A stretch of DNA of 64,000 nt from Neckera pumila (lineage: Eukaryota; Streptophyta; Bryopsida; Hypnales; Neckeraceae). The notes beneath the pieces are model-generated. The model had not been told where the DNA came from. It ran no database searches and saw only the letters and a list, made by a program, of their open reading frames with translations. Position numbers and translations under genes: made by a program. Below are positions 1-64,000 of this stretch, piece after piece. Each line of letters opens with the position of its first letter. The stretch's first letter is position 1. The DNA is taken from the NCBI GenBank assembly GCA_963969595.1, contig OZ018412.1, forward strand, positions 3,660,501 through 3,724,500, given 5' to 3'.

Positions 1-1126
1 ACTGAAAGTGCTGAATAAGCGTCGTATTGTAGTGAATACTTATTAGGATAATTACAAATGCAAAAGATTGTTGTAGAATTGAAGGATTGTCTTGAGGAAT
101 ATTATTAGCCCATATAGGAACAATCACAAGAAGTCAGAGGTAATATAATTACAATAAGAGATAATATACTTGTAACATTTTTTGGCCTATTGACAATGTA
201 AAATGTTGAAGGAGGTGATTTCAAAGAGGCAATTCAAATGATCTATTTATCTCCTTATGGACAATGTCCTAAAAAAACTCTAGTACAAGTACTTGATTTA
301 TTCTAGATATGATAGCCTTTCAAAGAATCAGAATAATCAAAGAATAATTAATCCATATTTGACTTTAGGTTGCAAATTAATGAAATTATCTTGTTTAAAA
401 TCATCAATGTCTATGAATACATGACATCCAAACCTCCTCATATGTGAAACAGAGGCAGTAACTCTTGCAATGAAATGTTGAAATATTTTGAAATAAAACC
501 TCATAAAAGACCTTTTTGAAACAAAAGACCCTTCGATTTTTGCTTAACATAAAAGGCAAATCTATAAGAGGAATAATCACTTTTAAACAAGATGTAATAT
601 AAGGACACTCTATGTAAAGGTTTAGAAATTCACTCGCAAACATAATTGCGCAAAAATGAATTGGAAAAAAATTCATGAATCCACTCTTTGTGAAAAGGAA
701 AGGATTTTTGTTTGCTTTTACCATAAGGACATTCTAGATAGTTGTTGCAAATCCTTTGATATATGAGATATTGAGAGACCGCAAAATGACCTAGACAATG
801 CCATTTGATGGATCATGTCAATATAAAGATGTCCAAACCTTTGATGCCAAATATCCATTGGAATTGTCCTCTCAAAGAGGTAATTAATGTCTCAAACAGA
901 TAGAATCATATAAGATGAGTTGTTTCCTACTGAAAGAATAACTTTAGAATCAAGAAGATATATATTGCCAACCATATAACCTAGCATAAGAGTTTGTGTA
1001 CCTATCGAAAGGAACAAATAAAATGATCACTCTGAAAAAACATCATGCAGACTTTTGAAATTCTAGTAATAGAGAACAAATTTTGTTGTAGATCTTGAAC
1101 ATAAAGATCAAACATCTTTGAAAATG
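1..1126 (-). pseudogene. Decayed Ty1/copia pol fragment (pre-integrase to integrase/linker)
   Basis: Reading the minus strand across frames gives pieces that follow copia pol order: LYVQDLQQNLFSI near 1,090, WHCLGHFAVSQYL near 780, CPYGKSKQKSFPFHKEW near 710 (pre-integrase GK..R.FP block), SDYSSYRFAFYVK near 570 (integrase core strand), and VSHMRRFGCHVFIDIDDF near 420 (the linker block usually written VSHLRVFGC). Every few dozen codons there is a stop or frame change, so it is a dead remnant. It is cut by the window edge on the left, and a small CACTA MITE sits at its right end. No LTR is visible. Family assignment is by remembered motif order; confidence is moderate. Confidence 0.55.
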
Positions 1127-1263
1127 CAGTAGTAGAAAATTTAATTTTTTTGTTGTTTTAGTCGCGTTGATCCGGTCAAAATTTGACAAAAATTTGTTGA
1201 ATCCCAAATTTTGACCCGATCAACGCGACCAAAACAACAGAAAAATTAGATTTTCTACTAGTG
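1127..1263. mobile_element. 137-bp CACTA-type foldback MITE with ATG target duplication
   Basis: Two arms of about 58 bp pair almost perfectly. They begin CAGTAGTAGAAAAT on the left and CACTAGTAGAAAATC on the right (read inward). The terminal CACTA and the 3-bp flanking duplication ATG (1,124-1,126 and 1,264-1,266) are the hallmarks of the CACTA (En/Spm) superfamily. It has no coding capacity. The left terminus has one substitution (CAGTA). Confidence 0.8.
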
Positions 1264-2690
1264 ATGGCTTATTGTGAGCTCTCAGTTCGTCACTTGAGAT
1301 TCACTCTTTTTTTTTTTTTTCTTACAAGTTTGAGTGTACTTTGGATACAAAAAGCCTCCCAAAGAGTATAAGACCAGAATAGGCATGTCACATGCTAATA
1401 TAGCATTTGGTTCCTTATAAAAAAACATCCTTCAATTAATCTCAATTTTTGTTTGTAAATAGGTCAAAATTCGGGATTTCATATAATTGTAGGATTTTAA
1501 GTAAATAGGGCTAGAATCTCCAAACCTATGGTGTATGTAACATCTTAAAATTGGTCTGAGGAATACTGTAGAGGTCCTAAGTCCATTCCCAAAGATATGT
1601 TTCACTTTTCCCATTGCATCAACTAAATAGCGGAAACCCGGATTATTGGCCTGCAAAAGTTACAACCTCAAGATGGACACTTGGAGGGAATCTAGAAATG
1701 CAGTATGGCATTCTAGGGTAGAAATCACATTTGGAGCTCAACGGCAAAATTGATTTGCCAAAATTCTCTCTACAAAAAAGATTCCCTAGTTGCCAAAATT
1801 AAAAAGAGAAGCTAGAATTTGATTTTCCTATGACCTTTGTACAAAGTAAAAATATGAACTTTGTAGAATTCCATGAGAAATTCCGTAAAAAAATTTGGAA
1901 TTTTTTGATTTGCAGAAAATGCTCTTCTAGACAATCAATCGCCAATTACAATGGAAAATTCTTGGAAATTATCCAAATTGCGGTAAAATCTGACTAAAAA
2001 TTAGACTAGCTTGTTTTATTCTAATAAGATGCTCCAAAAAATTTCAGGACATTCCAATAGCTAGAGGTGCCTAAACCGGTGAGATTCTCGGACAACTAGC
2101 AATTTTGAAGAATGCGGTGGAGTTGACCGGCATCCTAGGAGTATACAAAATTGGAATGGGATTGAGGCTAGGTCTTTTCTTACTCCTTCATAACTTCTAA
2201 AGGACCTAGGCTAGTTGCTTTTCTTAGAAAAGTCAAACTCCCCAAACTAGGTTTTTACCCCTTTTGGGTGTTCTGTTAGCACTAAGTTTTATTGAGGTTT
2301 TGATGCCAAATTAAGAGGTTGGATGGAACTTGGAATAAAAATGGCCTTCTGAAGCCAATGGCGCAATCCCTTTGTGATTTGGAGCTGATTACCAAAAGTT
2401 AGAGCTTGAACCACTGTAGAAAGTCAAAATTTAGAAGATCAGGATGAAAATCCTAAATGATAAGAATACCACTAGGAAAAGAGAAGTTGGTGAGTTTCCT
2501 TGAAAATGTATATAAAGGGTTCACTTTTCTCTCACAAACACCCCTTGGGCCATTATTTTGGCATTCTATAACACGTTGGTCCATTTAGTTGGACTTTTTG
2601 GCCATTTTGAGCCAAAATTGCAAATGTGTGTTTTGAGAGCATTTTAAGCTTTGATGCTATTGTTTTTGAAGCTTTCTTTGAAGGACATTG
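1264..2690. other. No gene seen
   Basis: AT-rich sequence with a poly-T run near 1,308-1,320. The longest open frame (1,432-1,656, minus, 74 codons) shows no recognisable domain or splice context. I see no gene or bounded element. Confidence 0.5.
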
Positions 2691-2846
2691 GGGTCTCTTC
2701 AAAGTTTTGGCTTAGTTGTTTTGAATTTATAGAAATTAGAATATTTATCAAAACCACGGCAAAGCTTTGGCTAATTGGCTTAGTTGTTTTGAATTTTTAT
2801 AGAAATTAGAGTGTTTATCAAAACCACAATGAAGCTTTGACTTTGA

Positions 2847-3981
2847 CACTACAAAAAAATGGGGTGTTTTAACCCCTAAAGCCCATTGTCCCTTTGGAGG
2901 ACAAATGGGATTTTGGGCAGGTACCTACAAGTTGAATTTTTGTCGTGATTTTCCAAAACTTTTTTTGAAGATAGAAAATTGCTAAGCTTTGTGGGAATAT
3001 AAATTTTTTTCAATCGGTGCCCGGGAAAAAAGTTATGCCCAAATAAGCTCAAAATTGAAGACAGGGGGCAGCAAAATTGTTTTTGCAAATTTTTATTTTT
3101 ATTTTTTTAAATTTTTTTCTTATAGATTATATTTTTATATATTTGGAAAGCTTTGATTCATTTTATTTGGAATTTAATTAGAAAGTTATGGACGATCTTG
3201 TATTTCAAGCACTTAGAGAATCTTTTTGAAAAAAATAACTTGTAGGATTCATTTCTAAATGCAATTTTTACAATTTTTCAAGAAAAGAGCTTCCATAGGT
3301 TTAGTTTCATTGCTAGAACAATCTCACCATTGGGATTAGTGCTTTTTAATTCCATATAAAAGATATTAATATTTTAGATTTTCCTTCTATCTCGTACCTA
3401 CTTCTACTTAACAATTTTTTTAATGATAAACATTAAATTTTTTTGAATTTTTTTCCCCTGGACTCTCAATTTAGTTTTCCACTATAAAGATTTAAAGCTC
3501 AAAGCTCTATAGTGCAAAAAATTTAAGTTAAAATGTTTCAAAGTTATAACATCTAGTCTTGCAATGTACTAAAATATACGATTTTTTCACTTTAAACACA
3601 AATATCCTGCAATCTTTGCGGTCAAAAATTCTGAAATTTTTTCCACATATTCTTATATTAGTTAGGTGCAAGATCCTATGATTCGATCTACAAAAAAGTC
3701 ATTTTAATTTTATTACTCTTTGCTATTAAAATGACAGTTTTAGATGATTTTGGGCAGAAAAATGGCCTTGAGCCTTTAGGGGTTAAGTGAAATTTTAAGT
3801 ATAGTCCTAGACATAAGATTTCAAGTAATGACCTTTAAGGAAATTTTTAGCAAAATTTTACTAGAAATACAAGTGTTTCTAATCAAATTTTGCTGAAAAT
3901 TGTCTTAAAGTCATTACTTAAAACCTTATGTCTAGGACTACACTTAAAAACTCACTTAAAACACCCCATTCTCTTGTAGTG
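2847..3981. mobile_element. CACTA-type foldback element, TSD TGA, carrying a nested TTAA element
   Basis: The ends are CACTACAAAAAAATGGGGTG on the left and CACTACAAGAGAATGGGGTG on the right (read inward), flanked by TGA at 2,844-2,846 and 3,982-3,984. The arms continue inward (for example AAGTATAGTCCTAGACATAA near 3,797 against its complement near 3,930). Removing the insertion at 2,869-3,786 leaves a foldback of about 221 bp. It is non-coding. CACTA termini and a 3-bp duplication define the superfamily. Confidence 0.85.
2869..3786 (-). mobile_element. TTAA-flanked TIR element, copy 1 (piggyBac-like MITE)
   Basis: It starts TTAA|CCCCTAAAGCCC and ends CCTTTAGGGG|TTAA. It lies inside the left arm of the CACTA foldback. 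The right arm of that foldback reads GGGTGTTTTAAGTGA, whereas the left arm reads GGGTGTTTTAA-element-TTAAGTGA. The undisrupted arm is therefore the empty site and shows that TTAA was duplicated. The subterminal block GATTTTGGGCAGGTACC is shared with copies 3, 5, 7 and 8. No transposase is visible; the 70-codon minus frame at 2,876-3,088 partly matches frames in copy 7 only because the DNA is related. Confidence 0.85.
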
Positions 3982-4234
3982 TGAAAGCTTTGAAAATATT
4001 AGAACTTTGAAGTGTTTGGAAACGATGACGAAGCTTTGACTTTGAAAACTCTGGAAGTATTAGAATTTTGGAGTGTTTAGAAATGACAGCAAAGTTTTGA
4101 ACTATGAAATCCTAGAAAATCACAAAAAAATTAGAAGTTGTTGCCATTTCTCCAAGTTTTGTTTCTAAACACAAACGTTGACAAAGGGAAGGGGTCCGAC
4201 CAACCGGAGGCGGCCACGTGGTGGGAGCTGATGT

Positions 4235-4365
4235 GCGAGGGTTTTGTACGATGACCAGGGTTCTGTACTGTGGCCCGAGTCTGTACAGTGGCCCAAATTA
4301 CGAATGTGGCTTGAGTTTTGTACTGTGGCCGAGTTCTGAAATGTGGCCTAAGATGTGGTCCGTAC
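4235..4365. repeat. Short degenerate tandem repeat around GTACTGTGGCC
   Basis: Units of about 20-25 bp (GTTCTGTACTGTGGCC and variants such as GTCTGTACAGTGGCCC) repeat five or six times. They make opposing open frames in both strands, which I do not regard as genes. Confidence 0.5.
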
Positions 4366-5439
4366 AGCCGCCTGGCCAAAATTTTGGATTTTTTGGAACT
4401 CAAAAATTGAGACTAAAAAAAAAATTATCCCAAAAAAATCTAAGAAAACGTTTTGCATTCTAGGGAGGTAGAAACATATGCATTAGTGAATTAGAATTAG
4501 CAAATAGAAGTAGGAAATAGTAGGAAGAAGTAGAGTAGGACAAAAAAGGGGAATTGCCATCATTCTAACACTCCTCAAATCTCACATGTAGAAGAAACAT
4601 AGGATAGGAAGTAGCTACTTTCATGAACATTCTCCAAACTCTGCAAACTCCAATAGATTGAACTCAAATTGCAATGGAAAAGATGAAGGGACAATTGGGA
4701 ATTTGAAGAGAAGTTAGGATTCAGACAAGATTAGTCAAGTTGTCAACTATCATTTGGGAGTTTGGAGCATTATTGAATAATATCTAAGCCAACTCTTGAA
4801 ATTCAATAATAGAGTCCAAATAGTGTTGAAGAAAATTAGAGTTAAAAGGAAAAAAAGAAGTTAGAAGGAAAAGAAAAGAAGGTCCAGAAAGAAGTAGTAA
4901 AAACTCCAAAACTTATATCAAAATCTTATCTTTAAGCGGTGAGCAAAAATCCAAGACAACATCCAAATATGGCAGATTGGAAATACCTTAAAGAACTCCT
5001 CTACAATACGGCGGATGATGTCCAGCTTAAGGTAACTCATTAATTTCTTCGTTCCCTTTTGAATTGTTTAAATTAGTGTGGGAGCTAGATTACCCACCCT
5101 TGGTAATAAAGCAAACACGACCATATTCTTAGCTTTTATCCACTTTTGACTTAAAGGGGTATTTGCACGCGGGGTCCAATATGCCTTCCAAGCAATGGAA
5201 CTTGCTAATGTTTCCTAAGTTTTCATGGATGGGCGAAGAAGTGACTAGATATATGCGTGATGACTTCTAATTTGATTGCCGATGATTCGGGCCACGGTAA
5301 TCTACCGATGCACTCTCACTGTACTTCTATCTATCCTAGGTTGAGTTCAGATTGGGTGGTTGATGCCATTTCTAACAACTGAACTAATTGAAGGGACCCC
5401 CTAGGTTCCTTCCATGAGCCTCTAAGATTCTTTTTTTGG

Positions 5440-6070
5440 TTGTACTCTTGGTATAACCCCAAGTTCTAACCCCTAAAGTTAATTCTAAGTTTTGACTTTA
5501 ACCCCAAATTTCTACTTTTAAATGTAATTCTAAATTTTTATTGCCTAGTTTTGACCTTGAAATTTATCCTCTAAATTTAACTCTATGTTTTAACTTTTAC
5601 CTCTAAGTTTCTACTTGTAGGTCAACTTTAAAAGTTATCCTTTTAGTTTAATTCTATGTTTTAACTTTTAACTCTAAATTTTTACTTCCTAAATCTAATC
5701 CTAAGTCTTAACCCCTACACTAAACTCCCACGGTTTACGTCCTAATTTTAGGTTTAATTTTCCACCTCTAAATTAAACTCCCAAATTTACTTTTTTATTT
5801 ATAATTCTAAATTTTAACCTCTAATTTAAACTCCAAATTAACTCTCTAATTTTGGTCCTAAGTTCTCAAATCTAAATTAAATGTCCAAATCAACCCTCTA
5901 ATTCTAATCCTAAATTTTAATCCCTAAATTAAGTTTCCAAATTAGTTCTAATTGGACGTTTTACTTCTCGATTTTTTTCTAATTTCTACTTCCCAAACCT
6001 AATTCTAGGATGTTGACTTCTAAATTAATGTTAATTTCTACTTCCTAAACTAGCCCTAATCCTCGTTTAT
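5440..6070. repeat. Low-complexity region of degenerate CCTAAA-like motifs
   Basis: About 600 bp made of variants of TCTAA, CCTAAA and TTTTAAC (for example AACCCCTAAAGTTAATTC, TCCTAAATTTTAATCCCTAA). It could be an old, decayed interstitial telomere-type or short-period satellite. Identity between units is too low to define a period by eye. Confidence 0.4.
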
Positions 6071-6305
6071 TGTTCTTTAAAACGAAGTTCACCAAAATTC
6101 ATCCGTCCTTGGACCGCTCAACTTAACTTAGCGTGGTCGATCCAAGGCCAAATTTTTAGCGTAATATGTTTTATAAACCCCTATGCCTAATCTATGGACT
6201 TTTGAATCTAAACTTCCAATTTTTGCTAATCCTTGCTAATTATCTTGGATTAAAGACTAACTAAGAGAATTACAGCTAATTGGAAAAATAATACCAAGGA
6301 TCAAT

Positions 6306-7235
6306 TTAATCCCTAAAGGACCGGCATGCGTTTTTTAGCTGTATAGAAATTTTGGGCAGGTACATGTGACTAGAGATTTTCATATTTTTGGCTGAAATTT
6401 TAATGCAATGTGGGTGCAAGGACTATCTTTCATATGCACTAAATTTCATGACATTTGGAAATGTGAATAAAAAGTTATGGCCTAATATGTTACTTTTTTT
6501 TGTAACTGGGCAATTTGAATAGATTAAAAATATTGCTTTTTTCAAAAACAAAAATTTTTAATTGGTTTTCTAGAGTTATGTATATGTAGAAAGCTTTAAA
6601 TCATCCCATTTTGATCAATGAGTCAAAACTTCTGAGGAGTTTTAGTTTATAGGCAGTCATAGATTTTCTACTCTAAAATAAAGTTTGAAGTCCTTTATCT
6701 TATTTAATTTTCAATATTTTTTGAAAAAAATAAAATCATAGGATGTAGATTGTTTATTATAATATTGTAATAGTTGGAATTAGCATTTTTCAATTCTATA
6801 ATTAAATTCTTGACAATTTAGTATTTTGAATCATTCTCTACTAATATCTATTTATTATTTTTTTCCTTTATGCTATACAATTCCAAATGAAGTGAATTTT
6901 TTCAAGCATGTAGCCAACTTGTTTAGGAAAAGAATCCAAAAAAGCACCATCATTTTAGACATTTTTTCATCGAAAAGTGAGCTTATAAAGTGCAGCTGGC
7001 CTACTCTTTGTAGGGCCAAAAAAGTGATTTCAAGGAATTTGAATGCTTATATCTTGCAATCCACATGGTGGAAAATTCTGAAAATTTTACCATACATTCT
7101 CAAGTTAGCATACTACAGGATCCTAGAGTTACATATGTCAAACTTTTTTTTTTCAAAAATTAGATACTTGTACCTTAAAATGGCATTTTTTCAACATTTT
7201 TGATGAAAACATAGTCATAGAACTTTAGAGGTTAA
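6306..7235 (-). mobile_element. TTAA-flanked TIR element, copy 2
   Basis: Left end TTAA|TCCCTAAAGGACC, right end AACTTTAGAGG|TTAA, 930 bp. The subterminal block ATTTTGGGCAGGTAC at about 6,350 places it in the same family and orientation as copy 1. The frame at 6,826-7,203 (125 codons) has no transposase motif. Confidence 0.75.
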
Positions 7236-10200
7236 TGGCTTACCTCATCACTGCCAATGTTGGAGATAATGTCGTCCACGTGCTCATACGTGTCTCCGTT
7301 CATAGTATTTCTTTGGCCTTTTTTTTCCAAAGCTCACCGCTTAATTTCAAAGAACATATTACACCCTAACTTCTTTCATTCCTTCTCCCCTTTTCTTTTC
7401 CTTCTCCTCCTTTCTTCTACTCTGGTACTATTGCACCTACTTTTGATGGTGGTCTTACAAGATGGTCCCGAATGCCGAGAAATTTTAATGTCCCTCGTAT
7501 CTTCTTACGTCTTTCTTTCTTTGTGTCATTCCTATACTCCTCCTAACGGTCACAACAAATTCTTGAGATTTCCCCCCCAGCCTATCTAATCCTAAGCCTA
7601 GGTTACTATTTATCATCTCCCTCCTTTTGTTCCCTACTTCATCTCTTTCTCCATTAATCCCCCTCCATTATTTGTGTTTGTATTTGGATGGTGAGAGTGG
7701 AGCAAGTGAGCTCTATGTGCAAGTGTGATGTGGAGGCCCTGGTTCTCTTCCCCCTTTTCTTTTCTTTTCTTCAGTTGCACATTGACCTTTGAAACTCTAG
7801 TTCCTTAACTGAGTTATACTGAACTTCTGGTTTTGGGTTCCTAAACTAGCTTTGTAACTAGGTTATTTACTCTAGGTTTTCTAAACTAGCTCCTAAATGG
7901 ACAAAAACTAAAAAAAAAAGGAAAGTGGGACCCCGTGGGGTATTATCCCATATTGATCAAGCGTTTAGCCATGATGTATGTGATCAGTTAGCAAAATAGA
8001 ACAAGCTAGAACCTTGTGCTGGCCCAAACTGGGTGCTGGTTCAAACTAGATACCGGCCCGCCATTGGCTGCTGGCTGCTGGTATCCAAATTTTTTCTTCA
8101 AACACACACCTCGAGTTCCCTCAGGGGAACCCACTTACACAAACTTAAGCTGGATTTTTGGAGAGTTAGGGCTAGGTTCAAAGCTTTGCCTTCTGTGGGT
8201 TAGGCCCAAAAATTTTGGGTAAAGAAATTAACTCACATATCAACCGCTACTTATTTTTTGCTAGAACTCTAATATCTTGAAAGCTAAAATTTAGACTTTT
8301 CCAAGAAGATCTTGGAAACTAAACTTTGGGCCTAAATACTTGGGAAGTTCAAAGTTTCGCCATCAAGTTGGGTTCAACATCAACTCTAGGACTTCGTGGC
8401 ACTCCGGGGGTTCAAAAATCCAATCGCGGTAAAATTTCAACTCTTGGGGGTTTCCTATTTTGAGAAAAGTAACTAGCCTGGGTTCTCTGGAAGGTGAAAG
8501 GGAGTAGAAAAAGACTCCTTATTGACACTATTTTGCCGTTGTGTGCCCCCGGAATGCCTGTCAACGTCGTGGGGATCTCGCGACGTGATTAATTCCCGAG
8601 GAATCTTGCTGGTTTGGGTACCTACCGCTATCGGAATGCCGCAAAATTATTGGAACGCATTATTAGCATAAAATAAGCTATCCTATTTTTTTGGGAGATT
8701 TTACCGCACCCTGGATAATTTACTAGAAATTTCTGTTGGAAATTAAAATGGTTGACCGCCCCAAAATGGTTCTTCTACAAGTTGGAAGATGCCGGGAATT
8801 TTTGTGGGACCTCTCAGGGAGCCTTGTGAAAGATGTGGAGGTGTGTTTCCGTACCTAGCACAATTGGTCAGTGGAGACCTATATTGGCCATCTCCTCAAA
8901 TTGTCGATGGCGCGGGAATCTTTTGCAAATGAGGGAGTCTTAGCGAATTGGTTTCGCTGTTGGACTCTTGGCAAGGGATTCACCCTGGAACACCATCCTT
9001 AGGCTGTAAATTCCTCCACAAGCCCGTCTCGAGTTTAATGGCTCGTACATGCTAACAACCGAGAGTTTCAATAATTCGTTGATCCAATGGGGAATTTAAA
9101 ACCTAACCTAGGACCCAATCTACGACTTGCTGTGAATTCCTAGGACCAATCTAGCCATGCATTGCCACCTTCCAGTGGCATTTAGCCTGGTTGGGGCTAT
9201 GTGACTAAAATCCTCCAAATCCCGCTATCTTATGATTTAAATTCTATTTCTAGGCAAGGTTTGGGGAAGTTTTAGGTATAAAATCAAAACTAGACCAAAT
9301 ACTATAATGGGTATGGTACAACCCTATTTTGGTTTTACACTCTTTTTATGGCTTTTTGTATAATTTTACCTATTCTAAATTGCAAATTTCAAAAAAAAGA
9401 AATCCACGAGTCCCAAGTGACAATTTGAAAGCTCACAATTAGCATTTAAAATACTTAGCCAAATTTCAAGACCAATTTAGTGATTCAAAATTGGGATTTT
9501 TTTCCAAGTTTATCCATAGAAATCTGTAGATTAAGATTAGAGGTTCTCAAAAATATATCACATAGGAAATAGAGTAAAAACAAGTAAGGAATGCAAGGAT
9601 GAAGTTTACGACCTAAATTGGATGAAAAAAATTTAGAAGTAACCAAGAGGAACAAAATCAGTAAGTAGAAGTAACCTAGACCATAAAAGTGAAGTTAGAA
9701 GTTAATTTTTAATTTAGGGTTAGTAACAATCAATGGATGAAGTTTTAAACACCAAAGAGAGGTCAAACTTCATCCATCAATAACTCTTGATAAGATACGT
9801 CAAATTTCAAGTGAGATGACATTTTGGAAAGCTTAAACTAGCCTCTTTTAGGAACAAATCTAAAAGTTCTAAGAATAATAATTGACTAGAATTTATTTAA
9901 AGCATCAAAGACAAGGAAAAGAAGGAGTAGGGCAATTCAACTTGATCAAATGAAGAACTTAACATTAGAAACCTAAATTAGGAACTTCAAATAATCCGCA
10001 AGTGGTTTAAACTTAAGGAAAGACCAAAATCACTAGAGAAAACAACAGATGAAGTTTAGGTTAGAAAATGGATGAAATCAACTAAAAGTAATTCGTCCAA
10101 GTCAAAACTTAGGACTTAAACAAGGCCTAACTACTTAAAATTAGGATTCAAATTTTAAGATTTGTTAAAATAGGAAACAAGTCCAAACAAGTGGATGAAG

Positions 10201-11897
10201 TTTAAGTAGCCTAGGAAAGGCTAAACTTCATCCATTAATATCTTTTACTAATAAAGAAGAATAGGGTCAAATTTTATGTTTTTGAAAACTAATTCTCTAC
10301 CGCTTAGGATTGCTAAATTTAGATTATAACTATCCCCATCTTAAAATTATCTTGACCTATTTGGCTTGAAGTAGTTTGAATAGAAGTTGTAATTTGTTGC
10401 ATTTTCTTGTTTTTTTTGCAAATTGTGGATAATTAGGAATTTGAAAAATATCTATTGCTTAGAAGGCACAATGGATTGATGCTAGGCACCCGTAAGTTAA
10501 AAAAATCACAAGAAACATTAGAACCCGGTTGTGCTCGATTATTTTCCAAGGGTGGATAAATTAGTAAATAAGAGCTTACGTTTCCTCAATTAAGTTTTGA
10601 AGGTGTATCTTTATGCAAATATCTCCAACAATTGTTGCATAACATACTTTCCACTAATCGCTAAAATGGATAGATTCTTGTCTAAAGACAACAATACTAG
10701 TTTGGAAAACCAACTCAATATGTTAGTCATATGACAAGTGGCTCTAGTATCAATCTTTTAGAAAATGATTGACATGTGCTTGAGATGATTTTTAGCCATG
10801 AAGGATATCTTATAGGACCTGTAACCTTGGTTGTTATGAATGCATAGATCTGATAAAGATTCTAGTATTACTTCAGATGATGATAAATTTGGGAGAATTG
10901 AAAAAGGAATATGTTTTGATGTGAAAAATCTATGTAGTAAGCTTAAATGTCTTCGTGGTCCAAATAGAAACTATCAAAAGGATTTAAAATCAAAGAATCT
11001 TTATTGTTTTAAACATTTGTCATGTTGATTCTAGCAGGTTGTCTGGAAATAAAAGGAATTGATCTTTGATGAGGATATTGATTCACCTAATGTCCATATT
11101 CACGACAATTATTGATTACACTATGTAAGCCTTCTTAGTTTAAGGATCTCAATGGTACGTTTCTTGCATTGTTCAAACTTCAATCATAAAGCTAAAAGAT
11201 TAATACAATGCTAAACATGATTATAATTAGAAAAATGTTGTTATTTCTAACTTGTTGGTCCTAGACAATTATGTAAGGAAAACTTTGATGGTATCAAGTA
11301 ATGTCATACAACATTGGTGTAGGTCAATACAACTATTTAAATGAAGCTAACCTTCCATTCAACTATACAATTCTCCTACTATAGAAATCAAGCGGTCTTG
11401 TGTCAGTGTGTCACCAACATAGTATGGCTACTGAAGTTGAGCAATAAATTTAGATGTAGATGTCTTTGTGCAACAAAATGGATATCAAATTTGACAACAT
11501 ATATTCCTACTTTCTGGAGCCAATTCCTATGTTATCATAAAGTTTCCAAGATATGAAGGTAGATGATGAAGGGGCTTGGCAATCATGGCACGATTTGAGA
11601 TAATTTGGCCAATGTCAATTAATTTGAAAGAATTTTTTTCAAAATTTGTTAGTAAATCATGAACATTGTTCGGACTGTCTAAATTCAGTGAATAAAATCT
11701 CCAATAGAAATTATGAACAGCAAAGGCTATATTTGTTTTATAAAATTTAAAAATTTATTCCCAATATTTATGAGATGATTTAGTAATATAGAATGGTGTG
11801 TGTAATGGATGCTCTATAGATGACATGGTAATGCCATGAGCCTGAAAATTTCTATCAACCCGATTGTCATTATTTGTATTAGGATCGACGTCTTTGA
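7236..11897. other. No confident gene; probable decayed repeat DNA
   Basis: Scanned on both strands. 8,400-9,250 is slightly more GC-rich but has no long frame or family motif. 9,560-10,200 repeats short AAGTT/TAGAAGTTA motifs. Around 10,840-11,140 (plus) the frames are weakly reminiscent of copia gag/protease (acidic SDDD stretch, later HVDSSRL), too weak to call. I see nothing else. Confidence 0.4.
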
Positions 11898-13048
11898 GTG
11901 ATTGCAAGAAACATTTCACGTTTCTGGCTCAAAACGCAGTTTTTGGCCATAGGACTGGTAGTAATATATAATACTATGTTTTCGTAGCGCTCCTGCAGAT
12001 CTCAATTGTCGATTCAAGGCGTCTACAGATCTCAACCGTCAATTCAGTACTATGTAGTACTATGCAGTACTATAGACTGTTGCAAAGTACTACAGAAGCC
12101 ACTGGGAGTAGAAAATAGCAGAAAAGGGGTCTTTGCACCTTTTTATTTCATTAGAAAAGAATTGAACCCAAAAAGAGGCCTTGAATTTTCTTACCAATTT
12201 TAGTACTATTTGCATGTAATTGCATGAGTATGAGAGCAATTATAGATTCATTACAACCACCACTTGGCATGTGCTCCATCCTTCATGAAGAAACCATCAT
12301 GAAATTTATGATAGATCTTGAAGTTAGATTGGATAATGATGACAAATTTTTGAGTTCACAATGCAATTCTTGGCCAATTAGTGAATTAAGAAGGCTCTTT
12401 CCACCCATTAATTCAAGAGATCATGGAGATGGATTGAGTAATGATGACAAATTTTTGAATTCATCATAGAATTCTTGGCCTTATTGGTAAGTTGTGAAGG
12501 CTTTTCCCACCCAAATTTTTGGATTACAAAGCGGCCTCTTTTGGGGTTCATTTCTTTTCTAATGTTAATAATTCAAAAAAATAAAAACAAAAAAAACCAT
12601 TTTGCTAGAGAAGATTGCGCTCATATTGCACCAAAAAATTAATGTAGGAAATTTTTTCCCTCTTTGTAACCTTCACGCAAAGGAAGGTCACTTTGACCCC
12701 ATGTAGACAACTGACATGTTGCTATTTTCATAAAAATTCATTGTCAATCCTTGTAATGTTAGTAGACCTCCAATATGTCCAAATTGTGGCTTCAAACTCA
12801 CATTTTTGGGTCAAAATAGGACTAAAACCCTCCAAAATAGCCAAAGTAGACACTCAATCAGGGGCAGTTTAAAACTAGTAAAGTAATTTGAAAAAATTTG
12901 AAAAAATTACTCAATGTCTGAAACTACCATATGTACCTTCTTTCCAAATTTCACGCCAAATGGACAAATGATGCAAAAGTTATGAGCAAAAAACCACCCA
13001 TCCGAGGGCAAGGGGACAAAAAATAGGACAACTGTTTCTTGCAATCAC
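11898..13048. mobile_element. TIR-bounded element of about 1.15 kb with an internal tandem duplication
   Basis: The left end GTGATTGCAAGAAAC (11,898) and the right end GTTTCTTGCAATCAC (ending 13,048) are perfect inverted repeats of 15 bp. Inside, a block beginning near 12,329 (AATGATGACAAATTTTTGAG) repeats near 12,435, about 106 bp apart. Around 12,000-12,070 short direct repeats (CAGATCTCAA, AGTACTATG) occur. No transposase is seen and no clear target duplication could be read, so the superfamily is open. Confidence 0.45.
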
Positions 13049-14523
13049 CCCTTCACTGTCAACTATTTGAATAAAACTTTTAGCATTCAAGAGATTTTAT
13101 ATCTAAAATTTCCATGACAAAAAATCAGCTCCACTGAAATCCTACATATTGTGGAGATATCTATTGGAAGCTATAAAGGCAAAATTGAATGAAAACTAAA
13201 AGAAGAATACAATCTATTGGAGAATTAAAACTATAGAAAACTACAAATCTACAAGAGGATAAGAATTTGAGCCAGTGAGAATTTGAAAACAAGTTTCACA
13301 TTCATCAATCCAAACACCAATGAAATATGCAAGAATCCGTGGATATAGAAGAGCATCAAATTCCTATATAAATGGTTGATATGGAAAACTCTAAATTGCT
13401 AAACTTTGTCTACAAAGAATTTCATACTTATCTTAAGAGAAAAAAAGAGAACTGAGGCAAATGTTACATCCCATTTTTATGAGGTAAGGTTTATGAAATA
13501 AATGAAAGTGTGATGGTACTATAAAGTGAAAACTAACAATTGTAAAAACTAAAACAACTACATTTGACCCATGACCTCTTAAATAGTGTTTGTTGGAAAA
13601 GATTTATTTCTATTTGTGTCTTAAATTTTTTTTCAAGATATTTGATAAATTTTATCTTGAAGAAGAAATGGAGCTTGATAAAACCCATAAGGTTTTAATA
13701 TCAAGATTGCTTGGTTAGTCATTTGAAAATCTAAGAAAAATACCAGAAAATCAAGAAAATGCTAAAAACTAAAAAAAAGATCGACTAAGAGAATGAATGA
13801 TATGGAAATCAAAACTAAAGACATGCAAAAGCATCTAAAATGAGTTTGACGAAAATGGCAAGACTAATGTCTGCAATAGTATAGCTACCTCATGAACAGA
13901 GCTAGCAAGGCCTATAGCCTTTCATAATAAGCACACTTCTAATTAACAAATGAACAAGCAATAAGAAGATGAAATACTAATCAATTGATCATAGACAATG
14001 AAAATAGTTTATTGCACATATATGAGAATAAATTCAATGTGGCATTTCAAAAAAACTAGTAGCATAAAACACACAAAAAGCACAAACTAATTTTGACGTC
14101 ATAGAACAATTAAACATACCCTCTAATAATTTTAAAATGAAATTCATCACATGGATGAGAAGTCAATTACAGTTTATTGTATTCTATTATGTATAGAAAC
14201 AACTTTCCAAAAAAAAACTAATTTAATAAACTAGAAGACATGTCAAGATGAGTTATAACCTTTTTGCAATTGTCCACTTGATTCCATAAAGAAAAAAAGT
14301 TTAGTAATAAGAACCATCACCAAAATTTATTTGGTTGCTTTTAAAACAAAGTCTTTGTATTGCACATATCATATAGACTTTTTTTTTTTAAGACAAAATC
14401 ACTTGTCATCTCTTCATAATGTTTTTATATATTTAAAAAAATTATAAATTTTTTAAGACAAAATGAAGAAAATACAAATATTAAATAAAATATATGCATA
14501 AGAGATTTGAAAATGTCACCAAA
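13049..14523. other. No gene seen
   Basis: AT-rich, short frames only, no recognisable element ends between the TIR element and TTAA copy 3. Confidence 0.45.
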
Positions 14524-15108
14524 TTAACCCCTAAAGTCCCAAGGCCATTTTTCTATCAAAAATCACTCAAAATTGCTACTTTTGTTGCGTTCATCCAAGA
14601 AGTCAGAAAAAGTTTTTTTTTTAGAATCTAACCACAGGATCTTATACTACACTTTTCTTAGATCATGTCGTAAAAATTTTGTGATGTTTGACTATATGGA
14701 TTGAAAGATATCAGCATTCAAAGTGAAAGAAAAAGATTTTTTCAATAAGATGCTTTGATTGCCCGCAAAAGAAGAAACTCTATAACTTTCACATCACTAA
14801 TCCAAATGGAATGAATCAAAGCTTCTTATTTAGACAAAAATACAATTTATTAGAAAAAAATAACTAAAAAATTTATTTCAAATTTTTGTGGGTTTTTTTT
14901 GCTACCCAATCTCCCCCGTTTTGAGGTTATTGTAGCATAATTTTTGCTCTTGGGCACCAATTGAAATAAAAATTTTATTCTCAAAAAGCTAATAAGTTTT
15001 TCTATCTTATGGAAAAGTTTCAGAAAGTTTCACCAAAAATTGAGCTCATAGGAACCTGCCCAAAATCCATTTTGTCCCCCATAGGGACAATGGGACTTTA
15101 GGGGTTAA
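14524..15108 (+). mobile_element. TTAA-flanked TIR element, copy 3
   Basis: Left end TTAA|CCCCTAAAGTCCC, right end GGGACTTTAGGGG|TTAA, 585 bp, the most compact intact copy. Just inside the right end is a subterminal hairpin, CCATTTTGTCCCCC then GGGACAATGG. Bases beyond the TTAA sites (ACCAAA and AAGAGA) are not duplicated, consistent with TTAA being the whole target duplication. Confidence 0.8.
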
Positions 15109-15366
15109 AAGAGAATGCTATCAAAGAATCTGAAAATTTTACCAAAAAAATACTTCATCTAAATATCAAGTAGAACAACGTGGAATAAAACAATTTTTTC
15201 TATTATTTTATACTGAGAACACAAGTTTTGACTCTCAATATCAAACTACTGTAAAATATTTGAATTTAGAAGATTTTTTAAAGTTTTTTTAATCAAAACA
15301 CAAAACTAAACATGGAAATCTATATTCTCAAAGTGCTGATTATTTGTGTACATAAAATTGACCACA

Positions 15367-16365
15367 TGTCGTGATTGATAATTCTCAAAATCTCAGATCG
15401 TAGATTCTTGTCGATGCTCCTCTCGAAACCACTCAGATTCCTATCAACTGCCAAACGATGATAAGGTTGCCCAAGTTCCAAGCACCGCTTGAACTTCACT
15501 CAAGTTTATTTGGATTTCGATGATTATATCAACCTGACTATATCACCTTAGGAATATCAAGTCAACTCAGATTCCAATTGGCTCAGATCAAGATCACTCA
15601 ATTTAAAGTAGAAGCACCAGTAGTCAATTGTTTAAGCAGTTTTGGAGCAAATTATGCATAGTATGAGGTGGAAATTTTTCCCATGTACGAAGATAGGAAA
15701 TATGGGGATTGCAAAATTTTCAAAATTTTATTCCCAACATTGAAATTACTGTGAATTTTTAGGAGCCAAAATGTGCACTTCAATAGTAGCCAATATCTAG
15801 AGTCTTCCAATTCCAATCGTTCAAGAATGCTCATTACTTCAAGACATGTTTCATAACCATATTAGTACCAACCTTGAAAGGACAAAAAAAATACACTCCA
15901 CGCCTAATTTCCAACCTAAGGTTGGAAATTAGTAGCGCATTCTACAGGTTGGGTATTGGATAAGTGGGCATGGTTGACAATTGGCGCTTCTACCTTTACA
16001 ATCCAACCTATGCAGTTTGAGACGTGAGGTTTGGTACCGGTTCCAACTGACGTTCTATTATAGCCACTTGGGATTCTTGGCTCACTTAGCACAATCAATG
16101 AGGCAACACCAAATTGGACTAGATTTCCGGAGACAAATCAGAGATGATGTCAAGCTTCAATATTAAACAAACACAATCTCGTAATTCAAGGATATAGGGT
16201 CATGCAACTTACAACAAAGCTTCAAATATTATATTGCAAACTAACGCATGAGGGACAAATTCCTTCATGGGGTTTTAATAGCAAAGCCAAGCAATTGGTT
16301 TATCATAACCTCCCAAATAGCTTGTTGCGTTACAAAGCCCAGCTGTTACAATATAATTTGTAACA
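15367..16365 (-). repeat. 3' LTR of the gypsy element (with a MITE inserted)
   Basis: It aligns with the 5' LTR over both flanks. For example, GATGCTCCTCTC near 15,413 matches 31,425, and CTTACAACAAAGCTTCAAAT near 16,208 matches 31,826. It carries a 390-bp MITE not present in the other LTR. Without it the LTR is about 606 bp, close to the roughly 602 bp of the cleaned 5' LTR. Confidence 0.88.
15606..15995. mobile_element. 390-bp MITE inside the 3' LTR, TSD TTA
   Basis: Ends are AAGTAGAAGCACCA and AGGTAGAAGCGCCA (read inward), flanked by TTA at 15,603-15,605 and 15,996-15,998. The sister LTR reads CAATTTACAATCC with no insert (about 31,611-31,623), so the empty site is present in the window. 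A TTA duplication is typical of PIF/Harbinger-type MITEs. A perfect 29-bp palindrome centred near 15,918 lies within it. Confidence 0.8.
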
Positions 16366-16383
16366 TTATCCCCACCCCCTTTT
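16366..16383 (-). other. Polypurine tract of the gypsy element
   Basis: On the minus strand AAAAGGGGGTGGGGATAA immediately precedes the LTR start TGTTACA, the expected position for plus-strand priming. Confidence 0.75.
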
Positions 16384-17068
16384 CAGTATTAGTTCCCTCA
16401 GTGATGCAATCCTATGGCGTTGAGGTGATGTTGATGAAATTCTCTGACCGCTTCTGGTGCGTTTTCCAAGTTTGCAGCCGGCTTTACAGTTTCCAAGTCC
16501 AATACTTCATGAGCTTCCCATTCAATGTTGCCTTTTGGAGTAATAACTGGTGGGGGGTGTTTGGCATCGGCCTACAATGGTGTCTTGGCGATACTTTTTG
16601 AGAAGAGAGATGTGGAAAATGCCATGAGTAGGAATGTATTTGGAAGCTTCAGTAGTGTACCAACTTTGTAGAGTTTAGATATCACTTGGAAAGGCCCCAA
16701 GAATTTGGAGGCTAATTTCTAAGATGGCTTGGTTGTTGCAATATTTTCGTGCCACTAAAGGACCTTATCCCCAATTTAAAACGTTGGCTGTTATGTCACT
16801 CCGCGATTGTAATTTTACTTAGCTTGTTCGCCGACAATCTTAATCATTGTCTTTACTTCTTCATGAATTTGTTGCAAATTTTGAATTAAATCCTCTACTG
16901 CTAGAACAGTTGACGCCGTTGGTGTAGTACAAGATAATGCCGGGTGATATCCATAAGTTGTGTAAAAAGGAGAGAACCTTGTATGTACTATGGCACTATG
17001 GCAGGCGTTACTATAGACAAACTGAGCAATAAGAAGGAGGTCAGCCCAATCATCTTGGCGTTATCGTG
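16384..17068 (-). pseudogene. Gypsy integrase C-terminus and chromodomain-like tail
   Basis: Across frames the minus strand gives RQDDWADLLLIAQFVYSNA (usually DDWAELLPLAEFAYNSA), then a conserved basic block with GIFHISLLKRYRQD-like residues, then QTPP and an EVLDLE-like stretch typical of the chromodomain end of gypsy integrases. It ends just before the polypurine tract. A stop lies within the first codons and several frameshifts follow. Upstream it is cut by the insert at 17,069. Confidence 0.75.
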
Positions 17069-17179
17069 ATGTAAATATGTATACTATATAAAACGTGTAC
17101 TAATTTTGTATTTTGGAGAGATTCTAGAATCTGGAGGACATGCTTCAAGGTGACGCTTTCAATGGCTTCAAGATGACGC

Positions 17180-17749
17180 TTGTTACCAATGAAGCTATTA
17201 AAAAGACGGAAGCCTTGGACAAATTTCACCAGTTTGAAATATTTCTTCAGTTTAATAGAAGTTGTGTTTGGATTGAAGTTCGGCTCTAAAATGTCGAATT
17301 GGAGGGTTTTTATGGAGTCGCAAGATACAGAGTCTCAACCAGAGGCTGAACTAGAGCTTTCTTTGTCACAATTGCCGATTCAACCATCTCAGCCAGAGGT
17401 TTCCACACCATTGCCAATCCATTTGCAGGATGAGGTTGGACCTTCTCGTCCGCTGAAGAAACCTTGTGTGGAACTACGTTGGCATGGTAATCTCCAAAGA
17501 GATGCTCGTGCTTTGGTGATTTTGCTTCAAGTTGGATGTGTTGAATCAGGCACCCAAGAAGTGACATTCGAAGAGAGTTTTGAGGGTTTAAACGATGATC
17601 AATACTATTGTATGGTTAGGCCAATTAAGGGGAGTCGTGGCCATCAACGTTGGTTAGAAGGTCCGATTAATCCTTTGACAAAGGCCGAGCGTGCAGATTA
17701 CGTCGCAAACACCGTCAAGCACATCCTCAAGTTCTTGAAGATGGAATAG
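17180..17749 (+). CDS. Unidentified 189-codon frame in the insertion
   Basis: A single uninterrupted frame, the longest in the first 48 kb apart from retroelement pieces. The first 40 residues look incidental. From about residue 45 the composition is protein-like: an acidic/Gln/Pro-rich stretch (ESQDTESQPEAELELS, SQPEVSTPLP), then a C-terminal block with ELRWHGNLQRDARALVILL, EEVTFEESFEGL-like residues, RGHQRWLEGPINPLTKAERA and HILKFLKME. I recognise no family. It may be a protein of the inserted element or a captured fragment. A methionine at residue 38 (17,291) is an alternative start. No promoter can be argued. Confidence 0.3.
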   Translation: MLPMKLLKRRKPWTNFTSLKYFFSLIEVVFGLKFGSKMSNWRVFMESQDTESQPEAELELSLSQLPIQPSQPEVSTPLPIHLQDEVGPSRPLKKPCVELRWHGNLQRDARALVILLQVGCVESGTQEVTFEESFEGLNDDQYYCMVRPIKGSRGHQRWLEGPINPLTKAERADYVANTVKHILKFLKME

Positions 17750-18429
17750 GACTCATCTTCGACTTCAGTTTTTACCTCCAATTGATTTTAGTGAAAGTTT
17801 CATTATTAGTTATAGTTTTTTATACTCTATTTGGATGTTATGAATTGAAAATTAGGGACTTAGAAGTTGTTTGCCTTTTTAATTTTGACCTTTAAGGTTC
17901 ATTGGCCTTGGAGGGGGTGAAAAGAAACTTATCTTAAGATGTTTTTCTTGAGCCAATGGTATTTGGAGACCCATGTGATGTATGCATGGGCTGATTCCAC
18001 ATACCTTAGGGGTCTAGAGGCTTGGTAGGCATCTTCTTCTTCCCCTTTAGTCGGGTTTTGAGGAGTAAAGTTGTTGTTGTTTTGGAAGTGAGGAAGAGTT
18101 GGATTTGAAAGACCGAAAGTTGAAACGGTCATATCTTTGTGAGTATGAAAGTTTTTTGAATGAAATTTGGAGGAGTTGTTCTTTGTAAAATTGCCTTTCT
18201 AAAATGAGTTGGCACGTTTGATTTGAGTTTGTATTGAGAAAGTTATGGGAGTTCAAAGGTGACGGAGTTTGTGGTTACTCAATAAAAACAACTGAAACTT
18301 TCGAGGCTCATAACTCTTGTTCAAGTATACATCTTTGAGTGAAATTTGGAGAGAAGGCAGCTCATGATGTTAGCTTTTTATGAATCTATTACACTTAGGA
18401 TAGGAAGAAGTTATGATGTGCTAAAAGAA

Positions 18430-18770
18430 GAGGGGTCTGCTGCCTTTCAAAAGAGAAGGCCGAGATTTTGCTTGTCCATATTTTTTGGACAGTGTCTTAG
18501 ATCAATTTAAGATTTGAGAGGAAGTTAGTTTGCAAGTTTAGCTCTCCAAAAAGCCATCACACTTGAGGTTTGAATAGGAACTGAAGGAGATATAGGATTT
18601 GGAGATAGGAGAGGTTTGCTGCCTTTCAAAAGAGAAGGTCGAGGCTTTGATTGTCTATATCTTTTGGACAGTATCTTACTTCAACTTGAAATTTTAAGAG
18701 GTGTTAGATTACTACACCAGCTTTCCAAATTGCTACTGCACTTAGTATTTAGAGCTTGGAGTCATTTTTG
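18430..18770. repeat. Direct duplication of about 179 bp
   Basis: The block starting GCTGCCTTTCAAAAGAGAAG at 18,439 recurs at 18,618, followed in both by GATTTTG/GGCTTTG, TTTTTTGGACAGT and a similar tail. Confidence 0.65.
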
Positions 18771-19259
18771 GCAGTAGATCAAAGAATGCAGCTAGATTAG
18801 AGTTTGGTTGTGGAAGTTTCATTCAACTTTTCTTGAAGATTCCAAGTTTGAAGACATGAAGACATGAAGATTCGTGTGTTGTGGCTTGTGGCTTGTTATT
18901 CCTAGCCGGCTTTGGAGGCTCGTTGTCATTTTTTTGTTCCTAGCCAGTTTGGGAGGCTCGTTGTTTTTAATTCTGCTTTGTAAACTTTGTTGCGGACTAT
19001 GCGGTAACTCAGGATTAGTCCCATTTTGTGTTTGTAGCAATGAAGTGAGATTGATCACCCACATGGTCGATCTTATATATTATTCCCATTGGTGAAGCTC
19101 GCTTGCTGGTCACCATGGGTTTGAAGTTTAGGAGCCCATCATCCGGACGGCATCTTGTGTTATGTTGTCCCGTTTTACCTGTCCGAGGCCGTGGATTCTT
19201 ATCACACACCTTTATCCTGATCCTTATAGAGCCACTACAGGATAGGCCAACAGGGAGGA

Positions 19260-19450
19260 GATTGAAGATTGAAGATTGAAGACCGAAGACTGAAGACTGA
19301 AGATAGAAGATTGAAGATTGAAGACCGAAGACTGAAGACTGAAGATAGAAGATTGAAGATTGAAGACCGAAGACTGAAGACTGAAGATAGAAGATTGAAG
19401 ATTGAAGACCGAAGACTGAAGACTGAAGATAGAAGATTGAAGATTTGAAG
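19260..19450. repeat. Minisatellite: heptads in a 42-bp higher-order repeat
   Basis: The basic unit is GATTGAA with variants GACCGAA, GACTGAA and GATAGAA. They are ordered as a six-heptad, 42-bp block (two GATTGAA, GACCGAA, two GACTGAA, GATAGAA) repeated four times almost without change. Because 42 is divisible by 3, the minus strand is open across it (LQSSVFN/LQSSIFS periodicity), which is not evidence of a gene. Confidence 0.9.
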
Positions 19451-19538
19451 ATTTGATTGAACTCATAGCAGACTATTCCAAGTCGCAGCCAGAATTCTCA
19501 TGATTTTCCAAACAAAACTCTCTCAACTCGACAGCGTG

Positions 19539-21042
19539 TTGTAGTAAACATTCTTAAAATTGTTTCAATATCTGATTTACCCGCTCGGTCTACCCATCTA
19601 CCTTAGGATGAAATGCCGTTGTCAAAGACGGTCAAATTCAAAAAAGATCGTATAATCAACTCATGAATTTTGATACAAACACAGACCTGCGATTTGATAT
19701 CACTTTTGTCAAGTAATCCGTGATGCTTCCACACATGGTATAAGTATAGTGAGGCCATACTATTAGAATCAATTGTTTTGTTTGTTGAAATAAAACGCAC
19801 CAATTTTGTGTTCTTGTCCACTACGACCATGATTGTGTTGTATCCCTAGCTATCAAATGGTAGTTTGACGATGAAGTCATTGGAAATATGTTTCTATGGT
19901 GCTTCTGCAGCTAAAATTGATTGCAATAACCTATACTTTGAGTGATGCGTGGATTTTGACTGTTGGCAAAGATTGCATCCATCAACATAGCAATGGACGT
20001 ACTGACAGAGGATGGGTCAACAAAAAATTCTTGTTACCAACTCCAAAGTTTGCCCGTTTTCCTTGGTGTTATGTAGTTGGAGCATCATGTTGCGATTGTA
20101 AAATTTGTCTCCAAAGCTCTTCATCATCCGGTACATAGATCAAATCATAAAAACAAAGAATTCCATCATGAAAAATATATCCTTGTAGTCGGCGATGAAT
20201 GTCCGCAATTTGTATTGTTTTTGAAAAATGCCATTATTCGTTCTAACGTACTGTCTTCCCTTGTAGATCTCTTTAGGCGTTCCAAAATTTGTGCATTGGT
20301 CCAAACCGGTCCGCATGACTTGAGTGCCGCTAATCGTAAAAGTGGTCGTTTTTCCTTGTTTTCCCTTCTATAAGGGTGATTGCAAGAAACATCTACCAAT
20401 TTTGTTGCGTTTTGATTTTGGAACGCTATAGTTTTGAATTATAGGTCCAATGCCCAAAACAAAAAATTTGTTACTAGATATTTTGGTGAAATTTGTATTC
20501 CTTATTTTTTAAATTTAAAAAAAATCATTATAAATTTAAAAGTCAATTTTGTTCATTTGTCAGACTTTGATGTTTAGGGGTTTTTTAAACTACTGAGCAG
20601 TGTAAATTAGTAATTTTCAGCTAAAATTGCTATGGTATATTTTTGTTGTAGTTAGACATGTCTGTACCAAAGGGCATCTAAAAATACCCTCTATATTTGT
20701 ACAAATAGGCCTCCCTTGCGCGCGCTTTTCTAAACATTAGAGATGGTTTTGACTAATCTTTTTGGTCAAATCTCATTACCAAGAAGTCCTTCCAAATGGC
20801 CAATTTTTAGTTTCTTTAAAAATTATTTTTTCTATTTTCTACAAATTAAAACGTCAAAGTATGTATTTTTTGACTATGGATTTAGTTGCTTTGTGCTAAA
20901 AAAATACTCTAGGTTTTTGTGATTGGATATTATGCAAATTGAGTGCGGAGATCCTTTCAAGTAGACTCGCCAATCTTGGAAGGCCAAAATTACGCTTAAG
21001 AGATTTTTGTTAGAAATATCATAGTTTTGTTCCTCCAAGGAC
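19539..21042 (-). pseudogene. Gypsy RNase H C-terminal half, linker and integrase zinc finger/core
   Basis: On the minus strand from 21,036 down: LEEQNYDISNKNLLSVILAF, then WRVYLKGSPH and SNHKNLEYFFSTKQLN (RNase H); LLRLAALKSCGPVWTNAQIL and RSTREDSTLERIMAFF (linker); a frameshifted HHCC zinc-finger region with LSVRP and CNLCQQSK; DFIVKLPFDS, MVVVDKNTKLVRFI and FHPKVDG followed by TERVNQILKQF (integrase core). Several stops (for example in place of Q after VDG). It is continuous with 25,540 upstream once the insert at 21,043 is removed. Confidence 0.85.
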
Positions 21043-21722
21043 CTCGGGGGGTGCAGTTCTTGAAAAAAATATGGATAGGTGTGAACACCAACTTATTATT
21101 TTGCACCATATCATTATGTAATTTTCTAATGTGGGTCATTAAAAGAGGGGCATACATTAATTATAATTTCCAACCGCAATGAATATATCATATGCTACAT
21201 TAGTTAAATTTCTTGGAACTACTCAGAATTTGACAGTAGGACGTCTTGATATTCATATGTAATTCCATGAAGTTAAAAAAACTTGGAATAGATGCCAATA
21301 GTATTTGTAATTGAAGGCAAACTTAGGCTAAAATATTTCATAAAGTCTTCCCCTTCATATAAAAACACTATTGGGAAACTTTGGCAAATTTCAAGAAATC
21401 TGACCTCCCCCAATTTTGATTTTGTCATAAAATGGACGGCTTATGAGCCTCAAACATCCAATTTTGAGAACAAAAATATGCAGGGTGGACCACAATCTTC
21501 AGTAGACATTGCAATTATGGAATTTCACACAAACATTTGGAAGTTCTAGCCAATGAACTCAGACACGCATGGTGGAATCATATGCATACAAACATGCATT
21601 GTCGAAGAAAGACCAACACAACCATGCATTGAATTACCATGGAAGCATGAGACAATATGTGCAAATACAAAATCAATAAAAAATAGTGAACACAATAACA
21701 CTTGGAGCGTACATAATACTAT

Positions 21723-23616
21723 CACTATAAGAAACCCGTGTTTTTTTTATTCCTAGATTCTGCGTGCTGATGTCGCGACTGGTGTCTTGAAATGTCTACA
21801 TAGACGTCCAAAAAATCGCGTTGCTCAAGATTCGGGTTTGACATCAGATTTGACATCGGACATCAGTATGCTAGGGGACCGGATGTCCAAAAAAAATGGG
21901 TCAACAGGGTCCTCAAAGACCACCATGTGGCTGCCACCTAAGCGCCACATGTGCACGGGCAGCCACGTAGGAAACTTTTTTATCCATTTTTGACCATGAG
22001 GTGGCATGTGACATGGCATCTAGCAAGGATGACGTGGCATGCCACATCAGCATATTTTTTTGTTGTCTAAGAATTTTCTTACTACCTTTGAAGATGTCAA
22101 CATAGACATTTATACGTTTTTTGAGACATCAACTCAAACTTCCAAACGTTTTCATAGACGTACTTTGAAACATCACCTTAGATGTCCAAATTTTTTGTGA
22201 CATCAATGTAAACATTTACTTTTCATCATGAATACCTCTGGCAATGTTTGCTATGATCTAAAAGAACAAAATGATGTCACATTAAACATTCATGGAATGG
22301 AATGGACTATTCAGCATGATGTTAATATGGACAGTCTCACATATCTCATATGATGTCCATCATGCATGTCATAATGTCCAATATAACATGTCATACGCAA
22401 TATACCATACATTATACATCATACATCATATACCATACATAATACGCCGTACAAAATACATCATAATTGGCAATTATGTCACATGGCTTCAAAAGCCACT
22501 TGATGTGAGTTTATGAAGGGAAAAAGACAAGCTCTTTATACAAGTGGAGTGGTAGAGGAGAAGACAAACTATATGGGACATTGAAAACACTAGATTTAAA
22601 TTTTGGAGGAGTAGCACACAGACGTCCATTAGGATGTTTTTTGCATGTCTCAAAGGCCGCTCTGAAGATGTCTCTATAGATGTTATACCAACTGTGACTA
22701 TATTTCTTAAAACATCTAGAAGTCTACAAAAATATATAAGAAAACATCTCAACATTTTATAAAATGTCTTTAGTGACATCTCTACGTCTACTTAGATATC
22801 TCCAATACAAGTGTAGAAAACGCAAAGATGGGCTCTTTATACAAGTGGAGTGGTAGAGGGTAAGACACACTATATAAGACATTGAAAACACTGGATTTAA
22901 ATTTTGGTAGAGCAGCATACAGACGTCCAATAGGATGCTTTTTGTATGTTTCAAAGGCCGCTTTAATGATGTCTCCATAGATGTTATACCGATTGTGATT
23001 ATGTTTCCTAAAACATCTAGAAGTCTACAAAAATGTCCAAGAAAAAATCTCAACGTTTTATAAAATGTCTCTAGTGACATCTCTACGTCTACTTAGACAT
23101 CTCCGAAATCAATGTAGAAAACGCAAAGAGACAGCCCTACTATACTAACATGGCATGCCACATCAGCATAATTTTATGCCACGTCAACTAATTTATACGT
23201 GGCGTGCCACGTCATATGCCATATCGTCTTATTTTCTTCAAAAACTGCTTGGAGGCTGCCCAATCCCTTTTTTTTAACCTTGGTCAGGCTTTTATCTAAG
23301 AAAAAAGTGATTTTCAAAAAATTACCCTCCTTGAAATTTTTCCCCCAAAGTTGACGTGGCCATCTATGTTTTTGCGGACGCCTTGTTAGACATCAGTGAG
23401 TCCTTAAAAATGTCATCAAAAATCTTGAAGTCCTTGGGAACACCAACTGATTCTGTTCAAATTTTCCGCAATCATCTGGAACATCCTTGGAAATTTACCC
23501 TAAACTGCAATCATCTTCTTTAACGTCTTGATGTCTCAGCGGACATAGTATGTTAGGCCTTGGACATCGCATGTTTTTGGACAGACATAATAAAAAAACA
23601 CGGGTTTCTTATAGTG
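21723..23616. mobile_element. 1.9-kb non-autonomous CACTA element, TSD TAT
   Basis: Terminal inverted repeats of about 28 bp start CACTATAAGAAACCCGTG and are flanked by TAT at 21,720-21,722 and 23,617-23,619. Subterminal regions are crowded with GACGTCC, GACATC and AGACGTC-type motifs in both orientations, as expected for CACTA transposase binding arrays. The ORFs inside are short, and two of them are alike only because of an internal 301-bp duplication. No TNPD-like transposase. It is nested in the 4.5-kb TIR insertion, which is nested in the gypsy element. Confidence 0.9.
22529..23128. repeat. Tandem duplication, period about 301 bp, inside the CACTA element
   Basis: GCTCTTTATACAAGTGGAGT occurs at 22,531 and 22,832. 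The copies then stay alignable to AATGTAGAAAACGCAAAGA, with many substitutions but few indels. Confidence 0.85.
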
Positions 23617-25340
23617 TATTCAAATCAGCCCAAGCACCTAAACTATAAAGGCAAGCACCACATTCAAATGAAGTGAAATGCAGCCCAATGTCTGGCCTTT
23701 TAGATTTCATATTGTGTTCGAAAATACAAGCAATACATCTGCATAAAAAGTGGTGGCAATTACCTATATGCTTTGTCAAAACGTTGCCTTCAACTATTGC
23801 TTGACTAATCTCCCTACAAGATATCAACAAAAAAATATACTCAACCAAAAAAATGTACTAATATGGCATGGCCCAAATCTGCAGCTGTATCTAGAGGCAA
23901 TAAGTCAACCAAAAAAATTGAGAAAGAAAAAAAAAAACCCTACATGTGCTTCTTCTACTCCAAGGGTGTCAACCCACATGAGATCTATTATGCACCAGTC
24001 TGCACCATGTAATATTACACGTGCCAGCCTCGTCAGAGGATGTCTCGGAGGCAGGAAAGTTCAAGCTCCGCTAAATCCTCAAGCAGTCCAAGATGGATTT
24101 TGCCAATGACCACGTCGTACTGAAAATATCCACCAACAGATCAAATGTCGTAACTACGTATTGACGCCGAGATATCATTGGTGTTCTCCACTCATATAAG
24201 ATAGAATTGGGCCAAGCGCAATGCTACCAATTCAATGCGGACGGAGAGCACATCACGCCAGTCCTTCTTCACCGTCAAAAGCAGCACCAACTCCTTCAGC
24301 CTGCGTGCTCGTCCACACACGTCCACATCTGTAGCGTCCCACCCGACTTGGACTCCGCTATATTTCACCATAAGCGAGGGTAGCAGCATGTCTATTGCAA
24401 TTGCACCAACGAGACCAACATGGGTGAGCACCTTAGAGTTTGAAGGCCTGCCCCATCCAAAATCACCACAAACAAAATGACCAGAGGTGAGTTAGGGGCG
24501 ATGGAATAGAAAAAGCAGCAACAATTGAGGCGCACTAGAGGAGCAAGAAGCAGGATACCAACACCCTAAACTAGAAACCAACACAATTATCAGAATCCTC
24601 CGCACAAGACCAGCAACAAAAGCCCGCAAAACTGACCACGACAACATCGCACAAAATTGACCAAAACCCACAATTTCAACAAAGCAAATTAAAGTGCAGC
24701 AGCTATGGACAAAAATGGGCAACCACGCGCTCATAGAAAACACTTGCGGAAATCCCCCAAAAGGAAAACGAGGAAATCTAAAGCGCTGAAGCAAAGAGAG
24801 AAGGGGATTTAGGACAAAATTAGACTACTGCAGATGCACCCCAGCCTTGCACGTCACCCATCGGAATCAACTCTACCTTTGCCTCCGCCACGACGGTTTG
24901 GCAAAAAACGGACTCACAAGCTCTGGTCATGCGCTATCATCTATAAGAGCGTACAACTTAATCTTTGAATTCAAACCCATCTTGCATCTCTAAGCATCAC
25001 TAGCAGTTCTAATGCCAAATGCTCAAACCCTAATGCGGAAATAAAAAATCAGAAGAGCGCTTGTTAGAAACCTGCACAACTAGAGACTGAATGCACTCAA
25101 ACTCTGCACGCCAAACCTTATTGAACAAAAGCCGCTAATTTCCACTTTTGTCCATCCAAAGGCCAAGATCAAAACAGCAGGCCAATGTCTTTCTAAATTC
25201 CAAAATTCTAAAACGAGCTGCTAGTCTTAAACCAAAAATTAAGAACACAACTGCCAAACCTATATCCAAAATTAAAAACATAGCTGCCCCACCTAAATCA
25301 AAAATTAAGACTTCTGGTCCATTAAATGAGTATAAAGGGG
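23617..25340 (-). other. Possible captured host-gene fragments on the minus strand
   Basis: This part of the 4.5-kb insertion is more GC-rich than its surroundings and has protein-like minus-strand stretches separated by plausible splice sites. Examples: GLVGAIAIDMLLPSLMVKYS and KELVLLLTVKKDWRDVLSV (24,431-24,192), GKIHLGLLEDLAELELSCL (about 24,110-24,050), and EISQAIVEGNVLTKHI (about 23,815-23,765) ending at a GTAATT donor. I do not recognise the protein. Gene capture by a TIR element is an inference from composition and context; it could also be an unrelated old gene remnant. Confidence 0.3.
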
Positions 25341-25383
25341 GTACCCTAGGTCTACTTTTTTTCTAATGCGCCCCATTATTCAA

Positions 25384-25436
25384 TATCCTATAGTATTTAG
25401 AATATACCTAATGTAATTTTCTAAATACTATAATAT
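25384..25436. repeat. Small hairpin
   Basis: TATAGTATTTAGAA and its complement TTCTAAATACTATA form a 14-bp stem around a loop of about 17 bp, 90 bp inside the right end of the 4.5-kb insertion. Confidence 0.5.
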
Positions 25437-25543
25437 AAATAATCATTTTATAATTTTTAGGCCCAATCTTTTTTTGGTACCCCACATTTGTTCACACCTA
25501 TATTTCTACTTTAACCACTTATTGCACCCCCCGAGCCGGGGAC

Positions 25544-27642
25544 TTCTTGGAATTCCAATATACACAAGGATGTAGGTGCCCGTTGTCCCCATGTTGCAAA
25601 GAATCCTGCCTATTGCAATATCAAATGCATTCGTTTCTACAATGAAGGGTCTTTTAAAATTAGGATGAACCAATACTAGGGCCTAAATTCCTGAAAGAAC
25701 TGGGATCAGAGTTCTTTAAACTCAAGATTTGCATGTGGGGTCCATTCAAAGTATTTATCTTTCTATGTTAAATTTGTGAGTCGCATCGCGATCTTTGAAT
25801 AATCACATATAAAACGCTGGTAAAAATTTGCAAAATCTAAAAAAGCTTGAACCTCTTTAACTGTTCTTGGGGTGGGCCATTCGTCTATAGTCTTTACTTA
25901 TCTTGACACATCTCTAGACCTCTTGCGGAAACAACCATTCTTCAAAACTCCATCAAATGGCAAAGAAATTGACATTTAGATTCTTTACAATAGGGTCCAT
26001 GCTTTTGTAGGCACTGTAGCAACTCCCTCATGACTTGTTGATGCTCCTCTAAACTTTTCAAAAAAATATGTATATCATCAAGATAAATTACCATTGAAAT
26101 ATCCAAGAGATTACCAAAAATGTTTTGCATATGGCATTGAAATTGAGCCGAGACATTTGTTAAACCAAAAGGCATCACCAAATAGTCAAAGAGGCCATAA
26201 CAAGTTTTGAAGGTTATTTTGAATTTATGACCTGATGCCATGCGCAAACAATAATAAGCTTGTCTTATGTCCAATTTAATAAATATGATAGCTCCCATCA
26301 ACCGGTCTGTGAGCTCTGGGATCAAAGGTAAGGGATAACAATTTTGTATGGTAGCTTTGTTGAGATTTCTATAATCCACACAAATCCAAATGGAACCATC
26401 TTTTCTTTGGGCAAATGCAATTGGCGCCAAGACCAAAGATTTGGATCTTTGAATCCAACCTTTTTCTAAATCTTCTTCAAGATACTTACGGAGTTTCTTG
26501 AGTTCCACTAGGGACATTGACCTCAAACTGGTATTATGTGGCTTTTTCCCTTCTTATATTCAATTTTCATATTGCACATTCTATAGTCGAGAAATTCATT
26601 GGAGGCCTCCTCGCTGAAGGTTCTTTGCAAATTGTTGTACATTGTAAAGATAGTTGCCTCCATTGATTCCATATCACTGGTATACTAAGAAATTTTCAAG
26701 GCATAAATCTCCACTTCTTTTGTGGACAAACAAAAAGTTAGCCAATATAAACAAATATTGAAGTGCAGTTAATTTGGAAACAGCTTGATGCTCTGCTTTG
26801 TTGGTCACAGTCGGAAGGATGGCGGGTGGAATTTTTTGACGACTTTTCTGATCCTGTAGCAAACTTGGTAACAACTTTGGTGCTCAAGAGACCGTCTTTC
26901 TTTTGCTCCGCACCATGACCACTATCAATTGGTTGTTGCATGCAATTATCCTAACTGGAAGAGGAATTATATGACATACTCCACTGTGCCCACCAAATTG
27001 CTAGTTGCAATGGATTAACCAAGGAGTATACATGGGTATCGTTCCATATTGATAATATCTGCCATTAAGGTTTCCCGATGACTTCCAATGGCCATTTAAA
27101 TAGTAACTTCATGAGTAATTAATTCAAAACTTATCATTTTTTCATCTACAGCCCTAATTGCCCGTAGCACCACCTTGAGTTGGAGATTGGCCTTGCATTC
27201 TTGGGCAAATTGGAGATGCATAAATACTCTCGTGGCTCCCAAATCAATTAAAGTGGTGGCTAGTAGAGCATTGAACTTAGCATCCAGGGTCAAATGTGTC
27301 CATGGCCCGCAAAAAAGTAGTATCCAATTTGTTTTCTTGCTTCCTTGATAGTGGACTCAATCCAAGTGACTCCCCTTTGATAGCAGCTGCACTTTGGATT
27401 ATGCCTGGATACCAAATTTTTCAACTCAGTCCCAGATCGTGCCTTTTTCCAATTCCGTGACTTTTCATTCAATTGCTGCAATAGCTGCAAAGGATAATGG
27501 CTTAGAAGAATTTGTTGGACACCGTGCTTGCACATGTTTGATCTCCCTACAACCCCAACAATTTCCTTGACATTGATATTCGAGCCTCTTCGCCGTCAAT
27601 TTTGCTAGAGCAGTTGTTATCCAAAGTGCTCCTAGCTCCATC
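25544..27642 (-). pseudogene. Gypsy zinc knuckle, protease, reverse transcriptase and RNase H N-terminus
   Basis: Minus strand, in order: a CCHC zinc knuckle CWGCREIKHVQARC (CX2CX4HX4C) near 27,550; aspartic protease LIDLGATRVFM near 27,255, where the catalytic DSG reads DLG; then RT at 26,526-25,942 with LRKYLEEDLEKGWI, CVDYRNLNKATIQN, PLPLIPELTDRL, FIKLDIRQAYYCLRM, LVMPFGLTNVSAQFQ and the catalytic VIYLDDIHIF. RNase H follows (ETNAFDIAIGRIL near 25,650) and is cut by the insert at 25,539. RT keeps YLDD, but protease and flanks carry stops, so the polyprotein is dead. Confidence 0.92.
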
Positions 27643-28086
27643 AACACTGGCCGTGACACTCCTAGATTGGCATGAAACCTGCCTGCCTCATTAGATGACA
27701 TTTCGGGGCATTAGAAGGCTGTTTTAGGCCCATTCCCAAATCTGGCCCAATTCACCACTGTCAAAAAATATTTAAATAAAAAGTGGATTTATTTAGGTAC
27801 ATCCCTTTGTTAAGGGCATCATTCAATTTATTGCTAATCACATTACTTCTTATTTGGCAGGAGTTACTTATCTTGTTGCACTTGTAGCATGAGCAAGATT
27901 ACTACTAGAACAAAGCTCTATTTTTTGTCTTTTATGTTTATGTCTCTTCTATTCACTTTTTTCCTTGACAACACCTGTCATATCAAGGTGAGAGGATTAT
28001 TGATGTCAAAAAAGTTTGGTACACCAAATACTATATTACTTTCATGACTTAGACTTAGATATTTCTACAATAATAAGTGTATGCAA

Positions 28087-28249
28087 CACTAGAAGAAATC
28101 CGAGTTGGTCTAAACAAAAAATATAAGCTGAAATTTGTTGAAAATCATATTTCCAACGCAAAATTCTGGGATTCCAGCGTTGGAAACATAGTTCTTAACA
28201 AATTTCAGCCCACATTTTTTGTTTAGACCAACATGGGTTTCTTCTAGTG
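28087..28249. mobile_element. 163-bp CACTA-type foldback MITE
   Basis: Ends CACTAGAAGAAATCCGAG and CACTAGAAGAAACCCATG (read inward). Arms pair through GTTGGTCTAAACAAAAAAT, GCTGAAATTTGTT and CCAACGC. The flanking triplets differ (CAA and ATG), so no target duplication is preserved. Confidence 0.75.
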
Positions 28250-28566
28250 ATGTCTATGTCAAGCTTAACTTGTAAGAAAGTAAGCCTATTCCATATACCT
28301 CATTATTCAAAGACCTCATACAAAATATCTTTGGTCAAAATATGTAAGTTTGGACTAAAAGTATTCTCATTCAAAACTATTCTCAGCATTTTGCACTAAC
28401 TAATCATGCACTAAAAGTATGCAGCTTGCCAATTACATATCGAAAGAAGCTCCAAGAGACTGTTGCCCTCACTTGTACCCATTCCAAGGACATGACAACC
28501 CAATGCTAGGTTGGTGAGGTGTATTAGGTGTCTGTAGGCAACAATGCATATTATAGCTGTCACTTA

Positions 28567-28890
28567 CATTAGAGAAAATTTTAGGCCTCCGAAGGGTTGC
28601 TCCACAGCCCTTTGAAGTACCCTGAATTTGATTTTGGGGGGCTGAGAAAGTCATTTTTTCCCTATTCCTGCGCAGTTGAAATTGTAGTGACAGTGGCATA
28701 AGAACCAAGTTTTACAAGTTAAAAATTTATTAAAAAAAAAACCCAAAAAACCCCCGCAAAATTTGACAGTTTCGGCAAGTAGTCTCACCCTCTCTAACTG
28801 TTCACCGGGGGACTTTTTCAGATTGACAGACCAAGCTTGAAGATAGCTTGGTCTGTCAGCCCCTCCAAAGGGCTCAAAATTTTTGTAATG
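28567..28890. mobile_element. CATTAGAG-type TIR MITE, copy 1
   Basis: Ends CATTAGAGAAAATTTTAGG and CATTACAAAAATTTTGAGC (read inward), with a GGAG/GGGC-rich second block just inside. The internal sequence (GTGACAGTGGCATAAGAACC, TTCACCGGGGGACTTTT, CAGATTGACA, AGCTTGGTCTGTCAG) is shared with the copy at 60,738-61,099. Non-coding. Confidence 0.7.
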
Positions 28891-30425
28891 TTGCAATTCA
28901 AAAATAGATAGTAAACAATCGCAATAAAGAATCTTTAGTCAAATATGTTTCTCTTGAAAAACCTATGACCAACTGGGTTGTTGCAATGCTGCCATGCCTA
29001 TATACTTTTTGCCACAATTTACCACAGTCCAAGCTGAGGATCAATTTCCACCAGTTGAACTTTCAATAATATCCCTTGCAATCATTGTAAGTAGATACTG
29101 TTCTTTGAAACACCCAATCAGAAACCTCACTTAGTCTATTGCTAACACAAGTGAACAGTCTGCCTTTGTAGCTTAGGGCGACTATGGTTCCAAAAGTTGA
29201 TAAGACTAGAAAATACAGAGAGACTGCCCCAGCTAGTTTTTTTAAGTACCCGATGATCAGAGTCATTTCTTGGAAGTTTTTAACTGTTCCTTTAAACTTT
29301 GGTGACGTAGTGACAGTTTCTGCCTAAAAGCAGACCTACCGTCTCCATGATTTTATATTGGCATCAAAGGCTTAGATACGCCGAAATCCTACCATCCATT
29401 CTAAATTCTTTATTAATGGAATATTTTGTTTATAAAGAAATTCCATTAAATACAAATTGGTTTGTGTAGACAAATTAATTTTTTGATTTTAAGTTTATTT
29501 AGCATTCCAATGGAAATGCAATCTAATTGTCAACTTATTTCTACTTGTGTAAGGCAAATTGTGCTAATTGTCAATGTACACTCAAATAGGGGTATAAGGT
29601 CATTAGATAGTAAAGAATTTAAGTTGTCTTAGATATAAAGAGAGGCAAATAGAACCATGACTTTTCAAATTGAATGAGTGTCTCTTTGCAAAAGAATATA
29701 GGCAAGTTGTAGTACATGTTTTTAGCTCTCAGTTGGAGCACTTTTGATTGGAGACGGAAGAAGCTTGTGTATGTGTTTTGTGTGTTTGTCTTGTGTGTGT
29801 GGTGTAAATTGACAAATTGAAGTGTACACAATTATTAAAGGTAATTTGGCTACAAATTGTTCCACTAAATTAGATATTTAAGTTCTAAATCCCTAGTGAA
29901 TGAACCTTTCATCCTATATTACAAAAGAATCTATCAATCCTATAAGCTTGGGTCGGTAAGTTCTGAAGATAACAGTTTGCTTCTTTGGCATCACCTTATT
30001 AAAGAGTATCCATTCAACAAGAGATGGCAAAGATCTTCTATGGACATCCATTGATTCAATGTCTCTGACATTGTCTGATATTCATTGCAAATATCCATAG
30101 AGATCATTATATGGGCAATTGTATCATTATAATTGAAATATAAAACAATATAAATCAATATAAGGCATTTTTGGCTGTAATAAACATTGTACCTTTTCTA
30201 GTCAAGATTCTGCCACTAGATTAAGAAAACTGAAAGAAAATAAAAATAAAAATAAAAAATCAAATATCATTTTAAGCAAAAAAAAATATTTTTTATTTTT
30301 TCAAAAATGAGGTGGTATGGTGTATGCCACATTAGCCAGCTGCTGCAGCTACTTTGCCGCAATCCAAAAACGCAGGGAACTCTCCAGGAATTTACAATTT
30401 TGCAATGTCCCGAAATGTCATCCAA

Positions 30426-31385
30426 TGGATCTCGAGAAGTAGTAGCTGGGGCCTTTAAACAAAATGAGTGGTGGCGAGCGTTATTTTGGCGCCCGCTCCA
30501 AAGTCTTTCATCTATTTGTGACACGATTGACATCCATTCATGTAACTATAGCAGTTGAGTTTCTATGGTAACTACTCAATCCAAAATTTCATCTTTAAGC
30601 ATTGCTTGGAGCCTCGCCACCAGACTGAACACATTCCAATCAATTTGCGCTGCACATTCATTGAAAGTAGATATATAACTTTCCACGGAATTGGTTTACT
30701 GAATCCTTCCGATGCAATCTTTAGCATTACCCACTCTATCATTGTCACCATAGACCGCAATAACTGATTCCCAAAAAGCAGTGGTAATCAACCAACAATT
30801 CATGCGTCCGACCTTCATGATCAAAAGCCTAAAGGAGAGGCATGGCCTAATTTTGGGCAACCTTGGTCATATATGAAAGAGCGTAGGCCACCTTATCTTC
30901 ATCAAAACTGTAATTTTAACGCTTACCTTGGAATATCAAGTGGAGCTGGGCAAACCACCAATATACTTCATTGCCTTTTTTGACCAAATTTTTTTCATGC
31001 TCTACCACTGTCAATTTTCTTCCTTCAAACTCAAACTCTCGGTATTCCCTCATCCCTTGCTGCACACGATCATCTGCTGTCTTTGAGGTTGAAGGAAACT
31101 CCTACTATGGTATCACAGTTGTTTGATCCGAAATTTGTTGGATTATAAATGGGATTGCCGCTTAGAACACTATTTGTATTTGCTGTTGAATGAAAGCGGC
31201 CCACTCCAATCAGACTCCCTCCATCATTGGATGTTCTCCGGGATCCCTCTCTCGTCTTGCTTCCTTCATAATCAAACTGGTGACAACCCGATTAAACTTA
31301 TTTGCAACACCAAACCGTTGAAGGAACCCCACCCAACTGTAGCTAAGACTCAAGGAATGTGGACAGTTTTAGGGATACGTCATTA
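30426..31385 (-). pseudogene. Gypsy gag N-terminal part
   Basis: Minus-strand fragments in gag order: VYWWFAQLHLIFQG and DEDKVAYALSYMTKVAQN near 30,900; PLL-AFDHEGRTHELLVDY near 30,820; then MSIVSQIDERLWSGRQNNAR with KAPATTSRDP at 30,533-30,426. This is the typical gypsy gag multimerisation region and its basic end. Stops and frameshifts break it. It begins just inside the 5' LTR and ends at the 2.8-kb insertion. Confidence 0.75.
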
Positions 31386-31846
31386 TGTTGTGATCAGTAA
31401 TTCTTAGATCGTAAACTCTCGTCGATGCTCCTCTCAAGACCACTCAGACTCCTACCAACTGTCAAACGATTATGAAATTGCATAAGTTTTAGGCATCGCC
31501 TAGACTCCACTCAAGTTCATTCAGATTTTGATGACTGTATCAACTTGAGTGTATCACCTCGGAAATATCAAATCAAATCAGATTCCAATTTGGCTCAATT
31601 CAAGATCATTCAATTTACAATCCAGCCTGTGCAGCTTGAAAATGTGAAGTTTGGTACCGATTCCAATTGATATGCTATTACATCCACTCAGGATTCCTGG
31701 CTCACTCAGCACGATCAATGAAGCGACCAAACTGGACTAGGTTTCCGGAGACAAAACGGAGATGATATTATGCTTCAATATTAAACAAACATAATCTCGT
31801 GTTTCAAGGCTATAGGGTCATGCAGCTTACAACAAAGCTTCAAATG

Positions 31847-33751
31847 GGTTCCAGTTCCAACCGCCTTGAATGTCTGCAACTCGCCCGGAGGCTCTACGTT
31901 TTGTTTAGCGGTTGGGCTATAAGGGGCCTTGCTATGCTCCATTCTGTTGGTTGTTTGGGTGATTGTCGTGTTTGTCTGTCCAGGAATCAGGTTGGGATCT
32001 TGTTTGCTTCTCTCCCACGCTGAATTTGTCTGATTGGTATGTGGGTCAAATCGCACTAAGGTACCATTGGGATTACTTTGCTAGGACAGGACTTGAGTCC
32101 TTTTTTGAACTTTTAAAGCTAAAAATTCCTTTGATGTTGTCATTTTAACCCCTAAAGGACCAAACACCGTTTTTTGGCAACATAGCGATTTTGGACAGCT
32201 CACTACAAATGGAATTTTTATTTTTTTTCTTTGAAAATTTTACACAATATGTGCCCAAGGATTAGCTTTAAGGCCCAACAATTTTCATAGCTTTTGACTA
32301 TACGGTTAAAAAGTTATTGCATGATATGTGATTTTCAGTGGTTGGCGGGCAGCCCGGGCAGCTCAAAAAACTTCTTTAAAAATGACTTTAAAAAAAATAA
32401 AAATCTAAAATTGGTTCTTTAGATTTATCTAGAAGTGTGAAGCTTTGAATCATTCAATTTAGATCTATGAGTCAAAAGTTATGAGGATTTTAAGTTTGTG
32501 GGTAGGTATGGTTTTAAAAGACTCCATACCTACCCACAAACTTAAAATCCTCATAACTTTTGACTCATAGATACAAATTGAATGATTCAAAGCTTCACAC
32601 TTCTAGATAAATCTAAAGAACCAATTTTAGATTTTTATTTTTTTTAAAGTCATTTTTAAAGAAGTTTTTTGAGCTGCCCAGGCTGCCCGCCAACCACTGA
32701 AAATCACATATCATGCAATAACTTTTTAACCATATAGTCAAAAGCTATGAAAATTGTTGAGCCTTAAAGCTGCTCCTCGGGCACATGTTGTGCAAAATTT
32801 TCAAAGAAAAAAAATAAAAACTCCATTCGTAGTGAGCTGCCTAAAATCGCTATGTTGCCAAAAAACGATGTTTGGTCCTTTAGGGGTTAAAGAAAAAGTT
32901 ATAGATGAGTAGTATTGCAATGTGTCCCTTTAAAAGTTTGGAGACAAAATTTCATAGGAAAAATCCTTAGAAAGATATAAATCACCAGTTTTAAGGCTGA
33001 ATTTAGTATCTTTTTACAATATTGCACTTCAGAAAGATATTTTCATCCAAATTTTTTATACTTCTCAAACATACAACTATTTAAAAGAACTTTTAGTGAT
33101 TAAATCTTGAACTAAAACTAGTATATTTTTTTAATGAATGAAATGATTGTTGACAAATTATTAATTTCATCTAATACAAAATTTAGACTTTTAGTCCAAA
33201 AATAGCTTATATAGTAACCTTAAAGTCAATATTATATACATTTTTTGTTCTAATACAATCATCATTTGGATTTTTTTTATATTGAAAAGGATGTATACAA
33301 GTTTTAACCTCTAAATATTATAGAAAATGCAAAAATATTCGAATTGTAGAAAAGCAATCCTTTTTTACTCTATTATATGATTATATATATACATAATTTT
33401 TTTGGATTCAATTACATTATTATTATTCAAAAGTTAGAACCCTTTTCTACAATTGAAAAAACTGACATGTTGACATTGAAACTTCAATTGGAACTATAAT
33501 AAAGAATTTTTATTTTTTGATAAATAAAGCAATATTAGGCTCAGTATGATATGAAATACTAATAAAAAAGGACTAAAATACCTATAATTAATAGATTGAC
33601 ATTAAAAAGTGATAGCTAAAAAGAAGTTACATTGCAGATTTGAGTGGGTTTGACCCCTTTTGTGGTGCATTTGAGTGTGATTTGACCCATGTACTTCTAT
33701 TCTTTGCAATGAAATTCCGTTTCATTTGTGCCCAAAAAAAAAAAAACTTTA
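31847..33751 (+). mobile_element. Poly(A)-tailed retroposon (LINE-like 3' fragment or retrocopy) in the 5' LTR
   Basis: The insert ends in a run of A preceded by GAAATTCCGTTTCATTTGTG (33,713-33,732), a typical plant LINE 3'-end composition. It is flanked by an imperfect 12-13 bp direct repeat: AAAGCTTCAAAT at the left and AAACTTTAGAAAT at the right. The sister LTR gives the empty site CTTCAAATATTATATTGC. Without the nested TTAA copy 4 it is about 1.16 kb. I could not read a reverse transcriptase, so LINE versus processed transcript is open. Confidence 0.6.
32145..32890. mobile_element. TTAA element copy 4: near-perfect 746-bp palindromic foldback
   Basis: Ends are TTAA|CCCCTAAAGGACC and GGTCCTTTAGGGG|TTAA. 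The two arms are each 367 bp (32,145-32,511 and 32,524-32,890) around a 12-nt loop and have no net length difference. I count about 15 mismatches by eye, nearly all transitions. The arm resembles the GATTTTGG-CAG end of copies 1 and 2. A transcript would form a long hairpin. It is non-coding and nested in the retroposon, within the gypsy LTR. Confidence 0.92.
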
Positions 33752-33897
33752 GAAATTATATTGCAAAGTGATGCATGATGGACAAAACCCCTCACAGGGT
33801 TTTAATAGCAAAGCCGAGCGGTTGTTTTATCATAACCGTCCAAACCACTTGATGCGTTACAAAGCCCAGCTGTGACACTATAATTTGTAACACCACA

Positions 33898-35130
33898 AGT
33901 ATTCATCTCTAGTGGATGTACAATATCCACCAACAAGTTTATGTTCAAATTTTTGAACTTTATATGTCACTAAAAATGAAGTGCAACTTGAATTGATCAT
34001 ATCTCCTACTTTAGACCTCCAGACTTCATGAAACTGCCACCTAAATATTGAATAACAAGTTAACTATACTCTAGGTATCACTTGAATGCTAATTCAAGCC
34101 ACCTATATAAGAAAAATCAAATGCATTGATTGCACTTTAAGTTGTATTTGTAGCTCCTACACTATGAAGGCAGCATCAATGCTTCTCACGCCAGTACATT
34201 TCAGATTTTTGTCAATTTGAGCTTTATAATGGAGCTCTAACAACCTTTCAATGCAAAACATGCTTGAGGCAACCAATGTGGTAGCTTGTGGATACACTAT
34301 GTGTGTATTTTGGTGAGTAGGTGTACTTCTAGAGACAAACATAGACCGTATAAGATTCTAGGTGTTTTTTTATTTTAACAAGTGACTTCAGTGGTGGTGT
34401 AAGGTGTGCTTTAGAATTATGAACACTAGCACTGAATAGCATCTTATTAAAAGAAAGTATTATGAACACACAAGTATTCATTTGAAAATTGAAAAAGATC
34501 AAGGCAAGTGAAGGTATGGCAAAAGGGGTGCATTCATCAATTTCAATAAGTGCTCTCCTCTTATAATGCCACGTGATAGATGAAGAGGTAGGATTTTGTT
34601 GAAGTTGTCTATGAAAGCCATTTTAAGAGAGGCTTTTACTTCTCTATACCATACCCGGAGGTCACCTTTGGTACTCTTTTGCCGAATAATTAATTCAAAT
34701 CAGAATAGGTGGTTCGGTGGTTCAGTTTTTATTATTAAATTATTTGGCAATTATTAAATGTTTTAACTTGATTTTCGGCAACCTTTCAAATAATTTGAAA
34801 AGCTTAATAAAGATTTCTTCATCCCATAGTGTATTCAAGTGGTAGTTATGGCTGGCTTTTAATAAACTCATTACCTTTCATAACGGCAGTAAAGAATACG
34901 AGCACAAGTCTCATGTCCTTGCTTTGCTATTAAATTAAAGGAATGAACATGAATTCCGTAGTACTTACTAGGCATGTGTTGGCAAAAAGTTGCATTGGTA
35001 TCTTTTCTAGTATTTTGACTTTCTTTACACTTACTTTTCATTGGATTTGGCAAAGTGACTTGTTAATTTTCAAAATCATTTGGCTTTGAAATTTTTAATT
35101 ATTTTTTGCTGAAGCTTACCTCTGGCTACA
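33898..35130. other. No gene seen
   Basis: AT-rich sequence between the gypsy target duplication and the Tc1-type fragment. Frames of 60-61 codons on the minus strand have no recognisable domain. Upstream parts of a Tc1 transposase could not be found here. Confidence 0.4.
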
Positions 35131-35132
35131 AT

Positions 35133-35460
35133 AATCACAGTAAGACACTTTTATTCATGGAAGATGGCACTCTAGTGCGCCGTAGCAAAGAATCAAGTGA
35201 TTGGAGGCAATTGCATGGCATAAGAAAAGCTGGCATGGCCTACAAACTCTCTTGACTTAAACTCCATTAAAAACTTGTGGAAGATTGTGAAAGACATTGT
35301 CCAAAACGAGGTGCTACCTTAAAACAAAGAAGAATTAGTCAACACCATTCAAAGGGCATGGAAAGAGGTGTCTCAAGAGATGATTGAAGTTCTTTTTGCT
35401 AGTATGCCTTATCGGATGAAGGCTGTAATCAAAGCTAATGGTGGTAGCACTAACCAGTAG
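35133..35460 (+). pseudogene. Tc1-type (DD34E) transposase C-terminal fragment
   Basis: Translation gives FMEDGTLVRRSKESSDW, then after a one-base frameshift near 35,238 WPTNSLDLNSIKNLWKIVK, then after an in-frame TAA at 35,318 NKEELVNTIQRAWKEVSQ, ASMPYRMKAVIKANGG and a stop. This follows the Tc1 pattern DGAPxH...WPxxSPDLNPIENLW...MPxRxxxVIxAxGG. The last catalytic Glu of IENLW is Lys here. Discounting the frameshift, the spacing from the preceding Asp is 34 residues, the Tc1 DD34E spacing. Only the C-terminal third is visible. Function is lost. Confidence 0.85.
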
Positions 35461-35681
35461 ATAGTTTGTCAAAAAATGCTAAATTTATATACGATTTTAC
35501 AAGTTTTATATGTAAATACTTAAGACACCAGCAAAATAGACTTCATTGTTTTTTTAAACACATCTTGTGGTTTGTGATTTGGATCATTTTGTAGCATGTG
35601 GTGGCAATTATAAATTGGAGGTATGTGCTCTGTTTCTGTAAATTGATTGCTATGAACATGAACTTGTTGGTGGGTACTATA

Positions 35682-36554
35682 CAATGGGGGGACAAAAGTA
35701 TCATCGCCCCCTTTTGTTCCCACACAAATGCCTCCATTTTCAAATACCATTGCTTATTATTTTAATGTAATTCCTAGATCATTGCATTTCTACTTCAATC
35801 GCAGTCATATACCAAATTTCAACTTTAAAAAAGCAAAACTCCATTTTTGGTGAATTTTTAAAGTCATTTTTCATGTTTTTACATAATATTTGATTGAATA
35901 CAATAATGATGAATTTTTTAAATCTAATTGCGGAAATATGTATGAAATATCCCTATACACATTTTTTCTTCAACAAGCATCTCCAAAAAAAATTCACAGC
36001 TCCCTCTATCAAAAATTCAATATTAGGGTGACAATGTCCGAATTTTGGAAAATATATATATATTTTTATTGTAATTAGATTTTAGCAAGGAAATTATACC
36101 ATCATGCTCAAATGTACAACATTAGATACAATGTGATGGTTAAATGCCAAAATCACAATACTATAAAAATATATATATATATTCTCCAAAATTAGGACAT
36201 TGTTGCCCCAATATTAAAAAATTTATAGAGGGAGCTGTAAATTTTTTTTGGAGATGCTTGTTGAAGGAAAGATGTGCGTATGGATATTGCCTACATATTT
36301 CTGCAATTAGATTATAAAAATTCATCATTATTTATATTCAATAAAATAATATGTAAAACCATAAAAATTGACTTTAAAATTCACTGAAGCTGGAGTTTTG
36401 CTTTTTTAAAGTCGAAATTTGGTATACATGATTGGGATTGAGGTAGGAATGCAATGATCTAGGAATTACATAAAAATAGTAAGCAATGGTATTTGAAAAT
36501 GGAGGCATTTGTGTGGGAACAAAAGGGGTGGACGATACTTTTGTCCTCCCATTG
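35682..36554. mobile_element. 873-bp foldback with Tc1-like termini and TA duplication
   Basis: Ends TA|CAATGGGGGGACAAAAGTAT and TA|CAATGGGAGGACAAAAGTAT (read inward); Tc1-family TIRs usually start CAGTG...CAAAAGTAT. Arms of nearly 400 bp pair through AATGCCTCCATTTTCAAATA and AAAGCAAAACTCC, with an AT-rich loop containing ATATATAT on both sides (about 36,050-36,180). It lies 220 bp after the transposase fragment, so both probably come from one family. Non-coding. Confidence 0.8.
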
Positions 36555-36712
36555 TACATTATAGGCAAGAATTATGAGTTACATGTAGCCAACGAATTCA
36601 TCCAACATGGAGGGAATGAATGTCGTTCATTCATCGATCATTCGTTCGAGTACGGGAACTCAAACGATCACACCCGCAGCAATTGGGAACAAGAGCCCTG
36701 ACGTGGGAACGT

Positions 36713-36726
36713 AACCCTAACCCTAA
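36713..36726 (+). promoter_or_regulatory. Telo-box in the eS10 promoter/5' UTR
   Basis: AACCCTAACCCTAA, 135 bp before the eS10 start codon. Telo-boxes (AAACCCTAA) are known elements close to the transcription start of plant ribosomal protein and translation genes. Here it is a double core. Confidence 0.7.
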
Positions 36727-36860
36727 TCGAAATCCAGCTCCTCTTGTTTCCGTCTCCACGATGTCGCCCTTCCTTTAGCGAGAGTGCGTCTTGCGTTGCT
36801 CGCTCGCTCGAATTTTTGCGAAGCCATCGCGCGGAGCAGTGACCGCAGCAGCCAGGCGCC

Positions 36861-38338
36861 ATGCTGATTCCCAAGAAGAACCGGGTGGAGGTCTACAAGT
36901 ACCTCTTCAAGGAGGGCGTGCTGTACGCGAAGAAGGATTTCAATGCCCCCAAGCACCCCGAGATCGAGGTGCCCAATCTGCAGGTCATCAAGCTCATGCA
37001 GAGCTTCAAGTCCAAGGAGTACGTGAAGGAGAGCTTCGCATGGAGGCACTACTACTGGTGAGTCCTCATTGACGAAGTTTGCATTTGCGAGGGTTTTGTG
37101 GTGGCGGCAATTTGGGAGTGGATGTATTATTTAGGGTATAAATTCATAACCTCAGAATGCAGTCGTTTGCATTCCCTGTTTCTGTTTCTGTACAAATATG
37201 GTTACGAACGTTTCTCCTTACATTTTCCCATCTGGGGCTGCTTGGTCTGGACTGATAGTCTTCCCGGAGCCCTCGGAGTTACTGTAGCTGTGGACATACT
37301 TTCTCATGGAATCTCAGTGGCAAGTGATGTGATTAGGCGGAACTGGTGATAGACATTGATGTAATAGATTACCACTCATGCTTTACGTTCCCTACTTCTG
37401 CATTTTATCCCCACCCATATCTGAGTTTCTTTTCAGGAAAATATCAACCAGAAGTGTCACCCTTATTGCTTACGTTTTAAATTCTCAGGATGCAAAGTGT
37501 GTCCCACCTCACGACTTGCAAGATATCGTTTGAGATGGTTCTCTAGTGTTAGGTCTGAGCCGGATTCGGTCTTTGATTGTATCACGATATTCCTTAGGGT
37601 TTAGGTTTTAAATTCTCAGGATGCAATTTGTCCTGTTCTTTTGTACTATGAGCAAGTCCGACTCTCACCTCACGACTTGCCAGAGTATGTTTGAGATAGT
37701 TCTCTAGTGTTAGTCTAGGTCTACCGGATTTCGTGCTTGACTGTATCACGATGAGAGCCGGCACGCATCTGCTCGCCCTTTTGGAGTCGAAGCATAGTGT
37801 TACCATGAAGTCCCAACGGTTTTCTAAACTCTCAAGTCAGTGAGATATTTGAAATGCGATGATGCTATAGCATTCTCCTCGATTGACGATTTCGTAATGT
37901 GCCGGAATGGAAGAGCAATTTATTGTTTATGCCCCTCTGATGGTTGGGAACCTTTTGCTGGAAGTTGTAGCTCACTGAGTCTCTTCTCCGTGCAGGTACC
38001 TTACCAACGATGGTATTGAGCACCTGAGGACCTACCTGAACCTGCCGTCCGAAATTGTTCCTGCCACTTTGAAGAAGTCCGCACGGCCACCGAGCCGGCC
38101 CATGGGAGGTGCTGGAGGTGACAGACCTCCCCGCGGACCCCCAAGAGAAGGAGAGAGGCCACGTTTTGGTGGTGACCGGGAAGGTTACCGCAGCAGTGGT
38201 GGCCGTGGAGGTGGCTTCGGAGGAGAGAAGGGTGGAGCTCCCGGAGAGTACCGTCCCGAGTTCCGTGGTGGACGAGGTGGTTTCGGTCGCGGCGGTGGCA
38301 GCTTCGGCGGCGGCGCCCCTGGTGCTATTACAGAGTAG
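36861..38338 (+). CDS. RPS10: 40S ribosomal protein eS10 (RPS10)
   Basis: Component of the small cytosolic ribosomal subunit, located near the mRNA entry/beak region. Exon 1 is 36,861-37,057 and exon 2 is 37,996-38,338, joined across a GTGAGT...TGCAG intron of 938 bp that splits a Trp codon. The product is 179 aa, normal for plant eS10. Residues 1-97 form the S10/plectin domain ([20 protein letters not shown], then [37 protein letters not shown]). Residues from about 105 are an Arg/Gly-rich tail ([16 protein letters not shown]). The start is the first ATG of the conserved MLIPK. Coding GC is much higher than the flanks, as expected for a highly expressed gene. A telo-box precedes it. The reading frame is intact, so it is probably functional. 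Confidence 0.97.
37465..37765. repeat. Imperfect direct duplication in the eS10 intron
   Basis: The block TTTTAAATTCTCAGGATGCA...CACGACTTGC...GTTTGAGAT(G/A)GTTCTCTAGTG...CGGATT...GTATCACGAT occurs at about 37,473-37,590 and again at about 37,607-37,752, with a roughly 30-bp indel. It could be an old tandem duplication or the two ends of a small element. Confidence 0.6.
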
Positions 38339-39183
38339 ATTCTTCTGCTGAGTACTTTCCTTTGTGCTTCTCTTTCTGTGGCTGAGATTAGCTTCAGCCT
38401 TTGATAATTTCTTAAATGTGAGCCACAGTGTACCACAATTTCATGATTTCACTGAGCTTTTCGTGTTAGTTTTCTTGTGCTTGTTGATTTTGGTGATTAT
38501 AATCTTTTGGGGACTGCAGTGAAGTTTTCTTGTGGAGATTTTGAGAGCTGGTGAATGAGTTTCCGCTCTTCCAATTCCTTGCGATGGTCAGTGTGTTCTA
38601 TGTATGTCAAGTTAGTTTGAAATTACCATATTCAGATTTCAGCCAATGCACGTTGTGGGAAGGTCTGGCTACATTTTCATATCAGATTGGCCTTGTCGTT
38701 GTTATTCTTGCGGGTGTGATGACTAAATCGAGAATTCCGAGTGTCAGTGTATCCGGAAAATGAGTGTAGGGGCTCCTCGTTCTTTTGCCTTCGCGACGCA
38801 AGTATGCATCGAGGTAGGTGAGAAAAAGTGCAACTGCGCAGTAGATGCTTAGCCAGAAGTTGGAATTGGAAGCTCGCCAATTACTTATCGTGGAGGCAAT
38901 CAGCTTTAGCTCTGTTTTCTCTTGTTGTAACTTGTACTACACCTGAATTGGCACATGTCTCCTCAGTTTCATAACTCTGTTGCCCCTCTTCACTGGGATC
39001 CCTGTTCAGGATGTTCTCATTTTTGGAATAGGCAGACCAATTTGTGCCCATTTGATTCGAATTCGCCGTGTTGCATCCCAGTTTAGTGAAAGTTGTAATC
39101 ACGTCCACATTACAACCACGGAGTGTGGAGTTGGGGTTGACTGAAGTGGTTGTAATTCGGTTGAAAAGTTACTATTTATGAAT
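38339..39183. other. eS10 3' flank, no further gene
   Basis: The first 100-200 bp are probably the eS10 3' UTR (T-rich, no clear AATAAA close to the stop). The rest has only short frames without recognisable domains. Confidence 0.45.
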
Positions 39184-40056
39184 TCAATAAACACAACCAT
39201 GTGATTTTGGGCAGGCTCTTATAGTCTTAATTTTTGTCGTGATTTCTGAAACTTATTCTTACGGTAGAAAAATATATTTGGGAATATAATTTTTGTTTCA
39301 ATTGTGCCTAGGAGCAAAAGTTATGCCGTTCTCTATACTATTTCCACTTCATTAGGTAGAAAAGCAAATCTGAAAGAACTTGAAATAAAAATTTTAAAAA
39401 TTTGTTTCTTATAGATCATATTTTTGTCTACATTGAAAACTTTGATTCATTCCATTTGGATTAGTGATGTGAAAGATATGAAGCATCTTACCTTTTCAGA
39501 CAATCGTAGCATCTTTTTGAGAAAATAATAGATCAATCTGTTTATGAACTCAATTTTCACTATTTAAAAAAAAAACATATCACATAGTTTTGTTTTGTTT
39601 TTAAACTATGTAGTATATTTTATTTATTTTTGAAACTATGTGATAAAAATATATCACATAGTTTTCTACTTAACAATTGTTTTAAGAATGAAGGGTTTTT
39701 TTCTATATTTTAATTTTTTTTCCTAGATTCTCAATTCAATCTCATGATAAAAAAATTTAAATCCAAACTTTGTAATGCAAAACAATTAAGTTAAGAAGGT
39801 TCAAAGTCAAATAATGTAGTCATGCAAGGTTCAAAAGAACTTATTTTCTTCTCTCTAAATACAAAACATCTTGCAATCTATGCAATCAAAGTTTCTGAAA
39901 CTTCTTCCATACATTCTTACACTAGTCTACTACAAGATCCTATATTAGATATGCAAAAGAAATTGATTTTTACAAATTTCTAGTGTAAAACACAATAGAA
40001 ATGATAATTTTGAGTGTTTTTTGACAAAGAAAAGGCCGTGGTTCCTTATGGAGTAA
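39184..40056 (-). mobile_element. TTAA-family element, copy 8 (degenerate)
   Basis: Same internal order as copy 1: GATTTTGGGCAGG near the left end, the AAAGCTTTGATTCATTCC-like block in the middle, AAAAGGCCGTGG at the right. The termini are worn: TCAA|TAAACACAACCATG and CCTTATGGA|GTAA. An older member. Confidence 0.6.
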
Positions 40057-40319
40057 GGTACACTCTTAATTATTACCATGTTACAAAACTACCTCTTATA
40101 ATTTTTTTGGCATATGAAACTTATTCTCCATTTAATTAGCATCTATAATCAACACTTTCAAAATTCACAATTTATTTAAATTCCAAAATTTGTGCTAAAA
40201 GAATCTAAAATCTCTTTTCAAATTGCCAACATGACCCAATAAACTTACAGCAATTAATACTAGAAAAGATGCTCAAATTCTTATTGGATTGCTTTTAGAT
40301 GTAGTACCTTAGACTCCTG

Positions 40320-41515
40320 TGCACAACGTTTTTTTCCTAGGGTGATTTATCTCTAAAAAACTATACAAATTTTTGAGGGAATATTTGTTGATAGACTGTT
40401 CTCCTATTTTCAATGGGTGAAATCATTCAATTGCTACAAAATCAAGAACGATATTGCTCTATTATGGATGGATTTACTCACACTTTAGGATGAATATGTG
40501 TCTTGTCATTCAAAATTTGTATTTTTCATCCATTTTGATGGATGAAAATAGCTTCATTGGCACCTCTTCAGTGGAGATCACTTTTTGCATTGTCAAAAAA
40601 TAATGGTTCTCTTCGGAACTACTTGTTTAACCCCTCTGTGCTCCAACGTCCAGTTTTTGGACAACAAACGATTGAAATTGACATTTCTTTCTCTTTATTG
40701 CTTGGATTGTCCATCCTAAATTGTGGATATACTTTATGAAGTTGTTGTCCTATCAAATGGTTGGATTGGATGTTACTAGGATACATATTTTTCTAAAATT
40801 ACAAATGTGGAAGTATATCAAGTGGTTGACTAAGCCAAAATTGCTTTGACTCTAGTTCAAAACTGGATTTGCAAAAATGAGGTCATAGATTTAAAGAACC
40901 CAAAAATTTCAAAAAATCACCATATGAAGAAAAACTCCTTTCAAATCCATTCCAACAAATTTTTATTCAAATAATAATAATATTTTGCTTGCAATCAAAT
41001 TTTGAAGGAATTTTGAAACTTTTCTTTCAAAATTTATTAAAAAAAATATTGGTGATAGCATTGGTGAATCTTACCGTACATGACTGGAATCTAAAATTCA
41101 ACATCTACAACTTTTATTTGTATACCACTTCCAAAATATTCTTCCAAATAATACTTTACAATGATTTTCCTCAAATCTTCCATTCTGGAGAATACTCTAT
41201 ACATTAAGGGGTTAGAGTAGGGTTGTTTTTTTGAACAAATTTTCACTAAAAAACAATGCAAATTTTTTTGTAGTGAATATCTAGTGAGATATATATTCTT
41301 CCTTTTTCAATGAATGAAATTGCAAAAAGCTAACAAACCTTGGAATGGTAATATTCTATATTGGATGAATATACATTTATTGGATGAATAAATAAACTTT
41401 TGTTCATATATTGCAAGTTACATCTGTTTCCATGGATGTAAATAGCTTCATCATTCCAGTGAAAATTGCTTTCTGCACTGCCTCAAATAAATGAAAACAA
41501 AACTGCTTGTTCAAA
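40320..41515. repeat. Direct duplication flanking a possible TTAA element
   Basis: About 300 bp at 40,320-40,625 (TTTTCAATGGGTGAAAT, ATGGATGAAAATAGCTTCAT, CACTTTTTGCATTG) is paralleled at about 41,225-41,515 (TTTTTCAATGAATGAAAT, ATGGATGTAAATAGCTTCAT, GCTTTCTGCACTG). The element at 40,627-41,215 lies between them. Confidence 0.5.
40627..41215. mobile_element. Possible TTAA-family element, copy 9
   Basis: Left end TTAA|CCCCTCTGTGCTCCAACG with GTTTTTGGACAACA just inside, resembling copy 4 (GTTTTTTGGCAACA). The right end is ATTAAGGGG|TTAG. The TIR is short and imperfect, so this is tentative. Confidence 0.35.
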
Positions 41516-42404
41516 GTCAAATATTTCTGTCCGTGTGTGTACCATACTCACATCACTACGTCTCATGTCCACTTGTTCAAAGTATTATTAGGCAGTACAC
41601 ACAAGTTGGGTGCAAGAGCTGCTTTTATTACGAAAACTCTTGGAAGGTGTCAGTCACAGATTCTATTATAAATTAGGCAAGTGGAAGACTTGTTGTGTTT
41701 TTTTTTTGTTTTTTTTTTACACAAATAAAAGAGAACCCTTTACTTGCAAGAAAAGAAATACAAACATCCAACCGCAAGCGGACTGGACAAGTCAGAGCAC
41801 ACAATTAGAGTTAGACGCTAAACTAGAAGTGAGGCGCCCACGAGGTGCAGCTTGTGGTCCCTAAGCTTGTTGTGTTTGATACAGTGAGGTAAACATGCCT
41901 ATTATCAAGTGGATGTGCCATCTAGTTGCCTTACCTTGGAGAAGCTACTTGTCAACTCCCGTGTTTTTCAAAGACTGAGAAGTTCAACAAGAGCCATGTG
42001 CAAGTAGAATCAAGACATTCCGACAAGGAATGAATTTTCTGTGATTTTTTAAAGTTTGTTGGGACAAAATTGGTAAAGCATGGACAAACCCATGCTAAAC
42101 CATATGCTGATGTGTCCCCTCCCCAAGTGCATTGTCATAATGCTATAGGGTTGCTACGATTGTGGTCATGGGGAGGGGGGGATGATTAACGCAAATGGGA
42201 GGGTTGAGTAGATGTTAGAATTGGATGACTGACGGCATTGGGCTATTCTACCTCAACCTACTCTACTCTTGTATAGACTATCTTAGTGCCAAAGGTAATG
42301 TTGAGAACTTTTGTTGTAATTTTTTTTTAAACAAAGGGAAGATATTCCAAAGTAAATTTGTTGTGAAGTTTAAAATATCATGAAAGTTCATAACATTCAC
42401 TTCA
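41516..42404. other. No gene seen
   Basis: Contains T-rich runs near 41,700-41,720. The 84-codon frame at 41,610-41,864 has low-complexity F/K-rich sequence and no motif. Confidence 0.4.
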
Positions 42405-43336
42405 TGAACCCCTAAAGTTCCAAGGCATTTTTTTGTCAAAAATGACTTAAAACTGCTAGTTCTGCTACGTTCATCTAAGAAAAGAGAAAAAATAATTTTT
42501 TTAGAATCTAACCATGGGATCTTGTACTTAACTTATCTTAGATCATATGGTACAACTTTCATAAAGTTTGACTGTATAGATTAGAAGATATTAGCATTCA
42601 AAGTTGAAAAATTTTGATTTTTGAACACTAACTTGCAATTTTAGATGACTTTGACCACCATTTGTAAAAAAAGTTGGAATTTAATTTAAAACTTTGAGTT
42701 TAATTTTTTTTTATGCTGAATAATTGAGTTGACAATCTAGGAAAAAAAATTCCAAAAAATACACTTGATTTTCATTATTTAAAAAATTGTTAAGTAGATG
42801 TAGGTCCATGATTGAAAGAAAAACTAAATCGTCAATAGCTCTAAGACGAGATTAAAACACTATAATCCCAATAGTGAGATTGTTTTAGCAAGCAAACTTA
42901 GCCTTGTTGAACAAATTTTTTTGGAAAATTGTGAATTTTGCATTAAAAAATGATTCCTACAAGTTATTTTTTTCAAGAAGATGCTCTAATTGCCCAAAAA
43001 ATAAGATTGTCCATAACTTTCACATAACAAATCCAAATGGAATGAATCAAAGCTTCCCATATAGATAAAAATACAATCTATGAGAAAATAGTTTTTAAAT
43101 TTTCTTAAAAAAAATTTGTGTGAAAAGATTTCTGATTGCCGCACCGAAAAAAGGACCTTTTGTGCCATAACTTTTGCTCCCTGGCACCGATTGAAATAAA
43201 ATTATATGAACATAAAGCTAATGTGTTTTTCTATCTTCACAAAAATTTCAGAAAATAATGATGAATATTGAAGCTGTAGTAGCCTACCCAAAATCCATTT
43301 TGTCCCCCGAGGGAACAATGGGATTTTAGGGATTAA
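42405..43336 (+). mobile_element. TTAA-family element, copy 5
   Basis: Left end TGAA|CCCCTAAAGTTCC (one base off TTAA), right end ATTTTAGGGA|TTAA, 932 bp. The internal blocks GTTCATCTAAGAAAAGAG, CATTTTGTCCCCCGAGG and CCAAAATCC match copy 3 in the same orientation. Confidence 0.75.
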
Positions 43337-45500
43337 GGCAAAGACCGGGTTCTTGTAACTAACATTATTCAACAATGAGTCAAGATTGTGTTTGGAAATT
43401 ATTAACTCTTTGATGATATTTCTTTATCAAACGGGAACCCCGATGAGGAATCAAAAATCTCTTAGACATGGAACATGGGTCTAGTTGCTTGTCTAAAGCT
43501 TGTATATTCAGGGTCTGTAAAATTGACTACAATAGTGACAGTGTTGTAACTTTACAACCTAAATGCAGTGTTTACTGAGCCATATTCACTATAGAAATGG
43601 GTTCAATACCTTGAAACAGTCTAAAATAATCTCAAAGCCACTTTTTGTCAAAGATTCACTCAAAACCAAGCTTAACATTTAAGGATTAACCTTGTAATGT
43701 TGGGAGACCCTAAAAGTGGTTCATTGTTAGTAGTCATTGTGAAAAAAAATCATTTTGATCTATTTTTCTATATGCAACTATTTACATGATTTTCCTTTCT
43801 TTGATATGAATTGTTGTAGCTTCTATACTATTTGTGTTTTAGCATGTTTCTTGATGGAGTCTAATTTGTTTGTCCCACAACCAAATTCAAATTTTCTTGT
43901 ATCTAGCTTAAGAGACTTTTGATGCACTTTCAATGATAATGTTTTAAAGTTCTAAATAAATTCCAAAGTTAAAAACACTTCTACTTAGTTGTTGGGCAAT
44001 TGTAAGCTTGGATGACCCAAAAAAGACTGTTACAATCTATATTTTTTGTTTTTACATTCATTTGAAGATTAAAAAAACATATGGAATGATTATAAGTAAA
44101 GGGACTCATTTCTATGTTGTAAATTTAATAAACGACAACATTTTATAGGTGAATTAAATAAATTTCTTCATTGTTTGCTTTACCACATTACAAAGAAATT
44201 ATAGAAAAAAAATCAACAAATTTAGAGGTCATATGCAAAAAAATGAAGTGGACTTTTATTATTGTAATTATGACAGCTTTGGCACACCCTAGCTTGCAAT
44301 TGCCCTGTTTTGCAAGGTGCTTTGAGGATTCTCTTTGTATTTGTAGAAGAAGAAAAAGAAAGAGCAACCACTTTAAATAGTTGGCGTTGTTGAAGAGTCA
44401 CTTTATTTAAGGTATGTCCAATATCACGCTCCAAAAAAGTCATTCCAAAATGACTTTTAGGCTATGTAATTTCATGAGAAGGGAGACTTTAACCTAATTG
44501 AAGGATGATTCTATACTAACTAAAGGGAGAATTGGAATTCTATTAGGGCACACAACAGAGTGTGGTTTAGCATGGATCTATCTACACATTATCAATTTGG
44601 TTCCAACATACTTTAAAAAAGCATAAAAAGTTCATTTTTTGTCGGAACATCTTGATTCTACTTGTGAAGGCTTCTCTCAAACTTTTGAAATCTTTGAAAA
44701 ATACATGAGTTGACAAATAGCTTCTCATTATAAGGTACGCCAGATAGTAAATTATGCTTGATAATAGGCATGTTTGCTTTAGTCAATTTTGACAAGTTTC
44801 TTTCAAGTTGTCATTATAAAGTAAGCACCCCAAATGTGCCATTGACCCTAAACCGCCATCTTTACTATGTATACATCTCCAAAATCAATTATCTCCATGT
44901 GTGGAGAAACTATTTTAGAACCAAAACTTGTTCCTTCATAGTTTTTGCATACGATATCCAAATGTCATGTTCTTTGGTGTGTTGGAACCTTTTTTCACTT
45001 GCCAATAGTTTAATAGTAACTACATAACATAGTGAAATTAGGTTGCCTTGTCAATTAGGTTGCCTTACCTAAGATAAATTACGTCATGGATCAATGCTTA
45101 TTCCACATGGAAGCGCATACCACTCTTTGAACCAAGCCTTGAACTGGTGCACAAATCTATCCCATATACATGCCTTGGAATTGAATGCATCATTGTACAA
45201 AAGTAGTGAATATTTCTATAGTGTGGACTGTCTAGAAATTAGTGTGGGGCAACCTAATTTCACGATTTTGTGTACTGTAGGCACAGTAGCAAAAAGTGGC
45301 GGTTTGGGGATACCATAAGGTTGTATGCTCTTAAAGCGACCAATTAAGCCTACCTAACTCATCATTGATAGTAGAACTTACTTCAAACAACATGTCAGTC
45401 CTTCCTAGATAGGGGTCGCAATTAGAACACGGTTGATTTTAGGTGTAGTTACCTTACTCAGTACTTACTTTACACAAACCTTTTCAAACTTGAAACCCAA
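43337..45500. other. No gene; one inverted-repeat pair
   Basis: Only short frames. GTGAAATTAGGTTGCC at 45,032-45,047 and its exact complement at 45,248-45,263 form a 16-bp inverted pair about 230 bp apart, possibly the ends of a small element. Near 45,325 ATGCTCTTAAAGCGACC resembles the terminus of the TIR element at 59,685. Confidence 0.4.
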
Positions 45501-45507
45501 CGCATGA

Positions 45508-45605
45508 ACCATCCATCCTGCGGTGGACATCATCCATCCTCCAGCAGACATCATCCAGGCGGCATCCTCCGGTGGACACCATCCATCCATCCTCCAGCAG
45601 ACAGA
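45508..45605. repeat. Short tandem repeat (CATCCATCCTCC-rich)
   Basis: Units of about 28-32 bp built from CATCATCCATCCTCCAGCAG and CATCCTCCGGTGGACA. It lies about 0.9 kb before the IST1-like start codon and opens antisense frames of no significance. Confidence 0.6.
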
Positions 45606-45654
45606 AGCCAGGTGTTGCCACCAGCCAAAGGGACAACTGCCCAACTGAAAGCTG

Positions 45655-45735
45655 AAGGGCCCAGCGGGGATTTGAACCAACGACCGTTAAAACCCTCGCA
45701 ACAGGCAAGTGCTCCGCTCCACCGATCCCCGTCCT
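45655..45735 (-). other. tRNA-like remnant (Pol III B-box match)
   Basis: On the minus strand GGTTCAAATCC fits the B-box consensus, preceded by TGCCTGTTGCGAGG resembling an anticodon arm with GTT. The T-stem does not pair well and no acceptor stem is seen, so this is at best a tRNA-derived remnant or SINE head. Confidence 0.25.
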
Positions 45736-46526
45736 ACCGAGCTTCCCGCCCTAGCACTCTTCGAGCTCCGAAGCAAAATTTTCTTCGCACCAAGCCACTG
45801 ATCTTATACAGCAATGGCAGTATTCACGCTGGGCATCGCTACTCTCCCCTTCGTCCCCCACTCCAAATTTTCCAAAACCCTAGATTGGTGAGCTTACAGT
45901 AGGTTGCAGACATCGATGATCGATCGGCTCCAATAGTCCGCGTTGACTCCGCGGGGCTCGTTTCACGCGTCTCAGTTGAGTCTGTGCGCGCCGTGTCTGA
46001 GGAGGTGCTTCCGTAAATTAAGCTAACTTATTCGTCAAATTCGTCGGCAGTACAGTAATTACTTTTCGCGATTGTTTTTTTTTCAATTTTTGAAAATTTC
46101 TGGACAAACAGGTTCCGCGGGGCGGTAGGGACGGAGCACCAGTGGAGTGGAAGTCTCGTTGGTCTCTGGGGTTTGGGGGATGTCGTGAAAGAGACGAGGA
46201 GGTTTCTGCTGTGGAGTGCTTTTTAGTGTTCGATTTTGGGGAGGAGGGTGTCTGTGAGTTTGGCGCTTCAGGGTTTTTTCTTGTTGTTAGATTGGATCTG
46301 TTTTGTTGGAGATTATTATTGTTGAGGTTTTCGTCGAGGTTTTGAGCATGTTTTTAGTTTGTTGGCGTTTATCTCGGATCTAGGGATTGGCAGTCTGCTG
46401 CCACTCTGTGTTATGCGTTTTTTGGTGATTCGGAGAAGCTCTGAAGTGGCGCCGAGGTTGTTGGAGGGTTTATTCGTGCGGGGTGAGTTTGAGGCGCACG
46501 TTTGGAGTGGGGTGGGCGACTGAGAA

Positions 46527-48245
46527 ATGAAAAAAATGAACTCCTTACTTGTCAAAGGCTTTCAGGCCACGAAGTGGTAAGGCGCCTGACTCTTCTTCTT
46601 TCTCGTAATGGTAACGAAGCAGTGATTTATGCAGTTGTTTATTAGCAGATAAGGTTATTCTCGGAATTACGGGATGCGCTTAGTTTGATTGCCCCATCTC
46701 GTTTTGGTGTTTGGTCACTAGTCCCCTAGAAGCTATATCATCGATGTGTCCTGTGGAATCCGCCTGATAATGCTTTGGTAATCTTCTGCATCATTTGTTT
46801 TCTCCACTCTAGTGTTAGCGACTTCCATGTATGTCACTGGGACCGTGAGCTCGGTTACGTCATGGACGTACTCTACCGCAGTGTTTTGGCTTATCGGGTG
46901 TTAATAGTCCTTCGTGGAGGTTCACTTTTGGTTAGGGTTATGCTGGCATTTGGCGACCGAATTCTGGCATTGCGTGCTCGCTGCTATGTGAAGTAGAATC
47001 TGTCTTAAGTTCTGCTTTTATCGTATATGTCTCCTAGTGTAATGAGTTGCCCTAAATTACTGGGTGGTTGTTGAAGTACATCATGTCCCATTTTTCTCCC
47101 GACGTACCTCGTCATATCATAATGAATAATAGAGACTTGTACAGGCCGCTTGCCCTTGAATATAGACGAAATTTAAGTATGAATTGTTTAGAGAATGGAA
47201 ATGTCAACTCAGATTATGGGGTTTTCAACTTCAGTTTAAAGTGATCCGAGTCAAAAAATTCTTGTCATTAGGTGCTGACTGAGACGAACTGCGTCCATTG
47301 GTATTTTCTATTCTGCAGCAAAACTCAACTTCGATTAGGGACATCTCGAATCAAGCTGTTGCGAAATAAAAAATTGTCACAGATTGCATCCGATAGAAGA
47401 GAAGTTGCTGAGCTCTTGAGGAATAAGCAAGACAACAATGCTCGATTACTGGTTTGTCCACTCTTTGTCTTGCAGCGATGGATATGTAACTCAATGTTAC
47501 TGTTGATGACTTGTTATCAGCAAAGGATGTTATCTTGTAAAGCTTTTCTTTCAATTTTTCATAGCTACATTTCTTGCCAATAATATCGTTTATAATTGTT
47601 TCCTCATTTAGTGAAAAAAGTATATCTGCAAGCCCATAGTTGGATGACGTTGGGAATCCAAAGTTTTCCCAAGTAGTTCTCATGATTGGATCTTGTGATT
47701 ACAGGTTGAGCATGTGATATTAGAGCAGGATCTTATTGAAGCTTATGACTTGCTTTCTCTCTATGCGGAGCGAATAGCGGCACAAATAGCGGTTATCGAT
47801 TCTCAGAAGTAAAGTTTCTGCCAATAATCTAGGCTCATGTACTCAATTGTGTTTCTTTACTTCGTTTGGATTTATGGGCTGTTCCTTAGTGCTTATTTGT
47901 TTTTGGTTTTACACAGGACTTGCCCTCCGGATCTCAAGGAAAATATATCGACCCTGCTATATGCATCTTCAAGATGTGCTGAATTACCTGATTTTGCCCA
48001 GATCCGTCCTATGTTTGTTGCAAAGTATGGAAAAGAGTTCGTTTCTGCAGCAACTGAGCTGCGTCCTGGCTGCGGGGTGAATGTGAAGGTACATTAAGCA
48101 CGTTCTGTAACTGCAGTGATATGTGTTCTGAGATTTCCGCTCATTTAGACTGCCAAATCACTTGCATTGTTCAGTTCTATTCTTGTTAGCCCCACGTGTC
48201 TGTTAGCGGTTCCCTTGCCTCTGCTTGTGTGGAGATTGTGTTTGA

Positions 48246-48293
<48 letters not shown>

Positions 48294-51200
48294 TTTCACA
48301 TTCGATCGAAAGTGATCTTTATCGGACGTCACGATTGCCCGCAGGTCGTTGAGAAACTCTCTTCGAATGGTGCAACAGGAGAAACGAAGCTGAGGTTGCT
48401 GAAGGAGATAGCTGCAGAGTATAATCTAGATTGGGATCCTGCTCCCTTTGAGAGGGAAGGCAGGGTGGATCGCGATAATGTTCTTGTAAGTGCCTGATTC
48501 TTTTATACAGTGGAAACAACCCAGAGGTGGGAATACGAGTAAAAACATATGAGCATCTACTAGTTGCCTGTGCTATCTGGTTTTATCGGTCGTCTGATAC
48601 TTGTCAATTGTATGAAATTCACAAGTTCTTTAATAATTGGAATTTTTCGTTGGTATTGCAGCCTGGGCCTACTGTGGTCACTGGAGCTGACACCTCGTCG
48701 TTCTTAGTAGACGATTTCCCCTCTGTCCCGAATCAAAAGCCAACATTGGGGACCCATGTATCTCAGCCTGCGAATATCACAAATCCATCTTCGGGAAGGT
48801 TCGACAACGTAGATCCAACAAATTCGCCACGCCCACGTGATGACAGGACGGATTCACCAGGTTCTTTCCCTAGAACTGGGCCTCCTTCCAGGAAACCTCC
48901 TGGACGAGATCAATCGAGAGCAGAGGACCTCAAATTTGATAATGGACTTCCTGACATGGATTCAGGGAGCCGGGAAGCTCAATCTCGGAGGAATCAAAGG
49001 CGCGAATCAGACAGTTTTATCGCCCCATCCCCGCAGGCACGACATGAAGTTCATGATTCAAGGCGCAACTCTATTGGGGTGCCAAGAGAAAAGAGTCTTC
49101 GGTCTCACACCGGATCCGCTCGCGGTGATGTGGACGAGACCTTATTGCGGGATTACAAGAAACACAATTTGAGAGAAGCTGGATCAGAGGACATTGACGA
49201 AGCAAGTGATAGGAAGGGTAGCCATGGAAGAGAGCATGAAGCAGGGACTGATGGCAGGCCGAGCCAAAAGTTTACAGGTCAGGAAGTTTTCGGAAAGGGA
49301 AGTTCACAATATGAAGACCAGTATGCTGAGGAGGATAAGTTTGGAAGAACTTCAAACAGGGATGGTTCCAGTAAGGGAAGGCTACAGAATGAAGATCTGT
49401 ATCCTGAGGACAAGTTGGGGAGGGTTTCAAACAGGGATGGTTCCAGTAAGGGAAGGCTACAACATGGAGATCCGTATCCTGAGGAGGACAAGTTGAGGCG
49501 GGTTTCAAATAGGGATGGTTCCAGCAAGGGAAGGCTACAGCATGAAGATCCGTATCCTGAGGACAAGTTGGGGAGGGTTTCAAACAGGGATGGTTCCAGT
49601 AAGGGAAGGCTACAACATGGAGATCCGTATCCTGAGGAGGACAAGTTGGGGCGGGTTTCAAATAGGGATGGTTCTAGTAAGGGAAGGCCACAACATGAAG
49701 ATCCGTATTCAGAGGAGGACAAGTTGGGGCGGGTTTCAAACAGGAATGGTTCCAGTAAGGGAAGGTCACAACATGAAGCCCAGTATCCTGAGGAGCACAA
49801 GTTGGGGCGGGTTTCAAATAGGGATGGTTCCAGAAAGGGAAGGTCACAACATGAAGCCCAGCATACTGAGGAGGACGAGTCTGGGAGGGGTTCCAGCAGG
49901 GGAGTTTCTGGAGAAAAAATGCCTTATCTGGAGACATCGGTTGAAGAGGGTTCCCGTGGTCGGATTAGTGCCAGCGTCAAGGAGGATAAGCTATACGCAG
50001 GGAGGAAGCCGAAGCACGTTTACTCCGACGAAGAAACTGACCATGTACCTCACCGGAGCGAAGAGCCACGGCGGAGAGAATCTACCAGCAACACGTCCAA
50101 GCACTTGGACGAGGATCCTGGGTGGGATGATGAGCACTTTAGAAATTCTGTAACGACGAGGGTGCCCAGGAACGCAGAGGATGAATATCGCGCTTCTGGA
50201 AAAGGGCGGGATTCTTCAAATAGGAGAACATCTGTTGAAGATTTGTCGAGAAAGAGCAGCAAACCATCTGTTCCCCAAAAGGAGGTTGCGAAGTATTCTA
50301 ACGAGAGAGACACCCCTGATACACCTCAGTATGACTCTAGTGGGGACGAGTATGACTTCCGACACAGCGGTGCAAAAAAGCCGGAGCCAAGGTATAAGAC
50401 AAACGGCATTCGAAACTTAGACGGGTCTTCAGAGGCTGGAGAAGAGGGTTCTCGCAAGGATACAAGGAGGACCTCCAGATTGTCCATCGTCGATGAGCAA
50501 AGGAGAGACCCTCGAGATGATCAAGGATCTTCCGGAGGGTGGAGGCCCGGGAGGGAGGACCCTGTGAACGACCACTTCAGTCCTAGCTCCAGAACCCCAA
50601 AGGATTCGGAGAAGAGGATGAGTTTGCCAGGAGGAAGTGGTCATTACAAATCGAAGTACCAAGGGAATCGACCCCATGATGATCACGACGACTCTGTTAG
50701 GCGGCGAGCGACACTTGGACCAGAGGAAATCCGTCACGCTAGGGCTCGGGAGACTACGGATTCTCCAAAGAGTAGGTTTGGAGAGAGAGAGAAGCAGGTG
50801 GAGAGTAGGAGACAATCTGCACCTCTGGCAAAGGAAGATGGCATGGAAGAACGTCAATCACAGAGAGATAAAACTGACCGACAACGCGAGCTCGACATTC
50901 CTGCTCACCATGATGATGACAGACCGCCTCGCTTTAGTCCAAACGTCAGCTTGCGAGATGATGATGAGTATGCGCCACGCACTCGTACTTCAAGGGATAG
51001 GTCTGACCGACAACGAAAGGCCGAAATTCCTCCTCGGTTCGACGATGGCCGACCTCCTCCACGTTTTAAAAAAGTTGGCAGTCAACCGAACGTGGATGGT
51101 GACGGTTTGCGAGGATCACCGGCCCTCAAAGGCGACAAGCCCCAGAGGTTTGTCACCCGTGATGAGCCGCGATCTCGGACTAGTTTGCAGACTGCGAAGA

Positions 51201-51355
51201 CTGACCCCGAGCTGTCAGGCACGCCGAAAGCACCACCTCTGCCGAAGTCCCGATCTGCCTTTACCGAGAGTTCTTCTCCCTCTTCCAAACCCGCTTTCAA
51301 GAAACCTCCAGACCTGGATGACATAATTTCAATGTTTGACAGATTGAAGGGTTGA
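46527..51355 (+). CDS. IST1-like protein with a long charged, repeat-bearing tail
   Basis: IST1 proteins bind ESCRT-III and regulate VPS4 in multivesicular body sorting. Six exons by splice sites and continuity: 46,527-46,576, 47,319-47,451, 47,705-47,808, 47,917-48,088, 48,345-48,485, 48,662-51,355, giving about 1,097 aa (1,094 from the second in-frame ATG at 46,536, which fits the family start MxxLxxKGFxAxKCKT better). Residues about 1-200 are the IST1 domain: TSRIKLLRNKKLSQ, RVEHV-like VEHVILEQDLIEAYDLL, CPPDLKENISTLLYASSRC, KYGKEFVSAATELRPGCGVN, KLRLLKEIAAEYNLDWD. Exon 6 encodes about 900 mostly disordered residues rich in R, D, E, S and K, with seven 25-26 aa repeats. The C-terminus DLDDIISMFDRLKG resembles the MIM1 helix by which IST1 binds VPS4-type MIT domains. 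Reading frame intact. Confidence 0.93.
48251..48291. repeat. (TA)n microsatellite in intron 4 of the IST1-like gene
   Basis: About 20 TA dinucleotides, 54 bp before the exon 5 acceptor (GCCCGCAG|GTCGTT). Length variation here could affect the branch-point region, but that is inference. Confidence 0.9.
49330..49885 (+). repeat. Coding minisatellite: seven 75-78 bp units in IST1-like exon 6
   Basis: Each unit encodes a version of DKLGRVSNRDGSSKGR followed by LQHEDPYPE(E). Units alternate between 25 and 26 residues. Units 1-2 and 3-4 look like copies of one two-unit block, suggesting recent expansion by dimer duplication. All unit lengths are multiples of 3, so the other frames and the antisense strand are open too (49,279-49,800 minus, 49,515-50,153 plus); I treat those as artefacts. 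Confidence 0.92.
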
Positions 51356-53502
51356 AATAAAGGGTTGACAGATTGAATGTATCATATCGACTTATGGTTT
51401 CATCTGCGAGAGTGTACAGAATAGCTCTAAATTACGATTGCCTACCTGGTGTCCATAAGAGTATTAGTCGATTTTAGCCTCTTAGGGGATCCATTTGCAG
51501 GAGAACCCAATCCTGTCTTCAATTAGGTTTTATTGAAAGATTCTTCCCACACTAAGCCTCTTCTTTAAGGCTTAGAAAAAATAAAATAGCTTCGTGGTTA
51601 TCATTACATGTTCGGGGGATGGGGGGTCATGAAACTTTCAGCTGCTCCTGTGAATATTGGCATTGCTGGTCACGCTCTAATTGATCACTCTTCTTACATT
51701 CCGCTTTGCGACAGCTCGTCATCTTATTCAGCCATTTCTGCATGAGTGAATCCTTTACCATGTGTGAAGTATAAACCTCTTGTGCTGCATTCATGAGCAT
51801 AATTTATATGCATGATAGAAAGTTTGTTAATAGTGTTTCATAATGATTCAAGGGGCACGGGGGTGCACTCTGTGACCAAGATCATGTTCACATTCTCAGA
51901 GCTCTCTTGGTTACAAGATGTGACAGGGAAGTTCCAGAGCATATTTTTTTAAACCTTGGTCAGCATACATGCTATAAAGTGAAGATGCAAAGAATTTAAC
52001 AGCTTTTGAAAGTGTTGCTTGAGTTTAAATTGGTGACTTGAGGAAGCAACTGGTGAATATTTCCTTGCTGAATCTCATACACCATCTCTGTTGACCAGAG
52101 AAATGATCCACAACTAGTCTAAGTTAATTTGTCATGTGGGTCTTCTCATGGGTCACTTAAGTTGTTTACAGAGACCATAATTTCACTAATACACCTAAAC
52201 CTCATTTATTCCACTTAAGGCCCCGCCCGCACCAAGTGGTTAATGCCGGTTAACTCATTGGGGACCAGTGCTGCGGAGTTCGGGTGCTTCCTTGTCTTTG
52301 GGTTGCTCTAGGTGCCAAATCTCAGTGCTTTTTCAACCCAAATTTGTTGCGTAATGGAGGCACTTTGAGATTGCAAACAATGCAAACGTGTAAGCATCTA
52401 CTTGCCTGTTTTCTTCAATATGCACTTTAAGGTGTCATTTGGGAGCTGTTCTGTAGAGATCAAAGTTTTGTCATGAAATATTACATTGCACCCTGAGGTA
52501 GATTGAAGTGCAGCACTTGAGTGAAGTGTAGTGCAAATCTATACTGTCCTTAATTGAATAGTGCTTGGTTTCTGAATCTCTGCTCCCATTGTAAATTTTC
52601 CACCCCGTCAATTTGAACCTTGTTGTGTAATGGAGGCAGTTTGTAGTGGAGGCTATTTGAGACTGAAACAATGGAATCACGGAAGCGGCACTCAAGAAAT
52701 TTGATGTTCGCCTTATTTGCGAACAGTGCACATGCTTCATTGTTCTGTTTCAAAATCAGATATTTGCTTTAGACTGTTTAGTTTTACAGAACGAGACTGG
52801 TCTATTGTTCTTGGAAGTAGTTTCCAGAGGTAGTCCATGATAGTAAAAGCTTGTATGCGTAGAATGCTGATTAGGAAGCGCTCTGATTTGAATAGATTGA
52901 CGCATGTCAAATGTGCATTAGAGTTCAATCTCCTGCTAAGGAGCATGATGAGTTTCAAAATATTTACTTCATTCTACGGCTGTGAAGATACCAGAGCTGA
53001 GCATAAGCTTAAACTTCTGTGGGAAAGGGTGTGGGACTGACCAAAGAATATGCTCATACGATCCGCACAAACAAGTTCCAAGTTATGATACAGTAGTTGC
53101 TGATTCGGTTGCTCTGGAGTGTCTATTACAGTCCCCTGAATCTCGTTAGAAACTGTGATCGAGACTGCATCACAATGCCATTATGCACAGCTCAATGTCT
53201 CCTCACATACAAGATTTAGTATACAGGAATTTGAGGGCACAAGGTTAATCATATAACACTCACTCGAGGCTTATGTAAGTATATGCAAATAGAAGAGCCT
53301 TACTACCAAAATCACTAAGCACATGATGGGCTCTTGAAAAATTTCTATTTTAACACATATGACGGCATGGCTCTTTGATCTATACTTTAGAAAGTTTAGA
53401 AAATCATCCTTCTTTTAAATGAAATTCCTAAATTTCAGTTGCCAATGTGTGAAAAATAATTTGATGTCAGTGTCGATTTCACCTCAAAGTATGCAGAATT
53501 AC
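51356..53502. other. IST1-like 3' flank and intergenic DNA
   Basis: Probable 3' UTR in the first few hundred bases. Near 52,219-52,300 ACCAAGTGGTTAATGCC resembles a tRNA-Leu/Ser A box, but the B box is poor. An internal echo (GTGTAATGGAGGCA near 52,350 and 52,627) suggests a small duplication. No gene seen. Confidence 0.4.
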
Positions 53503-54478
53503 TTAACCCTCAAAGCCCAAGGCCTTTTTGGGATTCAAAAATATCATTACTTTTGAAGTGTTATAGATCTAAATGTCACCAAGTCATAGAGAGCTCAACC
53601 ATAAAATCTTGTAGTGTACATGTTGTAGATGATGTGAATCAAATTTGGAGTCATTTGGCCTCATAGATTGCAAGATTATAATGTTTTAGTGTTAAAAATG
53701 GATGCTGAAATTTTCCTAGCAACACATTTGGAGGTGAAATTCAATTTCTAAACCTACTCAAGTAAAAAAAACTCCAAACTATAGAGAGATTCAAAACCAG
53801 CATACAAACACATTGGTGAAAGAAAATATCAATTAGTTGACTCCTTGAGTCTCCAAAATGGCTTTAAAATGTTAAAAAATAGCAAGAAAAGTTGAAAAAA
53901 TACATCTCAGACTGAACCTCATTCTACTAAAATGATTCTGAGTCATTTATAACTTCTTGGATTTATATGAAATTTTAGCCACACAAACTAGACTAGTATG
54001 CACAACTTTTCCAAAAAATGTTATTGGAAACGGACACACTATGAAGAGGAAAATAACTGCCAAGGTTCATTATAATCCAAATGTCACGGGATTTTGAACT
54101 TTGAATTGCTCCCAAACATTCAAAACAATTTGGATTGACATAGAAACTTTGCCACAATAATCAGACTGCAAGTGGAACATATCCCAACAAGTTTTCATTG
54201 AAATGTAACGTTGGAAGAAGGAGATACACTCCTCCAAAGTTGCAGCCATCAAATGCAATTTGGTAAACTAAAATTGAACCTATGAACTTTGATGGGCTTC
54301 CAAGAAATCAATATGTATTGTATTGATTTGAAAAATTTCCCACTCAAATTAGGAGGGAGAATGCAAACTTCCCAACAAAATTAAGTGAATTTGGACATTG
54401 GATGCAAAAGTGGCATCATTTTGAATTGGATTTGAGACTATAGGACACTTTTGGTCCCCTAGGGTGGTGAGGGGTTAA
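53503..54478 (+). mobile_element. TTAA-family element, copy 6
   Basis: Left end TTAA|CCCTCAAAGCCCAAGGCC, right end GGTGAGGGG|TTAA, 976 bp. The left end matches copies 3 and 5 (CCCAAGGCC(A/T)TTTT). The interior has diverged strongly from the other copies, so it represents a separate subfamily. No coding capacity. Confidence 0.7.
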
Positions 54479-55198
54479 AGCAACAAGAATGAGTGCCTTT
54501 ACCTTAGCCTTGTTGAAACATTAGATTTGAATACATCATCTAGTATCTTATATAAGTGGTAGCAATTGCAATTGGATAACAAATTATAGCTAGAGAACAA
54601 AGCCAATAATGGTTGTAATAAATGCCAAAGGCACTACATATGTTCTAATCACCCAAGCATGATGTCCTTGAAAAATTCAAAAATTCAAAATCATCTATAA
54701 AATACACATTAAATAACACTAATAAGACTGCAATTAAATATTCAACATACATACTCCTTTGCAAGAAAAAACTAGTCAGAAAACAACCAATTTCTCTTGA
54801 CACTTTTTGGATCTCCTTTAAAAAAAGCTTCTAAAACTCTAAAAAAAGGAATAATCTCTCCACAAAAACTCAACCCTTTCTTCAATGAAAAAGAGGAGAC
54901 TTGCCTACCAGGTAGTATAGAGTCTCTCCTTCCTGATGGAGGTATATAGTCTTGGTGTAACTTGTCATCGAGTGGATTTCAAGTGGGACCCAAGATGAAT
55001 AGACTCTTAATTCACACCAGCTGAAGGCTGGAGTTCTTATTCTTCTTCTCATTAACTGTAGTTAAATTGGCTTCTTAACTGCAGTTGCCTAAACTAAAAC
55101 AATTGTGAACGACTGACCACTTGAGCGAGAATGGTGGGGACTCATGTTTCCAGTTAGAGTCCTCTAGTCGCCATGGCTCATTTCCTTCAATTCCATCA
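54479..55198. other. 3' side of the thaumatin-like gene
   Basis: Includes the probable 3' UTR of the minus-strand gene (55,198 downwards). Otherwise AT-rich with no recognisable feature. Confidence 0.4.
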
Positions 55199-56454
55199 CT
55201 ATGGGCAGAACACCACTTCGTAGTTGCTGCCACCGTTGCACCCGAAGACCACTCCCGGCTGGTTCTTGTCGTCCTGGGAGTAGGAATAAGAAGTGGGGCA
55301 GACGTTCTTGAAGGCTTTGGTTCCATCGGTGGCAACGTTGCCTGGCCCGTCCTTGTTGTAGCAGCCATTTCCAGGTGGGCCTGTGAGGGTGTTGGGAGGC
55401 TGGCAGAAGCTGTTAAGGTCAGGAATTGTGCAGTTGGGACTCCCACAGTGCGTACCATCGACCTGGCCTCCTCCTGCAATATCAGTAGGGTTGATCTTCA
55501 GAGGCAGGTTGTAGGCGTTCTGCGTGCACCACCCAGCCATCCCAGCAACCAATTAGTACAGACTTTTTCTATTCAGCTTTTTGTACACTGAAAAACAATC
55601 GATATCGCAACATTAAAGTTCAATCACATTACTCGCTATTAAGTTGATGTTAATCTAACAGTAAATCAACATCACTTGAACATCAACTTACACAGTATCA
55701 TAGCTCTGTTTGATTAACATGAACTTGTTTTAAAAGGTTAATCTAATGCTAGCCTCGGGGCAAGCTTTGAAAATGAGAGCAACGGATTTGAAGTTCAGGA
55801 TAACTCTCATTACCACATTGCTCAGGTCATAAAAATCCTGGCCATTGGCGCCGATGGTGAACTCAGCAAGATTTGCTTGAGGCTTGGCATTGTTTCCTTG
55901 AACTGAATCACCACTGTCACCTGGGAATCCCCAAATTAGACCTCCTGTCCAGACAGTACCGACGTCGATAGGATGTGAGCCACCGTTGCTGAGTACGTAG
56001 CAAGTGACATCAGTGCCTTGAGCTTGATCACAAGCCGTAAGAGTATCCGAGCACTGGCTGCGGACATTGATTGTGGCGCCTGCAATTGAAAGGTCGATAA
56101 ATTGCAAATTTGTCAATGACAGGTATGATTGGGTAATTGGTGGTTAGACCATAAAGCATCAAACAATAAGGAATGTAAATGAGCCAGTTCAAAATGCAAA
56201 GAACCACTAACAGACTACGTGCATAATTCTGGTCATATTTGTTACACTGGCATGTTGCAAAGCACCAAACTGATTGTGCAAAAATCTAGTGTTAATGCCA
56301 AGTGTATCGATAGGGATTTCAAGCTATCGATGTACACAGTGAGAATCTTCAAAAACACTTTGAGGTTTACTCCATTACCTTGAACAGAGCTGCTGATTGC
56401 TAGCAGCGTGAGAACCATGGCTGGCAATCGGATTTTCGCCGTCGAGTTGGCCAT
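55199..56454 (-). CDS. Small thaumatin-like protein (PR-5 family)
   Basis: Probable secreted defence or stress protein of the apoplast. Three exons on the minus strand: 56,454-56,379, 56,079-55,814 and 55,519-55,199, with GTAATG donors and CAG acceptors; 220 aa. Residues 1-26 are a signal peptide (TAKIRLPAMVLTLLAISSSV), with the mature form starting near ATINVRSQC. The C-terminal half shows the family pattern: NLAEFTI, DFYDLSNVNAYNLPLKI, VDGTHCGSPNC, CPTSYSYSQDDKNQPG and the terminal NYEVVFCP. Ten cysteines are present rather than sixteen, and the WTGR position reads WTGG. This matches the small TLP class lacking domain II. The acidic cleft Glu in LAEF is kept. Antifungal or glucan-binding activity is not implied by sequence alone. 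Frame intact. Confidence 0.92.
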
Positions 56455-56596
56455 AATGGCACAAGAAGTGCAGCTTGGAAACTTTCAAAGGGAAGACAAA
56501 TGCAATGTACTCTGGAGAGCTGGGGCAATACTAGTGAACTCAACAATGTGAATCTAATGCATGAAATGGATACTGATGCTGATGATTTGGAACATG

Positions 56597-56604
56597 TATT
56601 TATA
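56597..56604 (-). promoter_or_regulatory. TATA box of the thaumatin-like gene
   Basis: TATAAATA on the minus strand, about 145 bp before the start codon, implying a 5' UTR of roughly 110 nt. Confidence 0.65.
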
Positions 56605-56659
56605 CTTTAGCTGCACCTGACAAGTGCATCATCTCATGCTCACACCTGGCCCTTGCATC

Positions 56660-57110
56660 CACAGTAGAAGATGTGACATTTTAGACAACTTTTTTTTAAT
56701 GCAGTGATGTGGGAAACATGTGTGCTGCATGGGTTGGTATACTGATTCATGGCTTGGGATTAGAGAGTGGCTTATGCCTCCATCTTGTGCCTCCATCTTG
56801 TCATGGAGTAACTTCTCTGCCAGGGTAATGCAACCTTATTGTCAAGGCAACCCACTTTCAGACAATTTCAGATGATGTGGCATTTCAGACAACTTTGTAT
56901 TGTTTAACGCAAAGTAAAGGATGTATTCATTGCAAAAAGGATAGTACAACCCACATGTTACGTATGTGAAACCCAACTCAGTATGTTACAGTAGATGATG
57001 TGACATTTCAGACAACTTTTTTTTTTATATATACAAATTAAAGGATATATTCATTGCAAAAAGACAGGACTAGCAACCCACAAGTCACATATGGGAACCC
57101 AACTCTGGGG
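56660..57110. repeat. Direct repeats of about 121 bp upstream of the thaumatin-like gene
   Basis: GATGATGTGGCATTTCAGAC (about 56,872) and GATGATGTGACATTTCAGAC (about 56,995) start two alignable copies containing ATTCATTGCAAAAAG and CAACCCACA(T/A)GT. A third, partial copy (GATGTGACATTTTAGACAAC) lies near 56,669. Confidence 0.7.
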
Positions 57111-57451
57111 ACGACTTTTGGACTACAAGAAAATCCAACTATGGAAGGGCTTTTGAACTACGTTTAGTCCAACTATCGAACTACGTATTGATAAGGTTTC
57201 GAAAACTTTCGCATAATTTCGCCCAATCCAAATCGCGCAAAGAATGGGCCCTTCGGGATGAATTCCCCAATGTTTCCTGACTTGGTAATTTTCTAACTGA
57301 ACTTCCCGCAGACCCACTGCTGTTAACTGACTTGAGGGGATTCAGAGGACCTGACTTGAATTTTCCAAGCACGTGGAATCGAAGCTCCAATTCCAAATTT
57401 CTTGTGCTTGCTTGCAGGTGAAAGATTTATTTGTGGATGTAATTATCTTCT

Positions 57452-57787
57452 GAATGGCCAATTTCGTTAAAATGGCGGTATTCCCAGTGCCATATTTTCC
57501 TTGTGCCATATTCCTCGTGCCATTTTTACAGACTGCCCGTTTTGAACACCTAGAATAGGTATAGATTCTAGACATCTAAGGTTGTTATAGATTTCAAACA
57601 TCTAGGAAATGTATAGATTTCAGATCGACCGTTCTAAAAAATCAAGGGTTGGTATAGATGTTAGATATCTAGTACAAGCATAGATTTTTAGAATGTACGA
57701 TAATTGTAGATTTCAGAACGGCCGTCCTGAACTGAAATAACGTGCCATTGTAATGGAATACCGCCAGTTTAACGAAATTGACCATTC
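57452..57787. mobile_element. 336-bp TIR element
   Basis: Inverted repeats of about 35 bp start GAATGGCCAATTTCGTTAAA (left) and GAATGGTCAATTTCGTTAAA (right, read inward). The core (57,545-57,720) is a degenerate tandem repeat around GTATAGATTTCAGA and ACATCTAGG. No target duplication is obvious. Non-coding. Confidence 0.7.
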
Positions 57788-59682
57788 TGGTGCTCCGCGC
57801 TCCACGCACAACAAGAACATCGCAACAATTAAAGACAAGAAATGTTGATTCGTGTAAACTTAGAACGCCATGAATTCGTCGCGCAGATTGACCAAACAAA
57901 TGCCCCTTCTGTTCTTAGCACTTAGTTTACAGTGCTAAGTGTCTTTTATGGGAATTCCTTGTCCCATGGGCTTCAGAATCGTTTTGGAACTGATCATATC
58001 GATCTCTGCCTTATGTAGCGGTAATACTGATAAATGATTCCGCATGAACAGACCAAGGATCTGGAGCGAACTCAGTAAAAGAGGAAGGTATTTCATATTA
58101 ATTTATACGAGAATACCATTAAGCAGGGAGTTCTTCTTGACCTCAGAGACTCAGTCTGACAATTTTGCCAGCTCCGACTGTTATAAGCTTACCGTTCTTT
58201 TGAAATTTGGCCGTCGATGTATAAGGCGTAGATCTTGATCACCAGGAAGCAAACGGGAACTGTCATTGAAATGGCAAATGAAGCCCGCCATTTTTCCATT
58301 CAGTTCTTCTTTAGCCCTAAAGTCTAGGACTAGTATAGATTTCAGACCGCAAGGTCTAAATTGAAAAGCACCAAGTTTGCCATCTCCGACTGTTATAAGC
58401 TTACCGCTGTTTTGGAATTTGGCCGTCGATACAGTATAGATCTTGATCACCTGTACGTGGAGGAACCCAGTCCAGCAATGAGTCCGGTTGCCAGTGTCTC
58501 GAGGTTTGAAGGGGAAATATCGGATTTGAAGCTGCATCATTGGCAAAAAAAACTATGACTGCGAAAACGAAGAAAGACTGGATAGACCCCAAGTTTCAAG
58601 GCGCGTGCCTTGAAAAGTTAGTGCGAAGGCCGTGCAAATAATTACCAATATACCGAAATGAAAGTGATGTCAGCACGTGATTGACTTTGTGGGCTCCTTT
58701 TTAGCCTATAAGAGCATCCCCACAGCTGCCTAGGCAAATTGACACAGCAAGTGGCTATTTGGAGTGTTGGAGAAATTGCGGCCGGCTCGTGTCAAGAGAG
58801 TGTGGTCCACAGGAACCCGGTGAACCCCACACTGGAAGTGTGACAAGCCCATTGTTTGAGAATTGCACTTCGCCCTATATGCATGAAGTCAGCATGATGT
58901 CACATTGTCAGAGCTTGTTCCGTGGTTTCTTATGCTTTGAAGCCACCAGCCTAGGCGTCTTCATTAGCAAACTGGAAACCTGCCTGAAAACATGTGCTTC
59001 GTACCTCGATTCCCGTGTCCTCTGACATACCCAGCCACGGGGAACGAACACTATTTCCCCGTCTGCTTTCCATTTTCTACCGTGCCCGGCCACTCTCTGG
59101 GACTTGGCGTGCCTGCCGTGGAGCACGTATTATGATTGGGCACGGCCATTTGCCCAGTTTGAGTCACTTGTTGAGCTGGAGTGGGGATGCTCTAAGACCA
59201 TCTGCAATGCAACAACGGCGAAAAGGCCCTGTAACATTACTTCGCGGGCCATTCCACGAGGCCTCTTAAGTACCGATTCTTTCTTTGGAAAATTTGCCCC
59301 AATGCAAAGACGGCATCCAAACGTCAAATGGACTTTACAATATTATAAAAAAAAAGGAAGAAAAGAATTTACATTAAAGAAAGGACTTTTCATGGAAACA
59401 AGGAAGGTTGAATTGATTAGCGCACATACCAATAAATTCTTCTTGGCATCCATTGGCTACTACCACTTTTTGTCATGATGACTCCCATCAATCAACTTGC
59501 CGAGAGTTTTGCCGGGGTTGGCAAAATGACAAAATATGCCGATCCCGGGGGGTCCCATACCGAGACCGGGAAAGTGAAGGTCTCCATACCGATTACATTG
59601 GAGCACAATTTTAAATCAAAATTCTTGTCCACCCTGCACAGTGCCGATACTGTGCAAGGTGCCGGTTGCATTGCAAATGGTC
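57788..59682. other. Intergenic; contains a roughly 220-bp spaced duplication
   Basis: CTCCGACTGTTATAAGCTTA occurs at about 58,171 and 58,385; each is followed by ACCG, TTTGGCCGTCGAT and TAGATCTTGATCACC. Several 60-120 codon frames overlap in both strands from 58.7 to 59.8 kb without any family motif or splice logic, so I call no gene. Confidence 0.45.
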
Positions 59683-59684
59683 TA

Positions 59685-60295
59685 AGGTAGGATGCTCTAA
59701 AAGCGACCGGCTTCTTCAAATCAGCCCTACAAAATGGTACTAAGTAGATATGAGTTGGTCGTAAAGACCCGACAACCATTTTGCTAGAGGAGTGGGTGGC
59801 GCCTTACACTCAAAAATACCTTGTTGTTGTTGCCTTGTCATTGTTGTGTCTTTACGCCGGGCGATGACCTCGTGGGTGGTCTTTACTCAAATGAGGGACC
59901 TACCCTCGGCCTACCGGCCTTGGTGAGTCCTTCATTTGAGTAAAGACCTCCCACTCAGTCTTTACCCTACACTTTAAATGGACTACTTTAGTCATTGATT
60001 GAATCCTCCAAAAAAATATTCTTTATTGCAAGAGCCAATCATTGGCCTTGATTTCCTCAAATCACTTTAGAACTTGTAAGTGGACGTATTTTAGAAGACC
60101 TAGGGTCACAAATAGGTACCTACAATAGATATCTTAGGAAGTTCATAACTAATTCAAAAATGCTTCAAAAAATATGAAACCACTTATGTTACGTTCTTCA
60201 TCCATTTTTCTTTCTCTAAAAAATATTTTTATTCATGCAAACCTATGAAAAAGGCAAACCAGCCCTTAAATGGTCGCTTTTAGAGCATCCTACCT
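59685..60295. mobile_element. 611-bp TIR element with TA duplication
   Basis: Perfect 24-bp inverted ends beginning AGGTAGGATGCTCTAAAAGC, flanked by TA at 59,683-59,684 and 60,296-60,297, as in Tc1/mariner-type MITEs. An internal hairpin lies at 59,873-59,956. No coding capacity. Confidence 0.75.
59873..59956. repeat. Strong hairpin inside the TA-flanked TIR element
   Basis: GTGGGTGGTCTTTACTCAAA at the left pairs with TTTGAGTAAAGACCTCCCAC at the right, continuing inward to a loop containing CCGGCC. The stem is about 28-30 bp. Confidence 0.75.
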
Positions 60296-60520
60296 TATAT
60301 TAAGGTTGGAATCATAGTTTGGAAATTTCTATAGAAAAATTAGACAAATTCCTAGCTTCTAGAAGTTGGTTTAGATTTTTCAATTTTTACTTGGAAATTA
60401 GCCTAAAGAGTAAAGAGTGAAAATTTTATTGGTAGGAACTATAGTCTAGGAAGTTCTATAGAAAAATTGGACAATTTTCTAGCTTCTAGAAGTTTTTCAA
60501 ATTTTACTCGAAAGTCAATT

Positions 60521-62177
60521 TTAACCCCTAAAGGACATAGGCCTTTTTTCTACCAAAAAACACTCAAAACTGCCATTTCTATAGCAAAGAGTAAAAAAAT
60601 CTGAAAATTGTTTATTTTGCATATTTGACCATAGGATCTTACAGACTTATACCAAACTAGTATGAAAATGTGTGGAAAAAATTTCAAAATTTTTTACCAT
60701 ACATATTGCAAGATATCTACGTTTAAAGTGAAAAAAACATTCGAGAAAAAATCAATCCTCTGGAGTGCTGCTCTATGGACCCCTTCAAGCTTCAGTACCC
60801 TAAAATTTTGTTTATGGGGTTTGAAAATTTATTTTTTTCCCTATTTCCGCATAGCTGAAACTGTTATGACAGTGGCGTAGGAACCCAAATTTACAAATAA
60901 AAAATCATTTAAAAAAAAATTTATCTTAAAAAAAGATTAAAAATAAATAAATAAATTGCAAAATCTGATTGCTCCGACAAGCAATCATACAGTCTGACTA
61001 CTCACCGGGGGTACTTTTCCAGATTGACAAGCCAAGTTTGAAATAACTTGGCATGTCAACTTGGAACGGCCCTCCGGAAAACTAATTTTTGCTCTAATGC
61101 AAGTTTTTTAGCACATTGCGGAGACTAGATAATTTGACTTTGAACTTTCTGAACTTTAATTTTTTGCACTACAAAGTTTTGAGCTTTAAATCTTTGTGGT
61201 GGATAATTGAATTGAGAGTCTAGGAAAAAAAAACTCAAAAAAATTTAATTTTTATTCTTTAAAAAATTGTTAAGTAGAAATAGGTACGAGATAGAAGGAA
61301 AATCTAAGTTGTTAATATTATTAAGAGAGTAAAAAAAATTGAATTTTTTTTCCACATCTAACCACAGGATCTTACACCTAATTAGTATGACAATGTGTGG
61401 GAAAATTCAGAATTTTTGAACGCACAGATTGCAAGATATCTACGTATAAAGTGAAAAAAACAAGTTTTTGAGCATGTTGTGGGACTACATTTTTTGACTT
61501 TGAACATTTTTAACTTTAAATTTTTGCACTACAAATTCTGGAATTTAAATCTTTATAGTAGATAATTGAATTGAGAGTCTACCAAAAAAATATAAAATAT
61601 AAAAAATATAATTTTCATTATTAAAAAAAATTGTTAAGTAGAAGAAGGTACGAGATAGAAGGAAAATCTAAAATATTAATATTTTTTATATGGAATTAAA
61701 ATGTATTAATCCCATTAGTGAGATTATTCTAGCACAAAAATGAAATCATTTGGAAATTTTTTTTTTTTAAATTGTAAAAATTGCATTTAGAATTGAATCC
61801 TACAAATTTTTTTGTAGAAAGATGCTCTAAGAGCCCAAAAAAAAAGATTGTCTATAACTTTCTCATAACAAATACAAATGGAATGAATCAAAGCTTTCTA
61901 GATAGATAAAAATATAATCTATGGGAAAAAAATTCAATTGAATTTTTTTGAATTTTTGCAAAAAAAAATTTGCTACCCCCTTTCCCGTGTTTTGAGCTTA
62001 TTTGGGCATAACTTTTGTTTCCAAGCACCGATTGAAAAAAATTATATTCCTACAAAGCTTATCAATTGTTTTATCTTCAAAAAAAGTTTTAAAAAATCAG
62101 AACATAAATTCAGCCCGTAGGTACCTGCCCAAAATCACAAATGTCCGCCGAACGGTCAATGGTCCTTTAGGGATTAA
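60521..62177 (+). mobile_element. TTAA-flanked TIR element, copy 7, with internal duplication and a nested MITE
   Basis: Left end TTAA|CCCCTAAAGGAC, right end GTCCTTTAGGGA|TTAA, 1,657 bp. Longer than other copies for two reasons. A block is duplicated in tandem (GCAAGATATCTACGTTTAAA at 60,709 and GCAAGATATCTACGTATAAA near 61,430, with matching downstream GAATTGAGAGTCTA and GGTACGAGATAGAAGGAAAA). One of the two copies also carries a CATTAGAG-type MITE. The subterminal block CCCAAAATCAC...GTCCGCCG is the same as at the ends of copies 1, 3 and 5. Confidence 0.8.
60738..61099. mobile_element. CATTAGAG-type TIR MITE, copy 2, nested in TTAA copy 7
   Basis: Ends CATTCGAGAAAAAATCAATC and CATTAGAGCAAAAATTAG (read inward). 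The interior shares GACAGTGGCGTAGGAACCC, CTCACCGGGGGTACTTTT and CAGATTGACA with the copy at 28,567. The duplicated block of the host element without the MITE reads GTGAAAAAAACAAGTTTTTG, giving an approximate empty site, but no clear target duplication remains. Confidence 0.7.
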
Positions 62178-62319
62178 ACACCATGTTGCCTTGCTTTGTA
62201 TTGTGCTCTATATCATGATTATTATAGCAATAACTTTCTCAAAAGTCAAACAAGTTTTCCCAAAGTCAACTTGTACAACAATGCACTTCCAACACTTTAG
62301 ATAGGCTCCCTAGTGTACT

Positions 62320-62379
62320 TTAAATAGCTTGGTTTGTCACTCCGGAGCGGCCCTCCAGAGGTCACAGATTTCTCTAATG
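62320..62379. mobile_element. CATTAGAG-type MITE, right-end fragment
   Basis: TAGCTTGGTTTGTCACTCCG through GAGCGGCCCTCCAGAGG to TCTCTAATG matches the right termini of the two fuller copies. The left part is missing. Confidence 0.55.
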
Positions 62380-63357
62380 AGTGGTTGAGACAACCTCCTT
62401 GACTTGGAATAGATATGATCACCATCCTTAAGGAGAAAAAAAATGGAAAAGGAAAAAAGGGAAAAACAAAAAATAGGGTGCAAGATTTACATAAACAAAC
62501 TTGATTTGAAGACCCTAAACACACGGTAGAAGCGCAAAGGAGTAGATTATGCCCTAAACCCTGCACAATGAATGCCAACTAACAAGTTTGCAACAAATTC
62601 AACCCCAAATTACCATCGCAACTTAAAATGACAGAGTGAATGCGATCATAGAAACCCTAAACCAAATTGAAGCAAGCCAAATCAAGTTGTGCAAGAGCTG
62701 CACATGCCAAATTGACAATACTTCTGACCAAATTCGCATAATGCAGTGAATTCTCCCCTTCTTGCTAACCCACAAGAAGGGGAGAATTGGAGAATCACAT
62801 GATAGATTGAGATAATATGACACTCAGAGCGTAACAGGACGTGAGAGAATGCAACACTCAGAGCTCGGAGATGTCATCTCTAAATAGTCTGAAAATCCTA
62901 AAGTGATCTGCAATTTAGATTGGCTCGATCAAGCCATTGATGGGCCTAATGCCCGGGCAAGAAAAATCTAATGGTAAAACAAAGTAGGAGAATGGTAAAT
63001 GCCAGTAACTTATTTTCTAATAGAGAAACAAAAAGGTGAAAGCCAGTCACGATAAATGAAGGGTAATTTATATTATAGAATACTATGCACATAGTAACCA
63101 AAAAAATTTAGAAAGTATGTGCTCGATCAATTACCCACCAAAGAAAAGGCCTTTACATTGGTAACTTTCCGACATACTCCAAAGGTGGACAACCAAAAAT
63201 GCTAGGATTTAATTTTTCCACCTAGTCAATTTCCAAAATCTTCTTTATTCATTTGAAACCTCATCCTAAACATTTCTACGTCATTCAAAAATCTTCAAAA
63301 AATTTCAGCTAGGTCAAAACTCAATGCCCATATTCCTTATACATTGGTAGGAATAAC
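62380..63357. other. No gene seen
   Basis: AT-rich. The minus frames at 62,297-62,578 and 62,623-62,823 have no motif. A short hairpin (GGGGAGAATT pair near 62,755-62,785) is present. Confidence 0.4.
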
Positions 63358-63468
63358 ATAAACCATGCTAGTACCATAAACGGTTTAATGTACCTATTAT
63401 TGTCATTTATGCCTTGAAATGAGAAGAACAGGTACACTAAAACCGTTTATGGTACTAGCATGGTTTAT
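63358..63468. repeat. Foldback with 38-bp arms
   Basis: ATAAACCATGCTAGTACCAT at 63,358 pairs with its complement ending at 63,468, continuing through AAACGGTTT and GTACCT. The loop is about 34 bp. Probably a tiny MITE. Confidence 0.75.
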
Positions 63469-63904
63469 AGTATTTTTGGGCAATGGTCTTTTGGATATTC
63501 ATATAGGATTCTTGCCTTTCTACATGAGGTGATGTAAACCACCATATTGGTTTACTTTTTAGATTGTGAAAAGTATAAACAGTATGTAAGAATTTTCAAA
63601 TCTGGAAGTGTTAGTACTCCAGAATAAGCCATGACTACAAATTAGTGAGTTTTCCATGATATAGGGATAGGAACTTTAGGAACTTTAGGAATTTAGGGTG
63701 AAAATCTCAAAATGCAATTATGGAAAAACAATGGGAAAAGTCTAGGGAAAAAATAGGGATTTAAAACTACTAAAAATAATAAATATGAAAAACACAAAAG
63801 AAATTAGTAAACTTTAAACTACTACTAGAACACGAGATTAGTGATAGGAACACTAAAATAGGATAAAAACAGTAATATTGGAGAAAAAACAGTAATTTAG
63901 GAGG

Positions 63905-64000
63905 GTTTCCACTAAATTGGCGCAGTTTACGCTAAATTAGCGCAGTTTACACCAAATTAGCGCAGTTTTCACTAATTTGGCGCATTTTACACTATTTTAG
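63905..64000. repeat. Tandem repeat of about 22 bp at the window edge
   Basis: Units of the form AAATTAGCGCAGTTTACAC repeat about four times (63,914, 63,936, 63,957, 63,979) with small changes and run to the window end, so the array may continue. Confidence 0.7.

What the first reader, a model, noticed from the sequence alone, without database searches (positions are those of the whole stretch)
2869..62177. A dispersed TTAA-target, CCCCTAAAG-terminus element family: piggyBac-like MITEs in a plant
At least seven elements (2,869-3,786; 6,306-7,235; 14,524-15,108; 32,145-32,890; 42,405-43,336; 53,503-54,478; 60,521-62,177), plus two weaker ones (39,184-40,056; 40,627-41,215), start TTAA-CCCY and end with the complement. 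They share a subterminal GATTTTGGGCAGG block and a small subterminal hairpin (CCATTGTCCC...GGGACAAAATGG). Together they are over a tenth of the window. Flanks outside TTAA are not duplicated. TTAA targets with CCC termini are the signature of piggyBac, which is not one of the usual plant DNA transposon superfamilies. No transposase is present, so the parent element is unknown.
Basis: partly seen in the sequence, partly recalled or inferred. Interest (0 to 1): 0.88.

Follow-up and report, generated by a model that had tools for sequence, protein, structure and literature searches.

The report
piggyBac jumping genes in a moss
The repeated pieces in this stretch of plant DNA, probably from a moss, are cut-down copies of piggyBac jumping genes, a group best known from animals, and the same genome carries full-length parents with intact enzyme genes that seem to have moved recently.

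Summary
Six of nine listed elements have TTAA with CCC-like tips on both sides; a seventh is one base off; E8 is a truncated relative; E9 is not supported. The terminal motif occurs 7 times, against 0 in 100 shuffles. The missing parent is in the same genome: 116 scored PF13843 (piggyBac transposase) matches, best 4.6e-80. Ten of 20 fetched loci hold delimited TTAA-bounded elements of 5.4-7.3 kb in three families, copies 95-99% identical. One family keeps a 638-aa frame aligning with D268/D346/D447 of Trichoplusia ni piggyBac. Window elements are empty sites for parental insertions, contiguous over one TTAA. One 18-base terminus occurs 1205 times, 1048 preceded by TTAA. Of 26 parental left-end fragments, 23 have the right end 1.05-1.40 kb away. 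The host has LEAFY, so is a streptophyte, probably a moss. piggyBac in plants is already in print; the scale and recency are the surprise.

The parts
2869..3786 (-). E1: piggyBac MITE, palindrome end at left
   Evidence: TTAA CCCCTAAAG ... CTTTAGGGG TTAA; 81% over its full length to a copy in L015
2886..2904 (.). E1 palindrome TTGTCC-(7)-GGACAA, bp 14-32 from the tip
   Evidence: 13 of 200 shuffles as good
3420..3423 (.). TTAA inside E1 that corresponds to the insertion site of the autonomous element in L010 (empty site)
6306..7235 (+). E2: second MITE family; relative of the MITE that L009's element entered (6587-6870), its own site reading CTTA
   Evidence: 79% over full length to L023 1599-2525 and L017 1127-2059
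14524..15108 (+). E3: MITE whose tips match the autonomous L010, 585 bp
   Evidence: 40 full-length or near full-length scored matches in own genome including itself, the other 39 at 90-92%, of 9374 first-look candidates
15072..15090 (.). E3 palindrome TTGTCCC-(5)-GGGACAA, bp 15-33 from the tip
   Evidence: 4 of 200 shuffles as good
32145..32890 (.). E4: palindromic (foldback) MITE, arms 368 bp, 96% complementary
32764..32767 (.). TTAA inside E4 that corresponds to the insertion site of the autonomous element in L022 (empty site)
39184..40056 (-). E8: end-truncated relative of E1/E7
   Evidence: 70% to L010 9543-8673 over bases 20-858; no TTAA at either listed end
42405..43336 (+). E5: MITE, left target site TGAA, right TTAA
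43300..43318 (.). E5 degenerate copy of the palindrome
   Evidence: 31 of 200 shuffles as good
53503..54478 (+). E6: a further TTAA-bounded family with divergent ends
   Evidence: 77% over 33-976 to L022 7561-8499
60521..62177 (+). E7: MITE with internal duplications; relative of the MITE that L010's element entered (single TTAA at 61621)

Best explanation
The window elements are non-autonomous piggyBac transposons (MITEs) in a plant, most likely a moss. Related autonomous elements elsewhere in the genome encode a DDD transposase. It binds the shared ends, cuts the element out, and inserts it at another TTAA, which is duplicated. The MITEs keep the ends and have lost or replaced the interior, so they move only in trans. 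The palindrome near one tip of the autonomous elements, centred 24-25 bp in, is most likely the binding site of the transposase's C-terminal cysteine-rich-domain dimer and makes the two ends unequal, as in T. ni piggyBac. Shown here: shared ends, transposase genes, TTAA flanks, empty sites, copies that keep only the two ends, high identity of full copies. Inferred: trans-mobilisation, seamless excision, the role of the palindrome, and present-day activity.
For: PF13843 matches: 116 scored of 872 candidates, best 4.6e-80. Ten delimited TTAA-bounded elements around such domains. 638-aa ORF in L009 and L010, L010's with PF13843 5.3e-81, matching T. ni piggyBac 6x67 at 1.6e-34 with D268, D346 and D447 aligned to Asp; the three Asp kept in 9 of 9 aligned representative rows. 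Copies 98.8-99.4% identical within three families, except L016 at 95.4-95.9%. Empty sites contiguous over one TTAA, including window E1, E7 and E4. TTAA at both ends of 20 of 20 E3 copies, one of them read 3 bases out. 1048 of 1205 exact termini preceded by TTAA, 40 by VTAA, reversed control 0. 23 of 26 L010 left-end fragments paired with the right end at 1.05-1.40 kb. Palindrome at the same register in families with unrelated letters, near bp 17-33 in T. ni (PMC7351741, passages).
Against: No expression, excision or insertion-polymorphism data. E1/E7 interiors are not found in the 10 delimited autonomous elements, so their exact parent is not identified. Many relatives of the MITE that L010's element entered do not read TTAA at that place: 6 of 17 rows do, 8 read TTTA, 3 other. 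E7's palindrome is gone (196 of 200 shuffles as good), L019's best inverted repeat lies elsewhere (bp 1-19), and E3, E5 and E7 also have an A/T inverted repeat at the opposite end (6, 0 and 6 of 200 shuffles). 157 of 1205 termini lack a perfect TTAA (40 are VTAA, 117 not examined). L011's frame is shortened, L016's, L015's and L022's are broken.
Confidence: 0.95

Rival explanations
1. TA-target (Tc1/mariner or Stowaway-like) elements with a T/A flank preference that imitates TTAA.
For: The letters T-TA-A around an insertion would read the same in a single copy.
Against: VTAA precedes the terminus in 40 cases against 1048 for TTAA. Elements with the same ends carry a piggyBac transposase.
Confidence: 0.01
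2. Kolobok or Sola3 elements, which also use TTAA (recalled, no call).
For: Same target tetranucleotide.
Against: CCCC termini and PF13843 domain; the only two solved sequences matched are piggyBac and piggyBat. Kolobok and Sola3 transposases were not searched for.
Confidence: 0.01
3. The piggyBac elements are contamination or a very recent single invasion from an animal, fungus or alga, not a settled part of the plant genome.
For: No named plant protein among the 120 listed (of 222) hits or the 18; organism names, where given, are animals plus one archaeal metagenome label.
Against: Scored matches lie on 11 contigs of an assembly of 18. The other 39 E3 copies are 8-10% diverged from E3. Eight groups at no more than 59% identity among 20 domains. 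All 11 moss rows sit with 19 environmental rows, apart from 5 named animal rows, 100/100.
Confidence: 0.05
4. The palindrome near one tip is not a protein site but a chance or structural feature (single-strand hairpin).
For: Present only in part of the MITEs; A/T inverted repeats also occur at the opposite ends of E3, E5 and E7. Folded as DNA the six palindrome-end sequences give z-scores from +0.65 to -3.10.
Against: Same register in autonomous families with unrelated letters, 0-5 of 200 shuffles as good against 63-102 at their opposite ends; near a known protein-binding palindrome (PMC7351741).
Confidence: 0.2

Closest known systems
piggyBac of Trichoplusia ni (PDB 6x67/6x68)
   Same: TTAA target, CCC tip (tip recalled), DDD triad, cysteine-rich C-terminus, asymmetric ends with a palindrome about 25 bp from the tip
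   Different: Transposase only distantly similar (1.6e-34). Moss elements are 5.4-7.3 kb against 2472 bp for a typical piggyBac (passage). In the moss autonomous elements the palindrome stands within the first 50 bp of one end only; T. ni has the 19-bp repeat in both ends.
piggyBac MITEs listed for angiosperms (PMC10004981) and PiggyBac listed in all taxonomic groups studied (PMC4438587)
   Same: piggyBac-type elements reported in plants
   Different: Only passages naming the superfamily were seen. Here parents, empty sites, copy number and end-only copies are documented in one genome.
Ceratopteris richardii (fern) PiggyBac annotation, PMC6890710
   Same: Land plant with repeats labelled PiggyBac
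   Different: There 1230 copies, 122 kb, printed as 0.00 of the assembly (passage); here about a tenth of the window and of four sampled 10-kb stretches.

Membership tests
piggyBac superfamily | TTAA target site, duplicated on insertion | tested here: met
piggyBac superfamily | Short terminal inverted repeat starting CCY | tested here: met
   a few ends begin TCC
piggyBac superfamily | Transposase with DDE_Tnp_1_7 domain in elements with the same ends | tested here: met
piggyBac superfamily | DDD catalytic triad (D268, D346, D447 in T. ni) | tested here: met
piggyBac superfamily | C-terminal cysteine-rich domain | tested here: inconclusive
   Cysteine-rich tails read in L010, L024 and L017; no Pfam zinc-finger match in those three
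piggyBac superfamily | Seamless excision restoring TTAA | not testable with these tools
   Empty sites fit, but do not show excision
MITE (non-autonomous miniature derivative) | Short, high copy, shares ends with an autonomous element, no transposase | tested here: met
   no scored PF13843 match in the window
Tc1/mariner or Stowaway | TA target duplication without conserved outer bases | tested here: not met
   40 VTAA against 1048 TTAA
Kolobok / Sola3 | Own transposase with TTAA target | not tested
   Their models were not searched; the three proteins scanned from between these ends matched PF13843 only

The most novel reading that the evidence does not exclude
A land plant, probably a moss, in which piggyBac is a long-established, diverse and still moving superfamily: several autonomous families with near-identical copies, at least one with an intact transposase frame, feeding MITEs that make up about a tenth of the genome, with end architecture (a palindrome at bp 24-25 of one end) conserved with the insect element.
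Probability: 0.6. Interest if true: 0.75.

Novelty: new member of a known kind. Interest (0 to 1): 0.6.

Why it matters
piggyBac is used mainly from animal sources and is usually treated as marginal in plants (my own knowledge). A plant genome with intact frames, near-identical full copies, over a thousand exact termini and natural empty sites makes it directly testable whether traceless TTAA excision works natively in plants. It also gives a natural comparison for which parts of the piggyBac ends are essential.

Tried and rejected
Considered and rejected: one single family (E2, E4 and E6 are separate); E9 as a member (no relative found, ends unmatched); TA target; a longer target duplication (0 of 20 share 4 or more bases outside TTAA, 1 of 20 shares 3); single-strand hairpin as the main meaning of the subterminal repeat (mostly weak fold scores). 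Led nowhere: plasmid DNA search with E3 (no match); Rfam scan (none); literature searches for piggyBac in bryophytes, Physcomitrella, mosses and land plants: among the titles and abstract starts listed, none reports a moss piggyBac, and in the one moss genome paper opened (PMC10619864, passages) the word is 'piggybacking'. Most subscription journals are not held and Repbase was not searched, so this does not show absence from print. One survey paper that I looked for is not held. The Asp at the LEAFY '312' position as a moss mark is recalled; the search for it did not confirm it. A genome-wide DNA search with the L018 element did not complete.
Full report
What is in the window. I checked the ends of the nine listed elements. 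E1, E2, E3, E4, E6 and E7 begin and end with TTAA next to a CCC-like tip (E2: TCCC and CCTC); E5 begins TGAA and ends TTAA. E8 is a truncated relative without TTAA at either listed end. E9 has poorly matched ends, TTAG on the right, and no relative besides itself in the window plus 24 fetched loci. TTAACCCCTAAAG or its complement occurs 7 times against 0 in each of 100 dinucleotide shuffles, GATTTTGGGCAGG 4 against 0. Seven elements make 10.5% of the window and nine make 12.8%. Repeat detection and BLAST show several families: E1 (inverted), E3, E5, E7 and E8 are related; E2, E4 and E6 are separate; E4 is a foldback of two 368-bp arms.

The host. The window lies in a 339.5-Mb assembly of 18 contigs. 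The genome has LEAFY: SAM_LFY 1.5e-27 in the genome search and the LEAFY DNA-binding domain at 1.1e-48, so it is a streptophyte (that LEAFY is confined to streptophytes is recalled). The DNA-binding exon reads KPKMRDYVHC; Asp at that position is, as I recall, the moss type. The window also has exons of thaumatin, Ist1 and S10 type. I therefore call it a plant, probably a moss; the species is not known.

The parents. PF13843 gave 116 scored matches of 872 candidates in this genome; it rang in 0 of the 14 control genomes. I fetched 20 of the 116 loci with flanks, mostly the best-scoring. In 10 of 20, elements with TTAA and CCC-like tips on both sides were delimited: L009, L010, L011 (5.63 kb), L016, L018, L024, L026 (7.2-7.3 kb) and L015, L017, L022 (5.37 kb). 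In the other 10 no pair of ends was settled; L014, L019 and L023 have weaker candidate pairs. Within families full-length identity is 98.8-99.2% (L009-L011), 98.9-99.4% (L018, L024, L026; L016 is at 95.4-95.9% to these) and 98.8-98.9% (L015, L017, L022). L009 and L010 keep one 638-aa reading frame, L024, L026 and L018 frames of 727, 707 and 671 aa, L017 one of 987 aa; L011's is shortened to 567 aa, L016's is interrupted and L015's and L022's are split. The L010 protein matches T. ni piggyBac at 1.6e-34 and piggyBat at 1.7e-23, the only two solved sequences found. The catalytic residues D268, D346 and D447 (named in PMC7351741, passages) align with Asp in L010 (numbering counted by me from the printed alignment). 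Strict motif patterns found all three in 17 of 20 domains and missed one or two in L019, L027 and L028; aligned, 9 of 9 representative rows, these three included, keep all three Asp.

The link between MITEs and parents. E3 and L010 share the first 18 bases of one tip and 44 of the first 45 of the other (sequences); over the longer shared ends identity is 74% and 80%. A genome search with the L010 element found three full-length copies at 99-100%, itself included, and one 91% copy over 1-5054 with a right end nearby. Of the 72 matches listed, 26 are left-end fragments, and 23 of these 26 have the matching right end 1.05-1.40 kb from start to end; these are copies that keep the ends and lack most of the interior. 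Two of the other three lie next to longer L010-like stretches. Only 40 candidates of 5898 were scored, so counts are lower bounds. E3 itself gave 40 scored full-length or near full-length matches including itself, the other 39 at 90-92%, of 9374 candidates. The interiors of E1 and E7 are not in the 10 delimited parents, so their exact parent remains unidentified.

Target site. For 20 of the 39 other E3 copies, the first 20 of the list, I read both borders: TTAA on the right in 20 of 20; on the left in 19 of 20 at the expected base, and in the last (L072) beginning 3 bases before the recorded match start, the match having begun at query base 3. No copy repeats 4 or more bases outside TTAA; identity outside was 25.0% against 27.6% for shuffled pairs. 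Genome-wide, CCCCTAAAGTCCCAAGGC occurs 1205 times (601 + 604; reversed control 0), preceded by TTAA in 1048 and by VTAA in 40. The remaining 117 were not examined and may be mutated or truncated.

Empty sites, sought only in the window and 24 fetched loci. The L010 element sits inside an E1/E7-type MITE; window E1 (TTAA at 3420-3423) and E7 (TTAA at 61621) are unoccupied relatives, contiguous over one TTAA. Of 17 such rows 6 read TTAA at the place, 8 TTTA and 3 something else, so many relatives would not have offered the target. The L022 element sits inside an E4-type MITE; all 3 rows read TTAA, window E4 at 32764-32767. The L009 element sits in an E2-type MITE; 3 of 5 rows read TTAA, window E2 reads CTTA. 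Of 10 elements tested, 3 gave convincing empty sites, L016 gave one weak row and 6 gave none.

Amount and diversity. Twenty transposase domains fall into eight groups at no more than 59% identity to each other, one of which holds three families at 75-78%. In a tree of 45 rows (11 moss rows and 34 of 38 proteins that I picked from the 120 listed), all 11 moss rows lie with 19 environmental rows in a group supported 100/100, apart from 5 named animal rows (rooted at the midpoint for drawing only). Environmental rows of unknown host are interleaved with the moss rows, so moss monophyly is not shown.

The palindrome. For these ends 0-5 of 200 letter shuffles are as good, against 63-102 of 200 for the opposite ends. 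In the MITEs it is clear in E3 (4 of 200), weaker in E1 (13) and E5 (31), and gone in E7 (196); E3, E5 and E7 also have an A/T inverted repeat at the other end (6, 0 and 6 of 200), so one-endedness is clean only in the autonomous elements. L019's best inverted repeat lies at bp 1-19; L019 and E6 have short GGAC/GTCC pairs at about bp 25, seen by eye. In T. ni the cysteine-rich-domain dimer binds a palindromic repeat at bp 17-33 of one end, with the minor groove narrowed at about bp 25 (PMC7351741, abstract and passages; I take its numbering to start at the first transposon base). The near match of register suggests the same role; this is inference. Pfam finds no zinc-finger family in the three proteins tested, although their tails are visibly cysteine-rich.

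What is known. Passages say that piggyBac is a plant superfamily (PMC10794571; PMC10140906; PMC10813416), is among angiosperm MITE superfamilies (PMC10004981), occurs in all groups studied (PMC4438587), and is annotated at trace level in a fern (PMC6890710) and a grass (PMC8319324). So presence in plants is not new. What I did not find in the held library, judged from listings and the passages named, is a plant with documented intact parents and this abundance.

Verdict. The finding is real, its interpretation is right in the main, and the missing parent has been found. The piggyBac features tested are met except that the zinc-finger model is inconclusive; excision could not be tested. Activity today is likely but unproven.

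Noticed in passing
L015 1990-7360, L017 2056-7426, L022 about 7529-7532: Elements sit directly against an older MITE and share its border TTAA, as if the TTAA left by one insertion is reused as target by the next (the L022 case is extrapolated from partial matches).
   Followed up: partly
L010 2324-7954 versus L018 1589-8888: The transposase gene runs in opposite directions relative to the palindrome end in the two families, so gene and ends have been flipped or recombined.
   Followed up: partly
window 35675-36561: Another large foldback (arm pieces of 72-166 bp, 82-91% complementary) whose ends are not TTAA; a different element type.
   Followed up: no
window 49295-49892: 78-bp tandem repeat inside a 958-aa open frame just downstream of an Ist1-domain exon; repeat number may vary the protein.
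   Followed up: no
window 19259-19453 and 22531-23129: A 42-bp tandem array (98% matches) and a 301-bp tandem duplication.
   Followed up: no
window 25942-26553: Reverse transcriptase fragment (RVT_1, 1.3e-24), a retrotransposon remnant.
   Followed up: no
P0128: A piggyBac-domain protein filed under a nanoarchaeal metagenome assembly; perhaps a eukaryotic contig binned wrongly.
   Followed up: no
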